Shown here: in pieces, positions 1 through 55,586 of the stretch | How positions within the stretch are numbered: position 1 is the stretch's first letter | Layout: every line of letters begins with the position of its first letter | DNA from: a virus | IMG/VR virus record: IMGVR_UViG_3300028177_000007 | Coordinates: 1 to 55,586 of that record | DNA: 55,586 bases | Reading direction: 5' to 3' (one strand) | The notes under the pieces: model-generated | Told to the model about the DNA's origin: nothing | Databases searched by the model: none | Seen by the model: the letters and a program-made list of their open reading frames with translations, nothing else | Position numbers and translations under genes: made by a program

Positions 1-3000
1 TTCGCTAGCTCCGTCTGTGCCCTTACCGCCACGACCCTTCATTCTGACATCTTTCAGAACCGACTTGTCGCCAAGTAGTGCTCTGGAGGCTTTGCCGAGA
101 CGTGCGATACCTTCGTCGCTTGTAACTAACTTGCCATCTGCGTCGAAATCGACTGCTTTCTTGATTTGTTTCTTTTCAGAAGCATTAATTGCACCTTGGA
201 TACCTTTACGACCCTTAACGACCCGCAACTTGCGTCGCAGTTGAGCGACACGGCGGGCAACTATTGATCTTTTATCCTCTTCACGACGGAAACCGGGAAG
301 AGAACTTCCCGCCCCTCCGCGTCGAGCTTTTCTAAGCGCACGACGATAGGCATTGTTCGGGTTTGGAGCCCAAATACGTTGTGCCATTGATCGGGAGAAC
401 TCTCCCGCACGGCGCCTAACGCCGGGCTCAACAGCATCAATAGCGGCTTGACGTTCCGTGAACGTGCTGCCGATAGTCGAATTGATGCGATTGCCTTTAC
501 TGAGACCCCAAGAAGCTTTACTTGTTTCTAGACGATCTTTATCAGCACCGTTTGCACGGTTGTAGATTCGGGCACGCTGTGTCGGCGTAAGATGCTCAAG
601 GAATCGGAAGGCGTCAGGGTCTTTGCCGTTGTTGCTTTGTTCGACCATGTTTCGGTAGATTCGAATTTCCCTTAACTGGTCCTTGAGCTGGTCGGCAGCC
701 TTGTCGGTCGCGTCGCCAGTCGCTTCGATTTGACTTTCTATCGCGGCTTCGATGGTGTCGATATCGGCGTCGGTGAAAATATAGTCCCTAAGTTTTTGGG
801 CAAGCTCGTCACCTTCATAGTCTTTTTCAAAGTCTGGTCTGATTGCTTGATCGAAATACTGTTTTACGATCCCTCCGAGGGGGTTGACGTGGAAGGTTGC
901 TTCCATTTCTTCTTCGGGGGTCATTTCTGAACGCTTTTTTTGTTTTGGCTTGCGAGGATCTATGCCGTTCATGTCATTCCATGCGAGTCCGTGCATTCGT
1001 CTACGCATTTCTGTGTCAATCGCCGTTCCGACATGCGCTCTTTCAGCATCGGTAAGGTTTTCCCAAATCTGACCATCAATGTCTGAGTGACGATCAAGTC
1101 CGGGTTCAGCTTGACCTCGGCGTCGTCTGCGACTTGACCGCATGCCCTGCAATTGAGAGGCACGATCTACTGAAGCGTCGCGCGCCCTAGAGCGCATTCC
1201 ACCCCTTGTAATTCGATCCCATTCACTACCAGCACCCGGTCGCGCTAACCGCCCCATGCTCGTACCCGTTTGGGCTTCGTGTTGGCGCCTTTCCGTAGCA
1301 CGCCTAGCCATTTCAGATCTTTGGCCGGGGTCTGTAATGTCAATCCAATTGCCACCCCGTTCAGGTTTGTCGTGAAGAGTTGGACGGAATTCATAGATTG
1401 AACCGTCTGGCTCTTCATGGGTTTCTCTGGCGGCTCGCCCGACTCGGGTCATTTCGTCGAACTCGCCTCGCATTCTGCGATTCTCTCGTTCTTGTCGAGT
1501 TTCGCCTGACCGGTCTGGAATCGTTCCTGCATATGGGCGACGCTGGGAGCGCATGCCGCCACGAGGGTTATCTCTTCGTATCGCTTCTCTTAAAGCTTCC
1601 TCACGGTTGTCATATTCTTCGGGAAGCCGCATGTTTCTGTTGCCCGTATCAATGACACGCCATTTGCCAGCTTCATCTCGTGTGATGTCATATCGCTCAG
1701 AACGCATGCCTCGTTGAGAGGGCATGCCGCCCGGGCTGCCCAGAATCTCGTCTGAGCGTTTCCATAGTGATTGCCGCTCACCGACATCAACTACATAGGA
1801 GTCAGTGCCTACGCCGCTCGCTCCGCCTTGCCCCAATCGGACGATAGTTCCCTCAGTGTCCTCGCCCCTGTGGCGAACGGTGACCTTGTCCCCGGGCTGT
1901 AGACGCTGAGAACGCATACCTTGTTCATCGCGATAGAAGCTGTCAGTAGTGCCTTCTCGGCGTCGCGGTACAGCAATATCAAGAAGTCGATCTAAATCAT
2001 CTTCACCAAAATATTCTCCATCATCCGTGATATCCCTTAGTGGGGTTTCCCAAATGTCATCATCTTCAGAGAATCCTGAAAGTGTGTTTCTGAGAGCTTC
2101 GGTTGCTTCGGGGAAATCTTCAATAACCTCTCCAACCGGAGTACTTAAAATCTCGTCTTGGGCACGGTTCTCTTCACGACGATTGCGCAATCTAAATTCG
2201 ACACCGTCCGCGTCATCGCGTGGGAAGCTACGAGGCTTGGTTCGGGTATGACGTTGGCCCGGAAGATTTGTGTTAACGCCCGGTATTGAGGGACGTTCCC
2301 ATACGGTGCCCTCCTGAACTATCCCATCATTATCTCCGTCCCAAGCGTTTGGATCAAACGGGTCTTTCATTGACCGTCCGATTTTGCGAATACCTCCGCG
2401 ACCCCTGCCTCCGCCGCCTCCCGGGGCGAGTCTGCGACCAAGACGGTTAGCTTTTGTACGGATAGATGACGAATGTTCTTTTGTTCCGAGATACCCCGGA
2501 TGTTCTTCTAGGTTTAAATGTTTCTCTAAAAGTACTGCTTTAGCTGCACGACGTGCATTCCCGGACCCCCGAGCAGTTTGAAATAATTCTTCGTTTAGGG
2601 CCTTCTGATCTGTTCCTTTTTCGGTGAAATTAAAACCTTTAGAATCGGCTCCGAAATGTCCTAAGCGTGCTTTGGCTAAAAGTGAAAGTCTTGCAGAATC
2701 GGCACGAAAAGCTGATCCCTTATAGTCTGCTCCAATAAAGAAATCTTTATCTGTCAGATTTGATAGCCCAGCATCTTTTACTTGCGGAATCTCTCCGGCA
2801 TATCTGTAGTTAACTGACTTGACATATACAAGCTGTGAGTGATCAGGAAAACGAACGGGCTTCCCTTCGGTTGCCTCATCAATCAAAGCTTGTGTTGTCG
2901 CTCTTACGGGCGCGAACGATCCAACGGAAATTCCCGGCTGAAGATCGTCATAAATGGATTTGGTTAAACCCTTGTTGTAACTTTCAGCCCACTTTTTACC

Positions 3001-3102
3001 GGCAGCATGGACACCATGACAGACAGTAAAATCATCATCTTTAACAATAATTGCAAAAAGTTTATCCGAACTAACGTCTTTGATAATAGCGAACTGTCTC
3101 AT
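1..3102 (-). CDS. Very large modular virion-associated protein, 3' end outside window (at least 1034 aa)
   Basis: The frame is open from the ATG at 3102 to the window edge, so the C-terminus is missing. The start overlaps the stop of the upstream gene (ATGA), implying translational coupling. The N-terminal 240 residues match no family I know. A Gly/Arg-rich linker follows, then a calcium-loop-like element (D-G-D-N-D-G-I-V-Q-E-G-T, residues 255-266), then an Arg/Glu-rich region with five G-M-R-S motifs at residues 395, 465, 516, 635 and 653. Residues 552-638 are one copy of a module found twice in the 2201-aa protein of the same arm. The rest is charged and probably partly helical, with an Arg/Lys-rich stretch near the window edge. 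No catalytic motif is visible. A structural or internal virion role is inferred only from the operon, which holds portal and prohead protease. Confidence 0.8.
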   Translation of the reverse strand, partial: MRQFAIIKDVSSDKLFAIIVKDDDFTVCHGVHAAGKKWAESYNKGLTKSIYDDLQPGISVGSFAPVRATTQALIDEATEGKPVRFPDHSQLVYVKSVNYRYAGEIPQVKDAGLSNLTDKDFFIGADYKGSAFRADSARLSLLAKARLGHFGADSKGFNFTEKGTDQKALNEELFQTARGSGNARRAAKAVLLEKHLNLEEHPGYLGTKEHSSSIRTKANRLGRRLAPGGGGGRGRGGIRKIGRSMKDPFDPNAWDGDNDGIVQEGTVWERPSIPGVNTNLPGQRHTRTKPRSFPRDDADGVEFRLRNRREENRAQDEILSTPVGEVIEDFPEATEALRNTLSGFSEDDDIWETPLRDITDDGEYFGEDDLDRLLDIAVPRRREGTTDSFYRDEQGMRSQRLQPGDKVTVRHRGEDTEGTIVRLGQGGASGVGTDSYVVDVGERQSLWKRSDEILGSPGGMPSQRGMRSERYDITRDEAGKWRVIDTGNRNMRLPEEYDNREEALREAIRRDNPRGGMRSQRRPYAGTIPDRSGETRQERENRRMRGEFDEMTRVGRAARETHEEPDGSIYEFRPTLHDKPERGGNWIDITDPGQRSEMARRATERRQHEAQTGTSMGRLARPGAGSEWDRITRGGMRSRARDASVDRASQLQGMRSSRRRRRGQAEPGLDRHSDIDGQIWENLTDAERAHVGTAIDTEMRRRMHGLAWNDMNGIDPRKPKQKKRSEMTPEEEMEATFHVNPLGGIVKQYFDQAIRPDFEKDYEGDELAQKLRDYIFTDADIDTIEAAIESQIEATGDATDKAADQLKDQLREIRIYRNMVEQSNNGKDPDAFRFLEHLTPTQRARIYNRANGADKDRLETSKASWGLSKGNRINSTIGSTFTERQAAIDAVEPGVRRRAGEFSRSMAQRIWAPNPNNAYRRALRKARRGGAGSSLPGFRREEDKRSIVARRVAQLRRKLRVVKGRKGIQGAINASEKKQIKKAVDFDADGKLVTSDEGIARLGKASRALLGDKSVLKDVRMKGRGGKGTDGASE
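1189..1449 (-). repeat. GMRS module, copy A
   Basis: 87 codons from T-R-V-G to G-M-R-S, in the truncated giant protein. Core features: E-T-H-E-E-P-D-G-S, E-F-R-P-T-L, G-R-L-A-R-P-G-A. Confidence 0.85.
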
Positions 3103-5039
3103 TGGGAACCGTCCAAGCGGGCGAGAATCGCGTTGTAGGCAGCAGCAAGTGTCTGGATACGAGCTTCAACAATTGTTTGAATAATATTTAGGTGAGTTTT
3201 TTCGGCTGCAGATAAAGCACCGTCGCGGTAAAGGCGATCCTTGTAATCAGTAAAATTGAATGTACGAGCTCTTTCAAGGAGGCGTTCTAGTTCGTTGCGA
3301 AATGCTTCCTGTTGGGCTTCTCGTAATTGTTGGTAATGCGAAGAATATATGCTTTCATTCGAAAGTGGTTTCATCGAAGAAATGCTTTCTTCGATTCTTT
3401 CTTGTATGCTGATGTCGTCCAAATCTTTGAGTGCAGACGGTATATGTGTCGGCACTGTTGCTTCGCCTAGTTTCCCTACGGCAGTGGGCGGTCTATCGTT
3501 GACTCCGAGAATTAAGTCAGATAAGAGCATGCGTACTGCGTCTTCTGGATCTACATCATCGAATGTCCGATCAGTATCCATAGATGGGGCAGCGAGAACG
3601 TAGCCACGCCGCTTGCCACCCTTCCCCGTAAACGCTGGGGGGAACGCTGCCAAACCTAGATGATTTTGGATTTCTGCTGCCGTAGCAACGTGTAAATGGT
3701 CGAAATCGGTTTTCGAAGACTGCATAAGGTAACGATTATCGCCGACTTCAAAGATGCCTCCGGGTCGTTTCGTACCCGCTTTTCGCATCGCAGCCTGCAA
3801 AATAGATGGATCAATTTCAGCAAGACTGCCCCCACCATTGATGTGGGTTACAGCGTCATCGACGTTACCAATTTTGTCGCCAACACCTTCGGGCACTTCA
3901 GCTTCAGGAACTTCAGCTTCCACTGTGGGTGTTTTGTCTGGCTTGGATTTGAGGGCATCCGCAACGGAACGAGCTGATCCTTTCCAGTCCTCCGTGTATG
4001 CGATACCTGTTCCCGTCTCCTCGTCGACAAATTTTAGTCTGGCCGCAGGATCTTTAGAATTGTCTTTCTTCATGGCGGCATTAACCGTGCGGCCCAGTTT
4101 TCTACGTTCACCGACAGTGAGCCCTCGAACCTTTTCAATAGAAAGAGAAGATCCGTCAGGAAGAACGTAAGAGATATTAGTAACTCCCGTATTGGACAGG
4201 AGACCCAACTCTTCGCCGCCCATTCCATCAACGGATGTGAGATTCATTAAGTAGGTGGCGCCTTCCATATCCCTGTTGTCTGGGATGGTTCTAAGGACGG
4301 CAGGACTGACGACCGGCTCCAACTGGAACCCATCTCGACGGACGAGCCGAGCCGTGTTTATGTCGGGCTTACCCATGGCTTCTATGATTTTTCCAGTAGC
4401 ACGAATGCGTTCTTGGCGGTCGTCGTTGCCGACGCGGGGAATATCTGGCCTACGGCTTTTTAGAACGTCTTGGCCTGAGCGTCCACGAATTACTTCACCT
4501 TCGGGTCCTGCGGGTGCACCAGCAGCGGCCCTACGAATGGCGGCAATGGTTGCACCGATAGCAGATGGGATATCGAAAAGTTGTTGTCCGCAAGTGGATA
4601 GTTGATTATCAGTAAACCGACCACCGTATTGGTAGCCCTCTGGGCATCGGTGTGCTCGTCCACGTTTGCGAATGCCTCGTCCACCTCCGGGGAGACCGGG
4701 AGTGATTGCCCGCCATCCGGCGGAACGTAAGGGACTTCGAACTCTGGAAATGTTTCCGGGTGTGATGATTGAACCCGCAGCCTGAGCTGCTTGTCCAAGA
4801 CGAGAACCTGATCCAACTAAGCCCGCTTTGGTAGTTACGCTGATGTCGTACTGGCGAGTATTCCCATTTCTATGAGATAAAGCTTTATATTCGCCAATAG
4901 TTTCGTCAGATGCGCGTGCATGTCGGATTAGACCCGAAGGAATGGTGTCGTCAAGCTTTCGTAAAATTGTTCGTTTGACCTGCACTTCTAAACCGTCGCA
5001 GCAGCCCAATTCCTTCGTGTAGGTGTAGGAAGTCGCCAT
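3099..5039 (-). CDS. Left-arm protein with Cys-pair motif and possible kinase-like fold
   Basis: About 646 aa. The ATG at 5039 lies just after the stop of the upstream gene. A GTG at 5051 would add four residues and is the alternative start. Around residue 130 a basic Gly/Arg linker leads into a short motif, C-P-E-G plus F-T-D plus a second Cys, that recurs in the 2201-aa protein. Further on there is an acidic, Pro-rich repeat (E-A-E-V-P) and a region whose order of motifs (N-R-Y-L-M, a Leu-rich helix, then L-L-S-D-L-I-L-G-V-N-D-R) is loosely like the catalytic loop of HipA-type kinases. The usual D-R-H-x-x-N is D-R-P-P here, so activity is doubtful. The C-terminal 120 residues look like a long helical bundle. 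Function unknown. Confidence 0.75.
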   Translation of the reverse strand: MATSYTYTKELGCCDGLEVQVKRTILRKLDDTIPSGLIRHARASDETIGEYKALSHRNGNTRQYDISVTTKAGLVGSGSRLGQAAQAAGSIITPGNISRVRSPLRSAGWRAITPGLPGGGRGIRKRGRAHRCPEGYQYGGRFTDNQLSTCGQQLFDIPSAIGATIAAIRRAAAGAPAGPEGEVIRGRSGQDVLKSRRPDIPRVGNDDRQERIRATGKIIEAMGKPDINTARLVRRDGFQLEPVVSPAVLRTIPDNRDMEGATYLMNLTSVDGMGGEELGLLSNTGVTNISYVLPDGSSLSIEKVRGLTVGERRKLGRTVNAAMKKDNSKDPAARLKFVDEETGTGIAYTEDWKGSARSVADALKSKPDKTPTVEAEVPEAEVPEGVGDKIGNVDDAVTHINGGGSLAEIDPSILQAAMRKAGTKRPGGIFEVGDNRYLMQSSKTDFDHLHVATAAEIQNHLGLAAFPPAFTGKGGKRRGYVLAAPSMDTDRTFDDVDPEDAVRMLLSDLILGVNDRPPTAVGKLGEATVPTHIPSALKDLDDISIQERIEESISSMKPLSNESIYSSHYQQLREAQQEAFRNELERLLERARTFNFTDYKDRLYRDGALSAAEKTHLNIIQTIVEARIQTLAAAYNAILARLDGSQ

Positions 5040-5041
5040 AT

Positions 5042-5686
5042 TTATTCGCACCCACAGTCCTTAGCTTCGCTGAAATCTGTAACCCATTCGTCGCCGTCGT
5101 CGCCTTCTCCGACTAATTCCCAATTGTTGTGATCTCGGAGGTAGGACGTGAAGTCCTTTTCCATCACAACGAAATCAGCTAAAACGGTTGAAGCATGCTT
5201 GAGGTCACTTGTAGTTACTACAGGATTATACCCTATAGTCGTATAAGAGCTCTTAGACTCTAAGAAGTCTCCGAAAAATACGTCTTCCTGATCCCAAGCC
5301 TCATCGAAACCTTTTTTACGTTTCTTGAAGCGCTTGCGTATTCGCTTGCTCCATTCGGCATCAGTCCATCCCAGCTTCCGAAGTTTTCCTTTACAATTCT
5401 TCATGCCCGGATGATGACACCCTTCGTTGGGCCATTTACCGGTGGTTTCGTGATGGAGCCACGCGCAAATTCTTTCCAGTGGGTATAACTCAGGGTGATT
5501 TTTAAGAATGACACGACAGCGTGTAAACCCGCCGGGCTTTTTCATGATTGGGCGCCAATATCTAAGCAATCTCTCCAGATTGCCTCGTCTCGGTCCACGT
5601 CCACGGGTAATCGATGTCAATCTCTCTTGAGGGAGATCGAGTAGAACGTCCTGTGGCCCTTTGATGTCGTAACTGTCAGTTGTCAT
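5042..5686 (-). CDS. Basic protein with Cys/His cluster
   Basis: 214 aa. Start ATG at 5686 with AGGTGA six bases upstream. Residues 30-100 are Arg/Trp-rich and contain C-A-W-L-H-H followed by G-C-H-H-P-G-M-K-N-C, a plausible zinc or structural metal site. A Lys/Arg run follows (R-K-R-F-K-K-R-K-K). The C-terminal quarter is acidic and ends in Cys-Gly-Cys-Glu. The overall pattern resembles small basic proteins that sit among capsid genes of actinobacterial phages, but I cannot name a family. It lies in the same tightly packed operon as the giant proteins. Confidence 0.7.
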   Translation of the reverse strand: MTTDSYDIKGPQDVLLDLPQERLTSITRGRGPRRGNLERLLRYWRPIMKKPGGFTRCRVILKNHPELYPLERICAWLHHETTGKWPNEGCHHPGMKNCKGKLRKLGWTDAEWSKRIRKRFKKRKKGFDEAWDQEDVFFGDFLESKSSYTTIGYNPVVTTSDLKHASTVLADFVVMEKDFTSYLRDHNNWELVGEGDDGDEWVTDFSEAKDCGCE

Positions 5687-5712
5687 GTGTAGTCACCTAT
5701 AATAGTTTACGT

Positions 5713-6132
5713 TCAATTCAGTCCGGGATCTGCGAAGTTTGCAGGATTCAATGATGAAGTGATTCTTCCTCTATGCGTATGCCAAGGAGGAAATAAGAAA
5801 CTTCCAACATCGACAACCTGCTCTAGCTGCTCATCTCTTTCATCTCTTGTCCGTTGTTTGCTGCGCTCGTAACGTTCAATGCGTTCTTCAATAGAGTTTC
5901 GACGGTTATCAATATGTGGATCAGACCCATCTTCTAATTGACGAAGAATCCCAACCAGTTCGTCACGACTATGACTCATCCCATTCCACTGGTTTGGTTT
6001 ATAACCGAGCGCTCGTTCTAACAAGCTTTGCCAATCCTGAATTGAAGGTTTTTCCAATTCTCCCCGCTCGGCATTTTTTGTGAAAAATTCAGCAGGTGGA
6101 ATTTTGTCAGAGAATTTGAGCCATTTAGACAT
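5713..6132 (-). CDS. Small charged hypothetical protein
   Basis: 139 aa. The ATG at 6132 is preceded by a good GGGAGG at suitable distance, and its start overlaps the last 8 bases of the 1107-aa gene. The middle (about residues 75-110) is rich in Glu, Arg and Asp and is predicted helical. The ends are not charged in the same way. No motif or family is recognisable. Conservation of its coupling to the flanking genes suggests a role in the same structure. Confidence 0.7.
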   Translation of the reverse strand: MSKWLKFSDKIPPAEFFTKNAERGELEKPSIQDWQSLLERALGYKPNQWNGMSHSRDELVGILRQLEDGSDPHIDNRRNSIEERIERYERSKQRTRDERDEQLEQVVDVGSFLFPPWHTHRGRITSSLNPANFADPGLN

Positions 6133-9100
6133 ATGTAGTTCCTCCCGATCGTATTTTTGGCGTTCCCTTAGGGGAAAGCCATTTAAATAAGCGGGTTAAT
6201 GCATTCACTTCCGCAGGAGTAAGTTCTCGACGGCCATTCGGACCCCAAATTGGGAAATCCATTCCCGTAGTCATCAGAGTCATAAACTCTGCTACCAGTT
6301 CGTGGCGCCCTCCTCCTGTTAGCTCGTTGAGAAGGGCATGTGATGTATGTGCACCCGCGTAACTGCCATAAACCCTATACCCAAGATTATCTGATAAATT
6401 CCTCAGCAGGTCGATGTCTGTATCATTTAAGCCATCCCAGAAGCTGCCATCTTGAATAAGGGTTCCGACTAAGGAAGAAATAATTCCTTCGAGTGCTCCA
6501 CCCTCTTCAAAGAGGCGATGGTCTCCCATGACATCTATGCCACGTTGCCCCCTAGGGTCACCGAAACTCTGGGTTTGATTGATTCGACTTCTATCAATGA
6601 ACTTGTGGTCATAGACGAGAGAAGCAAGTAGTTGGTCAACTAATTTTTGTCTTAGTTCGACTCTCTGTTCAGGGCTTTTACTTGAAACGAATTCAGTAAC
6701 CGGTAGTCCTGTTGAACTAACTTCGCTTTTCGACTCTTTGATTTTATTAAATCTTACTTTAAGAAGCTTGGCCAAATAGTTTTGACTCCTTTTTACTTCT
6801 TCATCATTCAATCGCTTTCTTTCAGCACGTCTTTCTAGGTCTGTAGGGTTGAATGGATCTTTGAAAGCAGTTTGTACATTGGTGACAGGACGTGGGGCAA
6901 CCGGAATGGAAGATTTTTCATCAGCCAAAATACGATTAACTACTGCATGAGCATCGAGTAACGGTGCAACATCTTCTGGCGACACTCGTGCCGACTCGCG
7001 TATAACGCTTGCGTTGTCGTCCGTGGCGCGAAACTTGAACCCGGGTATTCCGCTTTCCCTAAGTACCGTAGGTGCGGGTAAAACTCCTTGGTCGAGTAGC
7101 TCGATACCGTTGTCACGTTTATACCAGCCACCCTGAGCCAACACGTTATCCGGTACGGCGTCTAACGGTCCTATGTCATTGTCGTCGTCGAGTATAAATA
7201 GTGCTTTGTCATCAACCCTGATCCAGTTCTCTCCAGTAGCAGTTCCGTCTCTTGGCTTGTAGCTGAGATATTTACCCTTTCGATGATCTGTCAATGTGGT
7301 GACACCATGGGCAGCGGATTCGCTGGAAAGCAATTGGTATTTTCCGAAATAGAAGCTGGGAGACATCCCGTACAAAACATGTGCAAGAGTTAATTCTTCA
7401 CCCGGGGAGATGGTTAGGTCAACGTCTAGCCAAATAAGGGCAGCCTCACCTGCTAATGCGTTGAAATACTGGGCGAGTCCGGGAGTGGCTGTGTATGCGT
7501 TGCCGTCACCATCCATGATGGGTTGTCCCATCCATTCAATAAGCCGCTGAGCCCTATTGGAACCCGTCTTTTCCATAATGTCGAGATAACGCATCCATTG
7601 CCCGACCCCCATAGTGTCAGGGTCGACACTTAGAACACCTCGGATATCGCCGTGGTTTGATAAATCTGCAGCAGCTCTATCCACGGCGAGAATCACCCTT
7701 GGGCCATATGCTCCATGGGCCAAGGCATAACCACCAGTGCTGGTTTTATCTATATGTTCGCTATCCAGATCTAGCGCGGTTTTGTCAGCGATGGGGTTTT
7801 TTGCTATACGATCTTTTATTCGTTCATATGCTCGTTTTAATGCGTTTTCTTCACCACCTGAATCTTTGTCTGCAAATGATTTAATATTTGCAGTATGACT
7901 TCCATGTCCAGAGAATTCATGTGTTGCAATCGTGGCTCCAAATATTGCTTTACCTTGTTTGATAACTGCTGCCTGTTCACCTTCGGGCACATCGTCAAGG
8001 TGAGCTGCTAGGGCAATCAGAGCAGTAGTGGCGGTGTTGTGACCCCATTTTGAACTCTCTTCAGCATCTAAGCCGAGCTCAAAGTCAAGTAGTTGCGGAT
8101 GATCTTTTTCTTTGCGTAAGCCGATAGTGATTCTTGGTTTTGTGTGACGAGATGGCGTTGTATCAATTTCGAACATTTCGTCAAGGCGTTCTGAGAACCG
8201 TTTGTTTCGTTCTTCCCGTGTACCCGTGGTAGCTCTCAATAGTTGTAGAGCTATTTTGTTGACCTTCCACTTCTTTCCTTGCTTGCTGGACGCTTGACCC
8301 GCAATAGCAGGCGGTCCTTGAATGACTGGATTGCCGGGGGTTCGATTGTCCTCATGTGCAATTTCCAAGGTGTGGTTTTGAAGATCAGGGTTATCTCTTA
8401 AATTCCTCATTACAGTTAATGCCGTATATTTTTCATACAGAGAAAACTCTTCGTCGCCTTGCCGATCGGGGGTGATCAAGTCGAAATAGCTGCCCCCCGG
8501 ATTGTCATATTTACGCCCTATTGGGTCACCATTCTGATTGTAACGAATTGTCATTCTTTGATTGAGGCCGGGTCCGAATCCGCTGTGAAGTTGAGCTGCA
8601 ATTTCTCGAAAATCGTCAGTGGTTCGTATGGGACGCCCGTCAAGAAAGGCTTCACTCAATTCATTTTCTAAATCGATCCAACTTTGCAAGAGCTCTTCAG
8701 GGTCGTTGCCTGTGAGGTGGGCAGACAAGGCTGCTTCTGTTTTCTTCCAGCTGTAATAACGATTCTTGGCTACATAGAGGTCTTGTGGTGAAGCGTCAAA
8801 CAAGGTTGTGGGATTTGGCGGCTCATCTTTCATGAACCGTTTCCGTGGTAGTTGGTTTGTTGACCTAAGACCATCCGGAGTTAGATTCGTTCGTACTGAC
8901 GGCGTAGCAGCTCTAGCCCACTGGGTACCTTCCTGAATAAAGCCATCCAAATCACCGTCATGAGCATTTCTGTCAAACCGAATTCCTCTACGGAAACCTC
9001 TGACGGCTCCCGTAGCTGCACGACCAGCCATCCTGCCGACACTTCTCGCAAAAGCTTTTTCGTTGAGCCCTGCGGATATCAGCGATCGATATTCGATAGC

Positions 9101-9448
9101 TCGGTTGGCCTTCTCTTCCATTTGTCGGACACGACTAGGCCCGTCGTCTGTTTTAAACTTGCTAATCACATTTACGCCAACCAATAAATCAGCCGGTTCG
9201 GCAACTCGGTCAATAAAGACGTGTTCCCAGCGAGGTTTTAGACTTCCCTTGTTGCCGGTCCAAAGAAATTTATGAAAATCTGAATCCATAAGACGCTGTA
9301 TGCGCGGTTTTTTAGAGACGTATGCAAAAAAGTTGACGAATGTTGGAGGAGAATCGGGTTTGACCACTACACCGGTAGAGTCGTTATCTGATTCCAATAG
9401 ATAATAAATTCGACTATCGCCCGTATTGGCAACGTGTATAGCTTTCAT
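6125..9448 (-). CDS. Large modular protein with calcium-loop-like element and HExxGH-like site
   Basis: 1107 aa. Its ATG at 9448 overlaps the stop of the 2201-aa gene (TGATG). After an N-terminal domain of about 130 residues of unknown type comes an Arg/Gly-rich stretch, then D-G-D-L-D-G-F-I-Q-E-G-T (residues 164-175) and one G-L-R-S (193). Near residue 510 there is T-H-E-F-S-G-H-G-S-H, and near the C-terminus R-H-E-L-V-A-E-F. These recall zinc metallopeptidase ligands, but the spacing H-E-x-x-G-H is not the canonical HExxH, so I treat enzymatic activity as possible only. The same operon encodes a clearer HExxH protein directly upstream. Likely a virion or head-assembly protein by context. 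Confidence 0.8.
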   Translation of the reverse strand: MKAIHVANTGDSRIYYLLESDNDSTGVVVKPDSPPTFVNFFAYVSKKPRIQRLMDSDFHKFLWTGNKGSLKPRWEHVFIDRVAEPADLLVGVNVISKFKTDDGPSRVRQMEEKANRAIEYRSLISAGLNEKAFARSVGRMAGRAATGAVRGFRRGIRFDRNAHDGDLDGFIQEGTQWARAATPSVRTNLTPDGLRSTNQLPRKRFMKDEPPNPTTLFDASPQDLYVAKNRYYSWKKTEAALSAHLTGNDPEELLQSWIDLENELSEAFLDGRPIRTTDDFREIAAQLHSGFGPGLNQRMTIRYNQNGDPIGRKYDNPGGSYFDLITPDRQGDEEFSLYEKYTALTVMRNLRDNPDLQNHTLEIAHEDNRTPGNPVIQGPPAIAGQASSKQGKKWKVNKIALQLLRATTGTREERNKRFSERLDEMFEIDTTPSRHTKPRITIGLRKEKDHPQLLDFELGLDAEESSKWGHNTATTALIALAAHLDDVPEGEQAAVIKQGKAIFGATIATHEFSGHGSHTANIKSFADKDSGGEENALKRAYERIKDRIAKNPIADKTALDLDSEHIDKTSTGGYALAHGAYGPRVILAVDRAAADLSNHGDIRGVLSVDPDTMGVGQWMRYLDIMEKTGSNRAQRLIEWMGQPIMDGDGNAYTATPGLAQYFNALAGEAALIWLDVDLTISPGEELTLAHVLYGMSPSFYFGKYQLLSSESAAHGVTTLTDHRKGKYLSYKPRDGTATGENWIRVDDKALFILDDDNDIGPLDAVPDNVLAQGGWYKRDNGIELLDQGVLPAPTVLRESGIPGFKFRATDDNASVIRESARVSPEDVAPLLDAHAVVNRILADEKSSIPVAPRPVTNVQTAFKDPFNPTDLERRAERKRLNDEEVKRSQNYLAKLLKVRFNKIKESKSEVSSTGLPVTEFVSSKSPEQRVELRQKLVDQLLASLVYDHKFIDRSRINQTQSFGDPRGQRGIDVMGDHRLFEEGGALEGIISSLVGTLIQDGSFWDGLNDTDIDLLRNLSDNLGYRVYGSYAGAHTSHALLNELTGGGRHELVAEFMTLMTTGMDFPIWGPNGRRELTPAEVNALTRLFKWLSPKGTPKIRSGGTTYV

Positions 9449-12400
9449 CAGACCAAAACTCCTGCGGAGGCGTTGCGGTTTGGCTTCATTTCTTTCCGAA
9501 TATCTTGAAGTAGTTCAGCTGCACGCTCTGCGATTTCAAGATGTATTCGTTTGCGCAAAACATCTGCAGGTGTTGTGCTCGCAATAGCTCCCGGAAGATT
9601 ACTCATGAACGAATCAACATTCATAAGGTCTATTCCGTCTGGGTTTGTGAATTTGACACCAACTCCAAGACGATCGAATCGTTCTTGTGCTTTTTTGGCT
9701 GCAAGATGTTGGCGAAGCCAGTTGACATTTCGTAGACCTGTAACTCGTCCTTCGCTTATGGCGTCGTAGAAGTAACCAATTTCGGCGTCACTAAATCCTG
9801 CGCTGCGCAACCTAGCCGCTGCGGATTTGTCGTTTTTCCCTGTATCTGCATCACTGAGTTTGAGATTGCGCCAATTGAGCTTGTTGACCGGGTAGCGGAC
9901 AAACTCGATGTCGTCCATATCGATACCCCCGGCGATTTGTGCTTCATGGTGCTCGCCGTCGGGGGAGAGGTCTCTGTAGTTTCCAGTTGTTCCCGCTTTT
10001 AACAGGTCGTGCATTTTCACGGTGTTGTTGAAGGGGCCGTCTTCTTGCCCGCCATTCCAGCGGGGGGTGTGTGCGGCCAGAATTTCGTCAGCATCGTTTG
10101 AATTCATTGGTGTCGGGATAGCTCCACGACTCATGGCATCGCCAGTTCCGTAATGGGTTCTATCAGATACCTCTGGGCGCAGAACGATGTCGATGTCTCC
10201 ACCCATTGCTGCTGGATCTCCCCAAGGGGCTGTTCCTTCTGAATCCCAGAAGTCAGGGAGTCGCTCCATTAATGGTCCGTCAATGGCATCGAGGCTTTCG
10301 GATATCTGGTCATCATCCATGGCGTGATACAGGTGCCCACTTATTGGTCGCTGAGACGCCGGGGTATTTGTGTCAAAACCGTTACGAAGGTCATAATCCA
10401 TGCGTAAATCCGCAACACTGTTTTCGCCGTATGGAATATCTGGCCTTGAGTGGCTGCCTGTTTCTAATAGGTTTTCGAATTCGTCCGAATCGAGCAGGAC
10501 TCTTGGTCTCCGGTCGAATCCTCGGTGGAATTGAACAGCAGCCTTGGCGATAGTCTCACTAACTTCGTCTTTTTCGTGGTTGGATAGAAACTCAGCAACC
10601 TCTGGGTCGATGTCCAAAAATGAACCATTTGGTCCCTGTAGGTATTTCCAATCTTCGGAGTAACGGTCAGATTCTAGAGTCGGCACATGCATTAGATCAT
10701 CCAAAGAGTCGTTGAGCTTCTCATTGTGATCCGAAAGTGCCCTACTGCGACTTTGGATCGGCGGTAAGGCTCTAGAAGTGCGATCAGTTGCATAGTTGCT
10801 TCCCCAACCACTGGGAGCGGAGAACGCTGAGTCCGGAATCGCTTCAGCCAAGTCGGCGTTGCGGACGGTCATCGTTTCTGCTGCGCCGGGGTTGTCACTT
10901 TGCTTTCTCACACGAATCGACCGCATGCCCGTTCTGGAACCCCTGTCACGATGACGCTTAAGGATCGAGTGCTGCTGCTGGAGCCGCCGCTTACGTTCCT
11001 TCAACGCTTCTCGCTCAACGGATATTTCGGCAACCGAATTATCAAATTCTTCACGGGTAATAACGAAACCATCTTCATCTTCTCGGAGCTGAAGGAGTTC
11101 TGTTTCGAGAGCCCGTTCGCGCCCTACTGCGGTTTGGATTTCACGTTCCATGTTTCGCAGTTCTATTTCTCTGCGCTGAGAACGCATCCCGCCACGAGTG
11201 ATGTCGTCCCACTCGCTGTTGGCTCCCGGTCGTGCAAGCCGCCCCATGCTTCCGCCGGACTCAGATTCCTCAATACGTCGTCTTCTTGCACGGTCAGCCA
11301 TATGTCGCCGCATGCTGGGATCAGAAAGATCAATCCAATTCCCGCCTTGTTCGGGTCTGTCTCGAAGAGTGGGACGGAATTCCCAGATTGAACCATCTGG
11401 TTCTTCGTGAGTCTCTCCATGGAATTTTCCGACTCGGGTAATTTCGTCAAACACGCCATCCATGCGACGGGAAGATCGCATTCCACGTTCTTCGATCGGG
11501 CTTTCAGGCAGTGAACTTTTCTGTTCTCTAAGCTCAGCCTGTCGTTTCGCCCATGTCCCCGGTACGTCTGGAAGCGTCGAAGGGTGTGGGGCAGCTTCAT
11601 CCGGTCCAGCAGGTGCCCGCTGCATGCCCATATCGTCGGCAAAGGCCACCCCGTAACCAAGAGCCTCGTTGACTGGCATATGAACAACGACAACGTTCTT
11701 GTGGCCCAAGATTTCGTCTTCGTCTCCCGTCAGGCTGGCAACCGCTACGAGCATCGCCCAGCGGTGATGACCATCAAGAATGAATCCGTCATCGGTAACC
11801 AAAATCGGATCTGAAGAACCTTCGAATCCCTTGAAGAGCCAGTGATCCGGGTTCTTGATATATGTCCCATCGGGTTGCTTTATGGTGGCCTTCCGGGCTT
11901 CTTTCATCACCTTAGGTCCAATTAGTTCGTTCTGACTGGCCTTCAGGTGCAACAAAGCCTTTTTGATTGGGTTCTCTGTGCCGGTTTCGAGATCATCGCC
12001 GGGCCGCAAATCTGCTTTGCCAAATCCACCCTCGACTCGAACGCCGTCTGCCCTCAGTCGATCGATTAATTCGCGAGTGGTATCTGCTCCGAACTGGGTA
12101 GCTTTCGCTGCTTCTTCAAGGATTTCTTCCTCAGACAGTTTACCTTCCAGCCGAAGTTGTCTCGCCTTTTCGTCGAACTGGTCGTGCCAGAGTGTGGCGG
12201 CTTTTGTCGCCGCGCCCCCTGCATCCAACACTTCCTCGTGAGCTTCTCGTCTAGCGGTCCAGCCGTCCGTGGACTTGAACCAGTCTTCATATTCATCCGT
12301 TGAGGGGTCGACATGACCGGCTGCGTTGGCGAGCTTGGTAAGAGCATCCTCATACTGTTTCTGGTGTTCTTCTGTGTCGAAATCCCAGACAGGACCACTG

Positions 12401-15400
12401 AACTGAGGCATACTATTTCGTAATATGCCTTCGTGGTCATAGCAGAACATGTTTGAGCCCGCTACGGAAACCTTGCATAAGTCATAATGTTCCTTGCCGA
12501 GCATGAATGGGGTATTAGTAGCTTCCAACTGTGCGATTAGGCGCTGTGCTTCAACGTCGTTTCCGTTTTCCAATGCCTCCGCAATAGGTATTCCGTTTTC
12601 CAATGCCTCGGCGAATTCCTTATGCAGTAGCGACTGGATCTCTTCGCCGGTAACTGAATCAGTTGGAACAATCTTGACGTGCATGAGTTTGTCGGAATCA
12701 GATTCTTCAGGGTTAAGGCGGTAATTATCTAAAATGATTCTCATTGCAAGTTCTGTCTGATCAGCGGTGACGACGAGAGGTTTGCCATGGAAAAACTTCA
12801 GCTTCTCTTTGTCGCTAAGGTTCATGTAATCGTCGAGACTTTCGACGAACCTACCTTCAGCTAATGCTTCCTTAACGGCTGCAATACTCTCTCGGTGTCT
12901 TTGTTTGCGTTGTTCCAGCCCTTTGTGGCCACCAAACTTTTGACGCAACCGCCCCAAAATGGTGGGGGGCGCTTGGTCTAATCTGTCCAGCTCTAGCTCT
13001 AGGTCGTCGAGTATCACGTGATCGTTGATCTCCTCGGGAGTGAAACTTTGTCCCACAGTGGCCCTTGTGGAACGCATCCCGCCATCGCCCCTCCGGACAA
13101 TGTTTTCCCATTCGCTTCCAGCCCCCGGGCGAGCAAGTCGTCCCATGCTTCGACCCTCTTGAGCCTCCAATTGGCGTCTGCGTGTGGCGCGTTCGGCTAT
13201 TTCTCGTCGGTTTGCAGGGTCTGTCATATCACGCCAGAAACCACCTTTTTCTGGACGATCCCGAAGAGTAGGGCGAAACTCCCAGACTGAGCCGTCTGGT
13301 TCTTCGTGTGTTTCTCCGGAAAACTTTCCGACTCTGGGTCCGTTGTCGAATTGGCCCAATTCTCGCCTAGAGCGCATACCGCCCTCAGCGCCGCCCAACC
13401 ACTGTCCATTCCATGCTTCAAACGGGCCGACGGCTGGCAAAATATCGTTGTCGATGAGCTCCACCAAAACTGCTGGGTCGAACAGGTCGTCAATTAGCAC
13501 CTGCCATTCGCCCTCACCACTTAATGCTCCGATCCAAACATATTTTGTTCCATCGGACGCAGTTTTGATTTCACCGTCCCCGCCGCTGCCCCAACTGTGT
13601 ATTTCTGTTCGATGCCGCAATCGTCTAGCAGTTTCGAGCTTTCGCTTCTCCGTAGTTAGTTGGCGTTCTTGCCTCTTCCTCGCCGCTGCTGCTTCTATCT
13701 TTTTCACAGCACTAGTTGGAATGATGATGCCTGATGGCGTCATAACTTCGCCCGGTTCGAGAGGAGTGTCCCAAGGCGCTTCACCCATGTCAGTGTCGGG
13801 AACAATGGAACCGGGTTTAAACGGAACGTCAACCTCTGGAATCCCGTAGACAACGTCTGCTATGTCTGCGTCCATCCAATCAAGAACTTCATTGAGTTCG
13901 TCGCCTGCGATGCCTCCGGTTCGTTTAAGAGCCGCTAGTTCAGCTGTTCCCTCTAGAAACAACAGGTTGAGGTGGGCTTTCGCCGAATTGTGAACAGGTA
14001 GTCCTCTGGCGTCCAAAGGACTCACATATTGACCCGGAGTAATATCTTCTGCATAACCACCAGAGGTTGCTTGCAGGAAACCTTGAACCATGTCTTGGTA
14101 ATATTGTCCTGCGAGAAGATGCAGCATGCTTCCCTCAAATTGGACCATGTCCATCGGGGGAAAGTCGGTAGTGGTGCCGGGTGGAAGCGCATCTTGGAAT
14201 GTGGAGACAACGGCCATAACGAACTGTTCGTTTGTCCATTCAGAAGGATGTGCAGTTAATGATTCGAGTCCAGTGCCATCCCTTTTGTAAATCGAGAATT
14301 GACCATCACGCTCATAAGCTTCCAACACACGTTGTGCAATCTGTTGATACTGTTTAACGTGCGCAAGTTCGTGGTATCCGACATGCATGGAAAAGGCTTC
14401 GAGACTTCCGCCGTGAGCAGCAGCAGTAAGGTCATTTGCATATTGTTTATGCCAGTATTCCATTTTTTCAGTATGTGTAAGAAAGTCTGCGATTGCCGCC
14501 CATTTCTCGGCGTCTGTTACTGATGCTGAAAAGGTACCTCCAGCGTCAACCTGTACGAGTTTCGGTCGACCATCTGGACCCTCATGAGTTAGTCCACCCT
14601 CTTGAAACGGTCGCAGGGCAATGGCAGTAGCGTTGAATTCGAGTTTGGTAGCCATTCCGGTGCCGGTACCTTCCCAGAGGGGAATGCATTCCCCTTCGGT
14701 ACCCCAATAGCTTTGGAAGTCGTCATAATCTGGGTTGTAGGCTCGGAAAGAAATCTTTTTGAGACCGCTCATGGCTCTCGGATCGTCTCCGAACTCGTGA
14801 AGAGTCGAACCTAAGAAGCCTCGCATCGCTGATTCGTGTCGACCAACAAGACCGTCAACCATTTCCATCGCAGTGGGGTCTTTGGCTCTATACGCATCCC
14901 GGATTGCTTGTGCGCCCGTTTTGGTTTGTGCACCCATGAAACTGAATACGTCTTCGCGTACTGTCGCACGCATCTTTTCCAAATTTTGACGCATCGTAAG
15001 ATTGTCGTCCCAGAGTTCTTCTCCGAACATGCCGGTGAACAATCCCTTCCATTCCAGATCAGGGAAATCACCGGTATCTACGTCGGTCATCGCTTCCAAC
15101 AATGACCACATATCCTCGTTTAGTTCGTCTCCAGCCGAGATGCCGTACTGATCCATTAAAGATTGAATAACGGTGTTGCGTTCAATCAAGGCTGCTTCAA
15201 TCGATGCAGTATTACCAATAAGCTGTCCGGCCTTACCTGCGGTTGCGCGCCGTTCTGCGATATTGGATCTCAGCTGTTCCGCTTCGCTGTCGCCTCGACC
15301 GGGTAATGACCAGCTTCGACCTCTACCGGATCTGAGACTATTGACAAGACCCCGGACTGTGTCGCGTAATACCTCCACAGGTGAAAAACAGTTTGTGCCG

Positions 15401-16053
15401 AACTCGTCGGTGAACTGGTTGGCTGCTGGGGTACCGGGGGGGCAACGAAACTTCCCTAAAGCGTCAACAATGAGACCAAGGCCGCTGGCGGCACGTCCCC
15501 CAAGGCTTTGGCCCGGAAGGGTGTCTTTGAGGGTTCTGCCGAGACCTTTGACCTTAATTTCTTCCTCAGTCTCAATGATTGGTTGACCCGTTCTTGGGTC
15601 CTGATCGTAAGTCCGTATCCGAATCTGAGGTCGGGTTGCTCGCCACTGCATAGCGTCAGCCATATTGGAGCGCTGTTCTTCTTTCGGCACTGCTTTAGGC
15701 GGATCAATCCACCCGAAATTATCTTGACCTGTTTTGAGGTCACGAGCAGTGACATGCAGTTTGAAAACTTGTCCGGGATCACGAACACCCTTGGGGTCGT
15801 AACGAACCTCGGGCTCTATTTCTTTAACTCCTGAACCGGCTGTGCGTTTTTTGGACTTATCTTTTTCCTGTTCAGGGGAATCTCCGATGCTGCCATCAAG
15901 CGCCTTAACTACAATTTGGGCGTTAAGGGTTGGCTGTGCAGCAAGAATGTTTCTGCGTTCAAGAAAGTCCAGCCCAGCAGCTTCTAAATCTCGCCGACTA
16001 CGGCGAATTCTTGCTGAGAGGTAGGTTCTTTTTTTTGGAGAGAACTCGGTCAT
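9448..16053 (-). CDS. Giant multidomain protein: HExxH, ParB-like segment, GMRS repeats, possible ART-like C-terminus
   Basis: 2201 aa, the largest gene here. Start ATG at 16053 with AGGTGG upstream. Visible parts in order: an N-terminal region with a Cys-pair motif (F-R-C-P-P-G, near residue 203); a zincin-like H-E-L-A-H at residues 561-565 with a downstream E-G-T-A-E-L that could give the third ligand; five G-M-R-S motifs at residues 892, 992, 1524, 1622 and 1709; two copies of an 87-90 residue module ending at the motifs at 992 and 1622; a segment with I-L-D-G-H-H-R-W near residue 1429, typical of ParB-like folds in phage head proteins; and a C-terminal region with F-H-R-G-F and E-A-Q-I-A-G-G that is weakly reminiscent of ADP-ribosyltransferases. 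The last assignment is tentative. Probably carried in or on the capsid. Confidence 0.85.
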   Translation of the reverse strand: MTEFSPKKRTYLSARIRRSRRDLEAAGLDFLERRNILAAQPTLNAQIVVKALDGSIGDSPEQEKDKSKKRTAGSGVKEIEPEVRYDPKGVRDPGQVFKLHVTARDLKTGQDNFGWIDPPKAVPKEEQRSNMADAMQWRATRPQIRIRTYDQDPRTGQPIIETEEEIKVKGLGRTLKDTLPGQSLGGRAASGLGLIVDALGKFRCPPGTPAANQFTDEFGTNCFSPVEVLRDTVRGLVNSLRSGRGRSWSLPGRGDSEAEQLRSNIAERRATAGKAGQLIGNTASIEAALIERNTVIQSLMDQYGISAGDELNEDMWSLLEAMTDVDTGDFPDLEWKGLFTGMFGEELWDDNLTMRQNLEKMRATVREDVFSFMGAQTKTGAQAIRDAYRAKDPTAMEMVDGLVGRHESAMRGFLGSTLHEFGDDPRAMSGLKKISFRAYNPDYDDFQSYWGTEGECIPLWEGTGTGMATKLEFNATAIALRPFQEGGLTHEGPDGRPKLVQVDAGGTFSASVTDAEKWAAIADFLTHTEKMEYWHKQYANDLTAAAHGGSLEAFSMHVGYHELAHVKQYQQIAQRVLEAYERDGQFSIYKRDGTGLESLTAHPSEWTNEQFVMAVVSTFQDALPPGTTTDFPPMDMVQFEGSMLHLLAGQYYQDMVQGFLQATSGGYAEDITPGQYVSPLDARGLPVHNSAKAHLNLLFLEGTAELAALKRTGGIAGDELNEVLDWMDADIADVVYGIPEVDVPFKPGSIVPDTDMGEAPWDTPLEPGEVMTPSGIIIPTSAVKKIEAAAARKRQERQLTTEKRKLETARRLRHRTEIHSWGSGGDGEIKTASDGTKYVWIGALSGEGEWQVLIDDLFDPAVLVELIDNDILPAVGPFEAWNGQWLGGAEGGMRSRRELGQFDNGPRVGKFSGETHEEPDGSVWEFRPTLRDRPEKGGFWRDMTDPANRREIAERATRRRQLEAQEGRSMGRLARPGAGSEWENIVRRGDGGMRSTRATVGQSFTPEEINDHVILDDLELELDRLDQAPPTILGRLRQKFGGHKGLEQRKQRHRESIAAVKEALAEGRFVESLDDYMNLSDKEKLKFFHGKPLVVTADQTELAMRIILDNYRLNPEESDSDKLMHVKIVPTDSVTGEEIQSLLHKEFAEALENGIPIAEALENGNDVEAQRLIAQLEATNTPFMLGKEHYDLCKVSVAGSNMFCYDHEGILRNSMPQFSGPVWDFDTEEHQKQYEDALTKLANAAGHVDPSTDEYEDWFKSTDGWTARREAHEEVLDAGGAATKAATLWHDQFDEKARQLRLEGKLSEEEILEEAAKATQFGADTTRELIDRLRADGVRVEGGFGKADLRPGDDLETGTENPIKKALLHLKASQNELIGPKVMKEARKATIKQPDGTYIKNPDHWLFKGFEGSSDPILVTDDGFILDGHHRWAMLVAVASLTGDEDEILGHKNVVVVHMPVNEALGYGVAFADDMGMQRAPAGPDEAAPHPSTLPDVPGTWAKRQAELREQKSSLPESPIEERGMRSSRRMDGVFDEITRVGKFHGETHEEPDGSIWEFRPTLRDRPEQGGNWIDLSDPSMRRHMADRARRRRIEESESGGSMGRLARPGANSEWDDITRGGMRSQRREIELRNMEREIQTAVGRERALETELLQLREDEDGFVITREEFDNSVAEISVEREALKERKRRLQQQHSILKRHRDRGSRTGMRSIRVRKQSDNPGAAETMTVRNADLAEAIPDSAFSAPSGWGSNYATDRTSRALPPIQSRSRALSDHNEKLNDSLDDLMHVPTLESDRYSEDWKYLQGPNGSFLDIDPEVAEFLSNHEKDEVSETIAKAAVQFHRGFDRRPRVLLDSDEFENLLETGSHSRPDIPYGENSVADLRMDYDLRNGFDTNTPASQRPISGHLYHAMDDDQISESLDAIDGPLMERLPDFWDSEGTAPWGDPAAMGGDIDIVLRPEVSDRTHYGTGDAMSRGAIPTPMNSNDADEILAAHTPRWNGGQEDGPFNNTVKMHDLLKAGTTGNYRDLSPDGEHHEAQIAGGIDMDDIEFVRYPVNKLNWRNLKLSDADTGKNDKSAAARLRSAGFSDAEIGYFYDAISEGRVTGLRNVNWLRQHLAAKKAQERFDRLGVGVKFTNPDGIDLMNVDSFMSNLPGAIASTTPADVLRKRIHLEIAERAAELLQDIRKEMKPNRNASAGVLV
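11179..11439 (-). repeat. GMRS module, copy B
   Basis: 87 codons from T-R-V-G to G-M-R-S in the second half of the 2201-aa protein; the same core features as copy A. Confidence 0.85.
13069..13338 (-). repeat. GMRS module, copy C
   Basis: 90 codons from P-R-V-G to G-M-R-S in the middle of the 2201-aa protein. It carries three extra residues (R-R-G-D-G-G) before the end motif. Confidence 0.85.
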
Positions 16054-16077
16054 TCGGACCCACCTTTCGGGGAGCCC

Positions 16078-17895
16078 CTAAATGGGACCGTTGTTATTGG
16101 TTTCCTCCGCGAGTAATTCAAATTCGATCAGAGAAGCCATGAATTCTGCATCATCTGCACTCAGGATCGCTTTTTCGTCACTACCAGCAACCCAGTTGGT
16201 CGGAATAAGTTCTTCCAGACCAAGATCTTTAGCTCGCTTCATAATGTGAGCTTTTGTTGCTGGTTTGTTACTTGCCCGACCATAAGCCTGAACCGCATTA
16301 CGGAGATCTTCTTCCGACACAATCGGATATGAACCATCCTTCATGGCGTGACCCTGATCGGCCAAATCGTCGCGCTCATCGTCTGAGAACGCACGCTTAA
16401 GGGCGATTTCAGCAGCTTCGGCCTCGATGGCCTCTGCCTCGTCCGGCTCGTATGTGTCATAACCCAAAACTTCACCGTCAAGAGCAACGAACACATCATG
16501 TGACTTGCCATCTACGCCATTAATTTCTATCGCGTAGCAGTCGAAAGATTCGAATACATCCGGCTCTACGGCGTTGACTACACCTTCGATTGTCTTAACC
16601 GCGATTTCGGCAGCCTCGCTGAAGTCAACAAGGTCAACTGTTTCGAAAGCATCTTTTTGTTCAAAGACAGAATCGTCGAGGCGGCTAAAGCCGAGAACCT
16701 CTCCAGACTTAGCTTCAACGAATACTTCGATAACCTTTTTGCCGTCAACATCAAGATCGCAGATAAAGAGATCTGCGCGATCTGAATAAACAGAATCAAT
16801 TACCGTTGCGTACTCTGCGCCCTTGAATTGGACTTCAAGAGCTTGTTCAACTTCGAGCAAGCTGGGCATGCCCTTTTCAGAGACGCAGCCGCCCGGGCAG
16901 TCGTCGCAAACAGAGGCGTTGCCGGGGTAGACCTTTCGGTCGAGGGCACACAAATATGCACCGACAGATTTCTTAGCTGAGGACTCTTCGTATTCTTCAT
17001 CTTCTTCCTCCTCCTCTTCCTCAGCAAGAGCTGGGGCTGGGGGAACTTCTTCCTCTTCGGCAGCGGGAGCCGGAGGGGCTTCCTCTACGGGAGCGGCTGG
17101 AGCAGCGGCGGCAGGATCGGCAGCAGGAGCAGCAGGAGGAGGAGCAGCAGCAGCAGGAGCCTCTTCCTCTTCGGCATCCTCTTCCTCTTCTTCCTCATCG
17201 TCGACGTTTAGGCGGCTTTCGCGCATCATAACGCCAGCTTTTTCGTCCTTTTCTTCCTCTAGGCCGACCCAACCGTCATCTTCAGTTTTTTCTACGATCG
17301 GCTCGTCTTCAGAAATTGGTTCGTTATCAACCTTTTCATCGATTGACTCATCTTCGGTCTTTTCTTCTACATCATCTTCAGATTTAGCCTCTGTAGCTTC
17401 GTGCTCGTCGTGATCCGGGTCGTCATCGTCATCCTCTAATTGGGTATCAGAGTTATCGCGAGTGTCTTTTTCAATACGACGCTTTTCGGCTTCAACCTCG
17501 GAGACCTCGTCCATGACGCTGGCTTTTTCTTCAAGTGCCTTGATCAGCACTGCGTCCTCGTCGTCCAGAGTTTCATCATTAACGATGGCTTGTTCCATTG
17601 GACTCTCTTTCAGTTCGACCGCTGATGCGCCACACTTACCGCACATCTTACTACCTGCAGTATACTCGCAATCAGTAGTACTGTAGCCCTTAGAACATGT
17701 AAGCGCTGTACCATCGGTGTTCAGCTTGACTACGTTTTCTTCTTCCAGACCCATTTGTTGAGGCTCCTTGTACTGCATGGCTCTGGACAGACACCCCTTA
17801 GGGTTGATGCAGCCGACACATGGCTTTGCGACCTTTTCGCCGCTCAACATGCATTGGTACTTCGATTGTTTGCCTCGGAGACCGCTATTAGACAT
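16078..17895 (-). CDS. Cys-rich, acidic protein with PepSY-like region
   Basis: 605 aa. Start ATG at 17895 with a GAGG/AGGA leader. The N-terminus has a cluster C-x2-C-x5-C (C-V-G-C-I-N-P-K-G-C), then C-G-K-C. A related cluster (C-D-D-C-P-G-G-C) recurs near residue 335. Between them lies a very acidic low-complexity region of Asp/Glu with Ala/Pro runs (about residues 110-320). Next come two PepSY-like beta segments (around 355-510), including E-V-L-G-F and E-V-L-G-Y. The C-terminus contains A-T-K-A-H-I-M-K-R-A-K-D-L-G-L, a short helical element often fused to phage capsid or protease genes. It could be a scaffold-like or capsid-associated protein. Function unproven. Confidence 0.75.
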   Translation of the reverse strand: MSNSGLRGKQSKYQCMLSGEKVAKPCVGCINPKGCLSRAMQYKEPQQMGLEEENVVKLNTDGTALTCSKGYSTTDCEYTAGSKMCGKCGASAVELKESPMEQAIVNDETLDDEDAVLIKALEEKASVMDEVSEVEAEKRRIEKDTRDNSDTQLEDDDDDPDHDEHEATEAKSEDDVEEKTEDESIDEKVDNEPISEDEPIVEKTEDDGWVGLEEEKDEKAGVMMRESRLNVDDEEEEEEDAEEEEAPAAAAPPPAAPAADPAAAAPAAPVEEAPPAPAAEEEEVPPAPALAEEEEEEEDEEYEESSAKKSVGAYLCALDRKVYPGNASVCDDCPGGCVSEKGMPSLLEVEQALEVQFKGAEYATVIDSVYSDRADLFICDLDVDGKKVIEVFVEAKSGEVLGFSRLDDSVFEQKDAFETVDLVDFSEAAEIAVKTIEGVVNAVEPDVFESFDCYAIEINGVDGKSHDVFVALDGEVLGYDTYEPDEAEAIEAEAAEIALKRAFSDDERDDLADQGHAMKDGSYPIVSEEDLRNAVQAYGRASNKPATKAHIMKRAKDLGLEELIPTNWVAGSDEKAILSADDAEFMASLIEFELLAEETNNNGPI

Positions 17896-17939
17896 TGTAT
17901 CCTACCTCTTGCGTCTTATTAGTATTAGTAGACATCATC

Positions 17940-20900
17940 TTATAAATCCGTATTTGGGATGTCGACTGTACGACCTGCTTCGTTCGTGGCTTTCCGTGTT
18001 CTGCTTTGAATTGCTTCTGTTTCTTTCAATATGAAAGTCGAAATAGCTGCAGAAGAAAGCTTTTCAATCAATTCCGCAAACATCTCTGTTCGAGACCCCT
18101 TTTCCGCAGTTTGACGATCCAAAACATGCATTAAAGCATCGAGCATCTCGTCAATCTCTGTCTGTGTGACAGTCAACGAACCAGCGTTAGTGCGCTTGTC
18201 GCCGGTTTTACCCGATTCTTGACGAGCCAATGTTCGTTTCAAGGTTCGGAGGGCATCAGCTGTTTGCTGATCTTTGTCTCGTGAAGCCATATCGATTTCT
18301 TTTTGAAGAGAATCTTCGATTTTTTTAAACCATGTGGCTTCGCCCGTAATCTGAGCACGACCTTCGCGCTCTGATCGCATGCCTCGGTTGCCCGTACTGG
18401 TTTCATTATTTTGGTTGAGGTTGAGTCTGCGTGATGGAGCTGAATACTGTGGTCGAGGATTGCCTCTACTGGGTTTAGCTCCAAGCTCTCGCAATTGGCG
18501 TTCCAGACGATCCATTTCTTCTTTGTCACCAGTTGCTCGCGCGTTACTCCAAAGGTTGCGAAGATCTCCGATCTTTTCTTCTCTGGATGTATGAGCTTGC
18601 GAACGCAAACCTTGTCGTCGTCTGGCATCTACATACTCTCGCGTTGATGTACCCGACAGCTTGCTGCTGTTTTGTCGAATGGATCGTAAACCGCTTGGAG
18701 AAAATAGTTCGAGGTTGTTGAGTTCCATAATGTCTAGGTCGTCGCTACCCCCACCCAGAGTTCGAATTTGAGGGGTGTCTCCTTCGGAAATAAATCGATC
18801 ACCCTCATAGTCGGAAAGAAGATCTTCAATATGACTCTTACGACTTAGCGCGGCAGCACGCAATTCGCCTTCAACCGGCGACAGTTCGCCAGACTCTCTG
18901 CTGAGATAACTCTCGAACAATCCATCAAGAGCACGCAATTGGGAATGGGTCAAATCATCCGACCCTGAAACTATGTCTAAAGCTTCAGACCAAATGTCTG
19001 CGTGTTCACTTCGAACTACATCCCCACTGTTGGTCGCTCTACTGTCAGCATTAGCAAACGATGACTCTAAGTTATTAAGAACTTTTTTACGTTCTGTTTT
19101 AGCTGTTTGTGCCGTTGTTCGTTGGGGCTCTCTATCTTCGGTTTCACGCTTGCGAACACTAGCTGGGAGTATGACTCCGCCTCTTCGAGCGCGTCGCTCC
19201 GCTATCGTTTCAAAGCGACCCTCTGAACGGTCTCTGCGAAGCTCTCTTTTTTCTATAATCTTGTCTAATTCATTGTAGATACGGTCATAGTCAATTTGCC
19301 TCATCCCGCTCTTACTTGGAGTCATTTCCGCACTGAGGAGAGCGAACTTATCTTCAGTACTCAAATCGTCCCAATCGTCGGGCTTAACTTCTTCAAACTT
19401 CTTACCTTTAAAGCGTTCTTGTGAATCTTCCATTACATGCCCCATGGGGCGACCGCGAGTCTCTGGTTTAGCTTCGTCGGCAGTTGCCCTTTGTGGGATT
19501 TTCTGCTCCGACCTCAAGCCACGACGCGCAGGGTCGAGACTGGTGCCAGTGGTTGCTTCATCCCATCGGGACAAAAGATCATTCGACTGTCGCCGCTCCG
19601 CCGCTTGACCTGCCTCGCGACGAGCTTCGGAACGTCGTGCGATTCTCTCAACTCGACGTTGTCCTAGACGACTAAGCGCAGCATCATCCATTGCGTTCCA
19701 GCGGTCGATATCCGCCCGATCCTCTGGCCTCACATCTCTGATATCAGGAATGATGTCCTCGCCGGTAGGTTCGTCAAATAGGGCGTCGGTATCCCCCGGG
19801 AAAGCTCGAAGTGACTGAGATCCACTGCGAGATTGTCTTCTCGTGCGGCCACCTCTACTCATATTGGGTCCACCCATGTCGGCCCTACGGGCACCCCTTA
19901 ACGTTTCGACAACCGGCTCACCAGCGAGTTGGGGCAGATCTACTCGCGAACGCCCCTGTTTGGTGGCGTGTGTGTATTGGCCTTCCATGATTGCCCACCG
20001 TCGGGGTGAAGCAGAGCCGTGTTCTTTTAAGTCTGCGAACATCAAATAGTCGCGACCGGGCAAATAAAGACCCCGACGTTCACCCTCTGGAGCACCTATA
20101 GCTTCCATCATTTTTGCCTGATTGGCTGGAGTTATGTCAGGATGAGCACCATTGTTGATTCTCTTATTCCCGAATCCTCTGTATTTATTGTCTGGCAGGT
20201 CGAGTTGCGACGACCTAAATTTTTGGGTTGGTGAAAGTGCAGCGAATTCGAGTATGTCGCGACCTGTTTTGGGATGCATTCGACTTTGGGTAGGCGGCGA
20301 AACTTTCTCCCACGCATGGGTGAAGTCGTGATATTGCCCTCTAGGGATTTTTACTACCCCATCTTTGTTGGCAGCAAGTTTCTGATCATATTTTGCTAAA
20401 ACACCATTTACTTTGCTGTCTTTGCTTTTGCCAATCAGTGCTTTTATATGGGAACGAAGTGAATCGATCTCATCTGGCGTTAGCTCAAGTTCAACACCCT
20501 TAGATTCGACGGGCAAACGAACAAAACTTTTACGTCCACCTTCCCAACTATGAATTGCCGCAGAAATCAAATGCTTTCTTCGTTCTGAATCCAACTGCAT
20601 GAAACGTTGTTTCATCTCAGCATATTCAGCGTCGAATCGTCCCACCTCGTCCATCTGGGCCTCTAGAACATCTAGTTTTTTATCCAGATCTTCAATTCGG
20701 TCTTTACGTTCCTTAACCGACATATTTCTAATAGCTTGTGATGGAAGCTGCGCCTTCAGTGCGTCCCATTCAATATTTTCTGTTCGGGTACCGGGTCCTC
20801 GCGGATTTACTGCGGCTGGACCTGCTCCAGTGCGTGCAGTAGCTCCTCGGCCCCCGCGTATCGGCGTTCCCTCTCTCGGCCCGGTAGGTTTGCGAGTACC

Positions 20901-23075
20901 ATATTTATAAGTGTTGGATCGCACACTGCCCGCTCGTTCATCTTCAGCAATCTGGCTAAATACTTCGTTCGTATATTCTTCATGTGAGGGCAGGCCCAAC
21001 ATTTCGTTGAGGTCATCACTTCTTGCGTACTTCAACGTGGAGTCGTCGCCGGGCACATAGCCCTCTGGCTCATCAGCCCCACCGTGATACATGGGTATTT
21101 GTCGAGAACGGTCTTTGAGCATCTCTTGCACATTCTCTGATGCATCTAACGTCTCGCCCACCTTTTTGAGCTCTTCGTTTCCATACCGATGCAAAGGCTC
21201 TCCGGGACCAGTTGGTCCTTCCGAATCAGCGTATTTCTCTTTTCTAAACCACTCCGTTCTTCGCCCGAGGCCAAAACCGTCAAATGGAACCCAATTGCCG
21301 TGGCTACCACCTTCACCCGATTCGAGAGCGTCGGCATCTCGAAGAACGTCACCTGTACCGGAACGCATATAGAACGGCTGGGTAGTTCCGTCAGCTAATT
21401 CGACAAGAAGTATCGGGCGTTTGTTTAGTTCAGTATCAGTGTGCATCAAGAGGGTTTCACTGATCTGAAAATCTCCCTCTCTGAGCGTCGGCGTGAGGCG
21501 ATGGTCCCTAGTCTCTGAGCGCATGCCAGCGGCACGCTCCACCCTGCGATTCTGGACAGTTCGTTTACCCGGACGAGTTCGATTCGGATTACGACGAGGC
21601 TTCCGTGCCTCTCTGACGTGGGCACTGTCATCTGGGTAATCAGGGGGTTTGATTCTGGTTTTTGGTTCGCCGGGCCAGTTTGTGTTGATACCGGGAATAG
21701 ATGGACGCTGGAAAGGCGTACCTTCTTGAACTATTCCGTCGCCATCACCATCCCAAGCTTTTGGGTCGAACGCTGCGGTGAGGGCTCTCCCAGCCCTACG
21801 GCCTTTTCCCAAGCCACCACCTCGCCCCAGTCTTCCACCTAGGGCCTTCACAGCCGTATCTGCTGCGTCCTCAAATCCGGACGGATAATCACTACACAAC
21901 AGCCCATCGACACTAGGGGTCACTGTGACTCTGTAATAATCGAAAATTGGTTGAAGCATGTCTTTGAACTCAAACATGTTGTCCAATGTGCAGGAAATAA
22001 GATAATCAGATTTAGCTTCTTCTGTTGTTTCTTTTCCCTGAATTGGGCTGACATGATGATTCGGCTTATGGCTCATTGGGCCGATGGGCGGCATGTTCGG
22101 TTGAACCGGGGAATAAACCGTTTGTGGTTTAACTCGTGCTGGTTTGCCAAACATGTATCTGCCGTCGCTGGCCTTGTGGTATCCCATTCGATACATGCGG
22201 TTAGTCCCATCCACCATCTTGCGGAGGAACACCACCATGTTCTCGGTGGCCTCAACGATCTTGATCGGTACCTTTGTTCGTGAGTGAATTTCTTGAGCCA
22301 GTTCCATGCGAGCTTCCATGTCAATGGGACCAGCCTCACCACGAGACCAAATGTCTCTATCGGCGTGGTGGGAATCGCTATCTGGTTTCTTAGGCATTGG
22401 AATAACGATCATTTGCATGGGAACTCGTCCCATCATCTGACCCTTTTCGAAAATGAAAGCTTCCTCTTCTTCTGCCTGAATATCTGGTTCTGAAGCAATG
22501 TGGTTCTTTGTCCCACATTCACAACCACCAATTCCACAGGCACCGTATTCTCCGTCCTTGACAGAAATCGTGCCTGTCAGTTGGTTGGCACCATGCAGCA
22601 CAGGGCTTACTTCATAAAGTTCAACCTCTTTGAGCAAGTTGGCCTGCTTGACCGGATCGAAAGTGGCTTGAAGGGTCTTATAGCCGATTGACCATTCCTG
22701 TTCTTCTCCGAAGAAGGCGACGTTAGCGAATGCCTCTCGCCCTTTTTCTGCACCCAGATTGAACTGGACTTTTGCAAACAAACCGCCGATTCCAGCACTC
22801 TTCATTTTTTCTGGAAGTCGTGGGTCCGAGTTAGCGACTTCGTAGATCTCTAAAACTTTTCCAATGGGGTCGTTCCAGCTATGTCCCCAAACCACTCTGG
22901 GCTTTCTTCTTTTTAGGCTCTCATTGAAGGCGCCGGGAAGAACGATGTCGCCAACACTGTCTTTGTTGCCTATGCCAGAAACAAAACATTCGACAATCCC
23001 TTGGGCATTGTCAACACTGATCTGAGCGCCGTTTCGGGCTTTAAATTGAATGTCATCAAGCAGTTCGTTTGGCAT
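17940..23075 (-). CDS. HK97-type prohead protease fused to a 1500-residue modular tail
   Basis: 1711 aa from the ATG at 23075, chosen because GGAGG lies 7 bases upstream; an upstream in-frame start at 23138 lacks such a site. The first 190 residues are a prohead serine protease: V-L-P-G-A-F-N, then W-G-H-S-W (His65), then E-W-S-I-G-Y (Ser129), then E-V-S-P-V-L. Such enzymes cleave scaffold and capsid delta domains inside the prohead. Family members are usually about 200-250 aa. Here the chain continues with a calcium-loop-like element (residues 442-453) and G-M-R-S or G-L-R-S motifs at 517, 1186, 1462, 1489 and 1565, plus a G-M-R-Q at 1257, all in charged, Arg/Glu-rich sequence. I infer that the tail is released or packaged during maturation. 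Confidence 0.9.
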   Translation of the reverse strand: MPNELLDDIQFKARNGAQISVDNAQGIVECFVSGIGNKDSVGDIVLPGAFNESLKRRKPRVVWGHSWNDPIGKVLEIYEVANSDPRLPEKMKSAGIGGLFAKVQFNLGAEKGREAFANVAFFGEEQEWSIGYKTLQATFDPVKQANLLKEVELYEVSPVLHGANQLTGTISVKDGEYGACGIGGCECGTKNHIASEPDIQAEEEEAFIFEKGQMMGRVPMQMIVIPMPKKPDSDSHHADRDIWSRGEAGPIDMEARMELAQEIHSRTKVPIKIVEATENMVVFLRKMVDGTNRMYRMGYHKASDGRYMFGKPARVKPQTVYSPVQPNMPPIGPMSHKPNHHVSPIQGKETTEEAKSDYLISCTLDNMFEFKDMLQPIFDYYRVTVTPSVDGLLCSDYPSGFEDAADTAVKALGGRLGRGGGLGKGRRAGRALTAAFDPKAWDGDGDGIVQEGTPFQRPSIPGINTNWPGEPKTRIKPPDYPDDSAHVREARKPRRNPNRTRPGKRTVQNRRVERAAGMRSETRDHRLTPTLREGDFQISETLLMHTDTELNKRPILLVELADGTTQPFYMRSGTGDVLRDADALESGEGGSHGNWVPFDGFGLGRRTEWFRKEKYADSEGPTGPGEPLHRYGNEELKKVGETLDASENVQEMLKDRSRQIPMYHGGADEPEGYVPGDDSTLKYARSDDLNEMLGLPSHEEYTNEVFSQIAEDERAGSVRSNTYKYGTRKPTGPREGTPIRGGRGATARTGAGPAAVNPRGPGTRTENIEWDALKAQLPSQAIRNMSVKERKDRIEDLDKKLDVLEAQMDEVGRFDAEYAEMKQRFMQLDSERRKHLISAAIHSWEGGRKSFVRLPVESKGVELELTPDEIDSLRSHIKALIGKSKDSKVNGVLAKYDQKLAANKDGVVKIPRGQYHDFTHAWEKVSPPTQSRMHPKTGRDILEFAALSPTQKFRSSQLDLPDNKYRGFGNKRINNGAHPDITPANQAKMMEAIGAPEGERRGLYLPGRDYLMFADLKEHGSASPRRWAIMEGQYTHATKQGRSRVDLPQLAGEPVVETLRGARRADMGGPNMSRGGRTRRQSRSGSQSLRAFPGDTDALFDEPTGEDIIPDIRDVRPEDRADIDRWNAMDDAALSRLGQRRVERIARRSEARREAGQAAERRQSNDLLSRWDEATTGTSLDPARRGLRSEQKIPQRATADEAKPETRGRPMGHVMEDSQERFKGKKFEEVKPDDWDDLSTEDKFALLSAEMTPSKSGMRQIDYDRIYNELDKIIEKRELRRDRSEGRFETIAERRARRGGVILPASVRKRETEDREPQRTTAQTAKTERKKVLNNLESSFANADSRATNSGDVVRSEHADIWSEALDIVSGSDDLTHSQLRALDGLFESYLSRESGELSPVEGELRAAALSRKSHIEDLLSDYEGDRFISEGDTPQIRTLGGGSDDLDIMELNNLELFSPSGLRSIRQNSSKLSGTSTREYVDARRRQGLRSQAHTSREEKIGDLRNLWSNARATGDKEEMDRLERQLRELGAKPSRGNPRPQYSAPSRRLNLNQNNETSTGNRGMRSEREGRAQITGEATWFKKIEDSLQKEIDMASRDKDQQTADALRTLKRTLARQESGKTGDKRTNAGSLTVTQTEIDEMLDALMHVLDRQTAEKGSRTEMFAELIEKLSSAAISTFILKETEAIQSRTRKATNEAGRTVDIPNTDL

Positions 23076-23149
23076 ATTGAAACCTCCGTCAATACATAAT
23101 AAGCGACAGAAAGCTTCTACCGTGTAAGTAACAAGCATAAGAACTGCAG

Positions 23150-23173
23150 TTTCCGTAAACTATTTTACGGAAA
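23150..23173 (-). terminator. Perfect stem-loop between portal and protease genes
   Basis: Two 10-base arms (23150-23159 and 23164-23173) are exact inverted complements around a 4-base loop, directly after the portal stop codon. On the minus strand no long T-run follows, so it is more likely an attenuator or RNA-processing/stability hairpin than a full terminator. It would set the ratio of portal to downstream proteins. Confidence 0.45.
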
Positions 23174-25174
23174 TTAACTGATTGGGAAAACCCAAGCCCT
23201 TCGAGCCTCATCCTCAGCCAAAGCCGCTGGTGCTTTTGCAAGAAGGCTGGCAAATACGCTGACTAGCTCACCCTTAACCGCCGCATGACGGCGATCTTCG
23301 TCCTGTAATGTCATACAGGTGGTGATCTTTTGATTAATAATCTGCTCTGTATCTAAATTAATTGATTTAATACGATCCATTTGAGCATTCAGTTGAACCT
23401 GAACATCTTCTCCAGATGGCGGTTCGTACTCATCAGATTCATTGGACTGCTTTTCTTGAGAGTCTTTAATAATTGAGTTCAAAACGGGTCGGATGTCTTC
23501 ATCCATCTGTCGATCCCATGTACCGAGAGTCATAATATTTTTGATATCCAAGGTGCCTTCGGTTAGAAGCGTGCGCGCTTTTCGTCCAGCAGCTTTTTCT
23601 AAAATAACTCGTTGCTGTCTCTCGAACAGACGTTCGAAGCTGCGGTCGAGAATGCCCGTCCAACGCTCGTAGTCCACACCCAGATCGTCCTCTTTGGTCT
23701 CAATGTCGAATGGTTCACCCGAGAGTTGTCCCATATTGGGAGCAGCTTCGGCAGGTGGTCCAGCAGCCGGTGGGCTTTCTTGTTCTTGAGCCAAAGAACC
23801 TTGCATGGTGTTCGGGTCAAGGGGTTGTTCACCCGGTTGCGGACCTTCCGCTCCCGGCGTTGGCATCCCGGGCTGAGGTGGCATCATGCCCGGTTGCCCG
23901 CCCATCATTGCGTTGGGCTGCTCCATTTCCTTCTCAGTATTTGCGACAGGCGTCAAATTCGGGTTCATAAGTAATGAATCTGCAAGGTCAGATTTAACTG
24001 TCTCTTTGCCTGTCATGTCACGATATTCGTTGATGCTTATCAACCCGTTCTGGAGTTCATCCATCAAGTAACGATCGCGTTCTTGTTTATAAATAATTAG
24101 GTTGGGAACCGTTGAGGTGTCGAAGTCGATGTAATGAATAGGGTCAATTTCATCCAAGGCACGAGCTATTGGTTCGAGGTGGGGGAGCATTGTCTCCATC
24201 CAGAAAACACGAATCTCTTCTCCCGCGTTACTGAACGTTCTTCCCGAAGCGTTACCTATAACGGTCTCAGGAACTCCGAAGGCAGCAAAGATTTCTTCTT
24301 TGGTGATGGTTCTCATTTGGATGTAGGCAGCATCGCGAGGACTCGATGAGGTATCGACAAAATCAACCCCGTCATCTGCTGCTACTACGGTGGTTGAACC
24401 AACGCGACCGAGATTGCCCCTAAATCGTGATCTCAATTCGTTCTTGTCGTCATCGTCGATTTCGCCACGGAGAACCAATAGGCCCCCGGGTCGGCCATCG
24501 TTAAGAAGGAAGTTGCGGTTGTATAGCTTCGCAAGGTTTTCGATTTCTATAGCAACGCCCGCAGACTCCATCGGGGTCATCGACAGGTAGGGATCTAAGG
24601 GGTGTGGTCTCCGAACCCAAACAACATCTTCTGGCTTAAGACGTACTTTCTTTCCGTCGGGCATGGCGACTTCATAACCAGACACAAATGTTTTTGGATG
24701 AGGCACTGGTGCGGTGTGTTGAGGGGGAAGCAAATTAAGCCCAATAATTCTTCCGTCTCTAGAACGCACTTTCTCTATAAAGGCACCACGGCTACTCATC
24801 AGCAGTTGGGCTGAAAGCCGATATCTGAATATAAATGAATTTTCACCAATATTAGATTTAGTATTCAAGATATCTAATATTGTGCTTTCCCTCATGACGG
24901 AAGAGCTTGTAACTAGTTTTCCATCTGGAGCATTGCCCTCACGAAGAATAACCGGAAGGCGTGCTTGGTTACCAGCGATCACATCCACACAGCGGGCCAC
25001 CCATGTGACCTTCTGCATGCCTTCTCGGTACGCCCGTTCAATATCCCAAGGGTCGAAGTAAGGTTGCCCAGCAAGTGTCGGGTTTGTGGCTATGGGCGCG
25101 CCGGGTCCCACAGCGGCATGTTTCCGCTGTTCTGATCCGTCAATAGATTTGTTATTAGTAGAGTTCCACGCCAT
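23174..25174 (-). CDS. Portal protein
   Basis: 666 aa. The dodecameric portal forms the DNA entry channel at one capsid vertex, docks the terminase and later the neck. The central region fits the HK97/SPP1-like portal family: W-V-A-R-C-V-D near the start, a G-L-L-V-L-R-G segment, and the F-G-V-P-E-T-V-I-G helix-turn typical of the stem/wing region. Residues 420-490 are a Pro/Gln/Gly/Met-rich linker, and the rest is a helical C-terminal extension. Its stop codon is followed at once by a perfect hairpin. The start at 25174 lies 3 bases after the stop of a small membrane-protein gene. Confidence 0.92.
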   Translation of the reverse strand: MAWNSTNNKSIDGSEQRKHAAVGPGAPIATNPTLAGQPYFDPWDIERAYREGMQKVTWVARCVDVIAGNQARLPVILREGNAPDGKLVTSSSVMRESTILDILNTKSNIGENSFIFRYRLSAQLLMSSRGAFIEKVRSRDGRIIGLNLLPPQHTAPVPHPKTFVSGYEVAMPDGKKVRLKPEDVVWVRRPHPLDPYLSMTPMESAGVAIEIENLAKLYNRNFLLNDGRPGGLLVLRGEIDDDDKNELRSRFRGNLGRVGSTTVVAADDGVDFVDTSSSPRDAAYIQMRTITKEEIFAAFGVPETVIGNASGRTFSNAGEEIRVFWMETMLPHLEPIARALDEIDPIHYIDFDTSTVPNLIIYKQERDRYLMDELQNGLISINEYRDMTGKETVKSDLADSLLMNPNLTPVANTEKEMEQPNAMMGGQPGMMPPQPGMPTPGAEGPQPGEQPLDPNTMQGSLAQEQESPPAAGPPAEAAPNMGQLSGEPFDIETKEDDLGVDYERWTGILDRSFERLFERQQRVILEKAAGRKARTLLTEGTLDIKNIMTLGTWDRQMDEDIRPVLNSIIKDSQEKQSNESDEYEPPSGEDVQVQLNAQMDRIKSINLDTEQIINQKITTCMTLQDEDRRHAAVKGELVSVFASLLAKAPAALAEDEARRAWVFPIS

Positions 25175-25176
25175 CG

Positions 25177-25353
25177 TTACTCAAGACCCAGTAGAAATCC
25201 GAATATGCCACAAGCTAGACCCCCAACTATAAGGCCCAACGGCGGATATACCATCGCTGCACCGATGCCTGTAAGTATGATAAATGATACCATTAGAGCG
25301 TTTGCTATTATTCCCCGCTCTTGCAGGCTTTGTATTTTCATCCAAATATTCAT
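25177..25353 (-). CDS. Small two-helix membrane protein
   Basis: 58 aa from the ATG at 25353, with AGAGGG just upstream; an in-frame TTG at 25374 would give 65 aa. Two hydrophobic stretches (about residues 16-34 and 37-56) with a Pro-Pro turn between them form a likely helical hairpin. It is the first gene of the left arm and nearly touches the portal start. It could be an inner-membrane or holin-like protein, but the family is not recognisable. A shorter reading frame on the same strand overlaps it in another register and looks spurious. Confidence 0.5.
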   Translation of the reverse strand: MNIWMKIQSLQERGIIANALMVSFIILTGIGAAMVYPPLGLIVGGLACGIFGFLLGLE

Positions 25354-25393
25354 GTGCCCTCTTACAATAGTCAAGAACAGGCTGCACTTTGTC

Positions 25394-25411
25394 GCCTATT
25401 CTAGAATAGGC
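25394..25411. promoter_or_regulatory. 18-bp perfect palindrome in the divergent junction
   Basis: The sequence GCCTATTCTAGAATAGGC is identical to its own reverse complement. It lies in the short gap between the leftward and rightward first genes, within promoter distance of both. A dimeric repressor or activator site is the simplest reading. TAGAAT inside it could also serve as a -10 element for the rightward transcript. I see no second copy close by. Confidence 0.5.
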
Positions 25412-25431
25412 TAAGACTGTGAGGTGATGGA

Positions 25432-26739
25432 GTGACTACGGATTGGAATAAGGTACTCGATTACCTAGAGCCGCGCGAATCACCTCACTGCCCAGAGGAC
25501 GCGTCTCTTACCCAAAAAGTTTTCTTACGCACTTATTCGTTGGAAGCTCTCTTCGGTGGTGCGGCGGGTGGCGGAAAAAGTTCCGCCCTCTTGATGGCAG
25601 CACTTCAATATGTTGACGTGCCACAGTATTCGGCCATCCTGTTTCGTCGCACCTACGCCGACCTTGCTCTGCCGGGAGCGATCATGGATCGTTTCCAAAT
25701 GTGGACAGGTCCGGAAGAAGATGTGAAGTGGAACGCCAATACCTACACGGCAACTTTTCCCTCTGGTGCCCGAATCTCATTTGGTTACCTAAATAACAGT
25801 CAGGATTATTTGCGATACAAGGGTGCGGAGTTCCAGTTCATCGGGATGGACGAGGTCACCGAAATCCGGGAAGCCGACTACCGATACCTATTCTCTCGCT
25901 TGCGTCGTCCGGCATCGGGTCCACTCTCAAAGGTTCCTCTACGGATGAGGTGTGCCTCCAACCCCGCGCCTAACTGGGTTAGACAGCGTTTCATTATCGA
26001 GGGTCAAAATGAGGGACGAATTTTCGTTCCTAGTTTTTTGGACGACAACCCGGGCATTGACGCTGATTCGTATCGACAATCGCTGCAAGCTCTGGACCCC
26101 GTGGAACGCAGGCGACTCGAAGAAGGCGACTGGTGGTCTACCACTTTAGGTTCTCTGTTCGATAGGGAATCAGTTGTCCTGTTGGATCAGAACGAAATCC
26201 CAGAGCTGACCTCAATGGCAAAGGCCGTGCGTTTTTGGGACTTGGCTGCTACTGAACCGTCCTCAACCAACCCTGATCCAGACTGGACAGTCGGAACCCT
26301 CATGATGTTCGACCAAGGAATTGCTTACATTTTGGATGTGAAACGTGCAAGGGTCAAAGGGGAAAAAGTGGAGCAACTAATCGCCCAAACCGCTTACGAA
26401 GATGGGCATGGGGTTCCAATCAGGATGGAACAAGAACCGGGCTCCTCTGGAAAAGCCCTTGTAGATCAGTACGCTCGCTACATCGTGCCCGGCTACGATT
26501 TCATTGGCATGCGTGCCACCGGAGACAAGGTCACTCGTGCCCGTCCATTTGCTGCCGCCCTTGCTAACGGCAACGTCAGGGCGGTGCGTGGGCCATGGTT
26601 AACCGACTGGCTTGACGAATTATCCAGTTTCCCCGAAGCCTGCAATCACGACGATCAGGTGGACTCGGCCACGGGAGCTTTCACACACTTAGCCGGATTG
26701 GGGTTGCCTCAGCGCAAACGAGTTGCTATCGTTGTCTGA
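25432..26739 (+). CDS. terL: Terminase large subunit
   Basis: 435 aa, GTG start with GAGGTG five bases upstream. It powers DNA packaging and cuts the concatemer. The ATPase half shows Walker A G-G-A-A-G-G-G-K-S-S (residues 42-51), and Walker B I-G-M-D-E (D140, E141). The nuclease half shows R-F-W-D-L-A (first acidic ligand) and H-D-D-Q-V-D-S near the C-terminus (last acidic cluster), as in RNase H-fold terminases. It opens the rightward arm, facing away from its partner portal, which is unusual. No small terminase is recognisable next to it. Confidence 0.95.
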   Translation: MTTDWNKVLDYLEPRESPHCPEDASLTQKVFLRTYSLEALFGGAAGGGKSSALLMAALQYVDVPQYSAILFRRTYADLALPGAIMDRFQMWTGPEEDVKWNANTYTATFPSGARISFGYLNNSQDYLRYKGAEFQFIGMDEVTEIREADYRYLFSRLRRPASGPLSKVPLRMRCASNPAPNWVRQRFIIEGQNEGRIFVPSFLDDNPGIDADSYRQSLQALDPVERRRLEEGDWWSTTLGSLFDRESVVLLDQNEIPELTSMAKAVRFWDLAATEPSSTNPDPDWTVGTLMMFDQGIAYILDVKRARVKGEKVEQLIAQTAYEDGHGVPIRMEQEPGSSGKALVDQYARYIVPGYDFIGMRATGDKVTRARPFAAALANGNVRAVRGPWLTDWLDELSSFPEACNHDDQVDSATGAFTHLAGLGLPQRKRVAIVV

Positions 26740-26772
26740 GTAATACAGAAACCCCTACTAACCGGAGTTGCT

Positions 26773-27261
26773 ATGAATTTGGAGAATATTAGAACCCTCC
26801 GCCTGCTTCTCTCACAGCTCGATGAACGAGTTGGCGAGATAGACAGAGAAACCCAAGATGTGGCCAACTTGGTCTTAGAGTTGAATCTGGCCAAGGTCGA
26901 ACTTGGGATTATTTACGACCAAGTCTCAGGGTTGCTGGGCGACCTCATGATCAATGATCCACTTATCGAGTTGCGTGACGGCGCTCAGGTGGAACGCAAG
27001 ATGGGGTCCACCCGAAAGGGCTGGAACCACAAAGACCTTGCCAACGTGGTCATGGACCGAATCCAGCAGTCCTCAGTTGACATGGATACCGGTGAAGTGG
27101 TGGCCACCCCAAAGGACATGGCCATCCAAATGCTTGACTACCTTGCTCCTTCTTACTGGAGGGTGGGCAAATTGAGCGAGATTGGCCTTAACGCTGATCT
27201 CTACTGCGAGCCGTCTGAACCAAAGACGAGCGTCATTGTCAGGAGGGGTGAAGCCCGATGA
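26773..27261 (+). CDS. Hypothetical protein between terminase and Rad52-like gene
   Basis: 162 aa, ATG at 26773 with GGAG six bases upstream. The N-terminal half is strongly helical (repeated Leu and charged residues, coiled-coil-like). The second half contains R-K-G-W-N-H-K-D-L-A and ends in a short strand-rich part. It overlaps the next start (ATGA), so the two are coupled. It may act with the annealing protein, but no family is recognisable. Confidence 0.7.
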   Translation: MNLENIRTLRLLLSQLDERVGEIDRETQDVANLVLELNLAKVELGIIYDQVSGLLGDLMINDPLIELRDGAQVERKMGSTRKGWNHKDLANVVMDRIQQSSVDMDTGEVVATPKDMAIQMLDYLAPSYWRVGKLSEIGLNADLYCEPSEPKTSVIVRRGEAR

Positions 27262-27917
27262 GCGACATACTAGCCCAGCTTTCAGAACCGTTCCCACGAG
27301 AAGTCGAACGCAGTATGAAAAAGGGAGGGACTTCCCTCACCTATATTCCTATCAGCGAAGTCATCACTCGTCTCAATACCGTACTCGGGATTGAGAACTG
27401 GTCCTATGAGGTCAGAGACTGCCATCGTGATGCCTTGGACCCTGAGTGGGTTATCGCCCATGTCCGCCTCACTGTTGTGATCGACAGCAACGTTGTTTAC
27501 AAAGACGGCTTTGGTGGCCAAAAGATCAAGCGAATGAAAAACGGCGACCCTGTCGATCTCGGTGACGAGATGAAAGGTGCCGTTTCGGACAGCCTCAAGA
27601 AAGCCGCACAGGCTCTTGGCGTTGGTTTGTATCTTGCAAGGTCAGATGAATCACTTCAACTGGAGCAGGAGATTGCCGAAGAAGAGGCAATCGACCCAGC
27701 CGTTAAAGCGGCATGGGAATCCTTTACCTCTGTAGTGTCAAGCCTAAATGCCGACCAGAAGGCCAAGCTCAACGAGTTTTGGATGGAGTTCTCCGGCAAT
27801 AGGCCCAAGCCGCAGCAAGATACAGCGACAGTAGCTGACCTGACGGCCCTCTCAGAAGAAGCAATTCGTCTGTCATTTAATGCGGAGTACGTTGATGATG
27901 ACGACTCAAACGAGTGA
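27258..27917 (+). CDS. Rad52/Rad22-family single-strand annealing protein
   Basis: 219 aa. Members of this family form rings that anneal complementary single strands for phage recombination and replication repair. Diagnostic parts are near the N-terminus: L-T-Y-I-P-I-S-E-V-I-T-R-L-N, then G-I-E-N-W-S-Y-E-V, then D-G-F-G-G and a helix G-D-E-M-K-G-A-V-S-D-S-L-K-K-A-A that contacts DNA, followed by A-L-G-V-G-L-Y-L. The C-terminal 80 residues are acidic and variable. The nearby PD-(D/E)XK nuclease and RuvC-like gene complete a plausible recombination module. Confidence 0.88.
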   Translation: MSDILAQLSEPFPREVERSMKKGGTSLTYIPISEVITRLNTVLGIENWSYEVRDCHRDALDPEWVIAHVRLTVVIDSNVVYKDGFGGQKIKRMKNGDPVDLGDEMKGAVSDSLKKAAQALGVGLYLARSDESLQLEQEIAEEEAIDPAVKAAWESFTSVVSSLNADQKAKLNEFWMEFSGNRPKPQQDTATVADLTALSEEAIRLSFNAEYVDDDDSNE

Positions 27918-28251
27918 TGGCGCAACCAAACGCAATGCCGCAATGCGGTTGGTTGAATCAAACGCAAAGCCACACCTAAAGAGAGCAGCCAAGTGGGCGA
28001 TTTACCACATCGCCACAACATTCCCTTCTGACGTTCATTGGACAACCGATGCCGTCTTGGATCGTTTAGATCATCAGGGAGTAACTCTTCAAGATAACCG
28101 GCTGCTTGGGCCTCTTATGAAGGCCGCTGAAAAGGCCGGGCTTATCGAACCCGTAGTCTGTTCTACATGCAGGCGACCAGAGACTGCGCTATCCAATAGG
28201 CCATCGCGTCACAAGGCCCCACAGCACCTATGGAGGTCTGTTAGTGACTGA
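27895..28251 (+). CDS. Small basic protein, possible winged helix with CxxC
   Basis: 118 aa. The ATG at 27895 is chosen because GGAG lies 7 bases upstream. The start overlaps the end of the Rad52-like gene in another frame. Residues 35-90 alternate helices and a short beta hairpin (L-L-G-P-L-M-K-A-A-E-K-A-G-L-I), like a winged-helix domain, then comes C-S-T-C. A DNA-binding role is likely but not demonstrated. Its end overlaps the next gene by 8 bases. Confidence 0.65.
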   Translation: MMTTQTSDGATKRNAAMRLVESNAKPHLKRAAKWAIYHIATTFPSDVHWTTDAVLDRLDHQGVTLQDNRLLGPLMKAAEKAGLIEPVVCSTCRRPETALSNRPSRHKAPQHLWRSVSD

Positions 28252-29011
28252 GAAATTAGAAGCACCACCACATCTGTCCCCGTCTTCGATGGGCACATAT
28301 AACCAATGCCCGATGAAGTTTCGATTCAGCAAAATTGACAAGCTTCCCGATGAGCCCAGTGAGGCAACCCTGCTAGGAAACTTGGTTCACGATGTTTGTG
28401 AACAGTTTTACATGTATGACCCCAACGAGAGGACCAAGGAACTTATTGTTCCCCTCTTCGCGGAAGTGTGGGAGTCGGGTGACTGGATTAATCGGATTCA
28501 CCCATATGTCAGGGGCGATAAACGCATCCGTCAATTCAAATGGCGTGCCGTGTGGTGTGTCGAGAACTTGTGGGCGGTCGAAGAACCCACGGCGATCGAA
28601 CCAGAGGGCTTGGAGTATGAACTCAACGGAGAGCTCGGAGGGGTAACCCTCAAAGGATTTATCGATCGCTTTTCCTTGGCTGGCGACAAACTGGTTATCA
28701 GCGATTACAAAACCGGCAAGACTCCCAATCCGAACTATGGTGACGACAAGTTTCTCCAACTCAAAATCTATGGCTCACTAGCCAAAGTGTTGGGGGTGGG
28801 TGAAACTGAAAAATTAGAATTGCTGTATCTAAAAGATGGCGTAAGGCTGGAACATAATTTCACCCAAAGTGATTTTGATGAGACTGTCGAATACGTTGTA
28901 AATACTAAAAAGGCCATAGATGTTTCATGTGAGACACATGAATTTGAGACCAGAAAAACGGCGTTGTGCAATTGGTGTGCGTATAAGCCTCAGTGTCCTG
29001 CTTGGAGTTGA
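28244..29011 (+). CDS. PD-(D/E)XK nuclease, Cas4/RecB-like with Cys cluster
   Basis: 255 aa, GTG start with GGAGG upstream. Cas4/AddB-type exonucleases resect DNA ends. Here L-S-P-S-S-M-G-T-Y-N-Q-C-P-M-K-F begins the domain. G-N-L-V-H-D-V supplies the His of motif I. Motif II/III is L-V-I-S-D-Y-K-T-G-K. The tail has C-N-W-C-A-Y-K-P-Q-C. With the early Cys this gives the four-Cys pattern of an iron-sulfur cluster. It probably prepares single strands for the annealing protein encoded two genes upstream. Confidence 0.88.
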   Translation: MTEKLEAPPHLSPSSMGTYNQCPMKFRFSKIDKLPDEPSEATLLGNLVHDVCEQFYMYDPNERTKELIVPLFAEVWESGDWINRIHPYVRGDKRIRQFKWRAVWCVENLWAVEEPTAIEPEGLEYELNGELGGVTLKGFIDRFSLAGDKLVISDYKTGKTPNPNYGDDKFLQLKIYGSLAKVLGVGETEKLELLYLKDGVRLEHNFTQSDFDETVEYVVNTKKAIDVSCETHEFETRKTALCNWCAYKPQCPAWS

Positions 29012-29013
29012 AA

Positions 29014-29523
29014 ATGCAAATAACAGATGATGCTTTTGCGCAATTAGTTGCGGAAGAAGTCAAAAACAAACTGTCGCCGGACCACCGAAAAACTCTGCTA
29101 GAGGCAAAAAATTGGGATCGCTGGAAGCGAGCCCTGAACGCATTGTCTGAAAACCTCTTGACTCAGATTGAGAGCATCGAAGCAGATGCCGAATCAGACG
29201 CGAACCGTTATATGGCGTTAGGCAAAGACGGGCGCAAGTTGGCCAGAGAAGCAGAAAATGCATATACGTCTAAAAAAACAAAGGTTGAACGTTTTAAGTT
29301 CCATGTTGATAATCGTTTGAGTCAAGTAATGGGGATGATTCAGACCGGTAAACCCATCGACATGAATCCATTTGAGTCTGCCAATTTTTATCGTCGTGCA
29401 ATCTTGAAGCATCGAGAACTTATGAATGTGCACGACCTTGAAGACACCGCTATTGATCGTGCCTTGTGGGCAGCGTTAGAGAATAAGTGGAACTTTGATC
29501 AGGTAACTAGTGACGCCGTATGA
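29014..29523 (+). CDS. Hypothetical helical protein
   Basis: 169 aa from the ATG at 29014, two bases after the preceding stop, with GGAG inside the end of that gene. The sequence is mostly charged helix (A-E-E-V-K-N-K-L, then Leu/Glu repeats), with no catalytic motif. It sits between the nuclease and the HNH gene and overlaps the HNH start (ATGA). Role unknown; possibly a recombination or replication accessory. Confidence 0.65.
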   Translation: MQITDDAFAQLVAEEVKNKLSPDHRKTLLEAKNWDRWKRALNALSENLLTQIESIEADAESDANRYMALGKDGRKLAREAENAYTSKKTKVERFKFHVDNRLSQVMGMIQTGKPIDMNPFESANFYRRAILKHRELMNVHDLEDTAIDRALWAALENKWNFDQVTSDAV

Positions 29524-29900
29524 AACGCAAGAAGCCCATGAAGCGTGGTGGGCCGCTTAAACGAAGTGGCCCATTAAAGCGGACAGGCTCTCTTAACCCA
29601 CGCAGCAAGAAGATGCAGCAGAAATACGTTGAGCGCAGGAAGGTGGTCTCTCGCCTCCTGCAAGAGCGGCCCTATTGTGAAGCGTGCCCGGTTTGGGCGC
29701 AGCACGATGAGGTAACGCTTTACAAGCGGAATGCAAGCGTCGATATTCACGAATTGAAGCGTCGCTCACAGGGTGGCTCCATTCTTGAAGAAGAAAATCT
29801 TATGGCCGTGTGTCGTGATTGCCATGACCGCATCGGACGTGAACCGGCAACTGCAATCGAGCTTGGTTTGGCTGTTCCCGGGTGGCGGAAAAAGCCATGA
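29520..29900 (+). CDS. HNH endonuclease
   Basis: 126 aa. Start overlaps the upstream stop. A Lys/Arg/Gly-rich N-terminus (P-L-K-R-S-G repeats) precedes the domain. Two zinc pairs are visible, C-E-A-C and C-R-D-C-H, around I-H-E-L-K-R-R-S-Q-G-G, which carries the catalytic His; N-L-M-A-V-C gives the Asn. Such small HNH proteins often help terminase cut packaged DNA or nick DNA in recombination. It is four kilobases from terL, so either role is possible. Confidence 0.85.
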   Translation: MKRKKPMKRGGPLKRSGPLKRTGSLNPRSKKMQQKYVERRKVVSRLLQERPYCEACPVWAQHDEVTLYKRNASVDIHELKRRSQGGSILEEENLMAVCRDCHDRIGREPATAIELGLAVPGWRKKP

Positions 29901-30424
29901 AGTTCATGGGCCTCGACCTGTCCCTTACATCGACGGGTTACTCCTGTGACGGGGACATGGACGCAATTGCTGTCAAGAAGAAGGGCGTGGAACGGCTTGC
30001 GGCCATCAGGGATGAAGTCATGCTTGCCTGCCGCGAACATCGCCCAGACGTGGTGTTGATTGAGGGTTACTCATTTGCTTCACGAGCCAGTCAAGCTCAC
30101 TCCATCGGAGAGTTGGGTGGCGTCATTCGTCTTGCTCTATATGAAGAGAATTACACCTTCGTGGACATCCCCCCGACCTGCCGTGCCAAGTTCGCGACTG
30201 GAAGAGGCAACGCATCGAAGGCTGAAGTCATCTCCGCAATCTCTGCCCGGACTGGATTAGTCTGGGAGGGCAAGGGTGCCGACGATATGTGTGATGCGTG
30301 GATCTTGGAGCAGATGGGACGTACCCGCTTTGGTTTGTCTGACGAAGAATGGCCAAAGAAGAACTTAGAGGCTTTGGAATCCATCGACTGGTCCCATGTT
30401 GTGAGGAAAGATAATGAACTTTAG
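29897..30424 (+). CDS. RuvC-like Holliday junction resolvase
   Basis: 175 aa from the ATG at 29897, which overlaps the HNH stop. A GTG five codons upstream is the alternative. The start of the fold is clear: M-G-L-D-L-S-L-T-S-T-G-Y (first catalytic Asp). V-V-L-I-E-G-Y-S-F follows (Glu), and the C-terminal D-D-M-C-D-A-W gives the last acidic residues. Phage RuvC-like enzymes resolve branched DNA before packaging. It ends 11 bases inside the next gene. Confidence 0.87.
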   Translation: MKFMGLDLSLTSTGYSCDGDMDAIAVKKKGVERLAAIRDEVMLACREHRPDVVLIEGYSFASRASQAHSIGELGGVIRLALYEENYTFVDIPPTCRAKFATGRGNASKAEVISAISARTGLVWEGKGADDMCDAWILEQMGRTRFGLSDEEWPKKNLEALESIDWSHVVRKDNEL

Positions 30425-30752
30425 AGGCCCTATTAGTCAGGTAGAGATCGAACAACGACTGTTATATTTCCTTGACGAATTGGAAAGCGAAACAGAAGCT
30501 TTTGAAAGCCTCGCTGAAGACAATGCTAAAAAAGAGGCGAGGTATAAAGCGTCATGGGCTAAGGAGTATTTGTCGGCCAAGGGATCGATCAAAGAACGAG
30601 AATCTTGGGCCGACTACAAAATGGCTGACGAACAGTTTGAGTACAAAATATCGGAAGCCCTACTAAAATCGAAGCGAGAGAAATTGCTCTCCTTGAGAAC
30701 GTCCATCGACGCGATGCGAACGTTAAATGCAAACGTCAGAGTGCAGGTGTGA
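30414..30752 (+). CDS. Coiled-coil hypothetical protein
   Basis: 112 aa, almost wholly charged helix rich in Glu, Lys and Ala with heptad-like Leu spacing; coiled coil likely. The reading frame overlaps both neighbours (11 bases with RuvC-like, 4 with ParB-like), so it belongs to the same transcript. No family is recognisable. It could be an adaptor for the DNA enzymes around it. Confidence 0.7.
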   Translation: MNFRGPISQVEIEQRLLYFLDELESETEAFESLAEDNAKKEARYKASWAKEYLSAKGSIKERESWADYKMADEQFEYKISEALLKSKREKLLSLRTSIDAMRTLNANVRVQV

Positions 30753-31537
30753 CCATGAAGGGTAACTACAAAGTCCACGAGTCTCTCAACGAGTTGCTTG
30801 TCCCATTGAGCGACCTCCAGCCCCTTCTCAATAACCCAAGAGTTGGAAATGTTGAAGCGATCGCTGCGTCATACGATGAATTTGGTCAAGTGAAGCCCAT
30901 TGTGATTCGTCTGAACGAAGACGATAAGGCCACGGTTATCGCTGGCAACCATCAGGTTGAAGCAGCCAAGAAGCTTGGCTGGACTCATATTGCCGCTGTG
31001 CCCTTTGATGGGGATGACAAACGAGCTGTTGCTTTTGCCCTTGCTGACAACCGGACAATGGAGTTGGGCCATACAGATAACACCAAGGCTGTCGACATGA
31101 TTCTGAGTGTTGTTGATGAGTACAGCGATCTTATGGGCGACTTGGCGTGGGACGATTTCGAGATTGCTCTTTACGAAGAGCAGGCAGAAATCGCCGCAGA
31201 CAGAGAAGATGGCACCACAACATTTACTCGTCCGTCTCTGATCGACAGGATGGATGATGCGCTAGATGCTTTAGTGCAGGATGGCGAGGATGGGGAACGA
31301 AAGATTGTCGCCGACGACAGTGTCGACCATAACGATATTGCTATTCAGGGCAGCACAGTTACGCCTCAGGGTGAGTCAAATAAAGCAGTTGTCCAGTACA
31401 CCTTGGTTTTCGATGATCCTGCCCAGCAGAAAGATTGGTACACCTTTGTGCGATGGCTTCGCGGGCAACCGGCCTATGAAGGCGATACAACTGCAGAGAA
31501 GTTGATGTCATTTGTCGAGGCGCACTCAGAGTTATGA
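30749..31537 (+). CDS. ParB-like nuclease-fold protein (first copy)
   Basis: 262 aa, GTG at 30749 overlapping the preceding stop; ATG at 30755 is equally possible. The N-terminal 100 residues are a ParB/Srx fold: L-V-P-L-S-D-L-Q-P then N-N-P-R, Y-D-E-F-G-Q-V-K-P-I-V, and the conserved A-G-N-H-Q-V-E-A-A-K (usual G-x-H-R replaced by G-N-H-Q). L-A-D-N-R-T-M-E-L-G follows. The rest is acidic. It is the first of a ParB, PAPS-reductase-like, ParB trio, coupled by a 4-base overlap. Related ParB folds bind or hydrolyse nucleotides, and in phages they accompany modification or regulatory genes. Confidence 0.85.
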   Translation: MTMKGNYKVHESLNELLVPLSDLQPLLNNPRVGNVEAIAASYDEFGQVKPIVIRLNEDDKATVIAGNHQVEAAKKLGWTHIAAVPFDGDDKRAVAFALADNRTMELGHTDNTKAVDMILSVVDEYSDLMGDLAWDDFEIALYEEQAEIAADREDGTTTFTRPSLIDRMDDALDALVQDGEDGERKIVADDSVDHNDIAIQGSTVTPQGESNKAVVQYTLVFDDPAQQKDWYTFVRWLRGQPAYEGDTTAEKLMSFVEAHSEL

Positions 31538-32661
31538 CTCGTCAGCGGATGTTTCTAGACATCACATGTCTCGATGCTGCTCGTCAACGGATACGTCACG
31601 TTTACGACACCTTCGATACCGTTTGTATTCAATTCTCTGGAGGCAAAGACAGTACGGCTGTTCTCTATCTGGCTAAAGAGGTGCACGAAGAACGTGACTT
31701 AGGTCCAGTCAAAGTCATATTCAGAGATGAAGAGATGGTTAGTCCTCTCGTTCTCGAATATGTCGAAATGGTCAGAAATTTCGATTGGGTCGACATGGAG
31801 TGGTATTGCCTCCCATACGGGGGGGAGGTATGGGTTCTGGGCCGACGACAACCCGTGGTGTTGTGGGGGGAGTATCGAGAACAAACAGGGCGATGGGTAC
31901 GCGAAATGCCGGAAGATGTAATTAGCGCAAAATCGTTCGGGCTAGAAGGGGGTCAACCCCTACCTGAAGCTGTTGATTTTTACACGATGCAAGGGAAGCA
32001 AGGAAGCGTCGCCTTCATTACTGGCGTCCGGGCTGCCGAGTCGATGATCCGTTACCGATCCTTGGTGCAGAAGCTGCACGAGAATTACATCGTCACACCT
32101 TTCGGCATCAAGCGTGGAACACCTCTCAAATTTGCGAAGGTGATTTACGACTGGAATGTTAACGATGTACTCAAATTCATTACCGAAGAACATAATGCCC
32201 CCTACTGTGAGTATTACGACAGGGCAGCATTAACTGGATCGAATACTCGTGTCGGGATACCACTCCACTCTGTCGCGATTCGACGCATTGGGGATGTGGT
32301 TGCCACAGAACCAGAATTCTACGACAAGCTGTATGAATGCTTTCCCCAGATCGACGCTCAGCGTCGTTGGTGGAAGGACTTCGACATTGAGCAATTGATC
32401 AACAACTATGCCGACGAGGGTTGGGACGGCGTAACTAGTGTCATCGAGGATTACATGATCGGTGATTCAAAAGCTCGAAGGGCTAAGGCGTATGCGGCTG
32501 AATTCAGAAAGAAACATGCTTTAGATCCGCACTCGTATCCGATTAATTGGTTAATCAGGAATCTCCTACTCAACGAACTCACCACAACTTCAGCCTCCCC
32601 CGTGGGGCCAAAAACGAGAGCCCACACAGTGAGGCAGAAAGCAGCAGAGGAAGCCTCATGA
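31534..32661 (+). CDS. PAPS-reductase/PP-loop family protein, IbrA-like
   Basis: 375 aa. An adenylating PP-loop is unmistakable: V-C-I-Q-F-S-G-G-K-D-S-T (about residues 29-40). It is followed by V-I-F-R-D-E-E-M and, later, R-A-A-E-S-M-I-R-Y-R and a motif with P-Y-C-E-Y-Y-D. The arrangement matches phage and plasmid PAPS-reductase-like proteins of the IbrA type, not cysteine biosynthesis, which needs partner genes that are absent here. The two flanking ParB-like genes fit the IbrA/IbrB pairing described from E. coli prophage; IbrA/IbrB is known as a regulator pair. The substrate here is unknown. Confidence 0.85.
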   Translation: MTRQRMFLDITCLDAARQRIRHVYDTFDTVCIQFSGGKDSTAVLYLAKEVHEERDLGPVKVIFRDEEMVSPLVLEYVEMVRNFDWVDMEWYCLPYGGEVWVLGRRQPVVLWGEYREQTGRWVREMPEDVISAKSFGLEGGQPLPEAVDFYTMQGKQGSVAFITGVRAAESMIRYRSLVQKLHENYIVTPFGIKRGTPLKFAKVIYDWNVNDVLKFITEEHNAPYCEYYDRAALTGSNTRVGIPLHSVAIRRIGDVVATEPEFYDKLYECFPQIDAQRRWWKDFDIEQLINNYADEGWDGVTSVIEDYMIGDSKARRAKAYAAEFRKKHALDPHSYPINWLIRNLLLNELTTTSASPVGPKTRAHTVRQKAAEEAS

Positions 32662-33224
32662 GTGCAGAGCAATACACGATGTGGGTTCGGGATTACGAGG
32701 AGCTCAATATTCCAGAGTGGAATGCCACATATATCCTTAGACCGGATTTGTTGGTCCTGACAGCGGCCCTAATGGATTATGGGGTGCTTTCCCCACTTGT
32801 TGTTCAGAAGGACGGCATGAACGTAATTGACGGCTCTCAGCGGCTGCGAGCAATCAGGGGTAATAAACACCTGTCAGAACGGTTTGCTGATGGCGTACCT
32901 ATTCATGTGATTGATTGTGGCGAAACTGAGGCTATGGCTCTACACGTTCAATTGAATCGTGGTCGTGGGAACATGGTTGCCCATAAATTATCTCGAATCG
33001 TAAAACAACTGAAAAGATCTAGAGCATTTTCGGTAGAAGATTTCGTGGCTCGTTTTTGTATGAAGGGCGATGAATTGGAATTGATGTTGGATGGCTCGAT
33101 CATTAAGCACCGAAAAGTTCCGAATCATCGTTATTCGATGGCATGGGTTCCGGTGGAAGCTCCGCCCGGAACTGTTGACAAAAAAGAAGTCACAACAGAA
33201 AAACCTCCTAACGCCGATAGGTAA
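32658..33224 (+). CDS. ParB-like protein (second copy), IbrB-like
   Basis: 188 aa from the ATG at 32658, which overlaps the upstream stop (ATGA). A longer frame starting at 32547 inside the upstream gene is less likely. The ParB motif is well preserved: Y-G-V-L-S-P-L-V-V, then V-I-D-G-S-Q-R-L-R-A-I (the G-x-x-R core), then V-H-V-Q-L-N-R-G-R-G-N. The C-terminus is basic and has a helix-turn-helix-like end. It differs from the first ParB gene in the core and is not a recent duplicate. Confidence 0.83.
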   Translation: MSAEQYTMWVRDYEELNIPEWNATYILRPDLLVLTAALMDYGVLSPLVVQKDGMNVIDGSQRLRAIRGNKHLSERFADGVPIHVIDCGETEAMALHVQLNRGRGNMVAHKLSRIVKQLKRSRAFSVEDFVARFCMKGDELELMLDGSIIKHRKVPNHRYSMAWVPVEAPPGTVDKKEVTTEKPPNADR

Positions 33225-33255
33225 CAATTAACGGGTATATAGTGTAAGGGCCTAG

Positions 33256-33264
33256 TGCTACACT
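33256..33264 (+). promoter_or_regulatory. Extended -10 candidate upstream of Arg-rich gene
   Basis: TGCTACACT has a TG-n extension and a TACACT core. No good -35 is visible. The predicted start would leave a leader of about 25 bases with AGGAAGG before the Arg-rich gene. It would give the small protein and neck genes a supply independent of the cassette upstream. Confidence 0.35.
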
Positions 33265-33296
33265 TAGAACTAGATCAAATCTAGGAAGGTGTTGTT

Positions 33297-33476
33297 ATGC
33301 CCTCACCCGGTAGAGAACGCGAATTCGATTTTCGGCGAGCTGGACGAATTCGTCGTAGTATTCGCTCTCTTTTGCGTGGCCGTGAAGCCCGCCGTGGTCG
33401 TGGACGTATAGCCAATGAGCGAGTGCGTGACATCATCCGTAGAGGCGGTAGGCGCCGTCGTCGCGCGATTAGATAG
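33297..33476 (+). CDS. 59-aa extremely Arg-rich protein
   Basis: ATG at 33297 with AGGAAGG upstream and TAG at 33474. Composition is dominated by Arg (about 40% of residues), with few acidic residues and runs such as R-R-G-G-R-R-R-R-R. It is not similar to ribosomal proteins I know. Such basicity suits DNA or RNA condensation, a protamine-like internal protein or a nucleic-acid chaperone. It stands alone between the ParB gene and the neck genes, with its own apparent leader. A 101-codon frame on the opposite strand is its shadow. I cannot exclude that it is a short accessory with no virion role. Confidence 0.7.
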   Translation: MPSPGREREFDFRRAGRIRRSIRSLLRGREARRGRGRIANERVRDIIRRGGRRRRRAIR

Positions 33477-33487
33477 GAGCCTGCGAT

Positions 33488-34123
33488 ATGGCTCTGGTAA
33501 CTCGTGCCAATCTTAAAACCTACATGGATATTGAGTTCAGCTTGCGTCAACAAGACGCTGCTGACATTGTTCTTGGCGGTCTTCAATCAGAACTGGAAAC
33601 CTATTTAGGAAGAAAGATTGAAGCAGCCAACTTCACCGAGGATTACATTCTCGATTCGAATCATTTGGGTGTTCCTGAAACCTCATTTTTTTATGACAAT
33701 AAACTAGATTCGAACACAAGCGGCATTCTTTCGTATACAGATCCTCCAGCGACGGTGTACTTACGAGAAAGTCCGGTTAACTCAATTGCGAGTGTCGTTC
33801 TTACTCCCGTAACTCCCGGAAGTGCCGCCGAAACTTTAGTTGCCGGAACCGAATACGTTGCACGTCGATACGGCGTAGACGTTTATCGCGGTAGCTCCAA
33901 TGATAAATTAACGATTACTTACAATGCCGGTCTTGCTGGTGCAAACATCCCTACTTTTAAGTTAATGATTTTGAGGGCTGCTTCTAGAGAGATGCAGAAC
34001 ATGCACGACGATGTTGTCGGCATTAAGGATCTCGAACCTCGAAATATCGCCCCTATGGAAACAGGGTTTACAGATAGGGAGTTGCTGGCGGTCAGACGAC
34101 ATCGCCGAATTCGGGTGGCTTAA
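33488..34123 (+). CDS. Head-tail connector/adaptor protein
   Basis: 211 aa, ATG with GGAG eight bases upstream. The N-terminus (L-V-T-R-A-N-L-K-T-Y and the helical repeat after it) looks like the phage head-to-tail adaptor family (gp6/gp15-like) that binds the portal bottom. The middle has beta strands with A-T-V-Y-L-R-E-S-P-V, and a final helix has repeated Arg/Glu. It is the first neck gene and would connect the portal to the tail assembled from the genes after it. Confidence 0.72.
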   Translation: MALVTRANLKTYMDIEFSLRQQDAADIVLGGLQSELETYLGRKIEAANFTEDYILDSNHLGVPETSFFYDNKLDSNTSGILSYTDPPATVYLRESPVNSIASVVLTPVTPGSAAETLVAGTEYVARRYGVDVYRGSSNDKLTITYNAGLAGANIPTFKLMILRAASREMQNMHDDVVGIKDLEPRNIAPMETGFTDRELLAVRRHRRIRVA

Positions 34124-34124
34124 T

Positions 34125-34655
34125 ATGGCATTTCGAATCGGCATTCCTCAGCCGCTTCAAAGGGCGCGGCGGGCAAAAGGTGTTCAGATTGAGTTTGACA
34201 CCGAATTCAATACTCAACCTCTCAAACGAGAAATCAATGGTGTGCAGCGGCGTGCCAGAGATTTTGGCCCAGTTTTCGAACGCATCCGTGATGATTTAGA
34301 ACAGCACTGGGCGAAAAACTTCACGTCAAATGGACTACCCGTAGGGGGTTGGGCACCACTGGATGCTCAGTATGGCTCATGGAAAGCAGCTCGTTTTCCC
34401 GGAGCTCCGACGCTCGTACAGACGGGCCATTTATTTAATAGCCTGTCTAGCTTGAGGGGAAATCCAAACGAAATTCATCCCCACCGAGCAGTTTTTGGAA
34501 CAGATATCGAATGGGCCAAATTTCATCAAATGGGAACAAGCAAGATGCCGAAGCGACAAATTATTTTTGAACCCCATGAGGCTCATATTCGCTGGGGCCA
34601 ATGGGCCGTTGATTACATGTCAGAAGGCCGTGCAGCATTGGAAAGTAGTCTCTAA
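34125..34655 (+). CDS. Mu gpG-like virion morphogenesis/tail completion protein
   Basis: 176 aa from the ATG at 34125, one base after the preceding stop. An upstream in-frame start inside the previous gene is unlikely. It fits the phage virion morphogenesis (gpG/S-like) family: the W-A-P-L-D motif, then T-G-H-L-F-N-S-L and H-Q-M-G-T-S-K-M-P-K-R-Q-I-I-F-E-P near the C-terminus, where the family has R-P-x-x-x. These proteins complete the tail end or neck. It is coupled to the next gene (TAATG). Confidence 0.78.
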   Translation: MAFRIGIPQPLQRARRAKGVQIEFDTEFNTQPLKREINGVQRRARDFGPVFERIRDDLEQHWAKNFTSNGLPVGGWAPLDAQYGSWKAARFPGAPTLVQTGHLFNSLSSLRGNPNEIHPHRAVFGTDIEWAKFHQMGTSKMPKRQIIFEPHEAHIRWGQWAVDYMSEGRAALESSL

Positions 34656-35314
34656 TGGCAGCCCTGATGCATGGCGCACAGTTCGCCAAGAGTTATGTAA
34701 ATGATTTCTTAGAAACGGACCTTCCTGTTCGTCTTGTCGAATACAGAAACGGTTGGGGTGCCGACAGTGCCTCTTTGCCTGACCCTTTGAAATTTCTGAC
34801 TTTTGAACCAGTCGCTATCGATGCTTGGCCAATGATTATTACCGTTGCCATATCGACAGCGAATATGGAAAGACTCGGCTGGTCGTCGGACACGCCGTCA
34901 GAACCCGAGTATCGAGTCAATTACACAATGCGTACTTATATTTGGGCAAAAGCAAATGGTTCTGAAGCTGCGACCTACATGCGCGATCGGTTAACAACCG
35001 TGACCAGAGCAGCTCTTCTTGATCGACCCTGTCTTAAAGCGACAGACGCGCGAGACACATGGAAAGTAGAAATCGATGAAGCGTCGATGCGTGAAGAGTT
35101 TTCCGACTTGACATTAGTAAAAGGTGATCGAGTTATGGCTGGTTCGTACATTGGCTACACCTTGGGCATCAATGAGGTTGTTGCCAGAACCAATCTCGGC
35201 ACGGTCAAAGAAGAAGGTGTCCAGATCGGTGTCAAGAATGTTGGCGTCAGCGATACCTCTCTCGACTTGCCGACAAACCTTGGGTACACGACTACCGGAG
35301 GTTCGTCAGAATGA
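34655..35314 (+). CDS. Neck or tail-terminator-like protein
   Basis: 219 aa. The start overlaps the preceding stop. It has no motif I can name, but position (between the morphogenesis protein and the sheath) and a mixed alpha/beta pattern with Y-T-M-R-T-Y-I-W fit a tail terminator or minor tail protein. Confidence in the gene is high, in the function low. The last residues overlap the next start (ATGA). Confidence 0.6.
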   Translation: MAALMHGAQFAKSYVNDFLETDLPVRLVEYRNGWGADSASLPDPLKFLTFEPVAIDAWPMIITVAISTANMERLGWSSDTPSEPEYRVNYTMRTYIWAKANGSEAATYMRDRLTTVTRAALLDRPCLKATDARDTWKVEIDEASMREEFSDLTLVKGDRVMAGSYIGYTLGINEVVARTNLGTVKEEGVQIGVKNVGVSDTSLDLPTNLGYTTTGGSSE

Positions 35315-35571
35315 GTTGTTGTTTATGTCAAACTGTTCCACGCGGCTCAGCCGATGCCATATCTATGGATTATGAAAGATCCAATTGTATTATTGTTCAT
35401 AGCAAGGCACAACACATAATTGAGACTTGTAGCTGTTGTGGTCACAGAATAGAGCCATTAGGTAATATGATGTGTCTCAACACAGAATTGATTTCCGGAG
35501 CACTAGCTGCCGATCATTTAGAGGTTATTGCCCAGTTTGACACTATTGGACATATGGTGCACAAAGGATAA
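35311..35571 (+). CDS. Small Cys-rich protein
   Basis: 86 aa. GGAGG precedes the ATG. Two Cys groups are present: C-C-L-C near the N-terminus and C-S-C-C-G-H at residues 42-47, a plausible zinc ribbon. No family is recognisable. It may be a metal-bound accessory of the neck. It ends just before a promoter-like sequence that serves the next gene. Confidence 0.6.
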   Translation: MSCCLCQTVPRGSADAISMDYERSNCIIVHSKAQHIIETCSCCGHRIEPLGNMMCLNTELISGALAADHLEVIAQFDTIGHMVHKG

Positions 35572-35573
35572 GG

Positions 35574-35579
35574 TACAAT
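35574..35579 (+). promoter_or_regulatory. -10 candidate six bases before an ATG
   Basis: TACAAT with the following ATG starting 6 bases after it leaves no room for a leader. This is the geometry of a leaderless promoter common in actinobacteria. A clear -35 is missing: TTGACA exists but at about 31 bases, too far. Low to moderate support. Confidence 0.35.
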
Positions 35580-35585
35580 CAAGGT

Positions 35586-35948
35586 ATGGCTACTTCATTT
35601 CATTGCTTTAATAGCATGCACCGCGACGAAGCGGATACCCGCGTTAAGGAAGGCGACGTTGTCGTCTACAACATGGGTCTTGCTATTCGCGAAATAGACG
35701 AACTGGGACATGTTGTTCCTATCGGACATTTCGGTTGCGTCTCAGAAAGCAATCCGATCTTAGACAAATTGGTCGAAGCTGGACTTTTAAATCTTATTAG
35801 TGGCGGCTCTCCGAAAAAATCTTCCTCCAAGAAAAAGACACCTCCTGCCGCGTCAACTAAAGGTACTGGATACAACCCTGATGCCAGAGATGGCGATGGT
35901 GACGGTCTTGTACAGGACGGCACAGAGTGGGAACGAGAAGCAGAGTGA
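35586..35948 (+). CDS. Small protein carrying the calcium-loop-like element
   Basis: 120 aa. The first 75 residues are a compact beta-rich domain of unknown kind. Then comes a Lys/Ser/Thr/Pro linker, and the chain ends with D-G-D-G-D-G-L-V-Q-D-G-T (residues 102-113) followed by a charged tail. The final element is the same type found in three giant proteins of the opposite arm, here on a small right-arm protein just before the sheath gene. Function unknown; the shared tail suggests that it meets the same partner as the large proteins. Confidence 0.72.
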   Translation: MATSFHCFNSMHRDEADTRVKEGDVVVYNMGLAIREIDELGHVVPIGHFGCVSESNPILDKLVEAGLLNLISGGSPKKSSSKKKTPPAASTKGTGYNPDARDGDGDGLVQDGTEWEREAE

Positions 35949-35996
35949 GTACATACTGTAAAAGTCTCACTAGAGAAAGCTTCTAGTCTGATAATC

Positions 35997-36002
35997 TATA
36001 AT
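35997..36002 (+). promoter_or_regulatory. TATAAT box in the gap before the tail sheath gene
   Basis: The 144-base gap before the sheath contains a perfect TATAAT, preceded by an overlapping TAATCT with TG extension. The -35 is weak. A leader of about 80 bases would follow. A separate promoter for highly used sheath and tube proteins is sensible. An earlier TACTGT at 35954 is an alternative. Confidence 0.45.
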
Positions 36003-36092
36003 CAACAGTTACACGGATACACGGAAGCGTTTTGTAGAATAAACAAGGCGGCTCCGATGTCCGGAAGCTCCAATTAGGAACGGGAAGGTCTT

Positions 36093-37583
36093 ATGCCCGG
36101 AGTAGTCATTACCACAGCAGTTAGAACGGGTCCATCGGCTGACACAGTTCGCGATTCGTCGCAAGCATTTTTTGTCGGTCTAGCTCTGCGAGGGCCTGAG
36201 GAAAAGGCCACGCTGGTCACCAGTATTGCTGATTTCGAAGCACAATATGGTGGATACCAGTCTTACGCATATTTGCACCCCACCATAGAAACATTCTTTG
36301 AAGAGGGCGGCACCCAGTGTTACGTCGTTCGCGTTGTCGGCCCGTCAGCCACAGAGGGCAAACATAAGCTCCTCGATAGCTCTTCGGGCGACTCGATGCA
36401 GCTGACGGCTGTAGGACCGGGCGACTGGTCCGCAAACATGACCTTCACCGTTGAGGCAGGAACTGTCGCTAGTAGCGTCATTCTTAAGCTTCTCTACTAC
36501 AACGTTCAGGTGTTCACATCGGGCAACTGCACCACAGTGGATCAGGTTATCGGCAAGATTAACGGAAGCGCAGTCGCGTCGAAGTATGTGACGGCTTCAA
36601 GTTTGGGTTCCAACCTTCCTGCCGCTCTGGCCTCTACGGCACTGACCTATTCGGATCAGCCCACTGGCGGCACTACGGCTTCCGACGATGACCGTTCAAA
36701 CATCACAACTGCGATTCACACGGCAGCGTTGACCAAGTTCAACCATGCTTACGGCACGGGATGTGTGGCAAACCCAGAGTCCTCGGCAACGGCGACTTAT
36801 CAGGGTCTCATCCTCCACGCCAATACTTACAACCGGATTGCCATCTTGCATCCGGCAGCCTCACAGACGGTTGCTCAGGCTGAAACATGGGGTGAGACAA
36901 TTACGGCGAGTGAAACCAACACGGAACATGCCGCTGGCTACTTCCCTTGGATCAACGTCCCCACCTCAACAGCAGGCGTAACTCGCTTGATCCCACCGGA
37001 TGGTTATGTGGCAGCGACACGCTCGCGGGCACACAATCAGGTTGGACCACAGCAAGCAGGTGCAGGAATCATTTCAAACGCCCGCTGGGTAGTTTCCCCA
37101 GAGCTGGAAGTTGATCAGATCTCTGGTGACGCCCTAGACGTGGCTCTAGTGAATGCACTAAGAGTGATCAATAGCTCGCTTCGAGTTTATGGAGCCCGCT
37201 CTTTGTCAGGAGACACCACAAACTTCCGCTACATCACCGGTCAGGATACGGTCAACGGTGTAGTGACAGAAGCGAATGTGGCTCTAGAGGATTTGATCTT
37301 CGCGGTAATCAACGGTCGGAACGACATCTTCACAGCGGTCGAAGGCAAGCTCATCGGAATCTTGGAGCCCCTCCGCCAAAGCGGAGCGCTGTACGAAGCT
37401 TTCGATGCAAAAGGTAAGCGAATTGACAAGGGTTACACGGTTCAGTGTGACGCAGCTATCAATCCGGTTACACAACTTGCGGATGGGCTTGTCAAAGCCA
37501 AGGTCGGCCTTCGGGTATCGAGCGTGGGCGACAAGATCGAAGTAGACATCGTCAAATCCAACCTCACAAACTCAGTGGTATAG
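36093..37583 (+). CDS. Contractile tail sheath protein
   Basis: 496 aa. It has GGGAAGG five bases upstream. The N-terminus (M-P-G-V-V-I-T-T-A-V-R) and a domain with G-G-T-Q-C-Y-V-V-R-V-V-G are characteristic of tail sheaths of the P2/T4/Mu lineage. The C-terminus (residues 390-496) contains G-L-R-V-S and the strand pattern of the sheath C-terminal domain. It surrounds the tube and contracts on infection, so the phage is a myovirus. It is preceded by a probable promoter and followed after 13 bases by the tube gene. Confidence 0.93.
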   Translation: MPGVVITTAVRTGPSADTVRDSSQAFFVGLALRGPEEKATLVTSIADFEAQYGGYQSYAYLHPTIETFFEEGGTQCYVVRVVGPSATEGKHKLLDSSSGDSMQLTAVGPGDWSANMTFTVEAGTVASSVILKLLYYNVQVFTSGNCTTVDQVIGKINGSAVASKYVTASSLGSNLPAALASTALTYSDQPTGGTTASDDDRSNITTAIHTAALTKFNHAYGTGCVANPESSATATYQGLILHANTYNRIAILHPAASQTVAQAETWGETITASETNTEHAAGYFPWINVPTSTAGVTRLIPPDGYVAATRSRAHNQVGPQQAGAGIISNARWVVSPELEVDQISGDALDVALVNALRVINSSLRVYGARSLSGDTTNFRYITGQDTVNGVVTEANVALEDLIFAVINGRNDIFTAVEGKLIGILEPLRQSGALYEAFDAKGKRIDKGYTVQCDAAINPVTQLADGLVKAKVGLRVSSVGDKIEVDIVKSNLTNSVV

Positions 37584-37596
37584 GGAGGGCTAACTA

Positions 37597-38073
37597 ATGG
37601 CCAAAATTTCACAGCGACAAGTACTCGGACTGATTGAACCGAAAAACGTAACTCACCCCAAGTGGGAAGGGTTTAAGTTTGCTCAGGTCTCTGGTGGTGA
37701 AATCACGGCTGCTGTCGAGAGGATCTATGAAGGCGGCGACAAGTTCCCGAAGGTTCTATGTGCGCCCTACGAGATCGGCGACATCACCCTGACCGCCCAT
37801 TACGATGATGATCTGACTGAATCAGACTCCGGAGCGGGTATCGCCCTCAAAATCAATCAACTTAGAACGCTTGTGGGTAGTTCGTATTACGACATCCGCA
37901 TTCAAACTTACGATTGCGATATTAACGTCAAGAATCTTGACAGGCACTACGGCAACGCTCTATTGGTGGGACTTACCGAAGCCGAAGGTGATGCATCTTC
38001 AGGCGCCCCCGCCACTTTTGCGCTCACTTTCGCAGTGCAGGGTATTGCCGGAGGCGGCACAACCCCCGACTGA
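37597..38073 (+). CDS. Tail tube protein
   Basis: 158 aa, directly after the sheath. The sequence fits the tube fold: beta strands with I-G-D-I-T-L-T-A-H-Y-D-D-D, then a T-Y-D-C-D-I-N-V motif and a C-terminal E-A-E-G-D-A-S-S-G, common in tube proteins of this type. It forms the inner channel. It is followed by a GC-rich hairpin, which fits high expression relative to the next gene. Confidence 0.85.
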   Translation: MAKISQRQVLGLIEPKNVTHPKWEGFKFAQVSGGEITAAVERIYEGGDKFPKVLCAPYEIGDITLTAHYDDDLTESDSGAGIALKINQLRTLVGSSYYDIRIQTYDCDINVKNLDRHYGNALLVGLTEAEGDASSGAPATFALTFAVQGIAGGGTTPD

Positions 38074-38078
38074 GTAAG

Positions 38079-38099
38079 TCCTCCCCTACACGGGGGGAA
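38079..38099 (+). terminator. GC-rich hairpin after tail tube gene
   Basis: Arms 38079-38086 and 38092-38099 pair over 8 positions with one mismatch and one wobble around a five-base loop. There is no T tract, so it is likely an attenuator or mRNA end protector. It lies just before a promoter-like sequence. Confidence 0.35.
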
Positions 38100-38104
38100 T
38101 AGCG

Positions 38105-38113
38105 TGATACTGT
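38105..38113 (+). promoter_or_regulatory. Extended -10 for a probably leaderless tail chaperone gene
   Basis: TGATACTGT has TG-n plus TACTGT, ending 7 bases before the ATG at 38121. No ribosome-binding site precedes that ATG. A transcript starting at or next to the ATG would be leaderless, as often seen in actinobacteria. The inference rests on spacing alone. Confidence 0.4.
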
Positions 38114-38120
38114 ACGCCTT

Positions 38121-38678
38121 ATGAGCGACGCATTATATGACGAAGCATCTGAGGCTAAAACCTCAGACTCAAAATCCACCGCCAAGAAAACCAAGGAAGA
38201 CTCTGCGGGGGTTATTGGGGGTGTTTTACCGATTGAAGAGACAGTTCTTGACCGCCTGAAGGCTGTTGTCTCTGCCAAAGTAGAACGCACCGTTGTTCTA
38301 TTAGAGGTTCCTGATCGTCCGGGCGTTCATTTGAGAATCAGCCCAAACATCACACAAGCCCAAATGAAGGCTTGGCGTAAAAACGCAGGCGAAGAATCAA
38401 AGAATGGTCTCGACCCGATCAAATTCGCTTGCCAAGTAGTTGGCCAAACATGCGTCGGCATCAGCATGGACGGAGAAGAGGCGTTCGATGAAGCTGGCAA
38501 TGCGCTCAACTTTGCAGCGCCTGAGATTTTAGAAATGACTAGTGCCACGAGGCCAGTACCAGACGCAGTTAGAAACTTCTTTGGTACGGACCCACATGTG
38601 GAGGGGGCAGCATTGGCAGTACTTGAAGCCGCTGGCTATGGTGACACCGTTGATGTTTTAGAGGACCCTACGAACTAG
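38121..38678 (+). CDS. Tail assembly chaperone, short form (lambda G-like)
   Basis: 185 aa. It lies between tube and tape measure, where the two-product chaperone locus sits in nearly all long-tailed phages. The N-terminus is a charged linker. The middle (V-V-L-L-E-V-P-D-R-P-G-V) starts the folded part. The chaperone binds the tape measure while tube and sheath polymerise. The frame stops at TAG 38676, but the -1 frame stays open past it. No ribosome-binding site is visible. Confidence 0.8.
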   Translation: MSDALYDEASEAKTSDSKSTAKKTKEDSAGVIGGVLPIEETVLDRLKAVVSAKVERTVVLLEVPDRPGVHLRISPNITQAQMKAWRKNAGEESKNGLDPIKFACQVVGQTCVGISMDGEEAFDEAGNALNFAAPEILEMTSATRPVPDAVRNFFGTDPHVEGAALAVLEAAGYGDTVDVLEDPTN

Positions 38679-38869
38679 CCTTCGATGCTCTTGTAGAGCA
38701 AAGTGCGATAGTTAATGCTGCGCGCCTCTCCGAAGTCTTTCATACTAGTCCTTTACAACTACTAGATTGTAGTGATGAGGAATGGCTGATTTTGATGGCC
38801 TGTGCTAAAGTTGTAGAGAACGATCGTGAGAAAATGGAGCGTGAACGGGAGCTAGAAAAAGGCTCTTAG
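38121..38869 (+). CDS. Tail assembly chaperone, frameshifted fusion (GT-like)
   Basis: Predicted product of a -1 ribosomal frameshift at the end of the short form. The -1 frame adds 66 residues (Y-E-L-A-F-D-A-L at the junction) and ends at TAG 38867. The extension is Leu/Glu-rich helix and has no start codon or ribosome-binding site of its own. Total about 249 aa. Such a fusion is made at a low ratio and links the chaperone to the tape measure and tube. The fusion is inferred from frame continuity and gene order. Confidence 0.7.
38663..38669 (+). other. Candidate -1 frameshift heptamer
   Basis: G-GAC-CCT (GGACCCT) spans the last possible shift point before the zero-frame stop. After a one-base slip the codons are GGA-CCC, then TAC. 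The A-site pairing stays good (CCT to CCC); the P-site is less ideal. No better heptamer exists between the -1 frame stop at 38651 and the zero-frame TAG. Confidence 0.5.
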
Positions 38870-38909
38870 CGCTACCTTTTGGCCCAGTTGAGTTAAGGGT
38901 GGCAAGCAT

Positions 38910-41900
38910 ATGGCCGCAGAAACCGAACTTAAGATTCAGGTTGATGTTGACGGCACCCGTAAACTCGACAAGTTAGAGCGAAAAATACGTTCACTGGAAC
39001 GTACTGTTGACCGTTTAGGAACACGCTCTACTCGTGTTTTCAAAAACTACGGCTCCCAAATGGACAATACTTTGGGCAAGTCGACGGGTAAATGGAAAAA
39101 GCATTTCGACGATCTTGATTCTTTAATCAAGAAGTTTGGTACTGCCACTCTTGGTGGACTGAAGCTCGCCATGAAAGCCGCTGGAGCAGAAATGGCTTTG
39201 ATGGCTATTTCGATGGTGTCACTTCATGGCCTATTTAAAATAGGTCAAGGGCTTGTTAAAACGTATACAGGCTTATTGAATGTTCTGGGCGGCGCTGCCG
39301 CTGGTGCGACTCTGGCATTAGCTGGTACCGCAGCAGCTCTTCGTGAACAGAATGCCGCCATGTTTGCCTTTAGGGGCAACGCAATGGGGGGATATGACGG
39401 TTTTGTTACTGGATTGAACAAGGTTCGCGTAGTGATGCGTGGCCTTCATCGTGATGAGGTCATGGCCGCTGCTGGAGCTGCAAATTTGGAAGCAGCCTAT
39501 GCCGCAGTGTCTAGAAGATCAACTTTCACCCAAGGGTCCCAAGGCATGCTTCGCGAGTTAATGGACTTTGCTGCCGCTGGTGGGGACATGAAAAAAGGAA
39601 TGTCATCAGCAGGTGAGTTGATCGCATCAATACAATCGGGCAAAGGCAATTGGCGGGAACAGGCCAAATCCATGGGGGAACCCATGAAGAAAGCTATGAA
39701 AGATTTGGGTATTACTTCCCGCCAACAACTACAGACAGCCTTGTCAGACGGATCGTTGGCCGCTGCAGGTGGCGTAGCGGGCCAGTGGGCCGCTGTTAGC
39801 GGCACTCTCATTGGTCAATTTAAGGCAGCTTTTACGGGGATCAGAGCAGATTTTGCTGACCTAGGTCAATCGCTTCTAGCACCACTTAAGGTGCGCTTAC
39901 AAGAAGTTGTGAGAATATTCCGTGACGGCATGTCTAGAGTGTGGCTACCCCTTATCCAATTCGGTCAGGGTCCTTTCCTGAGTTCCATAACTGGTTTCGC
40001 AGAAAAAACTACGGACATGTTCGTCTCTCTAGTTCGTCGTGGACCAGAAGTCGAAGGCGTGTTCGGAAGAATCGCTGATCGTTGGAAAGGTTTTGTTGAC
40101 GGCTGGAACAACGTCTTGGATCGGTTGCGTCCCCTCATTGACGGAGCCAAAGTTCTCGAAGGCATGTTCGGAAACATGTTCGGAGCAATAGGCACCTACA
40201 TAAGAGAGTCCTTCGGCACCTTCAATGAGATGCTGCAGGAAAATGAACCCGCAGTTCGAGCATTCGGTACACGCCTAGGCGAACTATTTGCTGCGTTTGG
40301 TAATTTCCAAAACGAATTAAAAGCGCTCTTCTTTGAAGCCTTACCGTTCATAAACAGAATTTTGTCTGGTGTTAAAAGTATCGTAGATATGTTGACCAAC
40401 GTTATTCGTGGGGGTCGCGGAATGCTCGGTGCCGTCGGAGACGGTGCTGGCGCTTACGGACTGTTGGCAGCTGCAATGGTGATTTTGAGCAAGCTCAAGA
40501 ATTGGGCTGGCGGCTTCTTGTTTATGAAACAAACACAAACAATGAATGTAAATGCCGGTCAAGTGAATATAGCCGGAGGAGGGGCTGGCGCTACTGGAGT
40601 TACCGGAGGCGGGCAACTCAATGCGGGCCAACGAGCACAGATGGATGCCCGGGGTATGAAATCTATGAGTTTCCGCCAACGAGTGATGTCGGAGCAGCAA
40701 GCCATGAACGCTTCTGGAAAGCCGGGCACGATGTGGCAACGAGGTATCGGTTCTCGTCTGCGTGCCGCTCGACAGCCAAGCGAAGCTTTCCGTGGAAAAG
40801 TCGCTGGCAGTATGGGTGCAAGGGTTGGCCTTGGTATGGGGCTGGGGATGCTTTCACAGCATGTAGGTTCAGAGTCTCAAGGCGTAATGGCATTAGGTGG
40901 CGCGGCTGCATTTATGAGCCCTCAAATTGGTTTAGGTATCGCCGGACTTGGTTTGGCTGCCACCAGCCAAAATAAAACACATGCCGCATTGGGTGGCGCC
41001 GCAGGCGGTGCCGCTATTGGCATGTACGCAGGCCCGTGGGGTGCCTTGGGTGGTGCCATAGTCGGAGGCGCCTATGGATGGTTGACTGCCGGAGCTAGAA
41101 AAGCAGCTGCTGAGAGAGGGCTGGCCCAAGCAGCCGGTGCCGCTATCTCCGACGCGATGATAGGAGCCATAGCGTCTCAACTCGGAGTCAATTACGAAGG
41201 TATAGGCACAGCTGCCCTAACAACTTCGGCAGTTCGAAAAACTATACAGGATGGTCCAGTAGGACAGTATTCAAGCGACCTTCTGTCTGCAGTTTCCAGA
41301 CAAGACCAAGGGGAGATGGCAAATGTTTTACAGCGGCTAAAGAATGATCCCGCGTTTTATGGGATGATTCCTGACAACATTCAACCGGAACACTATTCGG
41401 CTGTTGTCAGTGCTTTGGCTACCAGAATGTTCAAAGACATGCATCAAATCGACCGCATAATTATGAATACCGAAACAAACATAACCAGCTTAGGTGAATC
41501 GTTCAACATGGGCGAAGAAGCAATTCTGGCTATGGCTGGTGCCACCGACACTGAACTTTATAGCGCTACCGCCGGATGGGGCGCTTTGGCGATCTCTCTA
41601 TCTGGGGCGTTGGTAAACGACACAAGAGAACTATCGGCAGCTGCGGCAGATCGCAGAGTTGCAATACAACAAGGTATGCGAGATGCCATCGAAAGAATCG
41701 ACGCTCCGCACACACTTGACGAAGCATCTCAAAACATTAGAAACATTCTCAAAAAGGAAGGTCCCCTTTCTGACGACGATCAGAAAACTGTACTAACCGA
41801 ATTTGGAAACGTTTTTACAGCTATGACAACGCTCACCGGATCTGAAACCGCTGGTGCACGGTCGATGCAAAACCTGTTTGGTGCCGGTGGTCAAATCTTC

Positions 41901-42689
41901 GGACAGGGCCAAATGCTCGAAGGAATGGAGCATGTGTTTCGTAGCATCTCAGGTATCGGGGGTGCTCTCTTCGGCAATGATCGAAGTGTCGCATTACAAA
42001 AATTTGATGCTGCTGAAGTCCTGCACAGTTCAATCCTCGGAGCTGGAGTCAAGGGTTCAAGCCTGTCGAGTATTTATCAACAGCTTGGAGACATGACGGG
42101 TATCGAGAGTTCCGGGATGCTTGAGAGAGATTTTTATCGAGACACAACCACTGGGGAATTCCTTACAAGCGGCGCCCTAATGGCCAAACTGGCGAATCTT
42201 GGCATCAATGTAGACCTACTCCAAATGACTCCACAAGAACTGATGGCTCCCCAAGACAAGTTCGAAGGTGCTGTCGGAGAATTCAGTAGTTCTGTAAGTG
42301 ATCTAATTACTTCAATTGATATTTGGAGACAAACCAGCGATACTGCTACACCGCGTCGTGGCGTGGTCGCCATGCGTGGTCGCCTACAAGGAGGCTTAGG
42401 TTCAAGCAACTCTGACCATCTTTACGGTGGGGCCTTTGACATGTCCGGCAGCGGCTTAGGGTCAGTAATGACCAGCATTCGCAATAGTGGCGGCTACGCC
42501 GACATGCACGGCTCGGGAAGAACACGGCACCTACACGGCGTACCTCCCACTGCCCAATCTGGGGGCGGGGAGAGTAACAACTACACAATCAACGTTGTGG
42601 GTGGGGATAACGCATCCCCAGCGGAAATCGCGGATCAGGTGATGGATCGTATCGACCGTCGCTCGGTCGACAGTTACGAGAGGGCCTGA
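38910..42689 (+). CDS. Tape measure protein with M15-peptidase-like C-terminus
   Basis: 1259 aa. It sets tail length; at about 0.15 nm per residue this predicts a tail of up to about 190 nm. The N-terminus is heptad-rich (L-E-R-K-I-R-S-L-E-R), and the middle has long helices and Gly/Ala-rich hydrophobic stretches likely to cross the host membrane on ejection. Near the C-terminus S-D-H-L-Y-G-G-A-F-D and R-H-L-H-G match the zinc ligands of the M15 D-Ala-D-Ala peptidase-like fold (His, Asp, His), as seen in tape measures of actinobacterial phages, where it is thought to loosen peptidoglycan. Confidence 0.93.
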   Translation: MAAETELKIQVDVDGTRKLDKLERKIRSLERTVDRLGTRSTRVFKNYGSQMDNTLGKSTGKWKKHFDDLDSLIKKFGTATLGGLKLAMKAAGAEMALMAISMVSLHGLFKIGQGLVKTYTGLLNVLGGAAAGATLALAGTAAALREQNAAMFAFRGNAMGGYDGFVTGLNKVRVVMRGLHRDEVMAAAGAANLEAAYAAVSRRSTFTQGSQGMLRELMDFAAAGGDMKKGMSSAGELIASIQSGKGNWREQAKSMGEPMKKAMKDLGITSRQQLQTALSDGSLAAAGGVAGQWAAVSGTLIGQFKAAFTGIRADFADLGQSLLAPLKVRLQEVVRIFRDGMSRVWLPLIQFGQGPFLSSITGFAEKTTDMFVSLVRRGPEVEGVFGRIADRWKGFVDGWNNVLDRLRPLIDGAKVLEGMFGNMFGAIGTYIRESFGTFNEMLQENEPAVRAFGTRLGELFAAFGNFQNELKALFFEALPFINRILSGVKSIVDMLTNVIRGGRGMLGAVGDGAGAYGLLAAAMVILSKLKNWAGGFLFMKQTQTMNVNAGQVNIAGGGAGATGVTGGGQLNAGQRAQMDARGMKSMSFRQRVMSEQQAMNASGKPGTMWQRGIGSRLRAARQPSEAFRGKVAGSMGARVGLGMGLGMLSQHVGSESQGVMALGGAAAFMSPQIGLGIAGLGLAATSQNKTHAALGGAAGGAAIGMYAGPWGALGGAIVGGAYGWLTAGARKAAAERGLAQAAGAAISDAMIGAIASQLGVNYEGIGTAALTTSAVRKTIQDGPVGQYSSDLLSAVSRQDQGEMANVLQRLKNDPAFYGMIPDNIQPEHYSAVVSALATRMFKDMHQIDRIIMNTETNITSLGESFNMGEEAILAMAGATDTELYSATAGWGALAISLSGALVNDTRELSAAAADRRVAIQQGMRDAIERIDAPHTLDEASQNIRNILKKEGPLSDDDQKTVLTEFGNVFTAMTTLTGSETAGARSMQNLFGAGGQIFGQGQMLEGMEHVFRSISGIGGALFGNDRSVALQKFDAAEVLHSSILGAGVKGSSLSSIYQQLGDMTGIESSGMLERDFYRDTTTGEFLTSGALMAKLANLGINVDLLQMTPQELMAPQDKFEGAVGEFSSSVSDLITSIDIWRQTSDTATPRRGVVAMRGRLQGGLGSSNSDHLYGGAFDMSGSGLGSVMTSIRNSGGYADMHGSGRTRHLHGVPPTAQSGGGESNNYTINVVGGDNASPAEIADQVMDRIDRRSVDSYERA

Positions 42690-42690
42690 C

Positions 42691-44409
42691 ATGGGTAATT
42701 TTCATTATGGCGATGATTGGCCACAGCGACATGGCATTTTGTATTTTGAACCCGAAGACGAAGCGCTCACTATGAGAGCATGGGACCATTTTGATATACA
42801 CATTGGTGCTTTAGAGCAAGACCAATCCTCTGAGGCGGATTGGTTGCAGGTGCCTGATTGGCTTCCCGGCTCAGGGAATATAACTTATCGACGTGTCGAC
42901 TTTTACGGCATAACCTTCACCGACGCCCACACCGGCTATGGGCGGATGCTGTGGGTTAAAGATGATTCAGGACACAACGGCACAGAAGAGATGTGTGTTT
43001 TTTATTATGCCGTAAAGACTGAACGACACTTCTGGCAAGGGTCTGACACAATCAACTTCCATCAATATTCGTCGGGTGGGTACAAAGACTTTAAAGCTAA
43101 AGACTATACCCGGTTCCAGCGTTGGCGGCAATCGAGCGGACGCCCAACTGTCACCATTGTTGGCGATGGTAGCTTCAAAAGGAAAACTTGGTTCGGACCA
43201 GAAGGAACGACACGAGAAAACCCCACCCTTGGTACTTCTCACGGGAACTCTGCCAATCTTGGCACATGGGATGCACAGAGAGCAGACCCACTTCATCTCG
43301 GTAGTGGGGCATTAAATATGGCAACTAGTGCCGAGGCGACTCAAGCAAGAAGTACATTTATGGAAGCCCACGGCGATCCGTCGCGATGGCAAGGAACATT
43401 TTCAAAACAGCGCGATCTAATGGAAGGGATCGAAGGAACGGTTGTAGCATCGCACATTGGCGCGATGAACGGTGGCCCGTCGGGTATTGGGGCCAATATT
43501 GACATGTTCGTTCATAATGCGTTAATAGAAGCAGGTTACAACCAGTCCCAAATCACATGGTTTCGCAACGGGGGTGTGACTAATCCTCTCACCGATGGGG
43601 AAGAACATTTCTCAATCTCCCGGGTAAATACCCCAACCCCTGCGGCGGGCAATCAGTCAGGAAATAATAAAACTGCTGTAAAAACAACACCGCCTACGCC
43701 AGCCGTGTCAAAACTTATTGTTCGCGCCCCAATTGGTTACACCAAACCAGCCGACAAAGTAGGCGAAAAACCCTATATTCAACAAGTTGGTACATTTTCA
43801 GACGACCCACATACATACCATTTTAGAAATATTCCAAACACTGTTAGTTATCAAGGCTTAGGTTCTCGCTGGGTTGAAATACCCCGTAAGGGAGATTTTC
43901 CAATAGTTGAGTGGTCAGATTGGGCGTTGATGAAGGTTTCATTCGATTTTCTGGTTGCTCATACCACGTTGGACGGTAACGAGGGTCAGGGTGATGGTCT
44001 TTACAAAGACATATCGTGGGATTTGGATCAGCTTCGTCAGATGGCACAACGACCGCTACCTGTTTCGATTTTTGGAATGGATCAATTATTTGCGATTCAA
44101 ATGAAACGAGCTCAAACGACGGGTCGAGCTATGCAATTTGTTATAGCCAATTTCACCGTTAAGTCTGCTCGTAGGGTGGTTGGTGAAGGCGACAAAGAAA
44201 TCGCTGCCGCTCAATGTTCTATGACTTTGCAAGAAATCCCTATCGAAAAAATGAGAGTTGTAGAAATGTCTATGCCTCCCATGTCAGGCCCACAGGTTCC
44301 GGGAGAGCCTGAACCAGAACCGTCGTCTAGTCCACAACTGCCAAGCACTCTCCCCGGTGTGGAGATGGCCCCTAAGGATCAAAATCTGATGAATGGACCA
44401 GTTAGGTAG
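42691..44409 (+). CDS. Baseplate or tail-tip protein of unknown family
   Basis: 572 aa, starting 1 base after the tape-measure stop. The N-terminal half is Trp/Tyr/His-rich with beta character (D-F-Y-G-I-T-F). The centre (residues 340-350) is a Thr/Pro linker. The C-terminal part (from W-V-E-I-P-R-K-G-D-F-P) contains strands and a helix and resembles the domain of baseplate proteins that surround the hub. By position it is gp53- or LysM-like baseplate protein; the sequence is not decisive. It is closely followed by the hub. Confidence 0.6.
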   Translation: MGNFHYGDDWPQRHGILYFEPEDEALTMRAWDHFDIHIGALEQDQSSEADWLQVPDWLPGSGNITYRRVDFYGITFTDAHTGYGRMLWVKDDSGHNGTEEMCVFYYAVKTERHFWQGSDTINFHQYSSGGYKDFKAKDYTRFQRWRQSSGRPTVTIVGDGSFKRKTWFGPEGTTRENPTLGTSHGNSANLGTWDAQRADPLHLGSGALNMATSAEATQARSTFMEAHGDPSRWQGTFSKQRDLMEGIEGTVVASHIGAMNGGPSGIGANIDMFVHNALIEAGYNQSQITWFRNGGVTNPLTDGEEHFSISRVNTPTPAAGNQSGNNKTAVKTTPPTPAVSKLIVRAPIGYTKPADKVGEKPYIQQVGTFSDDPHTYHFRNIPNTVSYQGLGSRWVEIPRKGDFPIVEWSDWALMKVSFDFLVAHTTLDGNEGQGDGLYKDISWDLDQLRQMAQRPLPVSIFGMDQLFAIQMKRAQTTGRAMQFVIANFTVKSARRVVGEGDKEIAAAQCSMTLQEIPIEKMRVVEMSMPPMSGPQVPGEPEPEPSSSPQLPSTLPGVEMAPKDQNLMNGPVR

Positions 44410-44411
44410 CG

Positions 44412-45548
44412 ATGCCGGTAACGTCAGATGGCAGCGCACCAGCTCACGCAGGACCCCGAGAGGGCTGCGATTTAGCTTGGGATGATATTTACATGGCTGA
44501 TGCCATGTCGGGCATCAACGAAGCTGTTTTGTCTATCCAAACCGAGTACAGCATGGACATGGTGAGTCAGGTCACGGTTACGGTCCACGATCCAAAGTTC
44601 ATATTAGCTCGCAACAACTATTTTGCTATAGCTAGAACTGTTTGGTACAGGAGTTGGACGCTAACTGATTTGGTTTTACACCAAACTGCGACCATAGACG
44701 GTACCCGGGTTTGGCAGAGAATGGAAATTTCTAGCGCAACAATGGGTCAAGGACCAGCAACTGGAGCAGTTTGGACTTTGCAGCTTCGTCCTAAAGGAAT
44801 TCAGGAATTAAAGAGAAACAAAACAGAGGGTGCGATTAGTGGTATTGGATCAACTTTTATAAAGAACGCAGCCATTTGGGCTGGTTTGAACTCCATAGTT
44901 GAACCCACAACCGAGGCCGAAGCGGAATGGCAGGCCGAAGGAGAAGACGGTCAAAAAGAATCAGTTTGGGATGTGATGGTAAAGGTGGCGGGCGGCTCTG
45001 CGACCGACGCTGAACCATACAAGTTTATGCTTTTCGAGGCCGATAATATCTTATGGTTCGGCACACAGAGATGGATTCTAGGTCAGTGGGGCATCAACTA
45101 CGATAAAAATGTTCGTCACAACACGATCACACCCAGAAATAACCGCGTCGGAATGAATTCCATTTACATAGGGTGGCCTCCAGCTATTACTCACTCTGAT
45201 GAGAGTTTCGATACGTTCCGTCTATTAGCTATGCCAACTGCAACCCGTTCCGACAACAACCCCTTAGAGGTGACCGGATCGTTACAGTTGGATCGTTTCA
45301 ATGCTAGGGCTTTGAGACCGGGAATGACAATACAATTAGATTTGGACAGAGATGAATTTGGAACCATGTATTTTAATGGCTACTACTTAATTAGTACTGT
45401 TTCGTTCGAACATTACGGAACCGGTCCCGTTACTGTTGGGTTCAGGTCTCCTGAACGTATTGCTAAGGATATACCTCAAATCAGTATTGGTGATCGCGGC
45501 GATCCGCGAAGGAATACAAGCAGACGAAAATTTGTTGTGTCGGGATAA
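44412..45548 (+). CDS. Baseplate hub protein (gp27/D-like)
   Basis: 378 aa. The N-terminus (I-Q-T-E-Y-S-M-D-M-V-S-Q-V-T-V-T-V) has the first strand of the hub fold, and the end (G-V-T... to P-V-T-V-G-F-R-S-P-E-R) the closing one. It would form the trimer that adapts the hexagonal tube to the spike. It is adjacent to the spike gene, as expected. The assignment rests mainly on order and fold pattern. Confidence 0.65.
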   Translation: MPVTSDGSAPAHAGPREGCDLAWDDIYMADAMSGINEAVLSIQTEYSMDMVSQVTVTVHDPKFILARNNYFAIARTVWYRSWTLTDLVLHQTATIDGTRVWQRMEISSATMGQGPATGAVWTLQLRPKGIQELKRNKTEGAISGIGSTFIKNAAIWAGLNSIVEPTTEAEAEWQAEGEDGQKESVWDVMVKVAGGSATDAEPYKFMLFEADNILWFGTQRWILGQWGINYDKNVRHNTITPRNNRVGMNSIYIGWPPAITHSDESFDTFRLLAMPTATRSDNNPLEVTGSLQLDRFNARALRPGMTIQLDLDRDEFGTMYFNGYYLISTVSFEHYGTGPVTVGFRSPERIAKDIPQISIGDRGDPRRNTSRRKFVVSG

Positions 45549-46406
45549 ATGATGTCTGATACTGGTCTACCTTTTACTGATCCACGCAGATTTCGTTCTG
45601 CGACAGGTGGCTCAACCGGAGCGGTCGAACCGGGCGCCATCTATGAGGCAAAAGTACTGCACGTCGTGCCATCAACAGCCAATCTTGGCAAAAGGAAAAT
45701 AGGACAAATATCAATCAAGATCTTAAGCTTGGGAGTCAATCTTCGTTCAGTCAGTGTTACCAACCAGTCCCCAATTGATCCTTTAACGGTTGATGATCGA
45801 GTTTTAGTCGCATTCTTGGATATGAAATTGAAGAGATGCGTTTGCTTTGGACGTTTGGACGGTCAGGCAGATGTCTTTATTCCTTTTGCTGATACGGATG
45901 GGAAAGGGAGCACGCGACCAGTATTCGAAGGCACGATCACTGGTGAGAAGATTGCTCTTACGGGCTCGGGGACTGCTGCCCTAAATGTCACTAACGGCAT
46001 TACTGCAAGTACCGGACAGTTCACTTCCATCAACGCCAACTCACATAGTCATTCATCTGATAGGCGAATGAAAACCCGTATTAAGCCACTCACGAATGGG
46101 TTAGAGCGGATTAAGCGTCTAGTAGGTGTGAGGTATAAGAAACGAACTGCTGTTGGGACTACTGAAGAGTTTCAGACGATGGATGGTTACCAATATGGGA
46201 TTATCGCTCAGGACTCTGCCGCTGTTATCCCTTCTGCCGTGCTGTATGACCCTGACAAAGACGTTGAGAACGCTCACGGATGGTCTGACGCTTACGGGGT
46301 TGACTATGGAACAATAGTTCCTGTGCTGATAGAAGCAGTTAAAGAACTCGCCCAAAAGGTAGAGGAACTAGAGAACGGCCAGAATCCCAGTTCTGGGGTG
46401 GGGTAA
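45549..46406 (+). CDS. Baseplate spike with S74 intramolecular chaperone domain
   Basis: 285 aa. The start may be either of two consecutive ATGs. The N-terminal 110 residues fit an OB-like spike domain (A-K-V-L-H-V-V-P and V-D-D-R-V-L-V-A-F-L). Then comes a short beta-helix-like stretch (A-L-N-V-T-N-G-I), and from residue 170 a peptidase S74/endosialidase chaperone: S-D-R-R-M-K-T-R-I, with Ser as expected cleavage point, then Y-G-I-I-A-Q-D, and a C-terminal coiled tail (V-K-E-L-A-Q-K-V-E-E-L). S74 folds trimeric fibres and then cuts itself off. Confidence 0.85.
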   Translation: MMSDTGLPFTDPRRFRSATGGSTGAVEPGAIYEAKVLHVVPSTANLGKRKIGQISIKILSLGVNLRSVSVTNQSPIDPLTVDDRVLVAFLDMKLKRCVCFGRLDGQADVFIPFADTDGKGSTRPVFEGTITGEKIALTGSGTAALNVTNGITASTGQFTSINANSHSHSSDRRMKTRIKPLTNGLERIKRLVGVRYKKRTAVGTTEEFQTMDGYQYGIIAQDSAAVIPSAVLYDPDKDVENAHGWSDAYGVDYGTIVPVLIEAVKELAQKVEELENGQNPSSGVG

Positions 46407-46434
46407 ACTATGAATACTGTGGAGGTTGACTGAC

Positions 46435-46737
46435 ATGATGAAATTCCCCATCTCTTTTACGGAGACCAGTGGTGGTTTTCAGGAGCTGCACTCCAATCAG
46501 GACGACTACTATAAGCAGATATTGGCTGTGACCGCTCGGACGGAACCGGGAACACACCCATTAACACCAGATTTTGGGGTTCAAGATCCTACGTTCAAAA
46601 CAATTGACCGTGGACAGTTCTTGTTTCACGCAGGACGCTATGTGCCCGAAATAACGATTATATCTATAGAAACTTCGATAGATGAAGGTAACGGAGAAAA
46701 CATAGTGACCGTCAATTTCTCACGTCGAGGTAACTGA
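46435..46737 (+). CDS. Baseplate wedge gp25-like protein
   Basis: 100 aa from the ATG at 46435, with GGAGG nine bases upstream; a TTG at 46426 would overlap that site and is unlikely. The length and the pattern T-R-T-E-P-G-T-H-P-L-T-P-D-F-G-V fit the T4 gp25/P2 W family, which resembles a lysozyme inhibitor fold and joins wedge proteins. It is followed by the J-like gene. Confidence 0.85.
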   Translation: MMKFPISFTETSGGFQELHSNQDDYYKQILAVTARTEPGTHPLTPDFGVQDPTFKTIDRGQFLFHAGRYVPEITIISIETSIDEGNGENIVTVNFSRRGN

Positions 46738-46738
46738 T

Positions 46739-48214
46739 ATGCCAGCAAATTGGAGTGAATATGTAGATATGATTCCCGAAGATGTTACTCCGGGTGACAT
46801 CTATATCGGATCTGTTGAGTTGGCTCGACTGACGTTGCCAGAATTCAAGGTTCGCCAAGGCACCCCAGAAGACGCACTTCTGCAAGCTGCCGCCCATATG
46901 AACCACTTAACAATTTCTCACATCAATAGGCTCCCTCCGCGCATCATGGAGGGCGTGGGAAGATTGTTAGGTGTACAAAAACGCGAAGGCATTCGAGCCT
47001 CGGTAGAGGTGACTATTACCTTAAACCAAGACGTTGGTATCGACCTTCCGATCGGAAGCCAGTTCTATTACCAGCGGATTTCTGGTGGAGAAACTTTTCA
47101 GTACAGCTATGAAACTACTGAAGAGATTGCGATAGCGGACTGGTCTGGCACACCAGCATCAATAACGGTTATTTTAACTAGTAGCGAAGTTGCGATTCAT
47201 CCGGTTGTGACAACCGGTACGGAATTCTTTTCTCAAAGCGTAATCTTTCAAATCGACACGATTTATGCTCAACAATCTGGAACCGCACAAGCTGGGACGA
47301 GCACGTCAATCACGTTAGCGGCCACAGCATCAGCTACTGATGATTATTACAACAACAAGAAAATAACGATTATCAGCGGTACCGGAAACAGTGCTACCGA
47401 AGTGACAATTACTGATTATGTAGGTTCTACAAAAGTTGCGACAGTTGCATCGTGGCCCTCTGGTACTCCGGACGCTACATCTGTCTATAGAATTGCCTCG
47501 TCTTTCCTTAACGGAACTGGCCCAGAACGCTCATTCATGTATTTGAGTCGTGTCCGATCTCATATGCAAAGCTTGGCTTCGGCCATGACAAAAGCCGCGC
47601 ATGCTCAACAATCTATTATTAGTAACAAAAGTTTTGTTAAATTCGTGAAAGCGTATGATTTAACAAATTCGGGTGGAGCATATCCGCGTTTAGCTGCTGC
47701 AGCTAATGATTTGGGATATATCACTCTTTTTACTTATGGCAATAATCGCCAACTAACCACAACCGAGAAACAAGAGATTGCTACCTACGTCGCTGATCGT
47801 TCAGTGGCCGGATTGACGATTGGCTGTTTGGATGCGGATATCTTTGATCTTGAGGTTACAGCAACAGTGAAATACAATTCGGTTTACAATAGTGCTGCAC
47901 TTTTAACAGATATTAAAAATAAAGTATTGAACTATCTCTCTCCACTGGGATATACCGGTATTCGAGCTGGAGTTGTTGAAGGCGAAGGAATTACAGCCGG
48001 AGCTATTCTTTCTCAAATCCAAAGCGTCAATGGTGTGCTCTACATTGATGACGTGACCTTGACCGTTGCTTCGGGCAACAGTTCGAGCGGAACAGCACAC
48101 AGTGCTCTCTATCAAATAACTGGCGACAACGTAGAATATCTCGCTAAAGGAATGCTGCCCCAGCTTACGGAAAGTAACCTAACGATTACATTAACAGCTG
48201 TCACGGTAGCGTAA
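46739..48214 (+). CDS. Baseplate J-like (gp6-like) protein
   Basis: 491 aa with GAGG eight bases upstream. The C-terminal portion (L-T-I-G-C-L-D-A-D-I-F-D-L-E-V-T-A-T-V) and the D-V-T-L-T-V ending are typical of Baseplate_J, which forms the iris ring joining wedges. A 73-residue insertion (residues 180-252, positions 47276-47494) is a beta-rich module also found in the next gene. It overlaps the next start (TAATG). Confidence 0.85.
   Translation: MPANWSEYVDMIPEDVTPGDIYIGSVELARLTLPEFKVRQGTPEDALLQAAAHMNHLTISHINRLPPRIMEGVGRLLGVQKREGIRASVEVTITLNQDVGIDLPIGSQFYYQRISGGETFQYSYETTEEIAIADWSGTPASITVILTSSEVAIHPVVTTGTEFFSQSVIFQIDTIYAQQSGTAQAGTSTSITLAATASATDDYYNNKKITIISGTGNSATEVTITDYVGSTKVATVASWPSGTPDATSVYRIASSFLNGTGPERSFMYLSRVRSHMQSLASAMTKAAHAQQSIISNKSFVKFVKAYDLTNSGGAYPRLAAAANDLGYITLFTYGNNRQLTTTEKQEIATYVADRSVAGLTIGCLDADIFDLEVTATVKYNSVYNSAALLTDIKNKVLNYLSPLGYTGIRAGVVEGEGITAGAILSQIQSVNGVLYIDDVTLTVASGNSSSGTAHSALYQITGDNVEYLAKGMLPQLTESNLTITLTAVTVA
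47276..47494 (+). repeat. Baseplate module, copy 1
   Basis: 73 codons starting S-G-T-A-Q-A-G and ending near Y-R-I. By my hand count it matches copy 2 at 52 of 73 residues. It interrupts the J-like protein and probably forms a beta sandwich. Confidence 0.8.
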
Positions 48215-49791
48215 TGGCTGCGACGACAGTAAACCTGCTAGGGCTCAACGAAGCTTTCTCGTCGAAGGACGCACTCGGGGATTTCCAGAATCCAAATGAG
48301 TATATTTCTGCATGGTCAGTAACGTCCGGAAATGGGACGTATACAATCACAGATCTCGAAACGTATACTTTAACCCCGAGCTACTATGCAATGAATGTTG
48401 GTCCGACAAATGTGGACCCTATAGTTATCGAGTTAGAGAATCAATCGGTTACATCAGCTCAGGCAAAGAATTGCAATCTCGCGTTTTCTGGAAATATTCT
48501 TTCGGACTATGACGCAATGATAAAAGTTGAGATTTCTCAGCAGACCGAATCATTCGGAAATGTTGTAATTCCAAATCCAGACACCACGACTGGAAATATT
48601 TACACAATCCTCGTGGATGGTTATCCAATTCTGAGTTCTTTTAACTCGACAGTTAACCTCCCGGGCCAGTGGACAGCGTTTCGTAGCAACTATTACCCAA
48701 TTGTTGAAAATCAGTCAGCTGCCAGCAACAGCACTTTCAATATGAAAATCCGGCTTACTGTTAGCGGGCATGAAGGACAGCCATTTCAAATTACTACCTG
48801 TGCGCTTATTGATGACACGGCGTTTCATCTAAATAACTATGTTCAAACAGGTAAATCTTTTATACCAACATTCTATTGGGACATGGACGTAGCGCAAACT
48901 AATCCAACATACCCCTACTATAAGTTGCTTGACATTATGACCTCTAAGGGCAATGAGGGTTTGAGTAGGTATAAGCAATGGTTTGATTATGAATTATCAG
49001 AGCTCCATCCACGCCAAACAGGTACAGAAGAATGGACTCGAAGTACTTTAGTTGATCCTGAATATGTGGGTTCCGGTCTTACGGCAACCAAAAAAACTGA
49101 GACTGAAGCTTGGTTGGCGCAATTCATTGGCGCCACGTTAAAACGTAATGTGTGGGCGACAGGCACCAATACGAATGCTGCCGGTGGATCACCTAACGGC
49201 AATTTTGAATCATGGATATCCGATGAAGGCGCTTACATTTCTTGGCAGTTTGAAAATGGATATTACGGAATGCACGGGGGTACGAGAGACGCCGTGTTGA
49301 AGTCTGTACAGCAAGTGTTGAGTGGCGACAAAGAGGTTGCGTTATACCCGAATTCAATACTTGATTCTGGGACGGCTCAGGCGGGGAGTGCTACAACAAT
49401 CACGTTAGCTGCTACTGCCTCCGCTAAGGACGACTATTACAACGGTTCGCAAATCACGCTAACTGGAGGAACCGGGCAGAATGCTGCAACTGTAGATATT
49501 ACAAATTATGTGGGTAGTACGAAGGTGGCAACGGTTGCCGCTTGGGCGGCAGGAACTCCTGACGCTACTTCAACATACAAGATCACGAGTCACTGGCACA
49601 TTTTGTTACAAACGGTACTTAGTGAAACTCCAGACTCGACAACAGTCGGAGATTCTTCTGCGCCTGTAATGGATGCGGTAGAATTGGCAAGACCCATGGG
49701 GTATTTTTATACGCATGCAGTTGTGGCTGCCCTATATCTAACATTAGATAATATGGGTATTGGACGACTTAGTGTCAATAAGCTTGGATAG
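48214..49791 (+). CDS. Baseplate/tail protein downstream of J
   Basis: 525 aa. It follows J in the place usually taken by the I-like wedge tail protein. The N-terminal 220 residues are rich in beta strands; the middle has W-F-D-Y-E-L-S-E-L-H-P and an aromatic domain. Residues 385-457 are the second copy of the module found in J. The C-terminal part ends with helix and G-I-G-R-L-S. Family unknown. It may be an adaptor to the fibres encoded after it. Confidence 0.65.
   Translation: MAATTVNLLGLNEAFSSKDALGDFQNPNEYISAWSVTSGNGTYTITDLETYTLTPSYYAMNVGPTNVDPIVIELENQSVTSAQAKNCNLAFSGNILSDYDAMIKVEISQQTESFGNVVIPNPDTTTGNIYTILVDGYPILSSFNSTVNLPGQWTAFRSNYYPIVENQSAASNSTFNMKIRLTVSGHEGQPFQITTCALIDDTAFHLNNYVQTGKSFIPTFYWDMDVAQTNPTYPYYKLLDIMTSKGNEGLSRYKQWFDYELSELHPRQTGTEEWTRSTLVDPEYVGSGLTATKKTETEAWLAQFIGATLKRNVWATGTNTNAAGGSPNGNFESWISDEGAYISWQFENGYYGMHGGTRDAVLKSVQQVLSGDKEVALYPNSILDSGTAQAGSATTITLAATASAKDDYYNGSQITLTGGTGQNAATVDITNYVGSTKVATVAAWAAGTPDATSTYKITSHWHILLQTVLSETPDSTTVGDSSAPVMDAVELARPMGYFYTHAVVAALYLTLDNMGIGRLSVNKLG
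49366..49584 (+). repeat. Baseplate module, copy 2
   Basis: 73 codons starting S-G-T-A-Q-A-G and ending Y-K-I, in the gene after J. It has the same length and reading phase as copy 1. The differences are scattered, so this is an old duplication. Confidence 0.8.
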
Positions 49792-49805
49792 CGGAGGTAC
49801 AGGAC

Positions 49806-50105
49806 ATGGCTAATGGTTTTAAGGTATTTGCCCAAAACGAGGTTTTAACCGCTGCCGACGTAAATGATCTGTTGATGGAACAATCGATTTGCGTATTTGC
49901 TAGTGCATCAGCAAGAGATAATAACTCTGCCGGGTTTGGTCAAATGGCCAGTACGCAACACGACGGATTGTGTGCGTACATAGAAGATGTCGATGAGTTT
50001 CAGGTTCGAATCAATGGAACTTGGCAGCGCATGGGAACAAAAGCTGAAGTGGACGCCGCCTCAGCCGAAGTCGCATTACTCAATCTTTATATGGAAGTTC
50101 TTTAG
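49806..50105 (+). CDS. Small fibre or baseplate accessory protein
   Basis: 99 aa with GGAGG upstream. The pattern F-A-Q-N-E-V-L-T-A-A-D-V-N-D-L-L, then a short strand and W-Q-R-M-G, is common in small proteins preceding fibres in phages, often the collar of a fibre. The final 20 residues form a helix. Exact role unknown. Confidence 0.65.
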   Translation: MANGFKVFAQNEVLTAADVNDLLMEQSICVFASASARDNNSAGFGQMASTQHDGLCAYIEDVDEFQVRINGTWQRMGTKAEVDAASAEVALLNLYMEVL

Positions 50106-50120
50106 TCTTGGGTTGACTCG

Positions 50121-50735
50121 ATGACCATTATCTCCGAGATAAAGAATTTATATTCAAAACAAACTCGGATTGACATCATCGAGTTTCTGGACAACCATGT
50201 GTATCAAACGCCCGTAAATACTGGTGACGATGGATGTCGTAGACACGCTTGGTCCGGTTTACCTTTTTTCGAAGAAGAACATCGTCGTTTAACAAGTTTA
50301 GCTTCTAAAGTTTTTGAAGAAGAAGTTGTGCCTACTTATACCTGTTTGTCGAGCTACCTCACAGATGTCGGCACTCTGGGAATGCATCTAGATAATGAGC
50401 GGTGTCGTTACACGATTAGTTACATGATCCGCTGCGATGGTATCCCTTCTTGGCCTATCTATATTGGCAAAAACGAGTTTTCAGAGAATGAAAGGCCGAC
50501 AACTCAAACTGGACGATTTCCCCAAGGAGCAAAGGCCATACAAAAGATTATGGACTCTATGGAATGGGCAAAAATAGATCATTCTCCGAATTCTGCAGCT
50601 TTTTTTTCCGGTACTCATAGGTGGCATTATCGAGACAAAATCCCTGCAGGTGCAGCGGATGCAGTCATGTTTCACTACAATCCTTTACATCCTGATAGGC
50701 CCCGGCCCGAAACGGGGAAACCCCCGCTGGTATAA
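50121..50735 (+). CDS. 2OG-Fe(II) oxygenase (prolyl hydroxylase-like)
   Basis: 204 aa. The double-stranded beta-helix ligands are visible: H-L-D-N (His-x-Asp at about residue 91), a distal G-T-H-R-W-H-Y-R-D-K near residue 170 (second His, with Arg for 2-oxoglutarate). The N-terminus has a helix-rich lead. Related enzymes hydroxylate Pro, Lys or other residues of proteins, or alkylated bases. Its place among fibre genes suggests modification of a virion or host-surface component. It has no ribosome-binding site of note. A promoter lies in its last codons. Confidence 0.82.
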   Translation: MTIISEIKNLYSKQTRIDIIEFLDNHVYQTPVNTGDDGCRRHAWSGLPFFEEEHRRLTSLASKVFEEEVVPTYTCLSSYLTDVGTLGMHLDNERCRYTISYMIRCDGIPSWPIYIGKNEFSENERPTTQTGRFPQGAKAIQKIMDSMEWAKIDHSPNSAAFFSGTHRWHYRDKIPAGAADAVMFHYNPLHPDRPRPETGKPPLV

Positions 50736-50736
50736 T
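50728..50736 (+). promoter_or_regulatory. Extended -10 (TGGTATAAT) for holin transcript
   Basis: A perfect TATAAT with TG-n in front lies at the end of the oxygenase gene. The -35 region is poor, as is usual for extended -10 promoters. The transcript would start about 30 bases before the holin ATG, with AGGAGGG in the leader. Confidence 0.55.
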
Positions 50737-50775
50737 GAACAAGGACCACTAACTGCAAACCTAGGAGGGTTTTTT

Positions 50776-50991
50776 ATGAGTATGTCCTTTATTAAAGATG
50801 CAATTGAGCGTGCCGTCCGCACATTCGTTCAGGCTTATCTGGGCGTTTGGATGGCGACTGGTGCTGACTTTGACGGGTTCACCGACACTGCAAATCTGAA
50901 GGCGGGCGCTGTAGCAGTTGCCCTTTCAGTTGCTATGGCGATGGGCTTGAAGAACGTTGGTTCTAACAAAGAATCAGCTTCAGTCAGTTAA
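50776..50991 (+). CDS. Small r1t-type holin
   Basis: 71 aa from the ATG at 50776, with AGGAGGG upstream; a longer in-frame start inside the oxygenase gene is not supported. F-I-K-D-A-I-E-R-A-V-R-T-F is the hallmark N-terminus of r1t-like holins of Gram-positive phages, with two transmembrane segments (about 13-31 and 42-60). Holins open the membrane for the endolysin at the end of infection. No endolysin is in this window, and the gene lies apart from any lysis cassette. It has its own promoter candidate. Confidence 0.8.
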   Translation: MSMSFIKDAIERAVRTFVQAYLGVWMATGADFDGFTDTANLKAGAVAVALSVAMAMGLKNVGSNKESASVS

Positions 50992-51059
50992 AGGTGGTGT
51001 GATTGCCCGGTACGCAAGCACTCATAACCTACAATGAATAAGTGTAGGAGGAGCGCTCG

Positions 51060-51431
51060 ATGATCGCTGGCATTTACAACATAACGTGCGAACAGGGCGT
51101 CGACTTCTCAAGGTCGTGCATCCTGAAGTACCCAGATTCAAGCGATCCCACGGGTTCGACGTACCTGTTATATGACTTTACGGGTTATACCGCCAGAATG
51201 CAGGTACGTCGGACTCTGGAATCAGCTACTCCTGAGATCGAATTGACTACCGCTAACGGTGGCATTGTTCTTGGTGGAACGGCTGGGACATTCGAAATTG
51301 TCATGACAAGCACGCAGACAGCCGCGCTTGATTCTGACGGTGTTTACGACTTAGAAATCGTTTCAGGTGGTGGCGTAGTTTCTCGTGTTATTCAAGGCAC
51401 CTTCACTCTTGATTTGGAGGTGACCCACTAA
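51060..51431 (+). CDS. Baseplate/fibre attachment protein, BppU-like
   Basis: 123 aa with AGGAGG seven bases upstream. All beta, with Y-N-I-T-C-E-Q-G-V-D-F and M-Q-V-R-R-T; this order is seen at the N-termini of phage baseplate upper or fibre proteins. It would link receptor-binding proteins to the baseplate. Coupled to the next start (TAATG). Confidence 0.62.
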   Translation: MIAGIYNITCEQGVDFSRSCILKYPDSSDPTGSTYLLYDFTGYTARMQVRRTLESATPEIELTTANGGIVLGGTAGTFEIVMTSTQTAALDSDGVYDLEIVSGGGVVSRVIQGTFTLDLEVTH

Positions 51432-51739
51432 TGACAGTTCCTAATCAGGTCATTTGTTATGAGGATTCACGCAACACGATTAGTATTGAGCCAGAGGCTC
51501 CAACAGTAATAGCGGTTCAGCTTTTGGGTACGGAAACAGTCTTCGCAAGACGCCATGTCCACACCCAAGCATCACCATCAACTTCGTGGGTCATTACCCA
51601 TGCGTTGAAGGGTAAACCGCAAGTAACCGTAGTAGACACTGCGGACACAACTGTTGTAGGTGATGTATTATATAACAGCGACACTCAAATAACGGTGTCA
51701 TTCTCGGCAGCTTTCGCTGGGAATGCATATCTCACTTGA
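51431..51739 (+). CDS. Small fibre protein with C-terminal beta domain
   Basis: 102 aa, ATG overlapping the previous stop and GGAGG upstream. From residue 50, W-V-I-T-H-A-L-K-G-K-P-Q-V and the strand S-D-T-Q-I-T-V-S-F form a small beta domain that reappears at the end of the next gene (A-L-V-H-N-F-G-T-R). This domain often caps fibre stalks. Confidence 0.65.
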   Translation: MTVPNQVICYEDSRNTISIEPEAPTVIAVQLLGTETVFARRHVHTQASPSTSWVITHALKGKPQVTVVDTADTTVVGDVLYNSDTQITVSFSAAFAGNAYLT

Positions 51740-51753
51740 TAGGTAGGTAGGGG

Positions 51754-53115
51754 ATGGCGACTAAATTCGTTACAAATCTTGACTTAAATCAGAATCAACT
51801 TCTGAATGGTCGGTTCGAATCACTGGCTTCTGACCCGGCCTCTGGGAACTTTGAGGGTCGCCTGATATACAACAGCACCGAGAAGGTGCTCAAGGTCTAC
51901 GACGGTTCTGCGTGGCGCAAAGCGTTGCACGCTATTACTTCTACTACTAATGCGCTGGTTGTCAGCGAATCCAACGGTACTGTTTCCTTTTCTATTGCCG
52001 ATGTTGTCAATGGCGGAGATTCCGGTCTTCTGAGTGGTGCAGACAAAACAAAGCTTGACAACGCCACAAGTACCAACACCAACTCCACTCTCGTCCTGCG
52101 CGACGGCAGCGGTCGTATACAGGTTTCGACCCCGTCTGCTGATCTCGACGCTGCCAACAAGGCTTACGTTGACGCTGCTCGCACCGGGCTTGATGTTAAA
52201 GCATCTGTCCGGGCTGCCTCGACTGCTGCCCTTACTTTGGCCAGTGGTGTCGAAAACGGAGACACCCTTGATGGTGTGACGCTGGCTACTGGCGACAGGA
52301 TCTTAGTCAAGAACCAGAGCTCTGGCGCTGAGAACGGCATCTACATCGTCGCCGCTTCCGGTGCACCAAGCAGAGCCACTGACGCTGACGCCAACTCGGA
52401 GATGACTCCGGGAATGTTCACCTTCGTCGAAGAAGGTACGACGAACGCTGACTCTGGTTGGGTAATGACTAATGACGGTGCAATCACCGTCGGCACCACT
52501 GCCCTCACCTTCGCCCTCTTCTCGGTCGCTGGCACAATCTTTGCCGGTGACGGCCTTAGCAAGAGCGGCGACGTACTCAACGTCAATGTCAAGAGCGATG
52601 GCGCGGTCATCATTACCAGCGACGAGCTGGAAGTTGAACTCGATCCCGGCGTAGCTGGTTTGGCCACGACGGCCAGTGGTCTTGCCATCAAGAGCGACAT
52701 TGCCGGTACTGGTATTACTTACACCGCTGGTGTCCTTACTTCCGATGCTGCCGATTTGGCTGCCGGTGCCGTTGACGGCGGAGTTACGGGAACCCTTCCC
52801 ATCGCCCAAGGTGGCACCAACGCAACCACCGAAGCCACTGCCCGCGACAATCTCGCTGCCACCTCGGCTTCAGGTCTCACAGTTTCAACCCCGACAACTG
52901 CTCGTGTCGCGACTCAGACAATCGGGGATGGAAGCGCTACCAGCTTTGCCTTAGTCCACAATTTCGGTACTCGGGCAGTGATAGTTCAGGTATATACCGC
53001 TTCTACCTATGACACGGTTATCGCTGATGTTGTGCGAACTAGCACAAGCACGGTCACTGTTGATTTCTCTACGGCTCCAGCAAGTGGTGCTTATGTAGTT
53101 GTGATTACCGGTTAA
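51754..53115 (+). CDS. Tail fibre protein
   Basis: 453 aa. The opening (F-V-T-N-L-D-L-N-Q-N-Q-L-L-N-G) and R-L-I-Y-N-S-T-E-K-V-L-K-V-Y-D-G are standard N-terminal fibre motifs; the central part has T-G-D-R-I-L-V-K-N-Q, found also in the last fibre here. Later come beta-helical Asp/Gly/Thr-rich repeats and the shared C-terminal cap. It would be a trimeric receptor-binding fibre or a stalk. No catalytic domain is seen. Confidence 0.8.
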   Translation: MATKFVTNLDLNQNQLLNGRFESLASDPASGNFEGRLIYNSTEKVLKVYDGSAWRKALHAITSTTNALVVSESNGTVSFSIADVVNGGDSGLLSGADKTKLDNATSTNTNSTLVLRDGSGRIQVSTPSADLDAANKAYVDAARTGLDVKASVRAASTAALTLASGVENGDTLDGVTLATGDRILVKNQSSGAENGIYIVAASGAPSRATDADANSEMTPGMFTFVEEGTTNADSGWVMTNDGAITVGTTALTFALFSVAGTIFAGDGLSKSGDVLNVNVKSDGAVIITSDELEVELDPGVAGLATTASGLAIKSDIAGTGITYTAGVLTSDAADLAAGAVDGGVTGTLPIAQGGTNATTEATARDNLAATSASGLTVSTPTTARVATQTIGDGSATSFALVHNFGTRAVIVQVYTASTYDTVIADVVRTSTSTVTVDFSTAPASGAYVVVITG

Positions 53116-53173
53116 GACGGTTTTCGCCCATAGCGCCCTGAGGGGTGCACTATAGGAAGGTACGGTTGAGGCC

Positions 53174-53623
53174 GTGGCTCAGAAGTTCAAAACTGGTATA
53201 TCTGTCGACGAATTAGCATCAGTATCCTCACAGGCTGTTGGTGTACGAGTTGACGGGGATTCTGAGCCACGAGTCAAGATTGATGCCGGGGGCAAAATCA
53301 CTTGGAGTTCCGGTGACGCTACTGGCGATGTCAACCTGTATCGCTCCGCTGCCAACACCCTGAAGACGGATGATGCCCTTGACGCCAGTACGGCTGGTGT
53401 CGTCAATCTTGTTACCAACGAGGAACCTACGGCAACTGCAGCCGATGGAACCATTGCGATTGACACCACAAACAACAAATTCTATTTCAGATCGAATTCC
53501 GAGTGGCAAGAAATTGCCTTAGACACTCTGTCTGCAACAGCCGCAGACGGTGGCTCCTCAGCCTCTTGGGTTCGATTTCATATCAATGCGGATGGTCAAG
53601 ACTCCACCGTGAATGTCGAATAG
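53174..53623 (+). CDS. Small fibre/structural protein
   Basis: 149 aa, GTG at 53174. A beta-rich Asp/Ala/Thr composition and W-S-S-G-D-A-T-G-D-V-N-L-Y, then the I-A-I-D-T-T-N-N-K-F-Y-F-R motif common in fibre N-terminal domains. It may be a fibre accessory or a short fibre. The last residues are plain. It precedes the main fibre gene. Confidence 0.65.
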   Translation: MAQKFKTGISVDELASVSSQAVGVRVDGDSEPRVKIDAGGKITWSSGDATGDVNLYRSAANTLKTDDALDASTAGVVNLVTNEEPTATAADGTIAIDTTNNKFYFRSNSEWQEIALDTLSATAADGGSSASWVRFHINADGQDSTVNVE

Positions 53624-53632
53624 GGAGTAACC

Positions 53633-55586
53633 ATGGCAGCAATTATTCAATTTCGTAGAGATGCCGCAGCTAACTGGACTTCCAATAACCCGACACTGGC
53701 GATCGGTGAGATCGGATACGAAACCGATAACGAGCGTTACAAGATCGGCGATGGGTCAACTGCATGGACTTCTCTTGGCTACGGCGGTTTGGGAGACATC
53801 CCTCAATACCTGATCGACGCCAAGGGTGATCTTATTGTCGGTACAGCGGACAACACAGTTGCTCGGCTTGCCGTTGGAAGCAATGGGCAGATGCTCGTTG
53901 CCGACAGTACCGCCGCTGGTGGTCTTTCTTGGGCAGCTAACGACACCATCGTAAATTGGCATGAAGCGGTCGATATGGCAACTGCTGCCGTTCTGCCCAA
54001 TACCCCCACCTATAGCAATGGAAGTTCTGGCGTTGGGGCAACTCTTACTGCTGGAGCAAATGCACGACTTGTTGTGGACGGAACGAACGCAACTGCGGGA
54101 GATCGTATTCTTGTTCAAGATCAGGCAAGCGCATTACAAAATGGTCTTTATGATGTAACTACACAAGGTGTAGATGGATCAGCTGCATGGGTGTTGACCC
54201 GTGCTGATGATTTTGATGGAACACCAACTGGACAAATTAAACAAGGTGAGTCTGTCTACGCTCTTGGCGGTACAGCCAACGGTGGTCAGGGTTTCGTTGT
54301 TACTTCAACCAGTGATCCACATACCGTTGGAACACATGACGTTGTCTGGACCCAGTTCACTGGTACACAAGCTTTCACCGCTGGCACATACCTGACAATT
54401 ACCGGCAACACCATCGATCACGATAGTTCTGGTGTGTCTGCTGGCTCCTACGGTAGTGCCACCCAAGTTACGACTCTAACTACTGATGCTCAAGGTCATT
54501 TAACTGCTGTATCGAATACAACTATTGCCATTCCTTCTACGGCAGTTACAGATTTCACCGAAGCGACACAGGACGTTGTTGCAGGACAGTTGGTTACGAA
54601 CGGTACTCATTCTGGTATCGCAGCGACCTATGACGATGCTGGCGATGGGGCGATTGACCTTAACGTCGATGATTTCACAATCACTTTGGCTGGCGACCTG
54701 AGCGGTAACACAACTATTACGAATCTTGCCGACGCAACGCTAACTGCAACCATCGTTGCGGATGCGACAGAGTTGGGGACCGACACCACGGGCAACTACG
54801 TTGCCACAGTCGCTGGGACTGCCAACGAGGTTGAGGTTTCCGGGTCCGGTTCAGAAACGGCTGCCGTAACTGTCGGATTGCCTAGCGACGTAACTGTCAC
54901 AACCTCTCTTACAACTCCTCTGATCAATGTCTCCGGTGCATCCATCGTCCTTGAAGGCGCCACTCCTGATGACTTTGAAACCACTCTGACGGTTACAGAT
55001 CCGACAGCAGACCGCACCATCACATTCCCGAATGTTGATGGAACTGTGGTTACGACTGGAAACCTAAGTGCATCCACAGAGCACATCGAAGACACTGTTG
55101 CTGCCCAGTTGGTTACCAACGGCTCCCATTCCGGAATCGCCGCTACTTATGATGACGCTGGCGACGGTGCAATTGATCTGAACGTGGATGACTTCACGAT
55201 CACCTTGGCTGGTGATCTGAGTGGTAACACAACCATTACCAACCTTGCTGACGCTACGTTAACTGCAACCATCGTTGCGGACGCGACAGCGTTGGGAACC
55301 GACACTACGGGCGACTATGTCGCCAGCCTTGTAGCTGGCACGGGTGTCACTCTCACCAACAACAGCGGAGAAACTTCAACCCCAACTGTTGCCATCGGGC
55401 AAGTCGTAGGTACGACAGACACGCCCACTTTTGGCGCAGTCACAATTTCTAATACCGTCGCCAACGCGACACATGCTGCAACTAAGGCTTACGTCGACAA
55501 CGCCATCGCGGGTCTCGACTGGCACGAGGCCGTCAACCTCGGTACTGCCGCAGCTTTGCCGAACACTCCGACTTACGACAACGGCA
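53633..55586 (+). CDS. Large tail fibre protein, 3' end outside window (at least 651 aa)
   Basis: ATG at 53633; the frame is open to the window edge. The N-terminus (I-I-Q-F-R-R-D-A-A, then E-I-G-Y-E-T-D and I-G-D-G-S-T-A-W) is the known fibre or tropism-determinant head domain. A domain with G-D-R-I-L-V-Q-D-Q follows, then long beta-helical Thr/Asp-rich repeats. Two 73-residue repeats (54587-54805 and 55106-55324) are nearly identical, and the W-H-E-A-V segment seen near residue 109 returns at the edge. It likely forms the receptor-binding stalk, with the tip beyond this window. Confidence 0.82.
   Translation, partial: MAAIIQFRRDAAANWTSNNPTLAIGEIGYETDNERYKIGDGSTAWTSLGYGGLGDIPQYLIDAKGDLIVGTADNTVARLAVGSNGQMLVADSTAAGGLSWAANDTIVNWHEAVDMATAAVLPNTPTYSNGSSGVGATLTAGANARLVVDGTNATAGDRILVQDQASALQNGLYDVTTQGVDGSAAWVLTRADDFDGTPTGQIKQGESVYALGGTANGGQGFVVTSTSDPHTVGTHDVVWTQFTGTQAFTAGTYLTITGNTIDHDSSGVSAGSYGSATQVTTLTTDAQGHLTAVSNTTIAIPSTAVTDFTEATQDVVAGQLVTNGTHSGIAATYDDAGDGAIDLNVDDFTITLAGDLSGNTTITNLADATLTATIVADATELGTDTTGNYVATVAGTANEVEVSGSGSETAAVTVGLPSDVTVTTSLTTPLINVSGASIVLEGATPDDFETTLTVTDPTADRTITFPNVDGTVVTTGNLSASTEHIEDTVAAQLVTNGSHSGIAATYDDAGDGAIDLNVDDFTITLAGDLSGNTTITNLADATLTATIVADATALGTDTTGDYVASLVAGTGVTLTNNSGETSTPTVAIGQVVGTTDTPTFGAVTISNTVANATHAATKAYVDNAIAGLDWHEAVNLGTAAALPNTPTYDNG
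54587..54805 (+). repeat. Tail fibre repeat, copy 1
   Basis: 219 bases encoding Q-L-V-T-N-G through N-Y-V-A. It has a second copy at 55106-55324 with only a few residue changes. It is a direct repeat within one gene. Confidence 0.85.
55106..55324 (+). repeat. Tail fibre repeat, copy 2
   Basis: 219 bases encoding Q-L-V-T-N-G through D-Y-V-A, in the same frame as copy 1 and 519 bases after it. Codon-level differences are scattered. Confidence 0.85.

Follow-up and report, generated by a model that had tools for sequence, protein, structure and literature searches.

Head proteases with recurrent cleavage motifs, which are repeated in some propeptides, act in T4 (gp21) and phiKZ. Retroviral Gag-Pro-Pol joins a protease to a polyprotein by a -1 frameshift, and the product is cut within the particle at multiple junctions. 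Encapsulins, whose shell has the HK97 fold, use cargo-loading peptides that are few and terminal. The SPN3US head protease gp245 cleaves several internal proteins at a recurrent short motif (PMC10052503). Phage P1 builds the large anti-defence proteins DarA and DarB into its head, where the N-terminus of DarA is removed by the prohead protease (PMC12810830, PMC9024508), and its mature capsid protein starts with Ser (PMC9024508). Finally, polyvalent proteins, which occur in phages and in conjugative elements, are composed of many domains and are often encoded among late head genes, and their processing into units has already been proposed (Iyer et al. 2017, PMC5512222).

The window analysed here, i.e. 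the whole stretch of 55,586 nucleotides, is tailed-phage DNA in which a head protease and a short motif recurring in candidate substrates are found together, as in SPN3US, T4 and phiKZ. Unlike in those phages, the protease is a Pfam S78 enzyme, the motif lies between modules and not only in N-terminal propeptides, and its spelling varies by lineage; moreover, SPN3US-type cleavage is demonstrated, whereas ours is inferred from sequence. Some relatives join the protease and a downstream polyprotein by an apparent -1 frameshift as Gag-Pro-Pol does, and cutting at several junctions is the parallel we propose, although protease and virus are unrelated, the fusion in the window is in frame, and both the phage frameshift and the cutting are putative. 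With encapsulin tags the locus shares a short motif placed in flexible stretches, in proteins that we propose are destined for an HK97-fold shell, yet here the motif is internal and repeated. Many domains, location among head genes and, in the relative L069, zincin and ArdC domains recall polyvalent proteins, from which, as portrayed in the available text of Iyer et al. (PMC5512222), our proteins differ by a sharp lineage-specific tetrapeptide at or near module junctions and by a prohead protease within one chain. The Ser start of the mature P1 capsid protein parallels the cut proposed below before the motif Ser; the P1 protease and cargo, however, are separate genes, and the available text of the P1 papers cited above describes neither a repeated junction motif nor a module chain. 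The preliminary description of this DNA knew of no comparable system described in phages. That was too broad, since polyvalent proteins (PMC5512222) and the SPN3US head protease motif (PMC10052503) were known in the text available to us; the addition made here is the lineage-specific tetrapeptide at module junctions together with a protease in the chain, and this combination was not found in the literature covered, namely open-licence papers.

The gene block between portal and MCP

The motif-bearing proteins are encoded between the portal and major capsid protein (MCP) genes, both identified by Pfam/PHROG matches, and thus amid virion genes, as is common for polyvalent proteins. The genes of the block within the window are as follows:

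23174..25174, minus strand: portal protein of 666 aa, opening the block (PF04860, E 2.7e-47; phrog_2662, E 4e-63)
17940..23138, minus strand: S78 prohead protease and module chain, in-frame fusion, 1732 aa in the longest reading, 5 motifs (PF04586)
22569..23006, minus strand: S78 protease domain of that protein, residues 45-190 (PF04586, E 5.8e-11)
16078..17895, minus strand: acidic 605-aa protein without the motif (a weak PHROG match alone, E 0.0043)
9448..16053, minus strand: module protein of 2201 aa with 5 motifs; by eye, the zincin-like signature HELAHVKQ
6125..9448, minus strand: 1107-aa protein, one GLRS; HEFSGHGSH zincin-like signature seen by eye
5713..6132, minus strand: 139-aa protein without the motif
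5042..5686, minus strand: 214-aa protein without the motif
3099..5051, minus strand: 650-aa protein without the motif
1..3102, minus strand: module protein at the window edge ("1034+ protein"), 1034 of 1300 aa, 5 motifs (whole gene in G001)

A fifth motif-bearing protein (913 aa) lies past the window edge, in a longer near-identical contig. S78 was the sole named domain returned by a Pfam scan of five window proteins; no zincin and no MPTase-PolyVal or ArdC-like domain was detected by Pfam in these five. Such domains are present in L069, whose motif-bearing second protein carries ArdcN (PF08401) and MPTase-PolyVal (PF18818, E 2e-37). HExxH signatures were seen by eye in the window proteins P0003 and P0004 and in the relative L171. 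Several distinct domains per polypeptide, a further property of polyvalent proteins, are evident from modules shared between proteins and from relatives, such as L074 (S78 and UvrD helicase) and L106 (S78 and HTH-type matches).

Among named phages, no match was obtained for P0004, P0001, residues 518-3484 of L147 or residues 461-2509 of L069. Those of P0005 fall on the protease end alone among the matches listed (40 of 99 records), and likewise for the L106 chain (10 of 233 records listed). No G[MLF][RAS]S array was present in 12 proteins of Gordonia phages DalanDe, GMA6 and Hanem and Brevibacterium phage Cantare, in which a single site was found (Cantare gp11), and a search with a 35-residue consensus gave no match. 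For such phages, a host among the Acidimicrobiia is hinted at and no more.

The tetrapeptide, its spelling and its place between modules

All 16 G-[M/L]-R-S sites and the G-M-R-Q variant reported in the preliminary description were located where it placed them; its numbering of the protease protein starts at the Met that is residue 21 of the longest ORF (giving 1711 aa, so that its 517 is 538 here), and its other numbers agree with ours. These 16 sites compare with 0.36 expected, and at most 4 occurred in any of 2,000 shuffles in which residues were permuted inside 50-residue windows. GMRS, with 12 copies, is the commonest tetrapeptide in the five left-arm proteins counted.

21516..21527, minus strand: GMRS, residue 538, protease protein
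19509..19520, minus strand: GLRS, residue 1207, protease protein
18681..18692, minus strand: GLRS, residue 1483, protease protein
18600..18611, minus strand: GLRS, residue 1510, protease protein
18372..18383, minus strand: GMRS, residue 1586, protease protein, upstream of the EATWFKK anchor used in the ortholog comparison
13369..13380, minus strand: GMRS, residue 892, 2201-aa protein
13069..13080, minus strand: GMRS, residue 992, 2201-aa protein
11473..11484, minus strand: GMRS, residue 1524, 2201-aa protein
11179..11190, minus strand: GMRS, residue 1622, 2201-aa protein
10918..10929, minus strand: GMRS, residue 1709, 2201-aa protein
8861..8872, minus strand: GLRS, residue 193, 1107-aa protein, just past the DxDxDG element (missing in the G002 homologue)
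1909..1920, minus strand: GMRS, residue 395, 1034+ protein
1699..1710, minus strand: GMRS, residue 465, 1034+ protein
1546..1557, minus strand: GMRS, residue 516, 1034+ protein
1189..1200, minus strand: GMRS, residue 635, 1034+ protein
1135..1146, minus strand: GMRS, residue 653, 1034+ protein

The motif recurs in uncultivated relatives, where it takes the wider form G-[M/L/F]-[R/A/S]-S; scans A1 and A2 gave the best 80 of 276 and the best 80 of at least 546 relatives, respectively. Cluster representatives supplied 55 ORFs of 800 aa or more, 97,169 aa in all, in which this pattern occupies 231 sites versus 16.8 in shuffles; the third residue is R in 117, S in 64 and A in 50, versus about 5 each, with E and P about twofold and the others near chance. 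In the 91-kb and 114-kb relatives, G[ML]RS is confined to the portal-MCP block among the selected ORFs of at least 80 aa. The motif recurs in candidate head proteins and is absent from other proteins, save a single G[ML]RS in L008 and in L009, each within a presumed terminase. As many loci carry a lone G[MLIVF]RS in what is presumably the terminase, with an ORF length of about 440 aa, ORFs entered the later counts only if they reached 600 or 800 aa.

Lineages spell the motif GMRS, GLRS, GLSSG, GLAS, GMAS, GFAS, GFSS or GMSS, with STRS in one clade; STRS and LRSSG fall outside the general pattern. The spelling is mostly uniform inside a genome, being mixed in 4 clusters, and is often altered together at orthologous sites. 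Across the 29 clusters with at least 3 sites (250 sites), within-genome sameness was 0.458 versus 0.143 when permuted, the maximum of 5,000 permutations being 0.191. Module duplication, rather than a reader, may account for part of this sameness. The anchor of the orthologous site near the C-terminus was found in 12 clusters, and all of these but L171 were compared. The third residue at this site matched the other sites of its own genome in 9 of the 11 (a level reached by 476 of 20,000 permutations) and the hydrophobic residue in 10 of the 11 (13 of 20,000), where the site of L011 and L042, which reads GMRA, was accepted; L090 and L139 were discordant at the third residue and L139 at the hydrophobic one. 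No spelling class was assignable in 20 of 49 clusters, several of which have a lone protease ORF before a motif-free protein, and these 20 were left out of the class association. The lineage-specific and mostly uniform spelling suggests a co-evolving reader protein, perhaps the fused capsid protease.

At the codon level, the third positions of 35 sites vary almost freely (0.03-0.19 bits) but the residues are conserved, which points to selection on the peptide. The motif Ser is encoded by TCN in 33 of these 35, versus a background of 63% in the same proteins, and by this bias many copies look related by descent. G001 has 13 matches to GGNATGCGNTC and G002 has 19, one of which lies outside the motif genes in each; this rarity of the core elsewhere and the free third positions disfavour the idea that the motif now acts at the DNA level, either as a recognition site or as a recombination box. 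At 27 of the 35 sites the second codon is ATG, and at the others mostly NTG, for which reason internal translation starts were considered. They were set aside, as Phe stands at that position in other lineages (GFAS, GFSS, GFRS).

Modules are common to different proteins and often end no more than a few residues away from a motif. Those repeated in the window, with approximate limits, are:

13084..13371, minus strand: 'ETHEEPDGS' module, copy 1, between two GMRS (66% identity over 101 aa to the 1034+ copy)
11194..11475, minus strand: 'ETHEEPDGS' module, copy 2, between two GMRS (51% identity over 160 aa to the 1034+ copy)
1207..1485, minus strand: 'ETHEEPDGS' module, copy 3, 1034+ protein
21675..21776, minus strand: DxDxDG...QEGT...RPxIPG element, protease protein
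8882..8983, minus strand: DxDxDG element, 1107-aa protein
2263..2364, minus strand: DxDxDG element, 1034+ protein

In relatives, the modules that sites tend to flank include UvrD helicase, ArdC, NUDIX, KTSC and a zeta-toxin-type kinase; LSSG stops 3 residues before ArdC, and the UvrD helicase sits between two GLSS. Only 1 of 108 motifs lies inside a Pfam match (E 1e-3 or better), whereas 5.6 would be expected without S78 and 9.8 with it. In L043, the motif at residue 1476 falls within a weak MerR match that is below Pfam's cut-off. Neighbouring motifs are separated by a median of 163 aa (quartiles 76-290; 192 pairs), and 5 of these pairs are at most 12 residues apart. In 3 ORFs a motif lies 11-22 residues from the ORF end, which may be a contig cut, and only these are within 40 aa of an end. 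Cutting at such near-end and near-tandem motifs would release almost nothing. The encapsulin-like arrangement of few tags at a protein end was not observed. The charged linkers noted in the preliminary description have their counterpart in relatives, where the flanks of 216 sites are more basic (19% vs 14%) and less hydrophobic (18% vs 26%) than random positions of the same proteins. The model of residues 300-760 of P0001, built on 4 sequences, has a mean pLDDT of 44.7, and its stretch 465-516 reaches about 80 despite this low confidence. That of residues 21-540 of P0005 shows the S78 region at pLDDT of about 65-85 and two more small domains at about 90, the rest being low (pTM 0.34); a fold search with it was uninformative, with 592 matches at E up to 10 and 0 at E up to 0.001.

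The S78 protease and its linkage to module chains

The prohead protease recognised in a motif carrier from the start is upheld by its Pfam S78 match (listed above) and also matches phrog_80 (E 2.1e-26), so a head maturation protease is encoded. H66 and S130, the probable catalytic residues, do not vary between the window and 25 relatives (26 of 26 rows, alignment A3). In the window, S78 is fused in frame to the module chain, with no -1 arrangement. Twelve loci, among them L123, L155, L157 and L163, have a module ORF that overlaps the protease ORF and continues in the -1 frame at a slippery A7/A8 run within the overlap; they fall into 6 of the 49 protease clusters. Six aligned loci have a possible stimulatory hairpin 7 bases past the run, in which 0 of 13 pairs are altered in both partners, and folding z-scores range from -0.5 to -4.0 in 11 loci relative to single-base shuffles. 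That the protease is joined in cis, in frame or by this apparent frameshift, favours a cleavage reading of the motif.

No S78 column was significantly linked to motif class in 22 rows (best MI 0.69 vs a permutation 95% point of 0.75). The MCP, presumably also cut by this protease, is HK97-like. No motif lies near its scaffold-domain border among 22 MCP hits, of which 19 distinct rows and that of the window were aligned, one of them cut short, and no change at this border in step with lineage spelling was seen by eye in the same alignment. Thus, the sharing of one motif between internal proteins and the MCP cleavage border, as expected of a recurrent-motif head protease, was not found.

Processing, docking and the alternatives

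Originally, two roles were offered for the motif, maturation cleavage and docking. Either would suit a peptide recognised by a partner, and the signs of a co-evolving reader and the position at module junctions give partial support; an MCP without the motif and an S78 in which no residue significantly tracks the spelling weigh against cleavage. We consider it an even chance that the motif is a processing site in modular head polyproteins, cut by the S78 prohead protease, which would release packaged cargo. According to this proposal, the motif would sit in flexible linkers of modular polyproteins built into phage heads. S78, joined in cis to one module chain, would probably help to carry that chain into the procapsid, and may then cut its own chain as well as those of neighbouring genes in trans, the scissile bond most likely following [R/A/S] and preceding the invariant Ser. 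The small proteins so released would be ejected together with the DNA and would act at an early stage in the next cell. A fuller, retrovirus-like scheme in a large group of uncultivated tailed phages seems to us possible, though on balance doubtful: the protease would be translated, in frame or by -1 frameshifting, at the front of a cargo polyprotein as long as about 3,500 residues, and cut it and, in trans, other chains at a tetrapeptide respelled genome-wide several times as the taste of the protease changed, so that standardised junctions would turn injected proteins into exchangeable units.

Perhaps the motif is instead a docking tag, a repeated short linear motif that would bind MCP, portal or scaffold and hold cargo on the inner face of the procapsid, its spelling following the binding pocket. 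Carriers located between portal and MCP in the two long relatives, many copies per protein (22 in L147), basic and hydrophobic-poor flanks, and the few near-end and near-tandem copies are all in line with docking, and P1 DarB, whose first 30 residues contain a signal that targets it to the capsid, offers a precedent for a cargo tag (available text of PMC9024508). We nevertheless hold docking to be unlikely, though well worth keeping in mind, since it does not itself account for the protease fusion and the -1 arrangement, several proteins of the same block lack the motif, and these sites are spread along the chains and avoid recognised domains, whereas known cargo tags are few and terminal. A cutter other than S78, either a polyvalent zincin (MPTase) domain within the cargo or a host protease, is less probable still. 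The MPTase-PolyVal domain in L069, the HExxH signatures in P0003, P0004 and L171, the motif-free MCP, the S78 without measurable co-variation and the proposal that MPTases process polyvalent proteins (available text of PMC5512222) speak for it; yet Pfam places a zincin in 0 of the five window proteins scanned, and the protease that is joined to module chains is S78. Least probable, in our judgement, is a recombination scar that would mark DNA seams of module exchange or duplication and have no protein role. Shared modules do carry motifs at or near their ends, and the Ser codon bias indicates copies apparently related by descent, but a scar does not fit third codon positions that vary while the residues hold, the rarity of GGNATGCGNTC outside motif genes, or orthologous sites that often change spelling in step.

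If the motif is cut, it would predict from sequence alone which mature units make up thousands of residues of still uncharacterised cargo in phage heads, and would thereby point to new anti-defence or takeover proteins. If it serves docking instead of cutting, it would represent a standard junction code for cargo loading into HK97-type capsids. The repeated genome-wide respelling would be a natural record of protease-substrate co-evolution, and the apparent -1 frameshift link between protease and cargo would bring into the tailed phages a strategy familiar above all in retroviruses.

Motif sites and the head-gene block

The preliminary description had reported 16 G[M/L]RS sites in the giant proteins of the left arm; all of them were found where it had placed them, with the numbering of the protease protein starting at the Met that is residue 21. 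When the protein sequences were shuffled within 50-residue windows, such motifs appeared at a mean of 0.36 and a maximum of 4 copies (2,000 trials) versus the 16 observed. The left arm forms a block of head genes encoded on the minus strand; terminase and tail sheath are encoded on the opposite strand.

Head-gene block of the window, in block order
minus strand: portal
17940-23138, minus strand: protease fusion of 1,732 residues, headed by the S78 domain
minus strand: acidic 605-aa protein
9448-16053, minus strand: 2201-aa protein
6125-9448, minus strand: 1107-aa protein
minus strand: three smaller proteins (139, 214 and 650 aa)
minus strand: protein cut by the window edge

The missing end of the block is supplied by G001, a near-identical 91-kb virus contig, in which the edge-cut protein is 1300 aa in full. 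Next come a protein of 913 aa, which has a zeta-toxin-type kinase domain, and the major capsid protein (MCP). The 913-aa protein adds two G[ML]RS, one GVRS and one GIRS. G[ML]RS totals reach 18 in G001 and 23 in G002, a 114-kb relative, with none outside the block in the other selected ORFs of at least 80 aa of either contig. By eye, zincin-like HExxH signatures are seen in the 1107-aa (HEFSGHGSH) and 2201-aa (HELAHVKQ) proteins; neither protein has a Pfam match to a zincin.

A short element, DxDxDG...QEGT...RPxIPG, is common to four G001 proteins, and the stretch of the 913-aa protein that includes it recurs in the protease protein of a related phage, L011 (55% over 168 aa). A similar DxDxDG...QDGT element forms the C-terminal end of a 120-aa plus-strand ORF (35586-35948) that matches phrog_7924 and lies upstream of the tail sheath gene.

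A junction motif with a lineage spelling

Relatives were gathered from viral contigs by the DxDxDG element and the protease domain, in scans two of which were limited to the best 80 of 276 and the best 80 of 546. The protease domain was recognised in 133 loci, which a 95% identity threshold groups into 49 clusters. The cluster representatives contain 55 ORFs of 800 aa or more (97,169 aa), and in these the general motif is G-[MLF]-[RAS]-S. G at position 1 and S at position 4 each count 231 versus an expectation of 16.8; at position 1, S and A reach about 2.5 times their expected numbers. Position 2 holds M (94), L (102) or F (35), and I and V occur there at chance frequency. Position 3 holds R (117), S (64) or A (50); E and P are about twofold enriched there, and the others are near chance. 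One 3,508-residue protein carries 22 copies of G[MLVIF]RS. Eight GMRS and one GFAS occur in two ORFs of L179, a 7.1-kb contig that belongs to the genome assembly of a member of the Acidimicrobiia; it is a hint to the host, or else a stray phage contig.

The spelling differs by phage (GMRS, GLRS, GLSSG, GLAS, GMAS, GFAS, GFSS, GMSS), with STRS in one clade and LRSSG in one cluster as exceptions to the general pattern. Within genomes its sameness is 0.458 versus 0.143 with labels permuted (29 clusters, 250 sites). Near the C-terminus, an EATxFK-anchored site agrees with its own genome's spelling in 9 of 11 testable clusters for the third residue and in 10 of 11 for the hydrophobic one. On the protease-domain tree, with 4 of the 49 clusters mixed and 20 without a class, the R, S and A classes need 8, 4 and 4 changes, of which starred branches force at least 3, 3 and 2, respectively. 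All labels, including "mixed" and "none", require 18 changes versus 25.6 when shuffled; thus, spelling classes cluster on the protease tree, yet they changed repeatedly. One locus, L043, has nine GMAS and three GMRS, as if in transition.

The motifs avoid recognisable domains: of 108 in eleven proteins, 1 lies within a Pfam match at an E-value of 1e-3 or lower, versus 5.6 expected without S78 and 9.8 with it. The match concerned is to MerR, is weak and lies in L043. A UvrD helicase is flanked by two GLSS and a NUDIX domain by two STRS, an LSSG starts 7 residues upstream of ArdC, and KTSC and the zeta-toxin domain lie 23 and 20 residues, respectively, downstream of a GMRS. One and the same module can recur in several proteins, bordered closely by motifs. 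Examples are the ETHEEPDGS module, of which the window has three copies (two of them 66% and 51% identical to the third), and the stretch that the 913-aa protein shares with L011. One protein of L069 (8321-15850) has two copies of a roughly 130-residue module (RRELGKPFSS...), each flanked by LSSG. The flanks are basic with few hydrophobic residues. At 35 sites codon third positions are nearly free while serine is TCN in 33, which suggests that many copies are related by descent and that selection acts on the peptide.

The protease and its chain

In 12 loci of 6 clusters (L120-L123, L127, L155, L157, L159, L163, L170, L175 and L178), the protease ORF (462-586 aa) stops at or shortly past an A7 or A8 run, at which the giant module ORF overlaps it and resumes in the -1 frame, with first residues resembling, by eye, the in-frame sequence past the protease in L147. 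GGTGGTTCAAAAAAATA is common to nine of these loci, and GGTGGTTCAAAAAAA is retained in four loci with an in-frame fusion. The overlap is an apparent programmed frameshift linking the prohead protease to cargo, in which either ribosomes or RNA polymerase would slip. A hairpin lies downstream of the A run in six aligned loci, with no pairs changed on both sides. The phage frameshift literature compared here concerns, in the sections drawn upon, tail genes. In L126, a single in-frame stop separates the protease ORF (end 5033) from the module ORF (start 5037); it may be read through, mark a genuine break between the genes or stem from an error in sequencing. The window's own fusion has two small predicted domains C-terminal to S78 (residues ~270-338 and ~376-438, pLDDT ~90), for which a fold search of the model named no relative.

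Possible role of the motif in head maturation

Cutting best explains the location among head genes, the scarcity of motifs within domains, the apparent co-evolution of a reader with the spelling and the joining of the protease to its chain; most likely, the prohead protease would cut the motif-bearing module chains during head maturation. Our confidence in cleavage at the motif is moderate. That the third residue (R, A or S) is always followed by Ser would suit cutting, given the precedents of the mature P1 capsid protein, HK97 gp5 and herpesvirus assemblin. Mature HK97 gp5 starts at Ser104, and assemblin cleaves Ala-Ser. The N-terminal residue of the mature P1 capsid protein is Ser (PMC9024508). 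Two results count against the prohead protease as the enzyme: the motif is absent from the MCP, at which the equivalent of the HK97 border is V-Y-S at about residues 148-150 (an alignment estimate only), and no S78 residue was found to track the spelling class. A motif cut by a different protease remains a rival, as does a docking tag; a recombination scar is less likely.

Related systems are already known. In SPN3US, proteins inside the head are cleaved by gp245 at a short motif present in several copies in some propeptides (PMC10052503), and the phages studied here likewise have a recurrent short motif in candidate head proteins. In P1, the head protease removes the N-terminus of DarA, and DarA is retained inside the capsid (PMC12810830); splitting by zincin domains has been proposed for polyvalent proteins (PMC5512222). 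The parts of these three accounts consulted contain neither junction tags with a lineage spelling nor a protease-cargo fusion; relative to them, it is this combination that would be new.
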